A stretch of 64,000 nt of DNA from Pyronema omphalodes. Lineage: Eukaryota > Ascomycota > Pezizomycetes > Pezizales > Pyronemataceae. Under the pieces are notes generated by a model that saw only the letters and a list, made by a program, of their open reading frames with translations, ran no database searches and had not been told where the DNA came from. The DNA lies in assembly GCA_024516155.1 (NCBI GenBank), contig JAJJXM010000063.1:248001-312000 (forward strand), given 5' to 3'. The position numbers were made by a program, and so were the translations under genes. The number at the start of each line of letters is the position of its first letter. Positions within the stretch are counted from its first letter, which is position 1. Positions 1 to 64,000 of this stretch are shown here, piece after piece.

Positions 1-609
1 CCTCTCCTCTTCTCCTGCCCCGCCCACAATAACAACACCGAAAAAAAAACTCTATGGCATAATATAACTAACTAACAATCTTGTTTCCTGCTTCCCATTT
101 CAACCCCTTATAAGAAGTACCTATCAAAGAATAGCAAACGAAACGAAAAGCAAGAAAAAAACAACGAAACTCCACGCCGCACAAAGATGCGTATAAAAAA
201 AAGTCAACAGCAACAGAACACAAGTCAGTAGAGAAGAAGAAGTAGGAAGTAAGAAGAAGAAGAAAAGACACACAACAAAGAAATAAAAAAAAAGGAAAAA
301 CAAGACAGAACCTGAAAAAAAAAAAGTATAGTAATTACATTCCCTTCACTATTTTAAATTTCATCAATTCATTACCACTACCACCATGCTTCTCTTCGCT
401 TCTCTTCGCCTCGCCTCGTATCGATAAAAAAAAAACAGGACATGGATATCGATATCGATAATTATCAACTATACAACCTATAACACCCACCACGCATACA
501 CTGCTGTCTAATATCCATTTCTCATCAGGGCAGTGATAGTCTGCCATTATGCAGCTTCTACGATCCTCAATAAGCTCTGCCTCCTTACTTCACCGGTACT
601 CAAACTGGG
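1..609. other. Downstream flank of kinase gene, no gene seen
   Basis: This stretch lies beyond the stop codon of the minus-strand kinase gene and should contain its 3' UTR and terminator. It is A-rich on the plus strand (poly-A tracts near 41-49, 283-292 and 316-326), which is T-rich on the transcribed minus strand. Short ATCGAT alternations occur near 420-460. The open frames here are low-complexity and none resembles a known protein. Confidence 0.6.
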
Positions 610-3600
610 TCACCTCTTCCTTCCTTCAGCACTTGAGCTCTCTCCTGTTCCACTTCTCTTTGTACCACTACTCCTTCCCTCCGTTCCTGGAGTCCCCACG
701 TAAGCTGCTTTACCACTGAAACTTCTCTGCCCTGTACCAGCCGCCACCCTCGGTAACGCCGTTACTGTTCCCCCGGTAGAATTCCTCTTTACACCCTGAC
801 CTGCAGCTACTGACGCTGCTACGACTGGTCCTTTGACGCGGATACTGCCCGTGGCGCTGGCGGTGGATTTCATCGGAGAGTGACTTGGTTTCCTTGCGCT
901 GGCAACGGTAGCAGCGACACTCGGGGGGTCGGGAAGAGGACGAGAGTAGGCCGCATAACGATCCCCGCGGGCACCTGATGAAGCAGTAGCAGATGCGTAA
1001 TTTCCAGATCTAGCACGGGAAGGAGTGGGAGCCTTACGACCGGTGATGAATTCATGGTTCATGGCTTCATCTGGACGCATTCTCTTTTCCGGGTCCCATC
1101 TTAGACAGCGGGCAACAAAGTCTAGGAAAGCCTCATCGTCGCACTTTAGCGCCGACTGAAGCGATTTTGAGGAGACTCTGCGACGGCGGCCTTTGGATGA
1201 TACTATCATTCGTGGTTTGCCTTGAGAGTCGAAGAAAAGCTTGCGGCGCGTGGACTTTTCAATTAGATGCTTCTCGGGGGGTCCAAATACTTCCATGATG
1301 CATGCTAGTTGCTCTTGCTCATTCTCTCCGGGGAAGATGGGGTAACCAGTAAAGAGCTCTGCAAGGATACAACCAAGAGACCACATATCAATGGCAAGAC
1401 CGTAGGACATACCAAGGATGACTTCGGGGGAACGGTAGAAACGGGATTGAATGTAGGTGTAGACTATAAGCCTGTCAGCGGGGTCGTGCGGGGGAAGCAT
1501 CCAATTACGCACCCTTCTCGTTCTCGAAACAACTGGATCCGAAATCGATAACCTTGATCTCTGTACGGGCGGGGTGGGCGAGCAGGATATTCTCAGGCTT
1601 CAAGTCGCAGTGAATAACCCTGTGTCCCTTGAGCAGTACTAATGAGCTCAACATTTGCTTGGTAAACCGACGAATCATCTTGAGTGAGAAACCGCGGAAG
1701 TCATTGCTCTTGATGAATTCGTAAAGGTTCATTCCCAAAAGTTCTGTCGAAATGCAAAGATGTCCTCTAAAGTAGAAACTCTGCGTAAAATTGATCAGGG
1801 AGTGTTTTTGATGCGGGTCCTAATATCGGTTAGCCAATGCCTTTGTAACATCGGATATGTCCGTACCCATTCTTTAAGCTTCTGCAAAATATTGACTTCT
1901 ACCAACGCCTGCTGGTGGAATCGCTTCTTGTTTCGGATAATCTTGATGGCGACGAGCTGGCCAGTCTTGTGGTCGATACATCTTACAACCTGTCCAAAAG
2001 ATCCCTTACCCAAGACATCAACAATCTCGTATCTGTACGCCAGGTGATCTCCCTTGACAATGGCATAATCTCCCCTTTCGTCGTCGTATCCAAAGTTGGG
2101 CAGCTGCGGGTTCTTCAAATCTCCAACATGCTTCTTAGCATCGTCAAGACCGGCAAAGTAAACATCCTTGAAATCAACAATCTCGCCCTTTTCGAAAATG
2201 TTCAAAACTCCACTGCGCATAACCTCCTGTGGCGACTTTCTATTCTTTGCAAATGCGCGCTGTTTAAGATCGTCCATTTGTGCTGCAGCTTGGTCCAGAT
2301 TGCGTTTCTTTGCAGCAAGCTTCCGAATTTCCTCCTCCGCAAGCAAGTCGTCCGCGTCCAGAGTGGGATCGGTGTTTTGCTGAACCGATTGGCGGCCACC
2401 GCGTAAATGGCTCAAGGATCCCTTCGTGCCCAGCATCTTCATAGGACTGAAAACCGAGCTGGACGCAAGCTTTGGTGCTTGAAGTGCCTCCGGTTTCTTT
2501 TCCTTCTTGGGGCTGTTTGACCCCCAGCTATCGCTCTTTGTTCTGTCGTGTGAGATGGGTGTCTGACTGACCGACCCCTTTCTGCGAGATGAACCCTGAG
2601 GTGTCTTGCTAGGACTCGATGTTCCGGTGGTTCCAGTGCTCCATGTTGAGGAAGTGGGCAAACGGGGTGGCGGCATAATGCCGTACTTGGATGACGTATC
2701 AGTTCCACTGTACTCTTCAGCACGCTCGGTTGCAGCATGGCTGGCATTCTTTCCCTGAGACGATTTCTTCCAACTCAAACTCAACTTGCGACGGATGGAA
2801 GATGATGTGGTGGTCGACGGTGATTCTGCAACCTCTGGGCCAGATGAAACAGTCTTCATGGATTCCTGACTCTTGCGGGAGCGACTCCTATTTCTCGATT
2901 CAACAGACATGTTCAAACTTGATTTCTTGTGTTCGACTTCTTTGTCTGTGGCGTCGGAACGCGATGCGGCGTCTCTGGCCATTGCCGCAGAAACATATGG
3001 ACTGATTGTTTGTCGGCCACCTCCACGACTGCTGTTTGAAACGGGAATGTTGCTGCTGCCCCGTGAGCTAGCTCTCACTGACATGTCTGAAGGACTCTCA
3101 GAAATAGGTGCTGCGTTGAACGAACTCTTGCTTCTCTCATGTTGTAAGGCCATATCACGAGAGAAAAAGCTAGCCTTTGATGCGGTCATGGGGGTTGCTG
3201 GGGTTCTGCAACCAATCTGCGGTGGTGGAGTATGCTTTTCGTCGGAATCCGAACCAGAAGTGGTTCCCCCCAAGGCATTAACACGATTAATAGTCGGTGT
3301 GCTCAAGGGAAGCAAGTTGAGTGGAGGCAAGCGAATTGGTGCAAGATCCTTCTTTCGCAAACTTGACGCGGACGTCTTGTTGCCCAACATGTGGTACGGC
3401 TTGGGACCCAAGTTGGAGGAGCCGCTCAAGGTGGTACCGCGTTTTCTGCGTCCCTCAACTGGCTGTGACTCTTCAACTTCCTCCGTTGCAATGTATGGCG
3501 GCTCGAAATTACCCCCATCATATGTTTCAGCTTCCTCAGGTTGACCCAAGCTCTCCGGTGCAAGGCTGGACTTTCTCGGCAAAAATATAGTACTGCTGGA

Positions 3601-5622
3601 GCTCTTGGCCCTACTGCCGGTGGAATCGGAGCCTTGCTCAGAATCAACAGATCTCGGAGTTTCTACACCTCTATGGTCAGGCGCTAAGCTAGAGATTCGG
3701 GGACCGTAAACACTACTATTGCCGGTTTTATATGTTCCTAGATGGGCACTGTCAAAAGACGGCGCGTGGTTCAATTCGACTGGGGGCTGCAGCGGCGACG
3801 CGAGATTCTTTGGTATCGGTGGAACCGGTGGAATTTCCTCGTCTTCCCGTTCTTGCTGAGGCGGCCTAGGTAATCGCGAAGACAAGCTGGGAGCAAGTTT
3901 CGGCTGTATCGAAGCTACCGACGTCCGTGCGGAGGTGGTTGACGAGGATACTGATAACCCGGAGGAATACGACTTGCGCTGCGGCTCTGGGGTTGTCGCT
4001 TGCGAGGACGGAGTGACACTCTTTCGAGGAATCATTGACGGGCTGCCAGGTTTAGATTGAACAGGTTCCAGGGTGTTGGGGAGTAAAGGAGGCGGAGGGG
4101 TATTCAACATGGACAGCCGTTTGGATCGATCCGTTGGACTGATTGTTCGAGCACCTAGACCAAAGGCGTGTGGAAGGGTGGATATTCTGCGAGAAGCGGC
4201 GGTTGTAGGGGTAGAGAGCTTCGTGCCAGAAGTCGGGGATCTTGGAGATTTGGGAGCATACCCTACTGAAGCTTGGTCAGGCGATTGATCCTTAACCGGA
4301 GGACCCGTTCCCACGCGGAGAGGTGGCTGCAAAGACTTTGTCTTTGCACTTCGCGCAGAAGGCGCAATCTTGACACCAGCGTTGGGAGGAGTGTCTGAAT
4401 ACCCACCTGGTTTCTGGAGCTTCTGCGGCAGGGGAGGACCCAATGATGCTGCATTGCTTCCAGTAACGCCACTTGGTTTCCGTCGCGCCTCCCTTGTTGA
4501 GGTGGCGGGCTCTATTGTCGTTGTTGTTGTTGTTGTTGAGGAGCGATATTTCGTAACTGAGGCGACAGACATGGTGGAGGCGTTGCTTGCGCGACGACGC
4601 GGCGCAGAAGGATCCCGCGACTCCTGCTTCGGCTCTTTTGCGGTTTGCGAGTATCGGTTGATGCTGGGCTTTCGCAGTAGAGACCCCCCTGGAGCGGCTG
4701 GATCGCGGGAGCGCTGAGGAGAAGACGTGGCCGAAGCGAAGCCGGCGCGGATGCTGCCCTGACTAGCTTTGCGCGTTGGGCTCGGGAACGAATTGAGCTG
4801 GTCGTGGTCGATAATGCCGCGGTGCACGTCCTCCAGATTCATAGAAGGCTGAAAGTCAAAGGGGTCGTCTAGCCTAGCCTCGGGCTTCACCTTGTTGTCG
4901 GAGAAAGCATAGAAGGTTGTCACGTTGGACTGTTCAGCAGCACGCGGCTCCGTGGGTTGATCAGTGGGAGCGCGAACACGGGCGTTTGGAAAGGCGGACG
5001 ATCCGAGAATCCGACCGTGAGAGTCTCTATTCCAGAAAGTGCTCAAATCAGCCTTCTGTTCGCCATGGCGCAAAAAGCGGTGAGGGAGAACCCGCAATTT
5101 CACATACGGCTTAAGAGTAGAGAAATCAGGGGCCTTTGCTATTGTAGCCAGCGGCCTCTTCTGATCCCGAGCACTTGACTTGGTTGTGGCGGCGGGCTTT
5201 GGGGGGGAACGCGGCTCCCTGGTGGACGTGTTTCGTGGAAGATTTGTGTTGGCCGGGTCCATTAGTAAACGTTTTCGGTGTCGGCTATCTGTTTAGATTC
5301 AGCTCGAGCCTCGTTTGAGGGGGGAGGAGGGGTGAGTGGGAAGGCGGGAGTTTGGGGGGGGCGGGCGGGCGGGCGGTTTTGGAAGGAGAGTGCGGACTAG
5401 CACGAATTGAAGCATACCGATTGACATGGAGCTAGTTGTGCTGGAAGCATCGTCTCGAGAAGATGGTCTCGAGTCTCTGAGAGAATAGGTGCTTGTATTA
5501 GGGTTTGAGGTGAGAGAGGTTGTTGAGTGGTTGGCATGGAGAGTCTGCGCTTGATGCTGTCGCGAGACTTGAACGGGCATGCTGTGAGATGTATGGGTGG
5601 AGGTGGAGGAAGTTTTGTACAA
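610..5622 (-). CDS. pom1: Pom1-like DYRK-family dual-specificity protein kinase
   Basis: Predicted exons are complement(610..1463, 1513..1819, 1867..5288, 5418..5622), about 1595 residues. The kinase domain begins near residue 1152 with a glycine loop GKGSFG, then VAIK, the catalytic HCDLKPEN (near 1281), DFGSS and the activation loop [13 protein letters not shown], whose Y-x-Y is the DYRK signature. A NAPA-like stretch with [14 protein letters not shown] lies just before it, as in class II DYRKs (Pom1, DYRK2). The roughly 1150-residue N-terminal part is Ser/Pro/Thr-rich and disordered-looking. In the family Pom1 forms cortical gradients controlling polarity and mitotic entry; that role is inferred here. 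Introns of 47 nt (GTACGG/TTAG) and 49 nt (GTGCGT/ATAG), both with CTRAC branch points, restore a continuous kinase fold. The first exon (5418-5622) is inferred only from a phase-matched GTATGC/ACAG intron of 129 nt; otherwise translation would start at ATG 5262. Confidence 0.9.
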
Positions 5623-8547
5623 TGTTGGATGGAAGAAATCGGGGGAGTCGTTTTTTGAATTCGTATGGTCGTAGTAGAAAGGGTCTTATGAATTAATCTT
5701 TTCTCGTCGTGTTGACTTGATCGTATGTGAATTCAGAATTCTTTGTGGTCGTGTCGACTTGAGAGTCTGTAAACTCAGAATTCCTTCTCGTCGTGAATTC
5801 ACAAATCTCGTCTTCTCCTTCTCCAGTATTAGTTTTCGGCGAATAAAAAGGTATCCAGGCAGTGTGCACTCTCAGTGGGATGCAGCGGCATCCAGCACAC
5901 TCGGTCAGGTGCTCTTGGTGGGATTGGACTGTGTGTGTTGGTGTCTTTGTCCTTAGCGGAGATGCAATGTTCTAATGACCTCTGCACGGCTTCTGGCTGG
6001 CTGGGCAAGCTTCCAGATTGAGATGGGAGATGGTTGGGTGGTTGCTGGAGCAGCTGTGGATATCTGCCGGAGAGAGGAGGTGCAGTGACGGCTGTTTGTT
6101 GGCGTAGTAGCGGCGAGTCGGCGGGGGATGCGGAGAGGGAATCGCTCGAGATGGCGCAGGATCTGAGGGGAACCATGCGAGGGCGGGGAGAGTCGGGGAT
6201 AGAGAGAGGCGGGGAGAATCGGGGGAGAGGGAGCGGCGGGGGGGAGGAGGTTGCGGGTTGAAGGAGTGGAGATGTGTGTAGACGGACAGAGACGGGGGAG
6301 AGAGTATTCGCGGCAGGAGGAGGCGGGAGTGTCGACGGTAGACGGGGCGGGGATGGGGGGGTGGTTATTATCGACGGTAGAGCCGGGCAGAGAGATGACG
6401 ACGGGGAGAAGAAGGTTAAGGAACGACACAACGAGTTTGGGTGTTTTGTTTTCGGGGGGAGATCGGAGAAGAGAGTTATTGGATTATTGAAGAAGAGAGA
6501 AGCAAAAGAGTCTGTGATTTTTTTTATTTTTTTTTTTTATTTTTTTAATTTTTGTTTCGAAAAGGTGATTCTGCTGCTGCTGTGTGGTGCTTGCTTGCTT
6601 CTCTGCTCTGCTCTGCTGCTCGTTGCTATGCAATTGCTTCAGCTTCCTTCTTCTCCTCAACTGCTCTGCTCTGCTCATCAACCATCAACCAAACTCACTC
6701 CTTTCCTCTCCCTTTTGTTTACTCCCTCTCTCTCTCTTTTTTTTGCTTGGACGTATATATTTATTTCAGATATGAGGTACATATCCTCTGGGTAGATCAG
6801 CGGGACGAGCGTATTAATATTCCTCACATCATTTGATCAGCATCGATGTGAGCAAGTTGTAGTTGTCAGTTGTAGCTGTTTCTTGCTGTAGTTGTTGTTG
6901 CTGTTGGTGGTGTTGGACTGGAACATGTTTTTCTTTCACAGATTTCCAACTTTTGTTTATACTCCTCCCTCGTCATTCTGTGAAACAACCAGGTTGGTGA
7001 TATCCACAACATACAAATATCCAACCATTCAAGCTTCAGCTTCAGCTCCAGCTTTGTCTGTCTCTCCATCGACGTCTGTTCTTTCCAAGCTATTTTCTAT
7101 TTGCGATGCCAACCAACCCACGGTCGCTCAACAAATTTCCTTTTCTTCCTTCGGCAAGGGACCCGATCACTTTCAACTGGACTGGATTTGGATTGGCAGC
7201 AGCAGTCCAGTCGGAGGAATTACGTTGGCAAGATGGTCAGTCAAAATTAAGGTTGGCATTGCAAAATATGGTCAGTCGACCTTTTTTTTTTTTTTGTTTG
7301 CGGGGGAGAACTCGGTCTAAAACGGGATGGATGAGTCGTGAGTTCGTTCGTTCATCGTTCAGCTAAGCAACTCCACCCCGCCCACACAACCAGCACATCG
7401 AGTCATCGACAGCTAAGAAATACTTGGAAGATATTGTCAATGAAGCATAATTGCATGATTATATTTCTATGATAATTCGATTATAAGAATATTCAAATCT
7501 CACCTATTCCATTCCACCCGCCGCTTTGTTTGTGTTTGGACTGTGGCCATGTGCAGAACCAAAGGGGTCCAAAAGGGGACTCAACTGAACCCACGCCACA
7601 AATGAGCTTAACCTTACCGAGAAGACTAACTGCATTGGGTTGCCCGCTTAACCGCTGTTGCTGGCGTGAATTGCCGTGGAGGGGATGGGGGGGGGGGGGG
7701 GATGCTTGCGACGAAAACAGAAGAAAAGAGAAAAGAACAGACACACTCTCTCACACGGATGCTATGCAGATGAACATTCTGAAATAATTAGGATGATCCG
7801 ATTGAAGGATGATGTTACATTGAAAAGTTAGATGGGCATGAATATGTAAAATTGTGTATTTTACAACTTGAAAGTGAATAGCAAAAGCAAAAGAGCAATT
7901 ATGATAGCAATTATCATACCATCCCCCCCCCGTCCAGGCTGCACTTGTCACTTCCTGTCTGTACTTGACATTTCCAGCCAAACTATCGAGTCATCGTGCA
8001 TCGGCGCCGCCATCACCATCACCAAATTCCGTCGTGATGCATTTTGAGCATCCGCAGCAGACACCATCCATCCACGCATCCACGCATCCACGCATCCACG
8101 CATCGGCTTGGCGATCCCGTTCCCTGCGAGGGCCTTTTCCTGGGCCCTGGAAGCACACGGGCCATCCCAGGGGAACCTGCAAAGGACCCTCAATTTCGAA
8201 ACGTGGTCCGTCATCCCGGTGTTTCACGACCTGGCTTTTTAGTGCGGGAGGATCGGTGGTTATCTCATCTTATCTGATGTCATCATCTAATCAAGATCAT
8301 CTCATCTCGTAAGGCTGGGCTGGTTGCCACAGCAGCGTATGTATGCAGTGTGCACTAGACAAGAACGCGCTTACACATGTATGGTGCATACATACACCAG
8401 AAGCTTGCAAGCTCGCTGCTCAGCTAAACTGACAGGGTGCTCTCACATGCTCGCAACGTAACGTCATCACAAGCTCCAAACTTCATCCGACATTACATTA
8501 CATTACACTGCATAGCAACATCAACCCGCCAATAGTTTGCATCCGTC
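5623..8547. other. Divergent intergenic/promoter region
   Basis: This 2.9-kb stretch separates the divergently transcribed kinase and peroxin genes and should hold both promoters and 5' UTRs. Poly-pyrimidine and homopolymer tracts (T runs near 6520-6545 and 7280-7292, a G run near 7689-7701) are prominent. The open frames here are Ser/Pro-rich or hydrophobic low-complexity sequence and I do not accept them as genes. No RNA gene was recognised. Confidence 0.6.
8069..8104. repeat. CATCCACG short tandem repeat
   Basis: Four perfect 8-bp CATCCACG units plus a partial fifth, about 450 bp upstream of the peroxin start codon. It is a simple microsatellite with no evident function. Confidence 0.85.
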
Positions 8548-9921
8548 ATGGAGGATACACACGAGCATGTAGCCGCCCATTACCAGCGCCGTAGTCTACG
8601 ATCCAGTCTTTCCGAGTCTCTCGGTCTACCTCCCAACACCTTTCACTCCTCGCATCGCCGTAGCATCTCGTCCACCAGCACCAGCGAAATGGCCGAACTC
8701 GACAACCCCTCTCTTTCAACCACGATGCAAGAGCGACTGTTTTCTCGTCTCCTTACGAGTATTCTACCAACGGACTTTGCCATCACCGACAACGGAACAA
8801 ACGACCCTCGAAGCAATGACACCCGTCCATCATTCGCCATCACTACCATGTCCCATAACTTCCGCCGCTTCAACTCCCGAATCGGTATCGTCTTTATCTT
8901 CCAACATAAACTTCTCCGACTGCTATCCTGGAAAAACCCCGTGCACACCGCCTCCCTGGGCGTCGTCTACGGCTTCATCTGTCTCGACCCGTACCTCCTC
9001 TTCGCCATCCCCCCCATCATCGCATTACTCGGCATCCTAATCCCCGGCTTCATCGCACGGCACCCACCACCACCTCCTGCGCCGTCCGTCTCCCCCGGTA
9101 TCAGCCACAGCCACACCATCTACTCCGCCCACGGCCCCGCCATAGCCCCACCAACCGAAATCAAAGCCGTCTCCGAAATCTCCAAAGACTTCTTCCGCAA
9201 TCTCCGGGACTTACAAAACACCATGGACGACTTCTCAAACGCGCACGACATGCTGATCGGTACCATCGGTCCTGTCACAAATTTCAGCGACGAGAAACTA
9301 TCGTCTGGAGTTTTCCTCGCTTGCCTCCTAGGAAGCGTCGCAATGATGATTTCCGCACATCTGTTACCCTGGAGATTCATCTTCCTTCTCATCGGCTGGA
9401 TAGCGCTGGGTGCAATGCACCCCGTTATCAGAGATATCATGACGGATGTTCATAACCAGCATCTAGCACCGCGGGAAAAGAAAGCCGCTGGGATGGCGAA
9501 TAGCTGGATACACTCCGATATCTCCCTCTCCACAACCCGGGAGATGCGGGAGGTAGAAATTTTTGAGCTGCAGCGAAGAATCGGTGGTGGGGAGCCAGGG
9601 GAGGATTTTGAATATGAGGGATGGCTGTTTTCGGATTTACCGTATGAGCCGTTATCACCTGCTAGGATTGCGGAGGAGAAACCAAAGGGCGCGAGATTTC
9701 TGGAGGATGTGAGGCCGCCGCATGGCTGGGAATGGGGAGAGGGGAAATGGAGCTTGGATTTGGGAGCTGAGGAGTGGGTGGCGGATAGGTGCTTGGGTGG
9801 TGTCGAGGTTGAGGGGGAGGGGGAAAGGTGGGTTTTTGATTGGGAGAATAATGGACGGGGGGAATGGAGACGGAGACGCTGGGTAAGGGGCGTGAGGAGG
9901 AAGTATTTGATGGATCAGTAG
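8548..9921 (+). CDS. Pex24p-family integral peroxisomal membrane peroxin with dysferlin-type C-terminus
   Basis: A single uninterrupted 457-residue frame from ATG 8548 to TAG 9919-9921. The N-terminal 50 residues are Ser/Arg-rich. Residues of about 115-175 contain HKLLRLLSWKNP followed by hydrophobic segments (LLFAIPPIIALLGILIPGF), and a second hydrophobic block (ACLLGSVAMMISAHLLPW to LLIGWIALGAM) lies near 255-290. This is the layout of the Pex24p domain found in yeast Pex28/29 and Pex30-32. The last 110 residues carry Trp-rich dysferlin-like motifs (GWLFSDLPYEP, HGWEWGEGKW, WVFDWEN, WRRRRWVR). Family members act in peroxisome number and size control and in ER-peroxisome contacts; which paralogue this is cannot be settled by eye. 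The Trp-rich tail argues for a real, complete protein. Confidence 0.9.
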   Translation: MEDTHEHVAAHYQRRSLRSSLSESLGLPPNTFHSSHRRSISSTSTSEMAELDNPSLSTTMQERLFSRLLTSILPTDFAITDNGTNDPRSNDTRPSFAITTMSHNFRRFNSRIGIVFIFQHKLLRLLSWKNPVHTASLGVVYGFICLDPYLLFAIPPIIALLGILIPGFIARHPPPPPAPSVSPGISHSHTIYSAHGPAIAPPTEIKAVSEISKDFFRNLRDLQNTMDDFSNAHDMLIGTIGPVTNFSDEKLSSGVFLACLLGSVAMMISAHLLPWRFIFLLIGWIALGAMHPVIRDIMTDVHNQHLAPREKKAAGMANSWIHSDISLSTTREMREVEIFELQRRIGGGEPGEDFEYEGWLFSDLPYEPLSPARIAEEKPKGARFLEDVRPPHGWEWGEGKWSLDLGAEEWVADRCLGGVEVEGEGERWVFDWENNGRGEWRRRRWVRGVRRKYLMDQ

Positions 9922-9949
9922 AGCATTGCGCAGAGGGGGGAGGGGGAGG

Positions 9950-9952
<3 letters not shown>

Positions 9953-9980
<28 letters not shown>
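9953..9980 (+). repeat. G28 homopolymer just 3' of peroxin gene
   Basis: Twenty-eight consecutive G residues begin 31 bp after the peroxin stop, preceded by interrupted G tracts. Runs this long are unstable and error-prone in assembly. On RNA it could form G-quadruplexes in the 3' UTR; that is inference. A similar G run (10601-10620) sits in the first array cassette. Confidence 0.9.
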
Positions 9981-9983
<3 letters not shown>

Positions 9984-10269
9984 GGGGAAGTGAGAGATGT
10001 CGGAAGCGGGGAAGAGGAAGTGGGATAGGGAATCCAACAAACGTTGATTCTTGTCAGTAATACGAGGTGAGGTAATAGGGGTAATGATAGCATACATATA
10101 GGGTACAGATTCTGTACAGGAGTTCCGGTTTCTTTTCTTTTCCTTAGTTAGCGTCAGATATCAATTCTTTTTTCATAATAATATCAAATACCCTATATCT
10201 TAATTTGATCTCTCTGAGCCTTCTTATCGATTTTTTGTCATGAGATTCGAATATGATTTTCTTTATAAT

Positions 10270-11815
10270 TAAGTCTACAGCAAAAAGAAAAGGCATATAA
10301 TTCAGCTAACCACATAACAAAACTTATCACAGTCACTATCCGTCATAACTACAGTGTACTATATCCCGCAGTTGAGCAGTTGAATCATTGAATCGTTGAA
10401 TCGTCCAGGCCGTGGACGCAGTGGCAGTAGTTTAAGCAATTTAAGCAACTTAACCGGCTCAGCAGCTTAGCAGTTTATATACCCCCACCTCAGGAAAAAC
10501 AACAGCCATCATAGCTCATATAAAAGATTAGTGAAAAAGGATTGTTTGTCTTAAGACAAAAATTGCCATGGCTTCTACTTTTTTGGGCTGAGGGGGTGCG
10601 GGGGGGGGGGGGGGGGGGGGCGGGGATGCGGGTGTGGTTTGGGTTATGTTTTTGGGGTGGTGGGGTTTGTTGTGATGGGATTAGGTGGGATTTGTCGTTT
10701 CTAATTTCTGGTTTCTGGTTGAAGGGAGTGGACGACGTAAACTAAAATCAAAGGGAATAATTATTTCAAATTTACTTCTCCTTTTGTTATTTTTCTTTTC
10801 TTGTCGAGATGTCGAGATGTCGTAAGCTAGCAGCGTGCTAGAGCTTTGTCAGTTTGGATATATATCAAGCATCCCGAGGAACCGAGTAAACAACGTACAG
10901 TCTGTCTTAATAAGCAGTTTGGTCAGAGGGGGTGGTTTAGAGGTTTATATACACCCAGCTTAAAGCAACTATCAGCCATTGTAGCTCATAGAGGACTTTC
11001 AGATTTCAAAGATACACCAGTTAAAATGGTAATCTTCGATGGCTTCAATTTTTTACTTGATTTGTAGAGAGAGGGCATGGGTTCAGATCACAGTTTGCGC
11101 TGTGGTTCTTGTTTCGGTGAATCGGTTTATTTTGGTTTGACAGAGTGGACGATGTAACCAAAAATCAAAGGGAATAATAATCGCCAATTTAGGGTTTCTT
11201 TTTTTTTGTTTTTGTTTTCGGGATGTCGTACACTTTGCAGCTTTTCCGCGGTGTATAAGAAAGATCGGTCAGAAAATACATCAGTTATCATAACTTCTTA
11301 GCAACAGCGAATAGACTGTGCTGTTAGGCGGTTGATGGAGGTTTATATACTGCAAGTCAGTACGAATCCATAGCCATCAAGCTCATATCAAGTATCACTA
11401 GAATAACGGTCTATGTACGTTTATAACACTTTGCAATGGCTTCGATTTTTTAGTCCGAGGGGAGCGTGGGTTCAGATCATGGTTTGGGGGGTTTTTCTTT
11501 TTGTTTTGGTAAGATTCAGGATTCGGGATTCGGAGTTTTTGGTTTCCGGTTTTTGTTTCTTGGAGGCGCCATCTGTGTGGATGTTTCGAGGAATATGGGA
11601 GTATGGAACGAAGATTCATATGAGGGGAAATGATCATTTCGAATATAGTTTTCTTGCTATTCGACAGTTTTTGAGCTCTGCAGCGTTCCGGCTATCATGG
11701 AAAAAGTTTCCCTATGGTACATGTAATGGTATAAGTTTTATACAGTGTTTCTGTATATGTTTGCCTAGTGGGATAGAACAGGTTTATGATTTACATATAC
11801 ATTTTTAAACATGTG
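10270..11815 (+). repeat. Pol III-like cassette array, block 1 (3 loci)
   Basis: This is the left edge of the tandem cassette array. AGCCAT elements begin at 10504 (family A), 10974 (B) and 11372 (C), each preceded 28 bp upstream by TATATA. The first cassette has its B-box position overgrown by a G run. The block is led by a roughly 210-bp spacer (10271-10481: CTACAGCAAAAA, then TTGAATCATTGAATCGTTGAATC, then TTTAAGCAATTTAAGCAACTT-type short repeats). That spacer recurs before family-A loci near 20430-20650, 23880-24100 and 28180-28400. Only the repeat structure is directly seen; transcription is inferred. Confidence 0.85.
10974..11054 (+). ncRNA. Candidate Pol III small RNA, family B representative
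   Basis: An 81-nt candidate running from AGCCATT to the T6 run at 11049-11054. TATATA is at 10946-10951 (28 bp upstream), the A-box-like TAGCTCATA at 10982-10990, and the B-box-like GGTTCAGATC at 11080-11089, 25 bp past the T run. The 5' AGCCATT can pair with GATGGCT (one G.U) just before the T run. The interior holds an ACCA/TGGT mini-hairpin. Other B-type loci start at 19638, 24462, 26322 and 27863. Coding potential is absent. Transcript ends are predictions from motif positions only. Confidence 0.4.
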
Positions 11816-12110
11816 ATATACCCGTTTATACCACAACGGAAGAAATACAATCGCGGGGATAACAAAAAGATATAACCTTCCACGAGAAATACCATCCAGT
11901 AGATAACACAAAGATATAACATTCTATAAAATATACAATCCGTAGATAAAAAAAAGATATAACATTCTATAATCTAAACAAAAAATTCGGACTGAAAACA
12001 TCACAATACTAGCTAAATTACCAATGATTTATGGAAATAATGTGGTAGAATCTTTGTTTATTCAGACGAGCACTACTGAACTATATGATAAAAAAAAAAG
12101 AAAAAAAAAA

Positions 12111-12293
12111 CAAAAAACAAAAAACAAAAAACAAAAAACAAAAAACAAAAAACAAAAAACAAAAAACAAAAAACAAAAAACAAAAAACAAAAAACAAAAA
12201 ACAAAAAACAAAAAACAAAAAACAAAAAACAAAAAACAAAAAACAAAAAACAAAAAACAAAAAACAAAAAACAAAAAACAAAAAACAAAAAAC
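12111..12293. repeat. (CAAAAAA)26 tandem array
   Basis: About 26 perfect 7-bp CAAAAAA units, preceded by two A runs. The long open frames across it (Lys/Gln/Asn/Thr on plus, Phe/Cys/Leu/Val on minus) exist only because a 7-bp unit lacking stop codons is open in several frames. They are not genes. Confidence 0.95.
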
Positions 12294-12296
12294 GCC

Positions 12297-12468
12297 GTTG
12301 CCTTAGCTCATATCCAGCTTTCTGCAGTTTTTTAGTCAGTATTTTTTCCGCTGCAAGGCTGATGTTCTGCTTTTTTTCTTCCGTTTTTTTGTCCTTCCTG
12401 CCATGATGTGTCATAGCCTGTGATGCTCCCAGGTCAGCTGATATAGCATCAATCTCCTCCGCTACCAA
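12297..12468 (-). pseudogene. Fragment of unrecognised protein-coding sequence
   Basis: The minus frame reads as ordinary, charged protein (MVAEEIDAISADLGASQ, then a Lys/Glu-rich helix ending YELRQRR) before running into the CAAAAAA array. It looks like the truncated C-terminal part of an unrecognised protein whose continuation was replaced by the simple repeat. It could be a chance ORF. Confidence 0.2.
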
Positions 12469-12766
12469 AAGGTTGCCAGTGGCACCTTGCGCAATGGTTC
12501 CGGGTCCATATCACTGCAGATAGAGGACATTCAGATTTTGTTTTTGATTGAATGAGGTGTTCGAGTTAGATTTTGTCGAAGTCGAGGTACCATTGTCCCA
12601 CCTAATCGACATGACGGGGGATTGATATACCCTCTGTTTGTCATTCCTGTTTTAGGCGGCGCTATAAGTATTAGTTTTTCATTGTCAGGTTTCCACCTCC
12701 ATCTTGGTGTCATTATGACGTCAATGCCAACGTACAACCTCACTCGCCGTTAAGCCAACCGCTAAA

Positions 12767-13040
12767 ATGTCTCCCAAACTCCCCACAGCATCCCTAGACG
12801 AACCCCCGGTACCCTACAATCGCCACCTTATGGAACAAGGAGAGACAGAGGTGGTGGAAAAGAGGGAAATCGAGATGAAGGACAAGGTGGAGGAACGCAT
12901 TATGATCACAAGAAATCCGACGACAAAACATCATGCCTACTGGATTTGAAGAGGCCTGGCTCGCATTAGCAATCTTCCCAATCCTCGTGCAGGCTATCGG
13001 CTTGTGGTTTGACGGGCTGTCAACGATGAAGCGGATGTAA
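12767..13040 (+). pseudogene. Remnant of fungal membrane-helix N-terminus family
   Basis: A 60-codon frame (12767-12949) with hydrophilic Glu/Lys-rich sequence overlaps a second frame starting at ATG 12932. The second frame encodes TGFEEAWLALAIFPILVQAI and then GLWFDGLSTMKRM before TAA at 13038-13040. The second part resembles the short N-terminal helix (GFEvAglvLaifPLv...yadGl.tik) common on uncharacterised ascomycete proteins. That resemblance is from memory and needs a profile search. Nothing downstream continues it, so it is probably a decayed gene fragment. Confidence 0.3.
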
Positions 13041-13397
13041 GAACTTTTGGTTGGACGAGTTGGGCAATCGATTTATAAATCACGTATTGGTCAACGGAAG
13101 ATGATTGAAATCGATTGTATTGAAGAACTGGTTGGATTTTTCGGTTGGGAGGGGAAGGAATATGTAATCAGAAAATGTGGTGCACTTTGGTGATATGTAG
13201 AAATTATCATCAATAAACATATGTTCTCCAAAAACCCCATAGACCGATGTCTGAGTGTTTCCATGACGATGAAGAATCTATACATATGCTACAAGAGAGG
13301 ATGTGGTCTGTTCCGGCCTACGGCCGGTCCATTTTGTTGCCTCTACAAATCGAACTGTTGGTTCACAACTCCAACTGTTGATAAACTGGTTACTCGT

Positions 13398-13433
13398 GCC
13401 TAAAGATGGTGGCTAGCGCCACCATCTTTAGGC
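13398..13433. repeat. Perfect 16-bp inverted repeat, 4-nt loop
   Basis: The arms GCCTAAAGATGGTGGC and GCCACCATCTTTAGGC are exact reverse complements around TAGC. A smaller GC-rich hairpin (CCGGCC/GGCCGG) lies 80 bp upstream near 13313-13327. It may be the tip of a foldback element or a terminator-like structure; no gene ends here. Confidence 0.85.
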
Positions 13434-14328
13434 GTGAACATATAATGTGACGGGTTTCGACTATATATATGATGTGATCTTAAGAATCTGAAACTCGCCT
13501 ATGATTCCCGCAAGAGCAGCCTGGGATAAACAATATTCCTAGTGATGCAGTTAATGTTATCCTGTGACAGCGATATTCTGACATGTTTCCTCTGCCTGTC
13601 CCTTCACAGATATGTGTTGGAACACAAAGTTTATTGGGGCAAGCAGAAGATATTTTCTTGCCGATTGGAGGATTTGTCGAGTAATTTCACCTTTACAATA
13701 TATCATGGGTTGTAACTTCAGGACAATAACTCTCGAATCCTTGACCAGCCACTTCTGTATTGAGAGGTTTCTACACAATCACCAGTTTTTCGATTTGATT
13801 TCAATTTCTTAGGCCTTGCCAAACTCAATATTATAACGTATCGTACAGTCTTGATATAAATCGGAGGCTCTAACTTTTACCCCAGGATCTCGCTGGGAAT
13901 CGTCCCAGAGCGTACATGATATCTTGGGCCTGTTGTCACCCTTATTCCTTATGCTGGTTTTGCTTCTCGTCTGTACATTTGGAGCCCTGTTTGCTCTTTT
14001 TCCACTGGCCTCTCTGAACTCGCCTGTCTCCTCTCTCCTCCCTGAACTGTTCTTCCACTTATCACCTGGCCTCTGCCTTCAACGTTACCACATTGTTTCT
14101 ACTCCCTTTCTGCCCTTCTTCCTCTCTGTCTTTTCACTCGTATTATTTCTTCTTCAGCTTTTACATCACAGTTCATCTTTCTCACTTTGCCAATCCTTCC
14201 TCCATTCATGTACATATGTGTCTGTCTTTCATGTTTTTTTTAATTTTTCTTTTTCTCATTGTGCAGCATTAACTTTCATGTTGATTCAGAAAGACTTTAT
14301 GCATATTCTAAGATTCGATCAGTGCTCC

Positions 14329-14547
14329 TCAGCCTGTTCTCATTCTTTCCGAGTCATTTTTTGATATCCTCATGATGTTTCTGAAGCTCAGTCTCAGTAA
14401 TGGGAAATCCTCCTTGGGAGGCTTCAAAACGTTCTCTGCTTCCTTCCACTGTTTTTCTGCCTTCAGCCTATTCAAATCCGCTTTATATATCTCCTCACAC
14501 AGTGTGTCAAGATTCTCCTCAATAAAACCGCAGTTGCTTAACTTCAT
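14329..14547 (-). pseudogene. Broken minus-strand coding fragment, coiled-coil-like
   Basis: A 72-codon frame rich in Glu/Lys/Leu (LCEEIYKADLNRLKAEKQ and following) reads like the end of a coiled-coil protein. Upstream on the minus strand (14560-14850) another frame contains a Cys pair (DTCDLC) in plausible protein sequence, separated by stop codons. The two may be parts of one decayed gene. I do not recognise the family. Confidence 0.25.
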
Positions 14548-14929
14548 CTGTTAGCGTCTCGTCGACTGTATCTGCAGCATGCGGCAAAGGTCACAGGTGT
14601 CCGTATATTTTATCCGGCCAACCATTAACAGCTGAATTGCATCATGAATTGTATCAAAGGTGCGAAGTGGTTCGGGATTGGAAAGGCGAATGGGATCTGT
14701 GCCCAGGCAGCCAGGAGAGCAGTCTTATATGTTTCCCATCGAATCTGTTCCGGTTGCCACGGTTGCCGGTTTTACCATCCCGCCATGTATTCCCGAGGCT
14801 TTTGTATTGCCGCCCGACAGCCAGAGGAGTTCACGATTAAATTAGTCTGAAATTACATCATCACAGCCTTTAATGATAACGCTATACCGTATCAGGTAAA
14901 TAACTAAAATATCTGCTTATAGTATTCTG

Positions 14930-15085
14930 ATTATAAACCGAAGAATCTTATACAATTGCCTGTATAAATTTTCGCGCTAGTCAAATATTTATACACATGC
15001 TATTATAAATCGAGAAATCTTATACAATTGCCTGTATAAATATTTGACTAGCGCGAAAATTTATACACATGCTATTATAAGTCAG
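14930..15085. repeat. Tandem 72-bp repeat with internally inverted 35-bp segment
   Basis: Two direct repeats, offset by 72 bp, each contain a 35-bp segment bounded by TGTATAAAT and ATTTATACA. In the first copy (14961-14995) the core reads TTCGCGCTAGTCAAAT; in the second (15033-15067) the core is its exact reverse complement, ATTTGACTAGCGCGAA. The flanks (CTTATACAATTGCC before, CATGCTATTATAA after) keep the same orientation. The segment has therefore flipped in one copy relative to the other. Confidence 0.9.
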
Positions 15086-15305
15086 ATTTTTAAACAAGCG
15101 ATCGGTATAAATGCTGTTTAGATTCTTCGCATGTATATGTTTTTTGGTGGGGAACTTGTATAACATATACAATCTTGGTGGCAAAAATGTACCATAGTGT
15201 TTAGTCTGGATATATATCCAACCTTCCGAGAAAATACAACAAAACAACTGTGTTCTTGTTGAGTAGTCGTGACTGTTTATATATAGCTAACGGGAATCAA
15301 CTATC

Positions 15306-15392
15306 AGCCATCATAGCTCATACCATTTGCTCTGTCCATATTCGCAGGAGAGAACCAGGTAAACCATGTCTGATTTATGGCTTCACTTTTTT
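15306..15392 (+). ncRNA. Candidate Pol III small RNA, family D representative
   Basis: An 87-nt candidate from AGCCATC to the T6 run at 15387-15392. TATATA begins at 15278 (28 bp upstream), TAGCTCATA is at 15314-15322, and the B-box-like GGTTCGAGTC is at 15417-15426. That is the closest match in the array to the eukaryotic consensus GGTTCGANTC. AGCCAT pairs with ATGGCT; the seventh position is unpaired. In most other D loci (18313, 21484, 25296) the interior has an AAACC/GGTTT hairpin. D loci are always followed by a family-A locus. Confidence 0.4.
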
Positions 15393-15777
15393 GGTTGATT
15401 TGTGCAGGGGGACGGGGGTTCGAGTCATCGCTGTGCAATGTTTTTGATAAGTGGTCTATGATCTTTGTTTCTAAAGGAGTTAATGATGTACATTGATATT
15501 GATATACCTGGGAATCCTACTTTTGAATTTGGGGCTATTTTCCGTTCTTTACATATCAAAGGTAGGAGCAGCATCTCGCATTTACAGTTGCTTTTTTTGT
15601 TTGCTTTGACTCTGCAGCTTTCCGTATTTTGGGGAGACAAGATTAGTGTGGATACATATATATATATATACCAAACCTGCTATCTTCTTTGCAACAAAGA
15701 AGCGTCTGTGTTGTTGAGTTGTGGAACAGTTGAGGCAGTGGGTGTGGTTTATATACCACCACCTCTAGCAAAACAAC

Positions 15778-15858
15778 AGCCATCATAGCTCATGTAAAAG
15801 ATTATTTAAAAAGGGTTTTCTGTCTTAAGATAAAAATTGCCATGGCTTCTACTTTTTT
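15778..15858 (+). ncRNA. Candidate Pol III small RNA, family A representative
   Basis: An 81-nt candidate from AGCCATC to the T6 run at 15853-15858. TATATA is at 15750-15755, the A-box-like TAGCTCATG at 15786-15794, and the B-box-like GGTTCGGATC at 15877-15886. The interior contains a CTTAAG palindrome (TGTCTTAAGAT; a perfect TTGTCTTAAGACAA in the copy at 10504). AGCCAT pairs with ATGGCT. This is the most abundant family (10 or more loci); the copy at 28426 has lost the T run. Confidence 0.4.
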
Positions 15859-16916
15859 AGTCCGAGGGGGTGCGGGGGTTCGGATCATGGTTTGCGCTGT
15901 GGTTCTTGTTTCAGTGAATCGTTTTATTTTGGTTTGAGAGAGTGGACGATGTAAATGTAACTGAGGCGGAATAATAATTGCGAATTTGCTCGCCTGTTTT
16001 TTTCGGGAGATGTAGTGAATCTTGCTGCGTTCCGACAATACGCGAGAAAGAGCAGCGAGAATATACATGATACATCCTAACTTATCAGCACCAGTGAACC
16101 GGCTGGGTTGTTGGGAAGCTGGGGGAGGCTATATATTGCAAGTCAGTACGAATCCATAGCCATTATAGCTCATATGAAGTATCACAAGAAGAACGGTCTA
16201 TGTACGTTTATAACGCTTTGCAATGGCTTCGATTTTTTAGTCCCAGGGTAGCGTGGGTTCGGAACATGGTTTGGGGGGTTTTTCTTTTTATTTTGGTGCG
16301 ATTCGGGATTTGGGGTTTTTGGTTTCTGGTTCTTGATTCTTGGGGGCGCGATTTGTATGGACGTTTCGAGGCATATGGGAGTATGAGACTGACATGAGGG
16401 GAAATGATCATTTCGAATATAATTTTCTTGCTATTCGAAAGTTTTTAGACTCTGCAGCGTTCCGGCTGTCAGGGAAAAAGATCAGTCTGGATATATATCC
16501 AACCTTCCAAGAAAATACACCAAAACAACCGTATTGTTGTTGTTGAGTAGTCGTGACTGTTTATATATAGCCAACGAGAATTAACTATCAGCCATCATAG
16601 CTCATACCATTTGCTCTGTCTATGTTCGCAGGAGAGAACCAGGTAAACCATGTCTGATTTATGGCTTCACTGTTTTGGTTCATTTATGCAGGGGGACGGG
16701 GGTTCGAGTCATCGCTGTGCAATGTTTTTGATAAGTGGTCTATGATCTTTGTTTCTAAAGGAGTTAATCATGTACATTGATATACCTGGAAATTTTTGGG
16801 ACTATTTTCCGTTCTTTACATATCTAAGGTAGAAGCATCATTTTGCATTTGGGGTTCCTTTTTTTATTTGCTTTGACTCTGCATCTTTCCGTATTTTGGG
16901 GAGACAAGATTAGTGT

Positions 16917-16952
<36 letters not shown>

Positions 16953-17476
16953 AACCTGCTATCTTCTTTGCAACAAAGAAGCGTCTGTGTTGTTGAGTTG
17001 TGGAACAGTTGAGGCAGTGGGTGTGGTTTATATACCACCACCTCTAGCAAAACAACAGCCATCATAGCTCATATAAAAGATTATTTAAAAAGGATTGTTT
17101 GTCTTAAGATAAAAATTGCCATGGCTTCTACTTTTTTAATCCGAGGGGGTGCGTGGGTGCGTGGGTTCGGATCATGATTCGGGGGTGGCTTTTGTTGTGG
17201 TGGGATTTCCGGTTTGTTTGTGATTTGTTTGAAAGGAGTGGATGAAGTAAACTACAATGACAGGGAATAACCATTTCAAATTTAGTGCTCCTTTTTTTTC
17301 TTTATTTATTTCCAGATCTCGTGATGTTGTAAGCTAGCATCGTGCGGGGATGTCAGGGTGAAGGAATAAGGTGGATTATCTAGGATATGCTGACTTTAGT
17401 TTTAGCAACAATGAAGCGGCTGTGTTATTGAATTGTGGAGTAGTGGTTTATATACAGTCAACCAAAACCAACTACC

Positions 17477-17557
17477 AGCCATCATAGCTCATATCGTATC
17501 CTATGGTTTCGATGGTACATTAGTGAAAATAGTGATCTTCGATGGCTTCGGTTTTTT
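17477..17557 (+). ncRNA. Candidate Pol III small RNA, family F representative
   Basis: An 81-nt candidate from AGCCATC to the T6 run at 17552-17557. TATATA starts at 17449 (28 bp upstream), TAGCTCATA is at 17485-17493, and GGTTCGGATC is at 17583-17592. All seven bases AGCCATC pair with GATGGCT. A second F copy starts at 20056 with the same interior. Its ATG frame stops within a few codons, so a peptide is unlikely. Confidence 0.4.
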
Positions 17558-20500
17558 ACTAGATTTGTACAGAGAGGGCATGGGTTCGGATCATGGTTTG
17601 GGGCTCGTTTTTTTCTTGTGGTGGGATTTGTGGCTTCTGGTTTTCGGTTTGAAGGGAGTGGATGATGTAAACTACATTGAGAGGGAATAATGATTTCCAA
17701 TTTGCTTTTCTTTTTTTTTCTCAAGATGCAGTGAATCTTGCCGCGTTCCGACAATACGAGAGAAAGAGCAGCGAGAATATACATGATATATCCTGACTTC
17801 TAAGCACCAGCGAACCGGCTGGGTTGTTGGCAAGCTGGGGGAGGTTATATACTGCCAGTTGGTGGATATCAACAGTCATTATAGCTCATATCAAGTATCA
17901 CTAGAATAACGGTCTATGTACGTTTATAACGCTTTGCAATGGCTTCGATTTTTTAGTCCGAGGGGAGCGTGGGTTCGGATTATGGTTTGGGGTTTTTTTT
18001 CTTTTTGTTTTGGTCGGATTCGGGATTCGGGGTTTTTGGTTTCTGGTTTTTAAATTTTGGGGGCGCGATTTGTATGGATGTTTCGAGGAATATGGGACTA
18101 TGGAACGAAGACTGATATGAGGGGAAATGATCATTTCGAATATAGTTTTCTTGCTCTTCGACAGCTGTTAGACTCTGCAGCGTTCCGGCTGTCAGGGAAA
18201 AAGATTACTCTGGATATACATCCAACCTTCCGAGAAAATACAACAAAACAACTGTGTTGTTGTTGTTGAGTAGTCGGGACTGTTTATATAGAGCTAGCGG
18301 GAATCAACTATCAGCCATCATAGCTCATACCATTTGCTCTATCTATGTTCGCAGGAGAGAACCAGGTAAACCAAGCCAGGTTTATGGCTTCACTTTTTTG
18401 GTTGATTTGTGCAGGGGGACGGGGGTTCGAGTCATCGCTGTGCAATGTTTTTGATGAGTGGTCTATAATCTTTGTTTACAAACGAGTTAATGATGTACAT
18501 TGATATTGATATACCTGGGAATCGTAATTTTGAATTTAGGACTATTTTCCGTTCTTTACATATCTAAGGTAGGAGCAGCATTTCGAATTTGGGGTTTCTT
18601 TTTTTTTTTTTTTGATTTCTTTCATTGTGCAGGTTGTCGTATTTCGGGGAGACAAGATTAGTGTGGATATATATATATCTATATATATATATACATCAAA
18701 CCTGCTATCTTATTAGCAACAACGAAGCGGCTGTGTTGTTGAGTTGTGGAACAGTTGAGGCAGTGGGTGTGGTTTATATACACCTGACTCAACGAAACCA
18801 TCAGCAATGTTAGCTCATATAAAGGGTCTATTGAAAAAGGCGTATCCGCCTCAGATATAGCCATGGCTTCTACTTTTTGCAGTCTGAGGGGGTGCGGGGG
18901 TGCGTGATTTCGGATCATGGTTTGGGTGTGGCTTTTGTTGTGGTGGGATTTCGGGTTTGTTTGCGATTTGTTTGAAAGGAGTGGATCACGTAAACTACAA
19001 TGAGAGGAAATAATTCTTTCGAATTTGGGAATTCTTTTTATTTTCCTTTTTTCTAGATCTCGTGAAGTTGGCTGGCGGCGTGCTGGAGGTGTGTCAGTTT
19101 GAATATATATGAAACATCCCGAGGGAACGAGTAAACAACATACCATCTTTCTTGATACGCAGTTCGGGCAGAGGGGGTGGTTTATATGAAGTCATATCAA
19201 ATCAACCGTCAGCCATTGTAGCTCATATATTGATCATTGACTTAAACCATTGCCCATGGTGACCTTCCATGGCTTCAATTTTTTACTTGATTCGTACAGA
19301 GGGACGTGGGTTCGGATCATGGTTTTGGGGTAGTTTTTTTCTTGTGGTCGGCATTGTGTTTTCTGGTTTTGGGATTGAAGGGAGTGGATGATGTAAACTA
19401 TAATGAGAGGGAATTATAATTTCAGATTTAGGGCTTCTTTTTATTTTTCTTGTTTCCGGAATGTCGTGATATCGTAGGCTAGCATCGTGCGAGAGGCCAG
19501 GGTGAAGGAATAGAGTGGATTATCTTGGATATGCTGACTTTAGTTTCGGCTGTGTTATTGAGTTGTGGAGTAGTTGAGTAGTTGAGGCAGTGAGTGTGGC
19601 TTATAGGTTAATATACAGCCAGCTTAAAGCAACTATCAGCCATCATAACTCATAGAGTACATGTCTCATCTCAAAGATACACCAGTCAAAATGGTAATCT
19701 TCGATGGCTTCAATTTTTTACGTGATTTGTACAGAGGGAGCATGGGTTCAGATCATGGTTTAGGGGTGGTTTTTTTCTTGTGGTGGGCATTATGGTTTCT
19801 GGTTCTGGGATTGAAGGGAGTGGATGAAGTAAACTACAATGACAGGGAATAACCATTTCAAATTTAGTGCTCCTTTTTATTCTTTTTATTTCCAGATCTC
19901 GTGATGTCGTAGGCTAGCATCGTGCGGGAAGTCTGGGGGAAGGAATAAGGTGGATTATCTAGGATATGCTGACTTTAGTTTTAGCAACAATGAAGCGGCT
20001 GTGTTATTGAATTGTGGAGTAGTGGTTTATATACAGTCAACCAAAACCAACTACCAGCCATCATAGCTCATATCGTATCCTATGGTTTCGATGGTACATT
20101 AGTGAAAATAGTGATCTTCGATGGCTTCAATTTTTTACTTGATTTGTACAGAGGGAGCATGGGTTCGGATCATGGTTTGCGCTGTGGTTCTTGTTTCGGT
20201 GAATTGTTTTATTTCGGTTTGAGAGAGTGGATGACGTAAACCTCAATGAGAGGGAATTATAATTGCGATTTTAAATTTTTTTTTTGTGTTTGAAAATGTC
20301 TAAACCTGGCAAGTGCCGCCAGTCTACTGTGATTTTGATTTTAATTTTAATTTTGGTGTTGATGTTGATGTTGACGTTAATTTGAATTCGAAACCGATTA
20401 TGATTATGATTATGATGATGACATTCATTACAGTTATAACCCAGTCTGCAACAAAAACAAAAGGCGTATAATTCAGCTAAACACATAACAAAATTTATCA

Positions 20501-22769
20501 CAGTCACTATCCATCATAACTACAGTGTACTATATCCGGCAGTTGAGCAGTTGAATCATTGAATCATTGAATCGTCCAGGCCGTGGACGCAGTGGCGGTA
20601 GTTTAAGCAATTTAAGCAACTTAACCGGCTCAGCAGCTTAGCAGTTTATATACCCCCACCTCAAGCAAAATAACAGCCATCATAGCTCATATAAAAGATT
20701 AGTGAAAAAGGATTGTTTGTCTTAAGATAAAATTTGCCATGGCTTCTACTTTTTTAGTCCGAGGGGGTCGGGGGTGCGGGGGTTCGGATCATGGTTTGGG
20801 TGTGTTTTTGTTTTGGTGGAACTTTTGTTTTATTTTGGAGGGAATCAATGATGCAAATGTACCTGAGGCGGAATAATAATTTCGAATTTGCTTTTCTTTG
20901 TTTTTTCTCGAGATGCAGTGAATTTTGCTGCGTTCCGACAATACGCAAGAAAGATCAGTGAGAATATACATGATATAACTAACCAGCTGGGTTGTTAGGC
21001 AGTTGAGGCGGGTTATATATTGCCAGTTAGTGGTAACTGACAGCCATTACAGCTCATATCAAGTATCACTAGATGAACGGTCTATGTGTGTTTAAGGAGT
21101 TTTTCAATGGCTTCGATGTTTTAGTCTGAGGGGAGCGTGGGTTCCGATTATGGTTTGGGGGGTTTTTCTTTTTGTTTTGGTAAGATTCAGGATTCGGGAT
21201 TCGGAGTTTTTGGTTTCTAGTTCTTGATTCTTGGAGGCGCGATTTGTATGGATGTTTCGAAGAATATGGGACTATGGAACGAAGATTCATATGAGGGGAA
21301 ATGATCACTTCGAATTTAGTTTTCTCGCTATTCCAAAGTTTTTAGACTCTGCAGCGTTCGGGCTGTCATGGAAAACGTTTAGTCTGGATATATATCAAAC
21401 CTCCCGAGGAAATACTACAAAACAACTGTGTTCTTATTCAGTAGTCGGGACTGTTTATCTATAGCCAATGAGAATTGACTATCAGCCATCATAGCTCATA
21501 CCATTTGCTCTGTCTATGTTCGCAGGAGAGATCCAGGCAAACCAAGCCAGGTTTATGGCTTCACTTTTTTGGTTGATTTGTGCAGGGGGACGGGGGTTCG
21601 AGTCATCGCTGTGGAATGTTTGTGATAAGTGATCTACAATCTTTGTTTTCAAAGGAGTTAATCATGTACAGTGATGTACCGGGAAATTGTACTTTGGAAT
21701 TTAGGACTATTTTCCGTTCTTTACATATCCAAGGTAGGAGCAGCATTTCCAATTTGGGGTTTCTTTTTTTTTTTTTTTTTGACTGCAGCTTTCCGTATTT
21801 TGGGGAGACAAGATTAGTGTGGATATATATATATATATATACCAAACCTGCTATCTTCTTAGCAACAACGAAGCGGCTGTGTTGTTGAGTTGTGGAACAG
21901 TTGAGGCAGTGGGTGTGGTTTATATACCACCACCTCTAGCAAAACAACAGCCATCATAGCTCATGTAAAAGATTATTTAAAAAGGATTGTTTGTCTTAAG
22001 ATAAAAATTGCCATGGCTTCTACTTTTTTTAATCCGAGGGGGTGCGGGGGTGTGGGAGTGCGGGGGTTCGGTTCATGGTTTGGGTGTGGTTTTTGTTATG
22101 GTGGGATTTGGGTTTCGGGGTTGGTTGTTTGTTGTTTGTGGTTACTGGTTTATGGTTGAAGGTGTGGATGACGTAAACCTCAATGACAGGGAATAGTTAT
22201 TTCGAATTTAGGCCCCTTTTTTGTTTTTGTTTCCGGGATGTCGTGGAGTTGACAGCGTACTGGAGGTCTGGTAGTTTAGACATATATCAAGCATGTCAAG
22301 TAACCGAGGAAACAACATACCATCATTCTTCATAACCAGCCGAGACATCGCGGATGGTTTATATAAAGTCATCTCAAATTAACCGTCAGCCATTGTACCT
22401 CATATATTGATAATTGAAATAAACCAATAACCAGGGTGACCTTCGATGGCTTCAGTTTTTTACTTGATTTGTACAGAGAGGGCATGGGTTCGGATCACAG
22501 TTTGCGCTGTGGTTCTGGTTTCGGTGGATCGTTTTATTTTGGTTGGAGAGAGTGGACGATGTAACTATAACTGAGGCGGAATAATGATTTCGAATTTGGA
22601 GTTTTATTTTCTTTTTTCGAGATGTCGTAAACGTTGCAGATTTCCCGCGGTCTATAAGAAAGATCGGTCAGAAGGTACATCAAATATCATAACTTCCTAG
22701 CAACAGCGAACAGAATGTGCTGTTAGGTAGTTCAGGCGGGTTATATACTGCAACTAAGCACGGATTAGC

Positions 22770-22857
22770 AGCCATCATAGCTAATATAGAAGCATTACTA
22801 AAAGAACGTTCTGTGTGTCAACTCATGGATGTAATACTTCAATGGCTTCAGTTTTTT
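22770..22857 (+). ncRNA. Candidate Pol III small RNA, family G representative
   Basis: An 88-nt candidate from AGCCATC to the T6 run at 22852-22857, with TATATA at 22742-22747 (again 28 bp) and an A-box variant TAGCTAATA. The B-box-like motif is GGTTCGGAAC near 22874. A relative starts at 30883; there the terminal stem is broken but the B-box motif (GGTTCGCATCC) is excellent. The interior is unrelated to families A-F. Confidence 0.35.
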
Positions 22858-23121
22858 GGTCCGGGGGAGCGTGGGTTCGGAACATGGTTTGGGTTGTGTT
22901 TTGTTCTTGGGGTGGGGTTTGTGGTTTGTAGTTTTTGTTTTTTGGAGGCGCGATTCGTTTGGATATTTTATGGAATATAGTACGTATGTGGTGAGGATGG
23001 ATGCCAGCGGGAAGCATCATTTTGAATTTGAACTTCGTTTTTGGTTTCGAAACTTTCCAACCCGTCAAGTGTTGTTAGGAGGCCAGGGCAGGTTATATAC
23101 GACTAGTCGTTTCAAACGAAC

Positions 23122-23210
23122 AGCCATCATAGCTCATATCATATGTGACAAAAAAGACAAGGATCATATGCGGTAAAGATACTAGGTTATTGTTATGGCT
23201 TCAAATTTTT
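23122..23210 (+). ncRNA. Candidate Pol III small RNA, family H (single copy)
   Basis: An 89-nt candidate from AGCCATC to a T5 run at 23206-23210. TATATA is at 23094-23099, exactly 28 bp upstream, and TAGCTCATA is intact. Its interior, which contains a CATATG palindrome, is not shared with any other locus in the window, while the framework is conserved. The B-box-like site is degenerate (GATTCGGTTC). Confidence 0.35.
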
Positions 23211-23511
23211 AGTCTGAGGGGAGCGTGGATTCGGTTCATGGTTTGCGCTGTGGTTGTTGTTTTGGTGGGATGTTTTGTTTTGGTTTGAAGGAGTGGATGA
23301 TGTAAACTAAAATGAGGGGAAATTATAATTGCGATTTTGAACTTTTTTTTTTGTGTTCGACAATGTCTAAACCTGGCAAGGTGCCGCCAGTCAGGGGCTA
23401 AGTTCAGTCTGGAATATATCAAACATCCCGAGAAAAGAACATACTGTCTGTCTTAATAAGAAGTTTGGGCAGAGGAGGTGGTTTATATACAGCCAACAAA
23501 CAACAAATATC

Positions 23512-23585
23512 AGCCATTGTAGCTCATATATTGATAATTGAAATAAACCATTGCCCATGGTGACCTTCCATGGCTTCAATTTTTT
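23512..23585 (+). ncRNA. Candidate Pol III small RNA, family E representative
   Basis: A 74-nt candidate from AGCCATT to the T6 run at 23580-23585. TATATA is at 23484-23489 (28 bp upstream), TAGCTCATA at 23520-23528, and GGTTCGGATC at 23611-23620. AGCCAT pairs with ATGGCT, and the interior carries an ACCAT/ATGGT hairpin with a TGCCC loop. Related loci start at 19211, 22388 and 27062. Confidence 0.4.
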
Positions 23586-24857
23586 ACTTGATCTAGCCCG
23601 GGGAGGTGTGGGTTCGGATCATGGTTTGAGCTGTGGTTGTTGTTTCGGTGGAATATTTTATTTTGGGCTGAAGGGAGTGCATGATGTAAACTAAAATGAG
23701 GGGAAGATATAATTGCGATTTTAAACATTTTTTGATGTTTGACAATGGCTAAACCTGGCAACGTGCCGCCAGTGTACTGTGATTTTCATTTTAATTTTGG
23801 GGTTGATGTTGATGTCGATGTTGATTTGAATTCGAATCCGATTATGATTATAATTATGACTATGATGATGACATTGATTACAGTCATAACCCAGTCTACA
23901 ACAAAAACAAAAGGCATAGAATTCAGCTAACCACATAACGAAACTTATCACAGTCACTATCCATCCTAACTACAGTGTACTATATCCCGCAGTTGAGCAG
24001 TTAAATCATTGAATCGTTGAATCGTCCATGCCGTGGACGCAGTGGCAGTAGTTTAAGCAATTTAAGCAATTTAAGCAATTTCAGCAGCTTAGCAGTTTAT
24101 ATACCCCCACCTCAAGCAAAACAACAGTCATCATAGCTCATATGAAAGATTATTTGAAAAGGATTGTCTGCCTTAAATGTAGCGATGGCTTCTACTGTTT
24201 TTAGTCTGAGGGGGTACGTGGGTTCGGTTCATGGTTTGTGTGTAGTTTTTGTTTTGTCCTCTGTCTCTAAGATGGTAAACTGGGAGTTTTATTTTCATTT
24301 TTTCTAGATCTCGTGAAGTTGACTGGCGGCGTGCTGGGGGTCTGGCAGTTGAGATATATATCAAGCATGTCAAGTAACCGAGTAAACAACATATTGTCTG
24401 TATGAATAAGCAGCTTGAGCGGAGGGGGTGGTTTATATACAGCCAGCTTAAACCAAATATCAGCTTTCATAGCTCATAGAGGACTTTCAGATTTCAAAGA
24501 TACACCAGTTAAAATGGTAATCTTCGATGGCTTCGATTTTTTACTTGATTTGTACAGAGAGAGCATGGGTTCGGATCATGGTTTGTGCTGTGGTTCTTGT
24601 TTCGGTGAATCGTTTTATTTTGGTTTGACAGAGTGGATGATGTAAACGAAAATCAAAGGGAATAAGAATTGCCAGTTTAGGGTTTCTTTTTTTCGGTTTT
24701 GTTTTCGGGATGTCGTAAACTTTGCAGTTTTCCCGCGGTTTATAATAAAGATCGGTCAGAAAATACATCAATTATACTAACTTCTTAGCAACAGCGAACA
24801 GCCTGTGCTGTTGGGCAGTTGAGGCGGGTTATATATTGCAAGTCAGTACGAATCCAT

Positions 24858-24938
24858 AGCCATTATAGCTCATATCAAGTATCACTAGAATAACGGTCTA
24901 TGTACGTTTATAACGCTTTGCAATGGCTTCGATTTTTT
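24858..24938 (+). ncRNA. Candidate Pol III small RNA, family C representative
   Basis: An 81-nt candidate from AGCCATT to the T6 run at 24933-24938. TATATA is at 24830-24835 (28 bp), TAGCTCATA at 24866-24874, and GGTTCGGATC at 24956-24965. Seven pairs form between AGCCATT and AATGGCT. In the C copies at 17874 and 27444 the 5' arm is AGTCATT, still paired through G.U. Further loci are at 11372, 16158 and 21042. The frame starting ATGGCTTCG reads into TAG, arguing against a coding role. Confidence 0.42.
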
Positions 24939-27900
24939 AGTCCGAGGGGAGCGTGGGTTCGGATCATGGTTTGGGGTTTTTTTCTTTTTGTTTTGGTGGG
25001 ATTCTGGATGCGGGCTTTTTGGTTTCTGGTTCTTGATTCTTGTGGGCGCAATTTGTATGGATGTTTCGAGGAATATGGGAGTATGGAACAAAGATTCATA
25101 TGAGGGGAAACGGTCATTTGGAATTTATTTTTCTTGCTATTCGACAGTTTTTGAGCTCTGCAGCGTTCCGGCTGTCAGGGAAAATGTTTAGTCTGGATAT
25201 ATATCCAACCTTCCGAGAAAATACAACAAAACAACTGTGTTGTTGTTGTTGAGTAGTCGTGACTGTTTATATATCGCCAACGAGAACCAACTATCAGCCA
25301 TCATAGCTCATATCTTTTGCTCTGTCTATGTTCGCAGGAGAGAACCAGGCAAACCAAGCCTGGTTTATGGCTTCACTTTTTTGGTTGATTTGTGCAGGGG
25401 TCCGGGGGTTCGAGTCATCGCTGTGCAATGTTTTTGATAAGTGGTCTATACTCTTTGTTTCCACAGGAGTTAATGATGTACATGGACATTGATATACCTG
25501 GGAATCGTACTTTTGAATTTGGGGCTCTTTCCCGTTCTTTACATATCTAAGGTAGAAGCATCATTTTGCATTTGGGGTTTCTTTTTTTTTTTTTTTTTTG
25601 ACTGCAGCTTTCCGTATTTCGGGGAGACAAGATTAGTGTGGATATATATATATATCAAACATGCTATCTTCTTAGCAATAACGAAGCGGCTGTGTTGTTG
25701 AGTTGTGGAACAGTTGAGGCAGTGGGTGTGGTTTATATACCACCACCTCTAGCAAAACAACAGCCATCATAGCTCATATAAAAGATTATTTAAAATGGAT
25801 TGTTTGTCTTAAGATAAAAATTGCCATGGCTTCTACTTTTTTTAATCCGAGGGGCGCGTGGGTGCGGGGGTTCGGATCATGGTTTGGGTGTGTTTTTTGT
25901 TTTGGTGGAATTTCTGTGTGGTTGTGGAGGAGGTTAATGATGTAAATGTACCTGAGGCGGAATAATGATTTCGAATTCGCTTTCCTTTGTTTGTTCTCAA
26001 GAAGCAGTAGATTTCGTAAAGAGCCGCTAGTCTGGGAATCACGACAAAGATTAGTTTGGATATACATCAAGAAATATCCTAACTTCGAAGCATGAACGAA
26101 CCGGCTGTGTTGTTAGGCAGCTGAGGCAGGTTGTATACTGCAAGTCAATACGAATCCATAGCCATTATAGCTCATATAAAAGAGATCATAACCTCATGAG
26201 CTGAGTAGTGTCGAGTAGTTGGGACAGCTTGAGGCAGTGGTAGTGGTGGTTGGGGTTTACGCAGCTTGAGCAGCTTGATCAGCTTGAGCGGTTTATTCAC
26301 AGCCAACTCAAACCACCTATCAGCCATCATAGCTCATAGAAGACGATCTGATTACAAAGATACACCAGTTAAAATGGTAATCTTCGATGGCTTCGGTTTT
26401 TTACTTGATTTGTACAGATCGGGCATGGGTTCGGATCATGGTTTGGGTTATTTCTTTTGGTGTGGTGGGATTTGTTGCGTAGTTTGAAGAGCGGCTATCA
26501 TGGGGACGTATACGAGGGGAAATAATCATTTCAAATTTGGATTTTTTTCAAGATGCAGTGAATTTTGCAGCTTTCCGCCAGTCTGGTATAAATTTAAGTC
26601 TGGATGTATATGTCCAATACCCTATCTTCGAAGCATCAACGAACCGGCTAGGTTGTTAGGCAGCTGAGGCAGGTTTCATACCGCAAGTTAGCAGGGATTG
26701 ACAGCCATCATAGCTCATATAGGTTGAAAAAGGATAATCTGCCTTAGATAAAAGTTGCGATGGCTTCTACTTTTTTTAGTCCGAGGGGGTGCGTGGGTTT
26801 GGATCCTTGTTTCGGTGTGGTTTTTGTTATGGTGGGATTGGTGGTTGCTGGTTTGAAGGGTGTGGAGGATGTAGATGAAAATGTGGAATAATCGTAATTG
26901 TGAATTTGAGCGTTGTGTTTGTTTTTTCAAGGTGTCGTGAAGTTTGCAGCGTACCGACAAATTATATTACAAACATCCCGAGTCAACAACATACAGTCTG
27001 TCTTGATAAGCAGCCGAGACATCGCAGATGGTTTATATAAAGTCATCTCAAATGGACCGTCAGCCATTGTAGCTCATATATTGATCATTGAGATAAACCA
27101 TTGCCCATGGTGACCTTCCATGGCTTCAATTTTTTACTTGATTTGTACAGAGAGGGCATGGGTTCGGATCATGGTTTGGGTGTGTTTTGTTTTGTTTTGG
27201 TGGAAGTTTTGTGTGGTTGTGGAGGGAGTTAATGATGTAAATGTACCTGAGGCGGAATAAGGATTTCGAATTTGCTTTCCTTTTTTTCTCTGGAAATGTA
27301 GTGAATCTTGCTGCGTTCCGACAATACGCGAGAAAGAGCAGCGAGAATATACATGATATATCCTGACTTCTAAGCAACAGCGAACCTGCTGGGTTGTTGG
27401 CAAGCTGGGGGAGGTTATATACTGCCAGTTGGTGGATAGCAACAGTCATTATAGCTCATATCAAGTATCACTAGAGGAACGGTCTATGTGTGTTTAAGGA
27501 GTTTTTCAATGGCTTCGATTTTTTAGTCCGAGGGGAACGTGGGTTCGGATCATGGTTTGGGTTATGTTTTTGGGGTGGTGGGGTTTGTTATGATGGGATT
27601 TGGGGTTGCTAGTTTTTGGTTTCTGGTTGAAGGGAGTGGAGGATGTAAACAACAATCAAAGGGAATCATAATTTCGAATTTAGGGATTCTTTTTTTTCTT
27701 TTCATTTCCGGGATGTCATGGAGTTGACCGAGTGCTAAAGGTCTGGCAGTTTAGATATATATCAAACATCTCAAGTAACCGAGAAAACAACATACCATCT
27801 TTCTTGATACGCAGTTTGAGCGGAGGGGGTGGTTTATATACAGCCAGCTTAAAGCAAATATCAGCCATCATAGCTCATAGAGTACTGTCTGATTTATATT

Positions 27901-29045
27901 TTACTTGATTTGTACAGGGGGCGTGGATTCGGATCATGGTTTGCTCTGTGGTTGTTATTTCGGTGGAATGTTTTATTGTTGGCTGAAGGGAGTGCATGAT
28001 GTAAAGTAAAATGAGGGGAAATTATAATTGCGATTTTGAACTTCTTTTTGTGTTTGAAGATACGTGCCGCCAGTGTACTGTAATTTTCATTTTGATGTTG
28101 GTGTTGGTGTTGACGTTGATGTTGATTTTGACTCGAATCCGATTATGATTATGATTATGATGATGACATTGATTACAGTTATAACCCAGTCTACAGCAAA
28201 AAAAAAAAGGCATATATTCCAGCTAACCACATAACAAAACTTATCACAGTCACTATCTATTATAACTACAGTGTACTATATCCCGCAGTTGAGCAGTTGA
28301 ATGAATCATTGAATCGTTGAATCGTCCAGGCCATGGACGCAGTGGCAGTAGTTTAAGCAACTTAAGCAATTTAAGCAATTTATGCAGCTTGGCAGTTTAT
28401 ATACCCCCACCTCAAGCAAAACAACAGCCATCATAGCTCATATAAAAGATTATTTAAAAAGGATTGTTTGTCTTAAGACGAAAATTGCCATGGCTTCTTT
28501 AGTCCGAGGGGGTTCGGGGGTTCGGGGGTTCGGATCAGGGTTTCGGGGTGGGTTTTTTTCTTGTGGTGGGATTTGGGGTTTCTGGTTTCTGGTGGGATTT
28601 GTGGTTTTTGGTTTGAAGGGAGCGGTTTGAAAGAGTGGATGACGCAAACTACAATGAGAGGGAATAATAATTTCGAATTTAGGGATCCTTTTTTTTGTTT
28701 TTGTTTCCGGGTTGTCGTGGAGTTGGCTGGCGGCGTGCTGGAGGTCTGGCAGTTTGGATATATATCAGACATCCCAAGTCAATAACACACAGTCTGTCTG
28801 AATAAGCAGTTTGAGCGGAGGGGGTGGTTTATATAAACCCAACTTGAACCAAATATCGGCCACTATAGCTCCTATGGTATTTCATGTACACAGCTCACCG
28901 CCATGGCTGTCGATTTTGGCAGGAGGGACGTGGATGCAAGTCGTGATTTGTGCGGTGTTTCCCTGTGGTACAAAAAAAAGGTGTTTAATCAAACCACACT
29001 TTAAACCACAAAAGGTGTTTAATTCAAACACCCACAAAATTCATT

Positions 29046-29366
29046 TACTAAACACCTCTTTAAACACCTACTAAACACCTTTAAACACCTACTAAACACC
29101 TCTTTAAACACCTACTAAACACCTCTTTAAACACCTACTAAACACCTTTAAACACCTACTAAACACCTCTTTAAACACCTACTAAACACCTTTAAACACC
29201 TACTAAACACCTCTTTAAACACCTACTAAACACCTTTAAACACCGATTTAAACACCGATCCAAACACCTTTAAACACCTTTAAACACCGATCTAAACACC
29301 TACTAAACACCTTTAAACACCGATTTAAACACCTTTAAACACCTTTAAACACCGATTTAAACACCT
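29046..29366. repeat. AAACACC subterminal tandem array
   Basis: Dozens of AAACACC motifs are arranged as TTTAAACACC, TACTAAACACC and GATTTAAACACC variants in a roughly 11-23-bp rhythm inside the left end of the TIR element. Such arrays of short motifs are typical transposase-binding or foldback regions in non-autonomous DNA transposons; that role is inferred. Confidence 0.9.
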
Positions 29367-29843
29367 TGCACAATAGTGGTTTGATCAAGCACCTCAGATA
29401 TTTTTTAAATGTTTTAAATTAATTACTAAACCACTCGCTCATTATATAACATGTCTCTAGCTATTGCCAGGTCCTCTATCTATACATACAGGAACCTCCC
29501 ACCTCCCTCCTCACCCCTCTTACTCCTGCTCCTGCTCTCTGTATAGTACCATTCGCTTTGTGCCTTTTTTAATTGACCCTTACATATGCTGGAATCATGG
29601 ATCGCTTCAATAAATAGACTTAGGTTTTCTGAGCATCCTGTTTGTCTGGTTAGCATTGTAGATATTTGTGGGGTTGGTTTGCAGTACTTGACTCAGCGAG
29701 TATCTAGAAGTTCATATCCCCCCCCCCCCCACCCCTCTCTCCCTTTTGTCTCTCCGGTGGCGTATGGTGTATGAACTAGCAAATTCTGTAGAGGGACAAA
29801 CATTTGACATGAGGAAAAACTTACAGTCAAACAAGACGGAAAG

Positions 29844-30101
29844 ATGGAGGTGGAGAAACAAGTGAATGAAATGGATGAAGAACGAGGAACAACAACGGCA
29901 GAACGAACAGAACATAAGGAAGGGATGCGCACTAAGGCAATATCCACTTCCATCAACAAACATAAGCAGAACACAGCTCTACAGTTTAAAACTGAATGTT
30001 CAGTAGAACACTGCAGGGTGATTTATATGAACCATGGAAAAGCCATCCCTAGGAAGTGGACTGTAGATGTTTATTTGAACATCAGAGGACAGTTCAAATA
30101 A
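29844..30101 (+). CDS. Small ORF inside the TIR element
   Basis: An 85-codon frame from ATG to TAA, hydrophilic and Glu/Lys/Thr-rich. It has no recognisable motif and no similarity to a transposase that I can see. It may be a chance ORF in the unique middle part of the element. Confidence 0.15.
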   Translation: MEVEKQVNEMDEERGTTTAERTEHKEGMRTKAISTSINKHKQNTALQFKTECSVEHCRVIYMNHGKAIPRKWTVDVYLNIRGQFK

Positions 30102-30114
30102 ACCCCGAAGAATA

Positions 30115-30540
30115 AGCGAAGAAGAAGGTGTTTATTTGAACACCCCTAGGGTGTTTAAATAAAGACCGAAGAATAAGCGAAAAAGAAGGTGTTTATTTAA
30201 ACATCCTTAAACACCCCTAGGATGTTTAAATAAACACCGAAGAATAAGCGAAAAAGAAGGTGTTTATTTAAACACCCCTAGGGTGTTTAAATAAACCCCT
30301 CAAAAAAAAAAATCAAGGTAGTTGTTTAACTAAACAACGCTGGGTGGTTTAGCTAAACACCGTAAATGACACTAAACAACTTCGGTGTTTAGGGGTGTTT
30401 AACTAAACACCTTTAAACAACGATGGGTGGTTTAGCTAAACACCTTAAATCAGACTAAACAACTTTGGTGTTTAGGGTGTTTAACTAAACACTTTCGGTG
30501 TTTAGCTAAACCACGAAGGTGTTTGAACTAAACCACTGTC
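30115..30540. repeat. GGTGTTT palindromic subterminal repeats
   Basis: The right-hand counterpart of the AAACACC array. Modules such as GGTGTTTATTTAAACACC and GTGTTTAGCTAAACCAC are themselves near-palindromic, separated by a repeated GAAGAATAAGCGAAAAAGAA spacer. The motif orientation is opposite to that of the left end, making the element a large foldback. Confidence 0.88.
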
Positions 30541-30568
30541 ACTCGTTTTCTTGTACCATAGGGTGTTT

Positions 30569-31790
30569 CTTGGTGTGGAATTTGGAGTTTGTGGTTTGTG
30601 GTTTGTGGTTTGTGGTTTGTGGTTTGTGGTTTGTGGTTTTTGGTTTTTGGTTTGCAGGGAGAATGTAGTGAGGATGGATAGGAGGGGAATTATAATTGCG
30701 TATTTGGTGTTTCTTTCCTTTTGTTTTCCTCGACATGTCGTAAACGTTGCAGCTTTTCCGCGGTCTATAATAAAGATCGGTCAGATGATACATCAATTAC
30801 ACTAACTTCTTAGCAACAGCGAACAGCCTGTGTTGTTAGGAAGCTGAGGCGGGTTATATACTGCAAGTTAGCATGGATCATCAGCTATCCTAACTCACAT
30901 AGAAGCATTACTACAAGAACGTTCTATGTTTAACCTCATAGAGGTAATAATTCAATTACTTCAGTTTTTTGGTCCGGTGGAGCATGGGTTCGCATCCCAG
31001 TTTGTGCGATGTTTTTGTTTTGGTGGAACTTTTGTCTTATTTTGGAGGACATCAATGATGCAAACGAACAGGAGGCGGAATTATAATTGCGAATTTGCTT
31101 TCCTTTTTCCTCTGGAGATGCAGTGAATCTTGCTGCGTTCCGACAATACGCGAGAAAGATCAGCGAGAAAATACATGATTGTCCTGACTTCTAGGCAGCA
31201 ACTAACCAGCTGGGTTGTTGGGAAGCCAGAGCAGATCATTTACTTCAGGTTAGCCCGGACTAACAGCCATCATAGCTCATATAAAATACGTTTTGGCAAA
31301 TGATTGTAATTGTAGTTTGGCATGGCTTCAAACTTTTGGTCCGGAGAAGCGTGGGTTCGGATTATGGTTTGGGTGGATTTTCTGTGGTGGGATTTGTGAT
31401 GTAGATGGATATGAGGGGGAATCGCATTTTGGATTATTCTTTTGTGTGCTCGAAAATGACTAAACCTGGCAGCTTACTGAAGGACCCGGATAGATTTCAG
31501 TCTGGATATATATATCAAGAAATATCCTAACTTTGAAGCATCAACGAACTGTCTGGATCGTTAGGAAGCTGATGGATGCTATATTCCGCAAGTCAGTGAT
31601 GATTGATTGCCATCATAGCTCATATAAAATGTTTATCTAAAAAAAAAGTGCACATCGGCAAAACTCATTGGGGAACGACTTCAATGTTTTGGTTCGAGGG
31701 GTGCGTGGCTTCATATGATGTTTCGACGCATGGTTCGAAGCATGGTTTGTACTGGTTCTTGTGATTCTGGTTTTTGGTTTGAAGGGGGGA
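30569..31790 (+). repeat. Pol III-like cassette array, block 3 (3 loci, right edge)
   Basis: After the TIR element the interrupted cassette resumes, with a (GTTTGTG)n stretch at 30587-30656. Three more loci follow, with AGCCAT-type starts at 30883 (G-like), 31265 and 31608. They are increasingly degenerate: the terminal stem is lost at 30883 and 31608, and the T run is only four long at 31265. The array fades out near 31780. TATATA lies 28 bp upstream at 30883 (30855-30860). Confidence 0.8.
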
Positions 31791-31895
31791 TCACTCGCAC
31801 ATGGTATTACAGTTGAACTTGAACGCCACCAATCACCCCACCTCATTCGTCCTCGTGACTCGATTAAAATTTCATACTCCTCTACCGCCATCCGG
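31791..31895. other. Array/LINE boundary, left target-site copy
   Basis: About 100 bp of non-array sequence ending in TCTACCGCCATCCGG (31881-31895). The same 15 bp recur at 52505-52519 after the LINE tail, so this is the left target-site copy and the DNA just before it is pre-insertion host sequence. Confidence 0.75.
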
Positions 31896-32013
31896 GTACA
31901 CGCCACTGCAACGCTAATAAAACACCACGTTTTTCGCTTAATTATCCTAATCGGGAAGTCGGAGACAACTCTCACGGCTTCACGAATACCACCCTCCGAG
32001 GCCCGTGGCTCCC

Positions 32014-32653
32014 ATGAAGCCTCCCCCCCCTCCGCGGTTCGGCCTCACCTCCGATATGCGCATGTTCGGTGGCAGCAACTCATCCCGAGTCTCCACGCCT
32101 GCCCCTGCCGCCGAAGACAACGTGCTTGGGTCCCCCGTACCCGGCACCCCCACGCGTCCCAGCAAAGACTCCCCCTCCGCTGCCCCAGGATCAGGTTGGT
32201 CCTCGGGGAGCTCCCTTTCTTCGTGCCCCAGCACGGTGAAGAAACGCGCACACGTTGCGGCCTTCGGGTCGCTCGTGCAAAGCGAACTCCGTTCCGCCCC
32301 CGCGGTAGGCTCCCAGGCGTCTCCTCATGTTAGCGTGTCCCTGATGGACAAGCTGTCGCAGCGCCTCGCTGCTGCGGAGGAACGCTTGAAGGCTCTGGAG
32401 GAGCAATTACGTCTCCAGGAAGCCCGCCTGTGCTCGTGCCCACAGGCAAACCCCGCGACGTCGACCCAGTCTCCCGCCCTTCGCCAGCCCCACCTTGCTG
32501 GCACCCAGCAGTCTGATCAGGCAGAGAAAACCAGAACTACCGCAGTTGTCGTCGGCATGCCCAGGGCTGCCCCCATACTCTCCTTCCCCGCCCTCCCGCG
32601 TGCGTCCAAGCTCACCGCGGCCCAGTCCTACGCTGCAAAGCTCCGTAGCAACC
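32014..32653 (+). pseudogene. LINE ORF1, N-terminal part
   Basis: The frame from ATG 32014 is Pro/Ser/Ala-rich (MKPPPPPRFG), with a Leu/Glu coiled coil (LAAAEERLKALEEQLRLQEA) near residues 110-130. It is cut at codon AAC-C by the Gypsy-1 LTR; the apparent continuation after 32654 is LTR sequence. The ORF resumes at 39057. The N-terminal frame and the downstream frame differ by one phase across a C-rich run (about 39080-39092), suggesting an indel there. As in related LINEs, the coiled coil probably multimerises the ORF1 protein. Confidence 0.75.
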
Positions 32654-33183
32654 TGTCAGGGAACTAGGAACGGACGTTCAAAGAACAGACTGAACACTAC
32701 CGGCAAGGGGGACTAGGCGGGTTCCAGGACGGGGAATCGGAAAGACAAGGACCGAAGTGCACGGCAGACGGACGGCACACGAAACAGGGACAGGGACAAG
32801 GACAAGAATGACGTGGGACTGGAAGGAGAAGTCTTCATTAAGGACAAGGGAAAGACACAAGACGTTCGATGGAGAACTCGACAACGGGGAGGCAAGCCTC
32901 CTTATGTACAAAGGGGCGGCCAGCACTCTTGCTGGGCCGTCATCCAAAATCGCTACATGAAAGCTTCCGTTCTCCATCAATTCACCTGCGACGCCACAGC
33001 GCTCCAGCTCATGGTACGTCATCCATCATCAATCAGTCTATCAACCACAACGGCACGGCACACACAACAACACAACGACAACACAACACAACACGGCAAG
33101 ACAACGGCACGATGTCGACAACAACAACGACAACATAATGATGACGCAACAACACAACGGCTCGTCAGCCGTGTGCCGTGACA
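32654..33183 (-). repeat. Gypsy-1 3' LTR
   Basis: Read on the element's strand it begins TGTCACGGCACACGG and ends GTTCCCTGACA. It contains CAACA-rich simple sequence. It is 530 bp, the same length as its partner at 38527. Confidence 0.95.
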
Positions 33184-33194
33184 GTACCCCCCCG

Positions 33195-36100
33195 TTAGGA
33201 TCGAGTTCCTACGAGAGGAGAAGGTTTGTCTGGGTATAACTGATGGAATTTCTCAGCGGCCTCAGTTTCGGATAGGTTTGTTTCCGTTTCCCAGGTTGGA
33301 GAGTCATGGTCGGTCCACTTGACGAGGTACTGCAGGTTTTCTCTTGACCAACGGCTATCCAGAATTTCATCCACGAACCATTCTTCCTCGCCGTCTACTA
33401 CTACCGGTAGGGGCGGTGGGATAATCTGGCCAGGGAGGGGGTCCGAACTGGGTTTAGTAGGGACACGGGGAAGGTCCTATGATGTTTCATGTTCTCCGGT
33501 ATATCCAATTCATAGGCGTGGGATCCAATGGGCCGTAACACGGTGAAGGGGCCTAGGTGTTTGTTTTCCAGTTTCTTTGAGGGGCGGCGGGTTCTGAGGT
33601 TGCGGGCGTCCAGCCATACTAGGTCTCCTGGTTTGAAGACCGGCGCGGGGAGTCGGGAATTGTCGGCGGCCTCTATGTGGCGGGCTTGGGCGTATTTCAT
33701 TTCAGAACGTAAGACGTCATGGATGTGTGACATCCTTTCCGCTACCTCGTTCGCTTTCACTTCTTCAGGATTATCTGTCCTGATTTCCAATTCGAAGGAG
33801 CATTTGGGGTGTCGGCCGTATATAGCGTAGAACGGAGACAGCGACGTTGTATCCGATACTTGGTTATTTGCAGCAAATTCTGCCAGTGGTAAAAATTTCT
33901 TCCAGTCATCTTGTAAATAACAGACGTACGCGCGGAGATATTGCTCTGTAACCGCGTTGATTCTTTCTGTTTGGCCATCGGTCTGGGGGTGGAAGGCCGT
34001 GCTCGTGGCAATCTCGATACCCATGCAATTTGCCAGGTGTTTCCAGAAGTGGGCCACAAATTGCGGGCCGCGGTCGGACACTACTGTGTCTGGCAGGCCG
34101 TGTAGTTTGAATACGTTTTCCAGGAAGAGTTGCGCGAAGCCTTCTGCGTCTATCGTGGAGTGACAGGGCACCAAATGCCGCTGTTTCGTGAGTCGGCAAA
34201 CGATCGCACATATTGCGTCGAAGCCTTCTGATGTCGGTAGTCCAGTAACAAAGTCCACAGATATATTCTGCCACGGGTGGTGCGGGACCGGTAGGGGTTT
34301 CAAGGTTCCATAGGGTGCGTGGCGGGTAGCTTTTGTTCTTTTACAAGTGTGGCAATTTCGGACGAATTGGTCCACATCTTTTCTCATCGACGGCCAGTAA
34401 TAATTCCTGGCGAGGAGTTCGAAAGTCTTTGCACGGCCCGGGTGTCCCATGGTGGGGGGGTCGTGGTGATCTTGTAGTAGTTTCAATCGTAGTTTGTCCA
34501 GCGCGGGGACATAGAGGCAGTCTCGGTAGTGCAATCTGTTTTCCAACACGGAGCAATCGGCGAGTGATATGTCCTTACAGATTTGTGTACCGTCTTCCAG
34601 CATTCCCAACACTCGGTTGGGGAATGAATCTGTCTTGTAGCCTTCTTTAAACAGGAGGTCCACTTCGGAGGGTGCAAGTTTCATGGGCGGGGTCATGCAC
34701 AACTGGAAGTTTTGTGGCTTTAGAACAGCTTGCTGATTCGCTAGTATGCGTTCGTCTCCCTCTCCCGGGAGGTCGGCGGCTCGTCTTGTCAGGGCGTCCG
34801 GTTTTCCTCCCAACGTTCCCGGTCGATAGGTGATCACAAAGTTGAACCGAGACAGGAATTCGGACCAGCGTGCTTGTCGTCTGTTTAGTAGCTTTGTCGT
34901 CATAAAGTATTCGAGATTCTTGTGGTCTGTCAATACTTTTATAGGGAAGGCGGAGCCCTCCAAGTGGGGACGCCATTCCTCGAAACAACGAACTATTGCC
35001 AGTAGTTCTTTGTCATAGATCTCATAGTTGCATTCTGCCGGGGAATGCTTTTTGGAATAAAACGCGACGGGGTGTAATACGTTATCGTCGTCGTATTGTG
35101 ATAAAACTCCAGCAGACACATAGTCAGATGCGTCTGTTTCTACTACAATCGGTTTCTCGTAGTCGAAGTGCTTGAGAATCGGTGCTGATGTAAATGCGTC
35201 CTTCAGTCGGTCGAAGGCGCTTTGCTGATCTTCACCCCAGGTAAAGGGGATTGCTTTACCATCTTTCTTTTTGGTCAGAGCCGTCAGAGGGGAGACCACT
35301 TTTGAGTAGTCTTTGATAAATCTTCGGTAGAAATTCGCGAAACCCAGGAACTCTTGGACCTGTTTCAAATTGGTTGGTTCCTTCCAATCTCTGACTGTGG
35401 CTACTTTGGAATCCATGATGCGCGCGCCGTCGCGGCCGATGTTGTAGCCCAGGTACTGTACTTCTGCCTTAGCAAACTTACACTTTTCTGGCTTCAAGTG
35501 CAGTTTTTCTTGTTTGAGTCGTTCCAAGATCTTTCGGACGTGTGCGGTGTGATCGGGCTTTGTTTCAGAGAATACGAGAATATCGTCCAAGTATGCCGTA
35601 CAAAACTGGTCCAGGTATGGTCTCAGGACATCATTTATAAATGCCTGGAAATCGGCAGGCGCGTTGGTGAGCCCAAAGGGCATCACTTTCGACTCGAATA
35701 GGCCGTACCTTGTGCGGAAGGCCGTCTTCCATTCTTCGCCCTCTGCCATTCTGATAAGGTTATAAGCGCTGCGGACATCTAGGGTCGTGAAGTATTGAGC
35801 TTTGGAAAGATTCATCATCGTTTCCTGTATCAATGGCAGCGGGTACCGGTTCTTCTCGGTACCTTCATTCAGTCTTCGGTAATCGACGCATAGGCGTAGG
35901 GATCCGTCTGATTTTTTCACGAATAATATCGGCGAGGCGGCTGATGATTGGGAGCGTTGTATAAATCCTTTCTCCAAATTCTCATCGAGCCACGCTTTCA
36001 GCGTCTGCAACTCGTTGCGTGACAGCGAGTATAGCGGACCAAAGGGGGGGACGAATCCCTCTTTCAGTGGGATCTTGTGGTCGTAGGGTCGGTGTGGGGG

Positions 36101-36925
36101 GAGTTCCTTCGCGTTGACCTCCTTGAATAAATCGAGGTAGTCATGGTACTCTTCGGGGATCATGTCTTTCAGTTCCTCATCCGTGAGGGGGGGCTTGTCT
36201 TGTAGGGCGACGGTGATCTCGTCCAACGATAGCGAGAACACTGTCAGGCTTTCGTCTTCTACCATTTCTTTGAAGTCGGAGATGGTTAGACTTGAGATCG
36301 CTATTGGGGGTTCGTCCGGGGGGTCGGGGACCAAGTCTTCTAACTCCGGCATGGGTGTTGTGTCGGGCTCGTGGACAGCGGGAGGGGGCCTCGAGTCCAG
36401 GACCTCGACACCGGTTGTGCTTACAGGCAACGGGGTGCAGTTCCTTAGGCAGTATTGGGAGTCGAAGCTTACAGTGTTGGAACTGAAGCTTATTGTTACG
36501 TCGTGTTTCTTCAACCAGGGGATGCCCAACACCACCGGGTAGTGACCCAACTTGGTGACGAACATGGGAAGGGTTTCCGAGTGACCATTGATGGTACACT
36601 CTACTTGGGCGAGGTGTGTGATTTTTCCTGAGGATATGGGGCGGCCGTCGATAACTTCGACCGTTCGGGCGGTGGGTAGGGGGGTTAGAGGGAGTTTGTG
36701 ATGGCGGGCGAAATTGCGGTCAACAAAGGCGATACCAGTGGCGCCGCAGTCAACGAGCGCTACTGTTTTCACGGAGCGGTTATTGGAAAACAAGGAGCAA
36801 GAGAGAACAAGGTGTTTGCATTCTAACTTTCCAGTAAAACTTGCGCCCGATAATAGCAATGTATCAGCAATAATTTTCCCACCAGCGGCAGAGCCATCTT
36901 CTTGCAGCTGGTTTATTCTTTTCCC
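33195..36925 (-). CDS. Gypsy-1 Pol polyprotein (protease-RT-RNase H-integrase-chromodomain)
   Basis: The frame is open without stops from the slippery site at 36925 to about 33401. In order: aspartic protease DCGATG; RT with LRLCVDYRRLN, FTTLDVRSAYN, MPFGLTNAPADFQ and catalytic YLDDILVF; RNase H with VETDASDYVSAGVLSQ and LTDHKNLEYF; integrase HHCC region (H...H, CHTC) and the DDE core (SVDFVTGLP, VSDRGPQF, E in QTDGQTERIN). A chromodomain (EEEWFVDEILDSRW to LVKWTDHDSPTWE) ends at TAA 33195-33197, but in another frame. A frameshift near 33440-33460 therefore separates it from integrase. Chromodomains steer chromovirus integration to heterochromatin. No ATG start is needed if Pol is made by -1 frameshifting from gag. 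Confidence 0.93.
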
Positions 36926-38491
36926 GACACCTCTTCTTCATTATCCAATAATTCCACGCTCGCCACTTTAACATTCGTCTTGGCGGGGCACGACGCAGCC
37001 ATGTGGCCGAGGCCACCGCAGTAGAGGCAACGTCCTTCTGACAGGCGGGTCGCGCGTTCCTGTGCCGACAGTTTCTGACGGGGTCCCTAGGCAGGGGTTT
37101 GCTTGCTGGAGGAGGCGGTGGTGGCTTGGGTAGCGGGGGTGGGGCGACTGGTGGCGGGGGTGGCGGCGGTAGTGGGTTTAACTTGGCCGCGGTTGGTACG
37201 CAGCTTGCGGAGGTTCTCAAGTGCTCTCAATTGGGAGTCCAATTTTTGGCACTGGTCAACAGATTCGTGCATCGTAGCGGTGGGAGGGGCGCCAACCAAC
37301 TTTTCGTGCAACTCGAGGGACAGGCCGTTACGCAGAGCATCCATGGTGGCGGCTTCATCCCAGCCTAATTCTGCGACCAGGTGGGAGAACTCTGCATAAT
37401 AGTCTGAAAATTCGCGGTTGTTTTGTCGGAGATTTTGTAGTTTGAAACGAGCCGTTGCGCGCTCGTCCGGGTCTCCAAAGGTACGCTGTAAGATTTTAAT
37501 GACGTCCTCGACGTCGTTGAGGGCCCAGCGGTTGCCATGTTCCTTGATATAAGGAAGAATCTGATCCAAGGCGCGTCCGCGGAGGCGGCCCATGGCATAA
37601 GAAATCCGCTTGTGAGGGGTTGGGAAGCGTAGTTCGTCGCTCACCAACTTGATGCGAAGCAAGGAGACAAAGCGGCGAAGGTCCTCCCTGTTGGACCCAT
37701 CGAAGGTTGGCGGATCCGAAATTTTGCCTCCGGTAACGCGGATGCCAGGGGAGGCGAGTAGCGCGTTGATGATTTCACGCTGGCGGGTGAGCTCCTTCTC
37801 GTAGTAGTGAATTTCATTCGTATCTGCTTGTTCCTCCAGGGTTAGGAGGATTTCGGGGTCTCGGGGGGGAAGTCTTGGAACTGGTGCGATTATAGCGGGG
37901 GCGGGGGCTGCGGCTGCGGCTGTGGTAGGGGGTGCGGCGGTTCACGGCACTGTTTCTGGGCCATTTGGATAAACCTGGACGGAGCCAGTCTGGATAACGA
38001 CAGGGGGAATGGGGGCAGGGGTGGGAGCTTCCGGAGCGCGGGAGGCGACAGGGCTGGAGACCCGAGTGCTGTTACGGGAGCCGGGGGTTTCCGCGAGGTC
38101 GTTTAAGAGGTAGCCCGTGGGATGGTCTTGGGCGTCTAGGATGGATTGCGCGAGTTGTTTGGTGAAAGTAAGCGGTTCATGGCCGTCAGGGAACTGGGTC
38201 ATGGAGGCAGCGTTCACGATTTGCTGCCAGTGTTCTTCGTCGATAAGTTTAACGTGCATTCTGGCGGGCTCGGAGGATTGGCTTGAGTCTAATGGTGTGG
38301 CGGACGTGCTCCTGGTAAGTGTAGTCCTGGAGTTCCCAGCGGACCACAAGGTAGCAGTGATTTTCTGCTCTTCGGATGGTTCTCCGCACTGCGCCAGCGG
38401 ATCGGGCGGAAATCCCGAAGGTCTCGTTTACGGTGTGAGTTTCCATGGCTTGTTTTAGGGCGTGTGTCCAAGCAGAACCGGTGGGGTTCAT
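36913..38491 (-). pseudogene. Gypsy-1 gag with two in-frame stops and a frameshift
   Basis: It starts at ATG 38491, 36 bp inside the 5' LTR (MNPTGSAWTHALKQAMETH). A frameshift near 38250-38290 leads into a frame containing KLIDEEHWQQIVNAASM. That same frame then runs through TGA (37942-37944) and TAG (37087-37089) to TAA 36913-36915. It contains the capsid-like core (PPTFDGSNREDLRRFVSLLR, YAMGRLRGRALDQI) and the zinc knuckle CLYCGGLGHMAASC. The amber codon falls between capsid and knuckle. The stops could be inactivating mutations or, less likely, readthrough sites. Pro/Gly-rich open frames on both strands here are shadows. Confidence 0.85.
36919..36925 (-). promoter_or_regulatory. Putative -1 ribosomal frameshift site GGGAAAA (gag-pol)
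   Basis: In the gag frame the last codons read TCG GGA AAA GAA TAA, giving the canonical X-XXY-YYZ heptamer G GGA AAA. Pol continues, open, in exactly the -1 frame from this point. A downstream stimulatory structure was not checked. This is how Gag-Pol would be made at a reduced ratio. Confidence 0.65.
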
Positions 38492-38526
38492 GCGTGTTGG
38501 TTGAATAATTATTCGATCGAACGTAG

Positions 38527-39056
38527 TGTCAGGGAACTAGGAACGGACGTTCAAAGAACACACTGAACACTACCGGCAAGGGGGACTAGGCGGGTTCCAG
38601 GACGGGGAATCGGAAAGACAAGGACCGAAGTGCACGGCAGACGGACGGCACACGAAACAGGGACAGGGACAAGGACAAGAATGACGTGGGACTGGAAGGA
38701 GTAGTCTCCATTAAGGACAAGGGAAAGACACAAGACATTCGATGGAGAACTCGACAACGGGGAGGCAAGCCTCCTTATGTACAAAGCGGCGGCCAGCACT
38801 CTTGCTGGGCCGTCATCCAACATCGCTACATGAAAGCTTCCGTTCTCCATCAATTCACCTGCGACGCCACAGCTCTCCAGCTCATGGTACGTCATCCATC
38901 ATCAATCAGTCTATCAACCACAACGGCACGGCACACACAACAACACAACGACAACACAACACAACACGGCAAGACAACTGCACGATGTCGACAACAACAA
39001 CGACAACATAATGATGACGCAACAACACAACGGCTCGTCAGCCGTGTGCCGTGACA
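38527..39056 (-). repeat. Gypsy-1 5' LTR
   Basis: A 530-bp LTR, the partner of 32654-33183, ending next to the right copy of CAACC. Open frames running from it into the LINE (from 39011) are artefacts of the junction. Confidence 0.95.
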
Positions 39057-40176
39057 CAACCTCCCCGAGCTCCGCCCCCCGCCCCCCCCCTCCGGCGTGG
39101 CAGCTTGTGCCCTCACGTAGACAGCAGAAGGCCCCCCAACGCCCCCCTAACTTCTCCGCCCCCGAGAAAAACCTTGCCGCTGAAGATCGCCGCATGATCT
39201 TCATCCGCCAGGAAGGCGCCCGATCCCCCTTAAAACCAGACCAGGATTTCACGGCCGCCATTAACGTCTGCTTGCACCTCCGCGGTGCACCCCACTTCCA
39301 CCGCTTGGCCCGGGTCTCCAGGAACTCGAGGGGAACGATCACGGCCACCACCAACCCGGGTGTGAGAGCGGACACACTGATCTGGTGTTACCGCAACGAG
39401 ATCCTAAATGCTATCCGCGAGGTTGATCGCTTTGTGGTGGACGTCAAACCCATGGACAAGTGGGTCAAGCTGAAAGTCCATGCCGTCCCCCTCAATCGTT
39501 TTCTGGGTAGAGGTAGGAATGGTCTGCAAAAGCTCGAGCTTGAGTTACAAGCCAACGACGACCAGCTCGAGGTCATCCCGGGTGCTCGTTGGTTGGGCAG
39601 CAGACGGCGCATTCGTGAGCGCTTCGAACAGGGCGAAATTCAGTCGTCCTCGGCGGTCTTTTCAGTGAAGGGAACCCCCGCTGCAGGGATGCTTATCGCT
39701 CGGGGAGCTCTCCTAGGATCCTCCCGCTACCGAGTCGAGCTCTTCAACCACGATGGCCCCGACAGTCAGTGCTGGGGCTGCCCAAAGTGGGGACACATTC
39801 GGGAAAAATGTCAAACCCCTAAGCTCCTCCGATGCCGTTTTTGTGGTCAGCACCACGCTTCGGAACAACACCAGTGCGGCATGATAGCATGCTCCACCTC
39901 CATGGGACTCCTGTGTCAGCACTCGAAAGGGTCTGCTCGTTGTGTTAACTGCAAAGGCGATCACTACGCAAATGCACGCCACTGCCCCTCCCGCCTCGAA
40001 GCCTTCGCCCTGGCCCGCCAGCGTCGTCAGATGTCCTCCTCCTCGGATCAAGCTCCCCCTGCAGCGCAGAACTCACAACCCCAGGCAGACCCCTCCTCTA
40101 CTGCCTCCAGCGACCCAGTTGAACCCTCAACCACGGAGAACACATCGGCCCATTCCACCCCACGTCCTGCAACCAC
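39057..40176 (+). pseudogene. LINE ORF1, C-terminal part with zinc knuckles
   Basis: The frame continues ORF1 after the Gypsy-1 insertion. A basic Pro-rich start is followed by an RNA-binding-like fold (EILNAIREVDRF, KLKVHAVPLNRF) and clustered cysteines and histidines: CWGCPKWGHIREKC, CRFCGQHHASEQHQC and CVNCKGDHYANARHC. This resembles the gag-like ORF1 of I/Tad-group LINEs, which packages the element RNA. The coding sequence is cut by Gypsy-2 at 40177. The apparent end (IRIRSHGY then stop) is LTR-derived; the true end resumes at 48334. Confidence 0.85.
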
Positions 40177-40973
40177 TATCAGAATCCGTAGCCACGGTTA
40201 CTGAGGACAGGCAGCGCGGGTGTTTCGGCGGCGAGGAGGGCGGCGGCGGTTTAGGTAAGGCTGGTAGGTTGGGAATGGGCAAGGGTTTGGCTGGGAAATC
40301 ACAGGTGAGGTTCGGAGAGATGGGGATATCACAAGGGAACTTTTGTAGATAGGATTATAGTAAATAGAAACTTGATTGCGTGAAGAAATAAACTACATAC
40401 AAATTTCCTCCTCTTATACTTGCTCTTTCATGACTCGTGACTCAGCATTCTCCGCCAGCGGAGAATGCTCTCAATGCTAACCGCCGTGATAACTACATAC
40501 ATGACCAACATTCCCCACCATTGCCAACCGCCGTAATTCCAAATAAGAAAACAAGGGAACAATACATACCAAAAGATAACTACCTTGCTAACCGCCGTAA
40601 TTCCAAATAATAATAAAGAAAGAGTACATACCAAAAGAGATAACTACCTGGCTAACCGCCGTGATTCCAAATAATAAAGAAAGAGTACATACCAAAAGAG
40701 ATAACTACCTGGCTCACCGCCGTAACTCCAACTACATGAGAGATAAGTAGAAGATTCCAACATTTTCCTAGCCGCTGTGATACCTAAAATAAATTCAAAC
40801 AATAAATAACTCCTAACATATGAAAATCCCCGGCAAGGGGCCCAGCCCCTTGCCCTAACCCTATCCCTATCACTTCATGATGGGGTAGCAGGTTGCTAGG
40901 GTGATGGCAACCACCCATAGCCCTGCGGTGGTGACGGCGGAGGCCAGGAGCATGTCACGGGAGCGTTGTGACA
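40177..40973 (-). repeat. Gypsy-2 3' LTR (797 bp)
   Basis: On the element strand it begins TGTCACAACGCTCC and ends GATTCTGATA. It contains a roughly 61-bp unit (GCTAACCGCCGTAATTCCAA and following) in about four to five tandem copies, and a perfect GCATTCTCCGC/GCGGAGAATGC hairpin near 40445-40470. It also has a GGCAAGGGGC/GCCCCTTGCC hairpin near 40830, a candidate polyadenylation or termination structure. Confidence 0.93.
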
Positions 40974-41676
40974 TAAGCCCCCCCCTCCAGGCCGAGACTC
41001 TGGCGAGGCCGTAGGCAGTCCCCAACGCGGGCCTCCGGATGGGGGACCGTCCCCGATACCGCCTTCCCCGACGTCGGCGACGTACGTCATCCTGGGTGAT
41101 GTCCTCGAGGACATAAGGCGGTATTTGCTCTTGTTGGTGTCCTAAGGGGGGCGCCGTTATTTGTTCTTGTTGGTGCCCTAAGGAGAACGGGGGTATTTGA
41201 TCTTGTTGGTGCCCGGAGGCGGGGGGCTCCGGGGGATCCGAACAAGGGGCGAATGTCAGGTCGTTGGTTGGTCGGCAGTCGACGGTGGGGAGATGCTGTT
41301 CCGGCTCCGCTGTCTGATAGAAAGACAGGTTGATCGCCACCTTCTGGTGGTCCGAGGGTCCGGTCATCATAATCACTGGGAGTTGGTGTCGGATCGTATG
41401 GATGGTGGGGTCCTCTGATTCCAGTTCGCAGGGACGGGTGGTTCGTTTTCCTGATTTTCCGTAGGGACGGGAGGTTCCTTTCCTGTCTGGGGCTCGTCCT
41501 TGCAGGGTGGGATCGTTGCCTGGGTCTCCGTCGGGGCTTTCCATCCCCTGATGCCGCATCTCTGGTCGTGTCCGTCTTTGTTGACCAAGAATTTGCACAG
41601 GTTGCAGAGTCTCTTTCCTTTTTGCCATGCCTTGCAGGCTTTTTGCGGTGCCATCCTTCAGTGTCGGATCACCCAT
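40870..41676 (-). CDS. ORF overlapping third ORF and running into 3' LTR, hydrophobic C-terminus
   Basis: A 268-codon open frame in a different frame from the third ORF. It is Gln/Pro/Arg-rich with repeats of GHQQEQI, and the last 30 residues, encoded by the LTR, are hydrophobic (LLASAVTTAGLWVVAITLA) before TGA in the LTR. The LTR-encoded tail stays open in the other two Gypsy-2-family LTRs (48333 and 58837) with conservative changes. It could be an env-like or overlapping accessory product, or a chance frame antisense to LTR constraints. The middle part overlaps the better supported third ORF. Confidence 0.3.
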   Translation of the reverse strand: MGDPTLKDGTAKSLQGMAKRKETLQPVQILGQQRRTRPEMRHQGMESPDGDPGNDPTLQGRAPDRKGTSRPYGKSGKRTTRPCELESEDPTIHTIRHQLPVIMMTGPSDHQKVAINLSFYQTAEPEQHLPTVDCRPTNDLTFAPCSDPPEPPASGHQQDQIPPFSLGHQQEQITAPPLGHQQEQIPPYVLEDITQDDVRRRRRGRRYRGRSPIRRPALGTAYGLARVSAWRGGLMSQRSRDMLLASAVTTAGLWVVAITLATCYPIMK

Positions 41677-41936
41677 TCTAACTCGGGGTCATGTAACTGC
41701 CCGCAGCCACATGATGTTTTTATGCGTGCTGCAACTGCTTGCGCCACCGCTGGGAAATGATAGTTGTTTAGTTTGGATTGGAGGTGAATGGAGCAGGAGT
41801 CGTTGTTGCAGAACGACCAGTGTAGTTCTGCGTGCGGGATCGTGGGGTGGGGGGATTTCTTTTCTGCCGGAGGAGTAGGGGTTCGGTACCAGCCCACAGA
41901 GGACGGGGGGTCCTCAGAATTCGTTCTATCATCCAT
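41373..41936 (-). pseudogene. Gypsy-2 third ORF, Cys/His-rich, one in-frame stop
   Basis: It starts at ATG 41936, whose A is also the last base of the pol stop (TAATG). The frame runs to 41373, about 187 codons, with one TGA after EWVIRH (41658). Motifs: LHWSFCNNDSCSIHL, SCGCGQLHDPELEW, then RLCNLCKF and DGHDQRCG, a spaced Cys/His pattern suggesting zinc binding. The Ser/Thr/Pro-rich tail is low-complexity. I do not recognise a named family; similar HW-x-C-x-D-x-C-x-H patterns occur in fungal retroelement proteins as far as I recall. The TGA probably derives from CGA. Confidence 0.6.
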
Positions 41937-44900
41937 TACAGCTGTGGGGCAGGTTTATTAGGGTACCTGCGGTGGAATTGGGTGATGGCGTCTGGGGAGT
42001 TTTGGAAATTGTCGGCGGGGTACCAGGTCGTATCGGGGTTGTGGAAACCAGTCCTCTTGACTCGATATTGGATCTGTCCCCGATGGCGTCGAGGATCCAC
42101 TATCTCTTCAACTTCCCACTCTTCCTCGTCGTCGAGGATAATCGGTAGCGGAGGGGTCTGAATATGGCCTGGGATGGTGGTCGAAGTAGGTTGAGACTGT
42201 TCTAGCAGGGAGATGTGAAATACTGGATGGATCTTTGCGTTTGGGGGGAGGTCCAGCTTATAAGCTCGCGACCCTACCTTAGACAAGATGGTGTAGGGGC
42301 CCAATAGCTTGTAATCGAGCTTGTTGGAGGGTCGGGTGGTTTTCAAATTCTTCCTCTTCCGCCAGACCCGATCTCCCACTCGAAGGAACGGATCCGGATG
42401 TCGATGCCGGTTCGCCTGTTTTGCATGAGCAGTCTGGGCATAGTGGACCTCTGCCCTCAGATCCTCGTGAAGTCGGTTGAGGGCGCCAACATATTTGGAG
42501 ACCTCGGGGTTTCCTTCCGCGACTTCACCCAGCGGTTGGGTAAAACAGGGATGATATCCGTAATTCGCGAAGAAGGGGGACACCTTGGTCGTTCCTGAGC
42601 GGGAGTTGTTGTAGCAGAACTCCGCAATAGGAAGGAGTTGGTTCCAATTGTTCTGTTGGTAGTTACAATACGCCCTGAGGTATTGCTCGAGGATCGCATT
42701 GACCCTCTCTGTCTGTCCGTCGGACTCTGGGTGAAACGCCGTACTCAGGTTCCTCGAGGTCCCCATTGCCTCCATAACCCTCTTCCAGAACTGAGAGGTA
42801 AATAAGGACCCCCGGTCCGAGATGCTGCTGCTGGGGAGTACGTGGGCCCGTACTTCATGTGTGAGAAACCCGTCCGCAAGTGCCCTGGGCCCCATAGTGT
42901 CCTTACATGCTACGAAGTGCGCCGTCTTCGTCAAGCGGTCCACAATCACCCATATCGTATTCATTCCCCCATCTTCCGGAAGACCTGTGATACAATCCAT
43001 GGAGATGGATTCCCATGGTCTTTCTGGAATCTGTAACGGTCGTAAGAGACCGAAAGGGGCGTGCTTAATGTGCTTGATACGTCTACAGGTATCACAGTAG
43101 TCGACATATCTAGTCACATACTGTCGTTGTTGTGGCCAATAAAAATTTCGGCTGACCAACTCCAAGGTCCTTGCCCTTCCCGGATGCCCCGCGGCTTGGG
43201 AGTCGTGATGTTGTCGTAGAATTTGTAACCTCAGGTTGTCGTCATCAGGGACCCATATCCATCCCTCGTATAGGAGTAACCCATCTTTTACCTCGCATAA
43301 CCCCAAGGAGACCCTATTGTCTCGGGTTATCCCTTCCCGAAGTTTGCGGATTACCTCCTGAAGTTCTGTATAGGTCTCTGTCTTCTTCCAAATTTTGGTG
43401 ATGAGGGGGGTGTCCGGGGTGAGTTCGTATCAATTGTGTCCCGTTCACATGAAAGACTTCCTGGGGGTGGAGGACTCGGCTCTGATTCTGCCGGTGCTTC
43501 ATCTCCCCTTCCCAGGGAGAGTCTCCTGACTCTCGGGACAATATGTCGGGTTTTCCTGCCAATCTCCCTGGTCGATACGTGATCGTGAAGTCATAGTTAG
43601 CCAGTTGTTCCGCCCATCGGGCCTGTCGGAGGTTGAGGTCCCTCTTCGTTTGCCAATACTCTAGGTTTTTATGGTCTGACAGTATCCGGATACTGTGTTT
43701 TGTCGATTTGCAGTATGTTGACCATTTGTCTAATGCTTCCACTATGGCCAGGACCTCCTTATCGTGGATGTCATAATTGAGCTCCGCTTCTTTTAATTTT
43801 CTTGAAAAATAGGCAAGGGGGTGCAGTACGTTGGAGTCGTCGGGTTGTGATCAGACTGCCCCGATGGCATAGTCTGAGGCGTCCGTTTCCAGGGTGAGTG
43901 GCCGATCCGGGTCGAAATGTTGCAGGATCGGTTGGGATATCATTGCCGTTTTGAGTTGTTCAAAGGCCCGTTGTGTCTCGTCCTTCCATTCCCAGGGTAC
44001 CTGTTTTTTCGTCAATCGTGTCAATGGCGTGGTGATGTTGCTGAAATCCCGGATGAATCGACGGTAGAAATTGGCGAACCCCAGGAAACTCTGGACTCCC
44101 CTCACATTTACCGGTTCCTTCCATTCCTTAACCGCTCTAATTTTCTCGGGGTCCATTTGCAAGCCTGTGGGGGAGATGATGTATCCCAGGTATTCCGTCT
44201 TTTTCGTGTGGAATTCACATTTCGAGGGTTTCAGGGTGAGTCCTACGTCCCTTAACCTCTCCAGGACCATGCGGACGTGTTTCCGATGCTCCTCCATATT
44301 ATCCGAGTAAATCAATATGTCGTCGAGATAGGCGATGCAAAAGATGTCGAGGTAATCACTTAAGACTTCATTCATCCACCGTTGAAACGAAGCTGGAGCA
44401 TTTGTTAAGCCAAACGGCATCACCAAATACTCGTATAGACCGTACTTGGTACGGAACGCAGTCTTCCATTCATCTCCTGTGGCTATTCGGAGGTTATGGT
44501 ATGCATCTCGCACATCCAACTGGGTACAGATCCTGGCGTTGGAAAGTCTATCCAACGCTTCCCTCATCAGCGGGAGTGGGGTGCGATCTTTGATTGTGAT
44601 TTCGTTGAGTCGTCGGTAGTTGACGCATAACCGTAAGGTACCATCCTTTTTCTTAACGAAATGGATTGGGACTCCCGCTGGAGACGTCGACCGTCGGACC
44701 CAACCCCTTCTTTCATTCTCTTCCAAGTAATCCCTCAATACTCGCAGGCGTTCCTCATCGAGGGCTCGCAGGGGTTCGAACGGCGGAATCTTTCCTTCCA
44801 TCAAGGGGATTTGGTGGTCATGATGTCGGTGCGGAGGCAACCCTACCGCCTCCTTTTCCCTGAATACGGAGAGGTAATCTCTATATTCTGCTGGATTATT

Positions 44901-46440
44901 CCTTCCAGGGAATCATGTTTGTTCTTCCCCGCTCGGATTATTGTACTTGCGAGTTCCAATTCCTCGGAAGTGGCAATTGATTTGGCGGGAGCATTTTCCC
45001 AGTTCCCCGGTTCTTTCTGGTTGGCTGGCGCAGTAGCGATTGATTTGGCGGGAGCGGGTTCCCAGTTCCCCGGTTCCTGCTCGTTGGCTGGCGCTTGCGG
45101 GGGTTGTGTCAGGGAACTAGGAACGGACGTTCAAAGAACACACTGAACACTACCGGCAAGAGGGACTAGGCAGGTTCCGGGACGGGGAACGGCAGGACAA
45201 GGACCGAAGTGCTCGTCAGACGGACGGCACACAAAACAGGAACAGGGACAAGGACAAGAGTGACGTAGGACTTGGGAGAAGAAGTCTTATATTAGGAGCA
45301 AGGAGAAGACACAAGACGTTCGATGGAGAATCTCGACAACGGGGAGGCAAGCCTCCTTATGTACAAAGGGGCGGCCAGCACTCTTGCTGGGCCGTCATCC
45401 AACATCGCTACCTGAAGCTTCCGTTCTCCATCAATTCACCTGCGACGCCACAGCTCTCCAGCTCGTGGTACGTCATCCATCATCAATCAGTCTCTCAGTC
45501 ACGACGGCACGGCACACACAACAACACAACAACACAACAGCAACACAACACAACACGGCAAGACAACGGCACGATGTCAATCAACAATCACGACAACATA
45601 ATGATGACGCAACACAACGGCTCGTCAGCCGTGTGCCGTGACAGGTTGCCGCGAAGCGCACTGAGGCGAGTCGGGATCGCCCTCGGTGGATTCCGCGCGC
45701 CTAGATCCCTGCACGCTTTCCATATCCTCGTTCTCTGACTCTTCCACTTCTTCTCCTTCTTCATGCTCTCCTATACTTTCTCCCCAAATCTCTTGGATGC
45801 GATGCTCATCTTCCTCATCCGTCTGGAGCATCTCTTCCGGCCCTTCCATACCATAGTCGTGCTCCGCTTCCTCATGTATCCGTCGATTATATTCTTTTTC
45901 CGCCCCTCGTTCCGACACGGTCGTGGCATGGGGTGAGGTAGGAAAACAGTTCTTTCCACATTTTTCGGAGTTGAAGACAATCCTCCCCTCCTTCCAGTCG
46001 ATGCTGGGATTGTGTTTGCGCAACCACGGCAGTCCCAGGATAATAGGTGTGTTGCCAATGGTAATACAGTGGAGCCTAATCTCTTCGCTATGGTCGTTGA
46101 TCACCATGGTCACCATGGCATCGTGGGTTACTGGGCCCCCATCCAATTCCCGTCCATCTACACCGAGAAGCTTTCGTGGGGTTAATTTTTTCGCGCAGGG
46201 CAATCCCTGCTGTCTCACGTATTTTCGATCCATGAAATTCTCCGTGGCCCCGCAGTCGATCATGGCCGTTGTGTGGTATTCTTTCTTATTTCGTCCGATG
46301 AATTTTACTCGCAGGATAATCTTTTCGTTTCTTCCGTATGGTCCTACACTCGATATTCTATCCGCCGGTCCTGCCGTGGTTGAACTGGTGGGCGCCAGTT
46401 GCCCCAGGAATCCACCTTGACCTTTTATTCCTGGGGACTC
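41936..46440 (-). pseudogene. Gypsy-2 Pol, interrupted by a solo LTR, nonsense and frameshift
   Basis: Pol follows gag in the -1 frame. Order: protease DCGATEN with LGLPWLRKHNP (from about 46263), an acidic Glu-rich linker, the solo LTR, an EPGNWEPAP repeat linker, RT ([35 protein letters not shown]) from 44840, TGA at 43851-43853 where the sister copy has a Cys codon, RNase H ([11 protein letters not shown]), a frameshift near 43430, then integrase (HHDSQAAGHPGR, CDTC, SMDCITGLP, SDRGSLF, TERVNAILEQYL). A C-terminal chromodomain (EEEWEVEEIVDPRRHRG) ends at 41936. The integrase-chromodomain frame (41936-43306) is intact over 456 codons. Confidence 0.92.
45107..45643 (-). mobile_element. Solo LTR of the Gypsy-1 family inside Gypsy-2
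   Basis: A 537-bp copy of the Gypsy-1 LTR flanked by GGTTG on both sides (45102-45106, 45644-45648). Excision on paper rejoins the pol linker of Gypsy-2 (CASRQ to PPQAPA in the sister copy). It is visibly more diverged from the two Gypsy-1 LTRs than they are from each other, so it marks a separate, older insertion followed by LTR-LTR recombination. Confidence 0.95.
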
Positions 46441-47332
46441 TCTTCTCCCGACGTCTCACCGAGTCCCTCTTTTACCAATGTAGTTTCCGCCGGTCTGAAT
46501 AATTTCTTACTTAGGCACTTCGCAGCGTAGTGTCCCACATTCCCACAGTTAAAACATTCGTTATTCCGCTTCCGCCTATCCTCCTCCATCCTATCCCTTG
46601 GTTTCAGTCGACGAGTGGAATCTAATTCCATTGGTTTGGGGTCTGAGAGTCGAGAGTCGTGTCCCTGCCCCTTAAGGTGGGGGTGGTGATAGAATTGAGG
46701 TTCATATCGGGTCCTCAGGGTTCGGAAATTGAATAGTCGGTTGTCTAACGCTATGGCCTTGTTGGCGAATTCCGTGAGGTCCGTTGGTCGTTCGTCAAGG
46801 AGTGCTAACTGTCGTTGGACGTCTGTGTTTAGTCCATCACTGAATTGATCGATGTAGGTTTCGTCATTATATCTTAAGTCGGATTTGATTCTTTGAAATT
46901 CGGCCCAGTATGCAGCGGCGGATCGCGCGCCCTGCCTGATCATCTTGAACTTTCTTCTTGCTACTTCTTTTCAGTCGGCTTCCCCGAAGGCCCTACTGAC
47001 AGCGTTCTTGAAGGCCTCCCAGGTCGTGTTTACGCTTTTCCCCTCCTTGATGGACGGCTCGATCCATGCCAAGCGTTACCTCTGCAGCGGGAGCTCGCAT
47101 AGTTTACATTTTTTTGTTCGGTGTCGAACCTATTCCCTTCACAATTGAACTTCAGTTCGCATTGCGTCAGGAATGCCCTCAGCTTGGTTCTTTCCCCGTA
47201 GTACAGCTCCGGGTCTTCCACCTTGGGGTTACTGTTTGTCGTGGGGCGATGGAGTTGGATGAGGATCTGGTTCAACTGCTCCTGGGTCATCGTGACAGGA
47301 GTGACAAGTCCCAATCCTGCCGGGGTCGCCAT
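46425..47332 (-). pseudogene. Gypsy-2 gag, frameshifted
   Basis: The probable start is ATG 47332 (MATPAGLGLVTPVTMTQEQL). The capsid-like sequence (LYYGERTKLRAFLTQCELKF) runs to a frameshift near 47040, where the sister element at 59.6 kb continues WAWIEPSIKEG. The frame re-enters as RQGARSAAAYWAEFQRIKSD and ends with the zinc knuckle CFNCGNVGHYAAKC and TAA at 46425. Pol opens in the -1 frame around this stop; unlike Gypsy-1 there is no canonical slippery heptamer (sequence AGT CCC CAG GAA TAA). Confidence 0.85.
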
Positions 47333-47496
47333 TTCCGCAGGGTTGTCGGTAGTGGTATGGGCAGTTCGGGGGATTCGGGGGTCTGTGGTCTGGATGGTTG
47401 TTCGGGGGTCACTGGGCTTGCCGATCCGGTCGGTTCTTGTTCGATATGTTCTCCGAGCTCTTTTAGCTGAAAGGACGCCACTGTGTGCGCCTACTT

Positions 47497-47560
47497 CTGG
47501 GTTTTCTGGGTTTTCTGGGTTTTCTGGGTTTTCTGGGTTTTCTGGGTTTTCTGGGTTTTC
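47497..47560 (-). repeat. 9-bp repeat in Gypsy-2 leader (Glu-Asn-Pro)n
   Basis: About seven CTGGGTTTT units (plus strand) between the 5' LTR and gag. In one minus frame they encode (ENP)n. The sister copy at 59.66 kb has only about two units, so this leader repeat has expanded or contracted. Confidence 0.9.
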
Positions 47561-47597
47561 CTTCCGCGTTGGGTGTCGTACACAGGACGCAATCAAA

Positions 47598-48333
47598 TAT
47601 CAGAATCCGTGTCCACGGTTACTGACGACAGGCAGCGCGGGGGTTTCGGCGGCGAGGAGGGCGGCGGCGGTTTAGGTAAGGCTGGTAGGTTGGGAATGGG
47701 CAAGGGTTTGGCTGGGAAATCACAGGTGAGTTTCGGAGAGATAGGGATATCACAAGGGAACTTTTGTAGATAGGATTATAGTAAATAGAAACTTGATTGC
47801 GTGAAGAAATAAACTACATACAAATTTCCTCCTCTTATACTTGCTCCTTCATGACTCGTGACTCAGCATTCTCCGCCTGCGGAGAATGCTCTCAATGCTA
47901 ACCGCCGTGATAACTACATACATGACCAACATCCCCCACCATTGCCAACCGCCGTAATTCCAAATATGAAAACACGGGAACAATACATACCAAAAGATAA
48001 CTCCCTTGCTAACCGCCGTAATTCCAAATAATAATAAAGAAAGAGTACATGCCAAAAGAGATAACTACCTGGCTAACCGCCGCAACTCCAACTACATAAG
48101 AGATAAGTAGAAGATTCCAACATTTTCCTAGCCGCCGTGATACCTAAAATAAATTCAAATAATAAATAACTCCTAACATATGAAAATCCCCGGCAAGGGG
48201 CCCAGCCCCTTGCCCTAACCCTATCCCTATCACTTCATGATGGCGTAGCAGGTTGCTAGGGTGATGGCAACCACCCAGAGCCCTGCCGTGGTGACGGCGG
48301 AGGCCAGGAGCATGTAACGGGAGCATTGTGACA
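47598..48333 (-). repeat. Gypsy-2 5' LTR (736 bp)
   Basis: The partner of 40177-40973 but 61 bp shorter, equal to one internal tandem unit (three to four AACCGCCGT-bearing units here against one more in the 3' LTR). It shares the GCATTCTCCGC hairpin (with a different loop) and the end sequences. Confidence 0.93.
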
Positions 48334-48338
48334 ACCAC

Positions 48339-48396
48339 GGCATCTGACCTAGATGCTATGGTGGATGCCGAAGTGCCGGATGACTCCCAATGCTGA
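48339..48396 (+). pseudogene. LINE ORF1 terminal segment
   Basis: After the Gypsy-2 target duplication ORF1 resumes (TASDLDAMVDAEVPDDSQC) and stops at TGA 48394-48396. The stop overlaps the ORF2 start: CA-ATGC-TGA. Confidence 0.75.
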
Positions 48397-51300
48397 AGTG
48401 CCTTACGGTACTTCAAACAAATTGCCGAAAGAGCGGTGAGGCTCTGACGGCGGTGATGGAGAGCGGTCTCGCTCTAGGGGCGGATGTGGTTTTGGTTCAG
48501 GAACCCCCGATGTTCCAAGGCTGGCGTCATCCAGCCTATGAGTTCCTGTGGGGAGGAAGGGTCCTGACGGGGAGAAGTAGGAATTCGGCGTGGCAGCTTC
48601 GTCCACGAGAGGACTTAGCTGCGCCCGGGGAAGGTGACCTCCAGGTGCTGGATGTCACATGCAGAGGTCATAAACAATTACGCATTGTGAATGTTTATGA
48701 CGCTCCGCCAACCGACGATGGAGTGCGCCCTGCACGCAACGCGGACTGGCGCAGGATTATAGGACGGGACACTATTCTAGCTGGCGATTTGAATGCTCAC
48801 AGCAGAAGGTGGAACCCCCTGTGCGAGAGACCACTCCATCATCAGTTCTTGGAGGATCCGATGGACTCATTCGATCTCCGCTATGTCGGTGATGGGAAAG
48901 AAACCCACACCAAAACGGGCCAGATCCGACATAGCGTGATCCCCTTAGTCCTGACGACGATGGAACTGGAAGCCCACGTGGCTGCGAAGCCCCTCGACGA
49001 CCCGAACCACTCCACAACGTCCCATCATGAAGCGCTGATCTGGAAGGTGGACTCTGTGACGGTCCCGGAGGACTTCCACGCCCCGACTAGAGGATGGGCG
49101 CTAGGAGAATGGCTGGAGAGTGACGACGGAGCGCAGAAAGCGGCGTTAGATTATCGCCATCGAAGCGAACGCAGACCGCTCCTGTCTGATCACTGCTCCG
49201 GGAACGACGTCGAGGAAGAGGTTTTTTGGGTGCGTCAACAGTTGGTAGACATGCTGAACACTCATGCTAGGAAGATCCCAATCACCGCTCGCTCTAAAAA
49301 GTGGTGGCACCCCGACGTAAAGGCAGCACGCAGTGAGTATGGCCGGAAACGGAGGGCAGCCAAATGAGGCCAGTCCACCACAGACGAAGAACACCGCCTA
49401 CGCAACGCCTACCTCAGCACCCAGCGTCGCCACAAGCGAGAGTGTTGGGTTTCGTTCCTAGAGGGAGCCAACGGGGAAGTGGTCTGGAAAGTTCTTCGAG
49501 CAACCATACCGCCACATGCTGCGGTGGTTGGATCTCTCGAGGACGAGCAGGGCAATCAGGCTGACGAGGAGGACGCCAAACGTCGGATGCTCGCTGACGT
49601 TTCCTTTCCCCCCCCTAATCCATACCCCGGTCACAGTGGCAACGCAGGTCCCCCAGGACGCGGATTCCTCCGAGTGACCCAAGAACTGGTCTCCGATTCG
49701 ATCCACGGTCAGAGCAACTCCAAAGCTTTGGGTGGTGATGGGTTAGGAGTACCTATCATTAAGGCACTCATGAGATGGGACCCTGAACGGGTGACCTCCA
49801 TTGTCTATCATTGCGTGCGGCTAGGATTCCACCCAGGCGACTGGAAAACTGCCAAAGGAGTCTGTATCTCCAAACCGGGAAAGACTTCTTACCGCAAAGC
49901 AAAAAGTTTCCGCATCATCTCCTCGTTGAGCTGTCTGGGAAAGTTGGTTGAAAAGGTCGTTGCCACCCTCATCGCGGAGGAAGCCGAGAGGTTGAACGCC
50001 TTTCACGCTGGACAATCTGGTGGAAGAAGAGGTCGCTCCCCCGTCGACGCCGCGCCTGTCTTAATCGAGGCGGTGGAATTCGCTTGGGAAAAGCAGAAAA
50101 TCGCGGGAGCTTTAATGATGGACGTCAAAGGGGCCTTCCCCACTGTTAATCGAGATTGTCTCATGCAAAAAATGCGGCGAGCAGGCATGGATGAGTGCTA
50201 TGTTCTGTGGGTGTCTTCGTTTATGAGCGACCGTAGGGTCGAAATATCACTCGGGGGCGAATCAGGAACACCCAGCGAGACGAACACCGGCCTCCCCCAA
50301 GGATCCCCCGTGTTCCCAGTCCTCTTCCTGATCTATATAGCTGACCTCGCCGATTATGTGGAGTCCAGAGTCCCCGACGTCACAGGCCTGTCGTTCGTCG
50401 ATGACGTGACCTGTATCGTAACCGGTGACTCTGCTCGGGAGGTCTCCGACAAGCTTGAACGTGGTGCGAACGCATGTTCGTGGTGGGCCTCTACCAACGC
50501 AGTGGTATTTGAAAAACAAAAGACAGAGGCTATGCTCTTTTCTTGACGGAGAGGAGAGGCTAACCCTGACAAGGTCACAATCTCGGTAGGCCCTCACCAG
50601 ATCCCTTTGGCCTCGACAGCCATCCGTTGGCTCGGCTTTTGGCTCGACCCAAAGCTTACCCTTAACCACCATCACCAAAAGTCGTTAACCAAAGCCAGAC
50701 AACAGCATGCTCGTCTTGCGAGGCTTTGTCGTGCTCAGGGACTTCCTCCGGGGAGCACTGCCAACTTACAAAAAGCGGTGGTCCAGTCAGTGGCTATGTA
50801 TGGCGCTGAGATCAACGCAGTCCGGCGCCTAAAAGGCAAAAGCTCGGGACGCACTGCCCGTCTGCAACTGCTCCTCAACAAGCAAGCACGAGCGGTCACG
50901 GGTTGCTTCAAAACGACTCCACTCGGCTTCTTAATGGCTGAAAGCGCCGTACGTCCAGCGGAAGCACTCATCAAGGGCTGAGAAGCAAAATTTAGGTCAC
51001 GCCTTCTCACACGTCCCCGCCCCGCCCCCCCTCGACCGGCGCCAAACCATCCCCAACCGTTGCGGCTATCACTCGGCTGCTTAAACGTACGGAAAAGGCG
51101 CGCGGGTTCGAAGCAGTCGCAAAAGTAACGGTCCCCGACCACTTCCGTCGCTTCCCCGTGGTAATCACACCCAGGGCTGAAGCTGAAACTTTCGCCCGGA
51201 ACTGGACAAATCTCACATCCACGACATGCATCTGGACAGATGGCTCTCGAATGGAGGGACACACGGGAGCGGGAGTTGTCCGCTACATCAACGGTGCCTT

Positions 51301-52164
51301 TCGTTCTTCCCAGCACGACTTGGGCCGTCATACAGAGGTCTGTGACGCTGAGCTCTACGCCATTCGGCGAGGTCTCAAGGAGTTCCATTCCAACCACTTC
51401 TGGGACCCCAACTCGAATACCAAAGGGATCGTTTTTTCAGACGCCCAAGCTGCCATCAAGCGTCTGGAGACTGATACCCCCAGTCCTGGCCAAGAGCTCG
51501 CCAAACTTATTTCGCTCAAAGCCTACGACCTTCTCTTTGATTCCGGCATCGACGTGGAATTCCATTGGATTCCGGGTCACAGTGACATCCCCGAAAACGA
51601 GGAAGCGTGACGAGTAGCGAAGGAAGCGTCGAACATCGGTGCAACTCCCTTATGCTCAAACGGTGTGACGACCCGGTGTGTGCTGTCCCAGCGTGGGCTT
51701 CCCTGGCGCACCTCAACCGGATCGCAACGGAAACAACATCAACCATCACTCGTTGATGGATCAGGCAACAAACAGCGACCAGCCGTTCCTTCCGCCCCCG
51801 CCAAAGATGGGGAATCCGCCTCGAGCTGGTTTCCCTCCCCAAACGTCGAGGAGCTGTGTTCCTCCAGCTTGCTTCAGGCCACGCTCTCATCGGCACCCAT
51901 CTGGTGCGCGTTAAGAAAAAGGAATCGGACCGGTGCTGGTGGTGCCAGTCGGACAAAAGACAAACCAGAGGCCACCTCTTCGGAGAATGCCCCCGCTGGC
52001 GTAAGGAATTCACGGCGTTGAAAGAGGAGGTTGAGAGAATAAGGGGACGAAGGGGGAGGCCGAGAGGAAGGCTAAAGGTGGTGGACTTGTTTAGGGACGA
52101 TCGACTCACGAAAGCGATCTTGGAAATTTTATCTGCAACGGAGATAGGCAGAAGATATGTATAG
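48390..52164 (+). pseudogene. LINE ORF2: endonuclease, reverse transcriptase, RNase H, CCHC
   Basis: It starts at ATG 48390. The APE-type endonuclease has LQTNCRKSGEALT, VLVQEPP, ILAGDLNAHSRRW and TTSHHEAL. TGA at 49365 is in frame and the same frame continues into RT: SKALGGDGLGVPIIKAL, MMDVKGAFPTVNRD, TGLPQGSPVFPVLF and catalytic FVDD (50398-50409). Further in-frame TGA codons lie at 50544 and 50979. A frameshift before 51158 leads to RNase H (WTDGSRMEGHTGAGV, AELYAIRRGL, WIPGHSDIPENE) and another before 51856 leads to the CCHC end (CWWCQSDKRQTRGHLFGEC). The domain order is that of Tad1. Every in-frame stop is TGA, as expected if CGA decayed by C-to-T change. Confidence 0.92.
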
Positions 52165-52480
52165 GCACGGGTAGAAGGGCCAGCTGCTTGGAGGGCGAAC
52201 TGAAATCTTTTCATTACTTTTCTTTTGATGTTGACGATTTTTTCTTTTTTTTTCTTTGGTTACAAGAGGGGAATACGTGAGCGATACTGGGGACTGACAG
52301 GTTTCGGCTGGGGTTAGGACTTTTTGTTTCTTTTTTGTTTCTTTATTTACTTATCTTTTCAGGGGACGTCACGGGGAGCAGGAGATTGGGGAGCCTCTTT
52401 AGGTGGTCTCGGCCACGAGGACAGGAAAAACGGATTTAGTTTCCCGCATAGGCCTTAAAGGCCTCGAACGGTGTATGATT

Positions 52481-52504
52481 AAAATCAAATCAAATCAAAT
52501 CAAA
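52481..52504 (+). repeat. LINE 3' tail, (AAATC)n
   Basis: Four to five AAATC units precede the right target-site copy. Short tandem tails instead of poly-A are common in this LINE group. The same tail ends the 52-bp LINE stub at 53.75 kb. Confidence 0.9.
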
Positions 52505-52519
52505 TCTACCGCCATCCGG

Positions 52520-52904
52520 AAGACCTCTCAAACAACCTCAACCGACATCCCCCCATCTCTCAACCTTAACACCGCTGATTCTGGAGCTCCTTCAAAATGC
52601 TTGCTCGCTGCACACCTCCTAGTCGAATACCTAAATCTATACAACAGATTTCTGCGCGCATTGATCTTACCGCACATCCAAATTACTTAATAACCTGGAA
52701 TGCGGCTTCGACGCGTCGTTGTTGATCGCCGCTCCGAATATTCAATTGACGATTATGTTTCACCGGTAGCACCACCGTTTATCACGAGCTTGTTCATAAC
52801 ACTACTATAAGCCGTCCGAAATATCCACCAAAGTATCGTCCGACGACTGGTCCAAGGCGTAAACACCCCACCACCCACCCGTCAACTGTCCGGAATGACA
52901 GCCC
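52520..52904. other. Host flank, no gene recognised
   Basis: Single-copy-looking sequence between the LINE target site and the small gene that follows. It may contain that gene's promoter and 5' UTR. Short open frames only. Confidence 0.4.
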
Positions 52905-53663
52905 ATGCTTACAAACACTAACACCAATCGGCCACCACCTAGAAGCACATGCCAAAACGTGGTCTTCGAACATGAAGGTATCCAGTACATCCATGAACTT
53001 GAATTTTAACTATGATTTTTATTCCTATCTTTGGGCAGGTATCTTGCCCCTGGATCTGGAACCTGAACCGGTCAATGACGGGAGTTGGGTGCAGAACCAT
53101 GTCGTCAGGAACACATCAAGGACGCGCATGATAACTTATACTGCTTCTGAAGGGGCTTGTGGTAGAAAGTACAAAGGAATGAAGAGCTTGAGACCCCTGG
53201 AGGTACGCACCCTTGAGATGACTTGCGAAGGCAAGCTCATGATATCGCCTTTGTACTATGGCTTGGTGCAAGGTGATCATAGTATTGGACGTTCTGGCCT
53301 ATTTGTGTGTATTTCGCTATTCTGATGCTGATATTAGTCCTGAAACTATGCAGGAAATCATGAAGGTAGGGCTGCGTTGCGTTAGTATATATTCCCAACC
53401 AACTCGGGCTTGATCTTGTCTCGCATCCGCTGTTTTGGTATCCTTATTTCAAGAATCATTCAGCATCAATTCGACACATATCATTTGCAGATTCTCAGGA
53501 ACCAAGAACCATTGCTGGATTCCGAGTTGTTATAAAGCGGTACCCCGATAATGAAAATGCATATCCCCCGCTGCCATCCCAACTCCAGGTTCAGAGAACA
53601 CATTTTCCGCCGTCAAAGTTCCTCATCTTATGCCCGATATCGTTCGAACGACGACAATCATGA
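52905..53663 (+). CDS. Hypothetical four-exon small protein
   Basis: Not a recognised family. Four exons (52905-52977, 53040-53272 with the acceptor AG at 53037-53038 so exon 2 begins at 53039, 53354-53365, 53491-53663) join in phase to 163 residues. The introns have good signals: GTATCC/GGGCAG, GTGATC/TATGCAG with TGCTGATA, and GTAGGG/TTTGCAG. The third exon is only 12 nt. The product has VVFEHEGILPLDLEPEPVN, then CGRKYKGMKSLRPLEVRTLE, and ends GFRVVIKRYPDNENAYPPLP and a hydrophobic CPISFERRQS. A TGA lies in frame just before the ATG. The smooth joining and protein-like sequence suggest a real, possibly incomplete gene. The 3' end could extend through a further intron disrupted by the nearby LINE stub. 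Confidence 0.45.
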
Positions 53664-53701
53664 TCATGATTGGTTCACAACCAGAACTACCGACGATTAC
53701 T

Positions 53702-53753
53702 TACGTCATAACCTTAAGGTTGGGAACGTTCAAGAAAATCAAATCAAATCAAA
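53702..53753 (+). mobile_element. 52-bp, extremely 5'-truncated LINE copy
   Basis: It is flanked by the 14-bp duplication TACCGACGATTACT (53688-53701, 53754-53767). The insert ends in the same AAATCAAATC tail as the LINE at 52.5 kb, and the preceding bases (CCTTAAGGTTGGGAACG) resemble the LINE 3' end (CCTTAAAGGCCTCGAACG). It sits about 40 bp after the stop of the small gene. Confidence 0.85.
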
Positions 53754-53826
53754 TACCGACGATTACTAGTCCCCCTTCTATCATCAACTAAATTCCCATC
53801 CATCCTCCTCAACCTGCTCAACCCCA

Positions 53827-54792
53827 TCAAACTCCACCTCCTCCACCTCGTTCTCGTCGGACAATTTCTCTTCCTATCAATGCGAATCCGAACAATGGTA
53901 CAAGGCTGACACCGCTGGCTACGACAATAAGAACTGAAACACTTCGACTCTCAATATGGTAGACTACTGCATCGTCTAACTCATACGAATCCAGCGAAGG
54001 CCATGTCTCATAGAATACAGAAGCTAAGCCAGCCATTAGTCGTCGAAACTCACTACCGAATACTGTCAAGGACCGTGGGAGCAATGTTCGTTTTGATGAG
54101 ACAATTGTTAGCGCTGAGATTACATATAACAGAACATGGTGGGAGGCGCAAGTCATACTTAATATACTGTACCTTGAGCCGGCCGAGTGCGATGTACTTT
54201 CTTGAGGACGCGTGGACAAGCCACTATTAGGAAGCAGCAGAAGGACTAAATACTTGCCAGGGGTATTTAACGAAGATGTAAAGGAGTATGGATATATGGG
54301 AATGTGCGCTGTGAGCATTGGGAACGGGTTATGTTGAAAGTCCCAGAAAGAATAAGGCTGGCTTGGAGGTTGTGGGGGGATGGGATGCTGAGAGTTAAGA
54401 TTGCATGAGAGGGATACTGGCAATGCCAGAGGACATTTGGACAGAATGCAGCGAATTGGAGTGTGACAGGAACGCACCTGAGGAGGTTGCGGGGGAGCAA
54501 ATGTGATAAGACAGGGTTGAAAATCTTCTTGTTGTTTATTGGACAAAGGTGGTTCTACGTGATTCATGGGTAAGTAATATGATAAACTGCCGTAGTGAGC
54601 TCTTACTTGATCTTTCCCTTCGCCAAAAAATGCGATATACTCGTACCTTTGATTTGGTTGCGGTATCTGACGCTTGAAGCGCTCCGAAAGCCTTTGTGTG
54701 ATGGTCGGAATACCTACCTCTTGGCTTCCCTGTTTATGAATCACTTTTCCAACTGCATACGGAAAGATATTTCTGTCTGACATCAACAACAC
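53827..54792 (-). CDS. Hypothetical protein, long minus-strand ORF
   Basis: An uninterrupted frame of about 321 codons, far longer than expected by chance, with no recognised domain. The first 80 residues look most protein-like (NIFPYAVGKVIHKQGSQEVG, RYEYIAFFGEGKDQ). The centre is Pro/Ser-rich (IPPQPPSQPYSFWDF). The last third includes a hydrophobic stretch (VSVLIVVASGVSLVPLFGFA) that could be membrane-spanning. It may be a spliced gene whose central part is intronic. A plus-strand frame around 54740-55057 (GKIFLSDINNTKPLVFLWLG) is an alternative reading of the first part. Confidence 0.35.
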   Translation of the reverse strand: MLLMSDRNIFPYAVGKVIHKQGSQEVGIPTITQRLSERFKRQIPQPNQRYEYIAFFGEGKDQVRAHYGSLSYYLPMNHVEPPLSNKQQEDFQPCLITFAPPQPPQVRSCHTPIRCILSKCPLALPVSLSCNLNSQHPIPPQPPSQPYSFWDFQHNPFPMLTAHIPIYPYSFTSSLNTPGKYLVLLLLPNSGLSTRPQESTSHSAGSRYSILSMTCASHHVLLYVISALTIVSSKRTLLPRSLTVFGSEFRRLMAGLASVFYETWPSLDSYELDDAVVYHIESRSVSVLIVVASGVSLVPLFGFALIGREIVRRERGGGGGV

Positions 54793-57700
54793 AAAGCCTT
54801 TGGTGTTTCTCTGGCTTGGAGTTCACCGGGACGACTTTGAAAAACGCTCAGACATAGAGCGTGGTTATATCATTCCACCTCCACAAAGTTTCCCCCCACA
54901 CACGACTCCAGCGCCTGCGATGCTCACAACGCGACAGGCAACTCGATTTATCACAACACCGCTTTCTCTGGACATCCCTCCTGTTTATCACCAGGACATA
55001 ATCCGGCACATAAGCGCAGTGAGGCATCAATTCAACGTCACTGGACGATTATCTTAGTAAGCTTCTGCCTCCTGCGTGGCCAAATGTTTGTGCACCCGCA
55101 CACTCCGTTTGTGACGATCAGTTCCAGGGGATAACGGTTTACATCCTGTGAGACTTCTGGTTCCATACCATGGGTTTCAGTCGGATTCGGTATCGTGTGC
55201 TCTTTCCATTCCTCGCGTGGTCAGACAACCTCACTCCGCTCCACATTTTTCCAGGCCCTTGTTTTTGCTGAACATCTGATTTTGGGCCATTGATGAACCA
55301 TCACTAACATTTCCAAAGTAAATACCAGGACCTCCGCAATTTCTCGCAGATTTGTTTTCTGCTCCACCCGACCACCGGTACCACTTCTTCAGTTGCCAAA
55401 TTTGGCAAATACACCCATAAGACAACAATGTCAAGATTGCAAAGCTTATCTACATCATCCAACTGTGGACATTTATGTCACGCGAGAATTGTAATGCCAT
55501 CCGACTCAGATTTGATGTCTTTCTTCTCCCATGGACTACCACTGCATCAGGTCGACAGAGTAACGCTGAATCACCAAGGGATGACTGTTGATGTCTCTTC
55601 TTTGCCTGTAGACCGCGTGTTGCTGAAGGACCTTAGTTGCAGATGTTTAGAGTTGCAGTGCGCCTGAGGCCTTACATCCTAGGTGGGGGTGGGGGTCAGT
55701 CCTCTGCATATCTTCACATCTTTCTCTGCTAGTCTTGCTCTACTTACTCATCGATATAGTCCGGCTCCACCTCTACGTTTCTGTCCTCTCCATTCTTCTC
55801 ATGACTTTCGACAGGTTATGAGCCCTTGCGCCCTCTAATGCACATGAAACTTGAAGAATCATGGTTTAAACACACATCCTTTCGTTCCTCAATTTCTGAA
55901 GGGTGGTTGGTAATGGTCTTGCCCTCAGGCTTGAGTTGTTACTTGGTGATAATCCTGATTCTTACAACATGTCTGAATAGGTTGGAATATGACAGAACGA
56001 GACTCTGGACAAGCCATTTTCCACATTCAGCAATGTTTTACTTTATCGGCCCACCGGGACCATAGCTGACAAGGGCCAGACTGCATTTCATCAGGATATT
56101 AGTATACATGGGGAGATAATTGAAACACTGATCCATCGGAATTGCTTAGATGCCGTTAGAAACAAGGACCAGAAATGCGAGCGAACATCTCAGATGGTTT
56201 CCAAAAGGCATCCCTTGAACTCCTGCTTCAACAGCTGGCCCTCAAACTATCACTCCATGTACACCTATCCAATGAAACGTGGGTTTCCATGGATCCCAGG
56301 CTCAGCAATAAAACCACAGCGGCCGCTGAGACTATACTACACATGTGGCTACGACCACCCCATACAAATCACATGACACAACACCAGAGTTTCAACAACC
56401 ACACCCTGCTATCCCGACACCCTGTGGTACATTAGATTGTTATGAATATATGCCATCAGTGCATAAGTTTATCCCATGATGGCAATAATATGTCCTTCCA
56501 TTACCCCTTACCTACCCCTTATCTACCCCATACCTAGCCAGTATCTCAACACTGTTTATGCCAGAACTGGCATATCCTAACCTCACATTACCCGCGGCTC
56601 AACTCCTCAAATTTCATTTGCCATATATTTTGGGCCCAGGCTTATTTGTGATGTATTGCATCGGCCATCTCATTTATAAGTCCTGTCATGCCTTGTGTTA
56701 TTTGCTATGGTTTTTATCACTTGTCTTATTGAATATTGGTTTTGTCACTCATCTTAGTTCCAATTGAGGGCAAGTTTGGTGGTACGGAATACGCCGTAGT
56801 ACACGGTAATTTATGGAGATACATAGAAATTTGTATTTTCCGCGCCTTTTTCGGGCCTGTACACAGGGACAAGATTACAATGTATTTGACCTGTTTTTAT
56901 ATTCCACCCAACCCCTAAATACATGTCATGTACCATGGAGTATCACAGAGAACAAGAACGAGCAAAACGTTCCACCACCACCACTAAACCGAATGAAGCA
57001 ACGCGACCCAAAGAAATTACCGTAACAGTCACCGTGACATCGCCAAATGTGAGGCCGTGATGAGATTGTCATAACCTATCGGTTGGGAACATAAATGAGA
57101 ATATTATTATTATTATTATGAGGGCGTGATGAAAAGCATTTCCACACATCTTCAACCATCAGTCCCCAATTACATCTCGACAAATCATGCAAAACCATTG
57201 ACAGCTGGGACTTGATGTTGTCAAACACGCTCCGCGATTCCTGATGATGCATGTGTGTATAGGCGACCGCATTGATAGGGGAAAGTTGATGGTGACTTCA
57301 GAAGGTCAACATGTTTGGAATACCAGATGGTTGGTTGTTGCTGTATGGAATGGGGCTGTAGAAAGCACCTTGTGGGTAGAACCCACCGGTCCTAACAGGC
57401 GCTGTCTACAGCTATACTCGCTCCGCGAAACCATTTTTCCTAGCGCTAAATACATGGTATTTATGTAGCATGGTACAAGGACCTAACCTTGTCTACGGGC
57501 AATGTTTGAACCACAATGTATTTTCCACCGCCAAACAGGCCCTGATTTTACTGTCTTCATTACACAATTTCTGATATTGAAGGCTCACTGCAGAGTATTG
57601 TTATCTCAATTTCTTCTTTCCAGAAAAAGAATATCGCTCGATGTATAACAATATATATCATGATGATGATTGATCATGAAATGTAAACCGGGGATCCAGG

Positions 57701-57809
57701 ATATATGCGCAGCGGGGTAACTCTGACATTGCCGAAAGAAACAAGAAAAGCAATAATTCCAAGAGGAGGAATTATGTTGTCTCAAGGGGATTCTTGCAAA
57801 GGAATGTAG
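54793..57809. other. Three-kb region without a recognisable gene
   Basis: Only short open frames, none matching a known family. Small frames with protein-like composition occur at 54800-55057, 55428-55667 and 57244-57468 (plus); they could be exons of genes I cannot assemble. A short (ATT)n microsatellite is at 57100-57118. No RNA genes or terminal repeats were recognised. Confidence 0.45.
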
Positions 57810-58339
57810 TGGCACGGCACACGGCTGACGAGCCGTTGTGTTGTCGCGTTGCCGTTGTGTTGCTGTTGTCGTTGTGTTGTTGTTGCCATTGTGTCGTTGT
57901 GCCGTGTGGTGTTGTGTTGTGTGCCGTGCCGCTGAAGTGATGATCAATTGATGATGGATGACACAACACGAGCTGTAGGAGCTGTGGCGTTGCAGGTTGG
58001 ATGATGGAGAACGGAAACCGAATTATGTAGCGATGTTGGTTGACCGCCCAGAAAGCGTGCTGGCCACCCCTTTGTGCATAATGAGGCTTGCCTCCCCGCT
58101 GACTGAGTTCTCTATCGAACGTCTTGTGTCTCTTTCCTGACCTTTAATAAGATTCCCTAATCTCTTAGTCGCAAAGACTCACGTCACTCTTGTCCCTGTC
58201 CTTGTCCTTGTTCAGTGTTCCGACTGTCCGTCGCACACTTCGGTTCTTGTGCCTCTGTTCCGGCTCCCGGAGCCCAGTCTAGTTCCCTTTCGGGTAGTGT
58301 TCAGTGTGTCCCTCAAATGTCTGTTCGTAGTCCCTGACA
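57810..58339 (+). mobile_element. Solo LTR of the Gypsy-1 family, plus orientation
   Basis: A 530-bp, diverged copy in the opposite orientation to the other Gypsy-1 LTRs: it begins TGGCACGGCACACGG and ends GTCCCTGACA. TGTAG flanks both ends (57805-57809, 58340-58344). The first dinucleotides TGTC have become TGGC. It is the most diverged of the four family members here, hence probably the oldest. Confidence 0.93.
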
Positions 58340-58344
58340 TGTAG

Positions 58345-58836
58345 CGGTGATAACGGTGATAAGTTCAAACACTCCTGCATATCTCAGGAAGCTTTTTGAG
58401 AGTATTGATCCTGTCTCCTGGTGGTTTCTGGAAGAGGCACGACTGGAGGTACTTTATTCATTAAGGTACGTTATGAAGTTGATGTTGTCAGGTATCGATT
58501 CGGGAAGAATACGACAACCCCTTATGGGATGCGTTGCTGTATGCGGGACAGATGTGATTGCATTGCTGAATGGTGGCTTCTTTGTGTGAGTACCTTTGTG
58601 TTACACCCTATATTGTGTGAGTATAGAAAAGGTGACATGTATAACATTTAGAAACATGGCAAACTCGACAGGAGAATGCATCATAAGGTTAGTATCCCGG
58701 GCCGGAACCCGTTGAGGAGCTCCAGCTAGCCACGTGATGTGATTCATGACTTGCCAAGAGGACGTCACGAGGATTCAGGCCCGAGGCGTCGCTACCTGTT
58801 ATTCACTGTCAGTTCAGGAGGGCCACAGATGGAAGG
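58345..58836. other. Short host segment between LTRs
   Basis: About 490 bp separating the solo LTR and the Gypsy-3 LTR. One 80-codon plus frame (58347-58589) has plausible composition (NTPAYLRKLFESIDPVSWWF) but no recognised family. Confidence 0.4.
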
Positions 58837-59626
58837 TGTCACAACGCTCCCGTGACATGCTCCTGGCCTCCGCCATCACCACCGCAGGGCTATGGGTGGT
58901 TACCATCACCCTAGCAACCTGTTATGCAATCATGAAGTGATAGGGATAGGGTTAGGGCAAGGGGCTGGGCCCCTTGCCGGGGATTTTCATATGTGAGGAA
59001 TCATTCATTATTTGAGCTTATTTTAGGTATCACGGCGGTTGGGCAAATGTTGGAATCTTTTACTTATCTCTTATGTATTCGGAGTGCCGGCGGTTAGAAA
59101 GGTAGTTATTTTTTTTTTGTATGTATTGTTTCGTTCGTATTTGGAATTACGGCGGTTAGCAAGCTATCTTCTGGTATGTTCTGTTTCTTTATTATTATTT
59201 GGAATTACGGCGGTTAGCAAGGTAGTTATCTTTTGGGGATGTATTGTTCCCTTGTTCTAGTATTTGGAATTACAGCGGTTGGCAGTGGTGGGGATGTTGG
59301 TCATGTATTTAGTTATCATGGCGGTTAGCATTGGAGCATTCTCCGCCGGCGGAGAATGCTGAGTCACGAGTCATGAAGACACAAGTATAAGAGGAGGAAA
59401 TTTGTACGTAGTTTATTTCTTCACGCAATCAAGTTTCTATTTACTATAATCCTATCTACAAAAGTTCCCTTGTGACATCTCCATCTCTTCTCAACTCACC
59501 TGTGATTTCTCAGCCAAACCCTCGCCCATTCCCAACCTCCCAGCCTTACCTAAGCCGCCGCCGCCCCACTCGCCACCGAAACCCCGTGCTGCCTGTTGTC
59601 AGTAACCGTGGATACGGATTCTGATA
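58837..59626 (+). repeat. Gypsy-3 5' LTR (790 bp)
   Basis: It begins TGTCACAACGCTCC and ends GATTCTGATA, matching Gypsy-2. It contains the GCATTCTCCGC/GCGGAGAATGC hairpin near 59339-59362 and repeated GGCGGTTAGCAAGGTAGTTA units. The leader continues with ATTGCGTCCTGTGT as in Gypsy-2. Confidence 0.93.
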
Positions 59627-59847
59627 TTTGATTGCGTCCTGTGTAAGACACCCAACGCGGAACGAAAACCCAGAAAACCCAGAAATAGACGCACACAGTG
59701 GCGTCCTTTCAGCTAAAAGAGCTTGGAGAACATATCGAACAAGAACCGACCGGATCGGGAAGCCCAGTGACCCCCGAACAACCATCCAGACCGCAGACCC
59801 CCGAATCCCCCGAACTGCCCCATACCTCCACCGATGACCCTGTGGAA

Positions 59848-60875
59848 ATGGCGACCCCGGCAGGATTAGGACTTGTCACTCCGGTCACAATGACCCAGGA
59901 GCAATTGAACCAGATCCTTATCCAACTCCATCGCCCCACGTCAAACAGTAACCGCAAAATGGAAGACCCAGAGTTGTTCTATGGGGAAGGAACCAAGCTG
60001 AGGGCTTTCCTGACGCAATGCGAACTGAAGTTCAATTGCGAAGGGAATAGGTTCGACACCAAACAAAAAAAGGTAAACTATGCGAGCTCCCGATGCAGAG
60101 ACAACGCTTGGGCATGGATCGAGCCGTCCATCAAGGAGGGGAAAAGCGTATACACAACCTGGGAGGCCTTCAAGACCGCTGTCAGTAGGGCTTTCGGGGA
60201 AGCCGACTCAAAAGAAGTAGCAAGAAGAGAGTTCAAGATGATCAGGCAGGGCGCTCGATCCGCCGCTGCATACTGGGCCGAATTTCAAAGCATCAAACTG
60301 ACTTAAGATATAATGACGAAACCTACATCGATCAATTCGGTGATGGACTAAACACAGACGTCCAACGACAGTTAGCACTCCTCAAGGAACGACCAACGGA
60401 CCTCACGGAATTCGCCAACAAGGCCATAGCGTTAGACAATCGACTATTCAATTTCCGAACCCTGAGGACCCGATATGAACCTCAATTCTATCACCACCCC
60501 CATCTTAAGGGGCAGGGACACGACTCTCGACTCTCCGACCCCGAACCGATGGAATCAGATTCCACTCGTCGACCGAAACCAAGGGATAGGATGGAGGAGG
60601 ATAGGTGGAAGCGGAATAACGAATGTTTTAACTATGGGAAGGTGGGACACTACGCTGCGAAGTGCCCAAGTAAGAAATTATACCGAGCGGCGGAAACTTC
60701 CTTGGTAGAACAAGGACTCGGGGAGACGTCGGGAAAAGAAAGTCCCCAGGAACAAACGAACAAGGTGGATTCCTGGGGCAACTGTCGCCCACCAGTTCAA
60801 CCACGGCAGGACCGGGGGATAGAATCCCGAGTGTATGACTATACGGAAGAAAAGAAAAGATTATCCAGCGAGTAA
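59848..60875 (+). pseudogene. Gypsy-3 gag, frameshifted, altered zinc knuckle
   Basis: From ATG 59848 (MATPAGLGLV) the capsid-like part is longer than in Gypsy-2 because the frameshift there is absent (WAWIEPSIKEGKSVYTTWEA). A 2-nt loss near 60296 stops the frame (FQSIKLT). The C-terminal part re-enters with a knuckle reading CFNYGKVGHYAAKC, so the second cysteine is Tyr (TGT to TAT). The gag stop of Gypsy-2 (TAA) is CAA here. Confidence 0.85.
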
Positions 60876-63800
60876 AAATAATCGGACGAAATAAGAAAGA
60901 ATACCACACAACGGCCATGATCGACTGCGGGGCCACGGAGAATTGTAAAGATCGGAAATACGTGAAACAGCAGGGATTGACCTGCGCGAAAAAGTTAACG
61001 CCACGAAAGGTTCTCGCTGTAGACGGACGGGAATTGGATGGGGGCCCAGTAACCCACGATGCCATGGTGACCATGGTGATCAACGACCATAAGGAAGAAA
61101 TTGGGCTTCACTGTATTACCATTGGCAACGCACCCATTATTCTGTGACTGCCTTGGTTGCGGAAACACAATCCCAGCATCGACTGGAAGGAGGGAAGGAT
61201 TGTCTTCGATTCCGAAAGATGCGGAAAGAACTGCCTTCCTACCTCACCCCATGCCACGACCGTGCCAGAACGAGGAGCGGAAAAAGAACATAATCAACAG
61301 ATACATTAGGAAGCGGAGCACGCCTATGGTATGGAAGGGCCGGAAGATGTGCTCCAGACGGATGAGGAAGATGAGCTTCGCAACCAAGAAATTTGGGAAG
61401 GAAGTATAAGAGAGGATGAAGAAGGAGAAGAAGTGGAACAGTCGGGGAACAAGGATATGGAAAGCGTACAGGGATCTAGGCGCGCGGAATCCACCGAGGA
61501 CGATCCCGACTCGCCTCAGTGCGCTTCGCGGCAACCCCCGCAAGCGCCAGCCAACCAGGAAGAACCGGGGAACTGGGAACCCGCTCCCGCCAGATCAATC
61601 GCTACTGCACCAGCCATCCAGAAAGAACCGGGGAACTGGGAACCCGCTCCCGCCAAATCAATTGCCACTTCCGAAGAATTGGAACTTGCGGGTACAATAA
61701 CCCGAGCGGCGAAGAACAAACATGATTCCCTGGAAGAAATAATACCAGCCGAATATACAGACTATCTCTCCGTATTCAGGGAAAAACAGGCGGTAGGGTT
61801 ACCTCCGCACCGACATCATGACCACCAAATCCGAATGATGGAAGGAAAGATTCCGCCGTTCGAACCCCTCCCAGCCCTCGATGAGGAACGCCTGCGAGTA
61901 TTGAGGGATTACTTGGAAGAGAATGAAAGGAGGGGTTGGGTCCGACGGTCGACGTCTCCAGCGGGAGCCCCAATCCATTTCGTCAAGAAAAAGGATGGTA
62001 CCTTGCGGTTATGCGTCGACTACCGACGACTCAACGAAATCACAATCAAGGATCGCACCCCACTCCCGGTGATAGGGGAAGCGTTGGATAGACTTTCCAA
62101 CGCCAAGATCTATATCAAGTTGGATGTGCGAGATGCATACCATAACCTCCGAATAGCCACAGGGGATGAATGGAAGACTGCGTTCCGTACCCAGTACGGT
62201 CTATAGAAATATTTGATAATGCCGTTTGGCTTAACAAATCCTCCAGCATCGTTTCAACGATGGATGAATGAAGTCTTAAGTGAGTACCTCGACATCTTTT
62301 GCATCGCCTATCTCGACGACATATTGATTTACTCGGATAATATGGAGGAGCATCGGAAACATGTCCGCATGGTCTTGGAAAGGTTGAGGGACGTAGGACT
62401 CACCCTGAAACCCTCAAAATGTGAATTCCACACCAAGAAGACGGAATACCTGGGATACATCATATCCCCCACGGGGTTGCAGATGGACCCCGAGAGACGT
62501 AGGGCGGTGAAGGAATGGAAGGAACCGGGAAATGTGCAGGGAGTCCCAAGTTTCCTGGGGTTCGCCAATTTCTACCGACGATTCATCCGGGATTTCAGCA
62601 AGATCACCACACCATTGACATGATGAACGAAAAAATAGGGACCCTGAGAATGGAACAACGAGACACAGCGAGCTTTCGAGCAACTCAAAACGGCAATCAT
62701 ATCCCAACCGATCCTGCAACATTTCGACCCGGATCGGCCACTCACCCTGGAAACGGACGCCTCAGACTATGCCATCGGGGCAGTCTGCTCACAACCCGAC
62801 GACTCAAACGTACTGCACCCCCTTGCCTATTTTTCAAGAAAATGAAAAGAAGCGGAGCTCAATTATGATATCCACGATAAGGAGCTCCTGGCCATAGTGG
62901 AAGCATTAGACAAATGGTCAACATACTGCAAATCGACAAAACACAGTATCCGGATACTGTCAGACCACAAAAACCTGGAGTATTGGCAAACGAAGACGGA
63001 CCTCAACCTCCGACAGGCCCGATGGGCAGAACAACTGGCTAACTACGACTTCACCATCACGTATCGACCAGGGAAGTTGGCAGGAAAACCCGACATATTG
63101 TCCTGAGAGTCAGGAGACTTTCCCTGGGAAGGGGAGATGAAGCACCGGCAAAATCGAAGCCGAGTCCTCCTTCCCCAGGAAGTTTTTCATGTGAACGGGA
63201 CACAATTGATAAGTCTCACCCCGGATACCTCCCTCCTCACCGAAATTCGGAAGAAGACGAAAACCGATCCAGAAATCCAGGAGGTAATCCGCAAACTTTG
63301 GGGAGGAATAACTTGAGACAATAGGGTCCCCTTGGGGTTATGCGAGGAAAGAGATGGGTTACTCCTATACGAGGGATTGATATGGGTCCCTGATAACAAC
63401 AATCTGAGGTTACAAATCCTACGACAACGTCACGACTCCCAAGCCGCGGGGCATCCGGGAAGGGCATGGACCCTGGAGTTGGTCAGCCGGAATGTTTACT
63501 GGCCACAACAACGACAGTATGTGCCTCGATATGTCGACTACTGTGATACCTGTAAACGTATCATACCCATTAAGCACGCCCCCTTCGGTCTCTTACGACC
63601 ATTACAGATTCCAGAAAGACCATGGGAATCCATCTCCATCGATTTTATCACGGGTCTTCCAGAAGATGGGGGAATGAACACGATATGGGTGATCGTGGAC
63701 CGCTTGATGAAGATGGCCCACTTCGTAGCATCTAAGGAGACTATGGGGCGTAGGGCACTCGCGGACGGGTTCCTCACACATGGGGTACGGGCCCACGGGC

Positions 63801-64000
63801 TCCCCAGCAGCAGCATCTCGGACCGGGGGTCCTTATTCACCTCTCAGTTCTGGAAGAGGGTTATGGAGGCAATGGGGACCTCGAGGAACCTGAGCACGGC
63901 GTTCCACCCAGAGTCCGACGGACAGACAGAGAGGGTCAATGCGATCCTCGAATAATACCTCAGGGCGTATTGTAACTACCAACAAAACAATTGGAACCAA
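60785..64000 (+). pseudogene. Gypsy-3 Pol, multiple stops, incomplete
   Basis: Protease DCGATEN (60917 onward) stops at TGA 61145. The acidic and EPGNWEPAP linkers follow, then RT (LRLCVDYRRLNE) with TAG near 62203 just before [13 protein letters not shown] and [10 protein letters not shown]. There are stops and an indel near 62621, RNase H ([11 protein letters not shown]) with TGA at 63104, a further TGA near 63315, and integrase from 63332 (GHPGRAWTLEL, DYCDTCKR, SIDFITGLPED, SDRGSLF, TERVNAILE) ending at TAA 63953. The uninterrupted linker where Gypsy-2 carries a solo LTR confirms that insertion. Confidence 0.9.

Follow-up and report, generated by a model that had tools for sequence, protein, structure and literature searches.

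A tandem array of predicted Pol III small-RNA genes with constant paired ends and lineage-specific loops in Pyronema omphalodes

Described small RNAs and the extent of the array

Among small RNAs made by Pol III, the vault and Y RNAs of vertebrates combine paired ends with a diverse loop; an A-box-like sequence opens the vault RNAs, and the B box of their genes is internal. The fungal milR-1 of Neurospora has a hairpin precursor. Dictyostelid Class I RNAs, according to the parts of PMC7919456 used here, are encoded by a large, frequently clustered gene family, and their ends pair in a ∼6-bp helix that is maintained via compensatory change; a conserved 11-nt motif directly follows the 5' arm, and the remainder is variable in sequence and structure. 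These RNAs measure 42-65 nt in D. discoideum with AAG...CUGU ends, many of the genes have a downstream T run, a DUSE lies ∼60 nt upstream of the start, and the family is reported to be absent outside dictyostelids (PMC7919456). In Neurospora, the main milRNAs are made by Pol III with a T run just downstream of the loci, and neither an A nor a B box is predicted for milR-1, as given in the portion of the source consulted (PMC3547838). Saccharomyces cerevisiae SNR6 is described as having a TATA box at -30, an internal A box, and a B box past the terminator, with boxes A and B separated by 202 bp (PMC9136082, the part cited here).

The window (the whole 64-kb stretch of P. omphalodes DNA that was analyzed) contains 39 cassettes at 10470..31721 of the + strand, with RNA starts from 10504 to 31608 and every copy in the same orientation. 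An earlier note had counted about 39 tandem cassettes on one strand, and the same number was retained after filtering: the head motif with up to three substitutions gave 49 rows on the + strand and 22 on the - strand, and 10 of the former (13983, 29429, 31224, 32998, 33612, 38871, 50618, 56012, 56536, and 59512) were excluded for having none of the other signals. The - strand rows within the array correspond to near-palindromic letters of the cassettes themselves. Allowing two mismatches at most, the head occurred 36 times, always on the + strand, versus 0.07 occurrences expected from 100 dinucleotide shuffles. Spacing was 336-490 nt in 32 of the 38 gaps, two of which were large (3.9 kb, 11372-15306; 2.0 kb, 28858-30883), and five copies were wrecked (26160, 27863, 28858, 30883, and 31608). 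The cassettes are as follows (extent, strand, RNA start, description).

10470..10606, +, 10504, lineage A; without B box, G run in its place
10940..11093, +, 10974, lineage E
11338..11482, +, 11372, lineage C
15272..15430, +, 15306, lineage B; exact B box
15744..15890, +, 15778, lineage A
16124..16269, +, 16158, lineage C
16556..16714, +, 16590, lineage B; exact B box
17023..17177, +, 17057, lineage A
17443..17596, +, 17477, lineage D
17840..17985, +, 17874, lineage C; AGTCAT, U-G pair
18279..18437, +, 18313, lineage B; exact B box
18769..18920, +, 18803, diverged lineage A; one stem mismatch, poor B box
19177..19322, +, 19211, lineage F
19604..19758, +, 19638, lineage E
20022..20175, +, 20056, lineage D
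20641..20794, +, 20675, lineage A
21008..21153, +, 21042, lineage C, sub-lineage C2; altered B box
21450..21608, +, 21484, lineage B; exact B box
21915..22078, +, 21949, lineage A
22354..22500, +, 22388, lineage F
22736..22887, +, 22770, diverged lineage C
23088..23241, +, 23122, lineage G (single)
23478..23624, +, 23512, lineage F
24092..24234, +, 24126, diverged lineage A
24428..24581, +, 24462, lineage E; one stem mismatch
24824..24969, +, 24858, lineage C
25262..25420, +, 25296, lineage B; exact B box
25728..25882, +, 25762, lineage A
26126..26221, +, 26160, truncated; without 3' half
26288..26441, +, 26322, lineage E; TATA altered
26669..26809, +, 26703, diverged lineage A; TATA altered
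27028..27174, +, 27062, lineage F
27410..27555, +, 27444, lineage C, sub-lineage C2
27829..27939, +, 27863, internal deletion
28392..28540, +, 28426, lineage A; T run only TTT
28824..28946, +, 28858, degenerate
30849..31000, +, 30883, degenerate
31231..31367, +, 31265, lineage H (single); TATA altered
31574..31721, +, 31608, degenerate

Promoter and terminator parts and the terminal helix

The same ordered signals, attributed by the earlier note to every cassette, form a full set in 27 of 39 copies (TATA near -29, A-box-like TAGCTCATA, AGCCAT/ATGGCT pairing, T4+, and a downstream B box); the copy at 10504 has no B box. Taken singly, TATA at about -29 was present in 35/39 copies by a strict test and TAGCTCATA with at most one change in 38/39; this sequence fits the TRGYNNA core, but the GG that comes farther on in tRNA A boxes is absent. 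The terminal stem had six of six pairs in 32/39 and at least five of six in 34/39, an oligo-T terminator was found in 33/39 (T4+) or 30/39 (T5+), and a B-box-like element followed in 31/39, with the five copies without ATGGCTTC scored as failing all three of these parts. The claimed B-box-like element thus stands in most of the array, but the exact GGTTCRANTC was seen in only 5 of the 34 copies tested. Most inexact boxes read GGTTCGGATC, with G at the position of A in tRNA-type B boxes, and because 29/34 are inexact, weak or silent copies may be numerous. The distance between boxes A and B is ∼80-107 bp. The RNA predicted from the 27 complete cassettes is 74-89 nt, identical to the range proposed earlier, with AGCCAU at its 5' end and AUGGCUUC-U(n) at its 3' end. 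Internal T4+ runs occurred in 5/34 array interiors compared to 8.5 after shuffling (P 0.10), a depletion that is not significant, and in 4 of 16 dispersed copies compared to 4.4.

The letters of the helix change yet remain paired in relatives on other contigs: the arms are AGCCAT/ATGGCT in the array, and AGCCAAT/ATTGGCT, AGTCAAT/ATTGGCT, and AGCCAAG/CTTGGCT on contig C167. Over 28 distinct arm combinations, helix positions 5-7 were paired in 67 of 84 cells versus 50.6 with shuffled arms, and none of 20000 arm shuffles reached the observed pairing, the counted sequences being related. Alignment A1 alone, also counting related sequences, gave pairing that was matched by 25 of 500 shuffles.

Compared with the described systems, the cassettes resemble vault and Y RNAs in their paired ends and diverse loop and gave no Rfam match; the B box lies past the terminator, whereas it is internal in vault RNA genes. 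By design, the Dictyostelium Class I RNAs are the closest analogue, not a relative. In the source parts used, Class I RNAs and the predicted cassette RNAs are both short and of clustered families, with a short terminal helix showing compensatory changes, a T run, and a conserved motif beside the 5' arm followed by a variable remainder, a likeness judged on design only (PMC7919456). The two differ in length and ends (42-65 nt, AAG...CUGU versus 74-89 nt, AGCCAU...AUGGCUUC-U(n)) and in the upstream element (DUSE at ∼60 nt versus TATA at -29); those parts of the source describe no downstream B box for Class I genes, and, unlike Class I, near-duplicates of one cassette lineage recur along a single 21-kb array (PMC7919456). 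Neurospora milRNA genes share with the cassettes a fungal host, Pol III (predicted for the cassettes), and a terminal T run, but milR-1 is without the A and B boxes that the cassettes have, and the portion of PMC3547838 consulted mentions no tandem array.

Dispersed relatives, host U6 genes, and lineage evolution

Relatives of the cassette, in small clusters, were found on contigs C157, C167, C168, C193, C200, and C211. We examined 27 genome loci, 24 picked by exact head match alone and 3 as upstream flank, so chosen independently of TATA, tail, and B box except for two relatives first met through a tail plus B-box pattern. A model based on 17 copies from the array together with 4 of the dispersed relatives gave 23 matches (E ≤ 1) in 9 of the 27 loci, 12 at head matches and 11 beside them; since it also scores TATA, tail, and B box, its match calls depend on those parts as well. 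At 15 of the 24 loci picked by exact head match, the model gave no full match. The GGCT arm and T run were present in 16 of the 23 dispersed matches and missing from 7; at -29, a TATA-like box with ≤2 mismatches stood in 14 of these 16 copies, and the exact GGTTCGANTC B box was seen in 11. Predicted RNA lengths of the relatives were more variable than 74-89 nt. The combined TATA and head pattern was matched 59 times compared with 16 for a reversed control, including 32 rows (26 cassettes) in the array and 14 on C167.

Of five host U6 matches in the genome, the two above the cut-off form an inverted pair on C156, and both have an internal A-box-like TTAGCATGG, T8, and then GGTTCGATCC (B box) 18 nt beyond. 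They share three parts with the cassettes, namely the A box, the T run, and a B box past it, at a box A-B distance of ∼80 bp, whereas their TATA (TACATAA) is only weak. SNR6, in the cited part of its source, shares all four parts at longer range, 202 bp rather than ∼80-107 bp (PMC9136082). The cassette product, unlike those of SNR6 and the host genes, is not U6. TATA, start, A box, terminator, and B box keep their register even among dissimilar copies from other contigs, and the host U6 genes have three of these parts (A box, terminator, and B box) as well; at the level of sequence, the reading as an array of Pol III-type small-RNA genes, put forward in the earlier note, is therefore well supported.

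We propose that each cassette would be a Pol III gene that starts at an A, with TATA ∼29 nt upstream, an A box inside the transcript, and, on its 3' side, an oligo-T terminator with the B box directly past it. The product would be a 74-89-nt RNA with its ends joined in a 6-7-bp helix, constant UAGCUCAU adjoining the 5' arm, and in the array a lineage-specific loop of 40-56 nt. Copy number would grow as single cassettes or groups of several are duplicated at the DNA level. We infer Pol III transcription, an RNP, and a regulatory role: the constant ends may stabilize the RNA and bind a common protein, each lineage's loop may be specific to an RNA or protein partner of that lineage, and the family may consist of trans-acting regulatory RNAs that work like Dictyostelium Class I RNAs.

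Within lineages, the loops are better kept than the outer spacers. Divergence was 0.100 in the interior, 0.307 (-300..-61) and 0.246 (-60..-33) in the outer upstream spacer, 0.191 in the near spacer (-21..-1), and 0.274 in the downstream spacer, some flank values being inflated by flanks that are no longer homologous; the head (0.048) and B box (0.053) changed little, and the 3' arm ATGGCTTC not at all (0/424 cells). The interior was less diverged than the outer flanks in 50 of 53 within-lineage pairs. The terminator-to-B-box stretch was as little diverged as the loops (0.100), and less diverged than the loops in lineages C and B, so loop conservation may in part reflect spread of a TATA-to-B-box block by duplication or gene conversion instead of selection on the RNA. 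Between lineages, likeness was confined to a stretch from about -34 (about TATA) through just past the B box; the ∼50-nt middle was unalignable (0.470 versus 0.475 shuffled), and, because the upstream spacer was just as unlike (0.545 versus 0.535), faster-than-neutral diversification of the loop is unsupported. The array and its relatives probably represent a birth-and-death family of Pol III RNA genes.

Alternative readings and meaning

The cassettes could instead be promoter decoys or chromatin insulators, that is, TFIIIC/TFIIIB sites kept for chromatin organization, with the RNA a by-product and the block spread by duplication and conversion. The well-kept promoter parts and the equal conservation of loops and terminator-to-B-box stretch fit this account, which we nevertheless judge unlikely since neither the invariant 3' arm nor the T run is a TFIIIC site and both helix arms change together in relatives.

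We give slightly less credence to a Pol III-driven SINE-like retroelement or other transposon family whose nested copies piled up, despite the scatter of relatives over six contigs and the retrotransposon genes that adjoin the array. The predicted transcript includes neither TATA nor B box, so that reverse-transcribed copies would be without both, which argues against a SINE; furthermore, all 39 copies are head-to-tail on a single strand, lineage likeness extends only from about -34 to just past the B box, and nine loops gave no match outside the array in a search of limited sensitivity. The earlier note had named dispersal as an ordinary transposon with conserved ends as evidence against its reading; the unit is indeed dispersed, on six other contigs, but not in the transposon sense, given the restricted likeness, small clusters, and external promoter parts. 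With regard to the A-rich or LINE-like tail of SINEs, a T run closes the predicted cassette RNA.

A very unlikely reading is that the cassettes encode microRNA-like precursors that Pol III transcribes in the manner of Neurospora milR-1: the Pol III origin and downstream T run of the main milRNAs agree with it, but milR-1 is described without predicted A and B boxes, unlike the cassettes (PMC3547838, the part consulted). Nor was a long hairpin of the milRNA-precursor type found among the 34 array RNAs, in which the longest helix was 9 bp; their loops showed no extra structure (mean z -0.07), the whole predicted RNAs had a mean z of -0.79 with 6/34 below -2, and a search for loop targets found no long one. 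It is highly improbable and, as it stands, refuted that the cassettes belong to a known kind of RNA gene (snoRNA, tRNA, vault, Y, or SL RNA) that went unrecognized by eye: although the A-box-like start is similar to tRNA and vault RNA 5' ends, no Rfam family profile reached its gathering score in the window or in any of the nine loci that hold relatives, ARAGORN found no tRNA, and among 34 array RNAs a C box near the 5' end occurred in none and a D box near the 3' arm in 2. At E ≤ 2, Rfam returned two weak, implausible matches in 15200-18000. The cassette RNA family is apparently undescribed.

Beyond the Pol III gene family itself, we suggest only tentatively, as a possibility that we hold to be doubtful, a fungal Pol III class of constant ends and variable loops with an origin separate from that of dictyostelid Class I RNAs. 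In such a class, tandem duplication would provide new loops kept by selection, and a trans-acting repertoire would diversify on a single protein scaffold, perhaps in connection with fruiting-body development.

The array offers a natural promoter series for fungal Pol III work, with exact and altered B boxes in copies whose TATA and A-box spacing is nearly fixed, and a single deletion of it would take out an entire branch of the family. If transcribed, this would be a family of dozens of RNA genes, unmatched in Rfam 15, in a filamentous ascomycete, and the dictyostelid design of paired constant ends, motif, variable loop, and clusters would have arisen again, its second occurrence being in another builder of fruiting bodies.

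Cassette array and its predicted promoter parts

A search with the constant head motif, which includes AGCCAT, returned 49 rows on the + strand, of which 10 were dropped and 39 kept, and the roughly 39 tandem cassettes with the same ordered signals described in the earlier note were confirmed (39 of 39 on that strand). With ≤2 mismatches allowed, the head motif occurred 36 times versus 0.07 expected. Strict counting over the 39 cassettes gave a TATA in 35, an A-box-like motif in 38, a 6/6 stem in 32, a run of at least four T in 33, and a B-box-like motif in 31; all features were jointly present in 27 cassettes, in which the predicted RNA spanned the same 74 to 89 nt that had been proposed before. 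In every one of the 34 array copies with a GGCT arm and T run, the TATA (≤2 mismatches to TTATATA) began 29 nt 5′ of the initial A of AGCCAT; the same held for 14 of the 16 dispersed copies with these features. Array B boxes, where present, started 89 to 116 nt after the RNA start, which places them beyond the terminator. Departures from GGTTCRANTC, mostly A to G, were seen in 29 of the 34 array B boxes tested, and the exact GGTTCGANTC B box was found in 11 of the 16 dispersed copies tested.

Five U6 matches were detected in the genome, two of them above the cut-off. In these two, a T8 run is followed after 18 nt by GGTTCGATCC; an internal GATTAGCATGG is present, and the TATA is weak (TACATAA). 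The two form a gene pair located as follows.

C156:1054401-1055300 (locus L009), inverted, convergent U6 gene pair within 0.9 kb, both genes with a terminator and an identical B box downstream of it

The yeast SNR6 gene (PMC9136082) has the identical order of promoter parts with a longer A-B distance. Because host U6, like SNR6, has a similar order of parts, the arrangement is evidently in use by the organism. The TATA, A box, T run, and downstream B box, together with the U6 parallels, make the earlier reading as Pol III genes likely on sequence grounds, and we consider the cassettes probable members of a Pol III gene family. Depletion of internal T runs was not significant and provides no proof of Pol III transcription. 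The upstream palindrome GATATATATC near −100 was rejected as a cassette part, since no more than 16 of the 39 cassettes carry it with at most one change.

Other features in and around the array were the following.

8539-9918, + strand, PEX29-like protein, 89% identical to a Pyronema omphalodes CBS 100304 protein; next named hits Wilcoxina and Sphaerosporella, 61 to 62% identical, which places the host in Pyronema or very near it
12091-12320, (AAAAAAC)29 repeat and, directly after it, CCTTAGCTCATATC, resembling a cassette-head remnant, within the array's 3.9-kb gap
29046-29366 and 30092-30492, TTTAAACACC / TTTAAATAAACACC-rich minisatellites, in the 2-kb stretch that separates cassettes 28858 and 30883
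33404-43429 and 49368-50543, right of the array, frames of Ty3-like retrotransposons (RT, RNase H, integrase, gag, chromodomain) plus another reverse transcriptase frame
40526-40731 and 47942-48091, related short tandem repeats AACCGCCGTAATTCCAAATAA..., ∼7 kb apart, near the retrotransposon frames

Relatives elsewhere in the genome

The 60.8-Mb genome (232 contigs) was searched, and 27 loci were examined: 24 covering every listed non-array exact AGNCANNNNAGCTCAT match and three upstream stretches of C193, the contig that carries the array and whose positions 248001-312000 make up the window. R1, a profile model built from 17 array copies and four relatives, gave 23 matches at E ≤ 1 in nine of the 27 loci and none in the other 18.

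C157, 5 matches
C167, 10 matches on both strands within 19 kb
C193, 2 matches, 79 kb upstream of the first cassette
C211, 4 matches
C200, 1 match
C168, 1 match

Twelve of these were the head matches themselves and 11 lay beside head matches; of the 23, the three with the poorest E values (0.03-0.08) are doubtful, and seven lack a GGCT arm with a T run. A TATA-plus-head pattern matched 59 times genome-wide versus 16 for the control, with 32 rows (26 cassettes) in the array, 14 on C167, one on C157, and one at 179 kb on C193; the 11 matches outside those places were not above the control level. Seven of the C167 places were new (− strand, 173.6-220 kb), and three are known from ∼40 nt each. One further pattern search added one place each on C167 and C202, as pattern matches only, and another located 28 places within the array plus a single one on C157. 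Since model and pattern matches accumulate on C167, this contig seems to carry a second, looser cluster of the gene family, ∼70 kb long.

C167:173600-246600, both strands, apparent second cluster, mostly with another terminal helix, AGYCAA/TTGGCT

Separately, 11 U1-like matches at E ≤ 0.001 were noted on C101, C172, C200, C124, C157, C218, and C212, including four within ∼5 kb on C172; only one exceeded the Rfam cut-off, and they are possibly U1 variants or pseudogenes.

Terminal helix and loops of the predicted RNAs

The terminal pairing in the array, AGCCAT/ATGGCT, hardly varies and so says little, with 25 of 500 shuffles of the array alignment scoring as well. In the relatives the helix varies and is mostly still paired; examples are AGCCAAT/ATTGGCT, AGTCAAT/ATTGGCT, and AGCCAAG/CTTGGCT. 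In some relatives the pairing is broken. Only helix positions 5 to 7 are a fair test of pairing, because the 3′ arm was located by its GGCT; there, 67 of 84 cells were paired (28 distinct arm combinations) versus 50.6 in shuffled data, and none of 20,000 shuffles scored as high, kinship being uncorrected. One row (4494 of locus L044) had an internal GGCT taken as the arm, which lowered the score. No common interior fold or conserved loop structure was seen among 34 array RNAs, for which the mean folding z was −0.07 for interiors alone and −0.79 for whole RNAs, and the longest helix was 9 bp.

At a 60% identity threshold, 34 interiors fell into seven groups. Between groups (464 pairs), identity was 0.907 for the head and 1.000 for the tail; interiors (0.470 versus 0.475 shuffled) and the far upstream spacer (0.545 versus 0.535) showed no excess likeness. 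For the 53 same-lineage pairs among 27 cassettes of six lineages, interiors differed at 0.100 per aligned site versus 0.191 for the near spacer (−21 to −1); outer spacers differed at 0.246, 0.307, and 0.274, all above the interior. In 50 of the 53 pairs the interior was less diverged than the outer flanks taken together, some flank values (above 0.4) reflecting flanks that are non-homologous after unequal exchange. In our reading, these values suggest purifying selection on the loops within a lineage. Homogenization of the TATA-to-B-box block by duplication or gene conversion may also account for loop conservation: the tail-terminator-B box stretch, mostly untranscribed, likewise differs at 0.100 and, in lineages C and B, is less diverged than the interior, and the near spacer of lineage A is kept as well as the interior (0.067 versus 0.064), whereas tail-to-B-box divergence exceeds that of the interior in lineages A, F, E, and D.

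Capture of loops from genes or repeats, as in piRNA or CRISPR systems, was rejected: nine joined loops matched the array only (29 of 29 matches) in a search that scored 12 first-look candidates and to which short or weak complementarity is invisible. When the 14-mers of 12 loops were compared with 217 kb of sequence from the window flanks and the examined loci, there were two overlapping hits, equivalent to one 15-nt sense match, with 0.7 hits expected.

Comparison with known RNAs and proposed roles

Nothing but host U6 was recognized as a known RNA family by Rfam gathering score, Rfam at E ≤ 2, or ARAGORN; at E ≤ 2, 6A RNA (20.5 bits) and tmRNA (9 bits) fell far under the cut-off. A pattern running from head to tail had a single match in viral contigs, among open frames of a phage-like contig (20.5 bits with the model, E 0.0043 over the locus); it lacked a TATA-like box at −29 and was taken as chance, as was a 22-nt plasmid match (E 0.2). 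Among the open-licence papers listed, none was seen to describe a fungal RNA family of this kind, and no paper combined Pyronema and polymerase III.

The closest design is that of the dictyostelid Class I RNAs (PMC7919456): their genes are clustered, the RNA ends form a short helix with compensatory changes, a motif follows the 5′ arm, the remainder is variable, and many of the genes have a T run downstream. The predicted cassette RNAs differ in length, end letters, and promoter, and Class I genes are reported there to be absent outside dictyostelids, so the likeness is one of design and not of membership.

Lineage order recurs in blocks along the array (B-A-C, B-A-D-C, B-A-F-E-D-A-C ...), which indicates that copies multiply by DNA duplication of single or several cassettes. 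The constant ends would provide stability and bind a shared protein, and the loops would confer specificity; partners, if RNA, would pair shortly or imperfectly, because the nine loops had no match outside the array. That the family serves the fungus as a repertoire of regulatory RNAs is a tentative idea, which we hold to be possible though rather unlikely.
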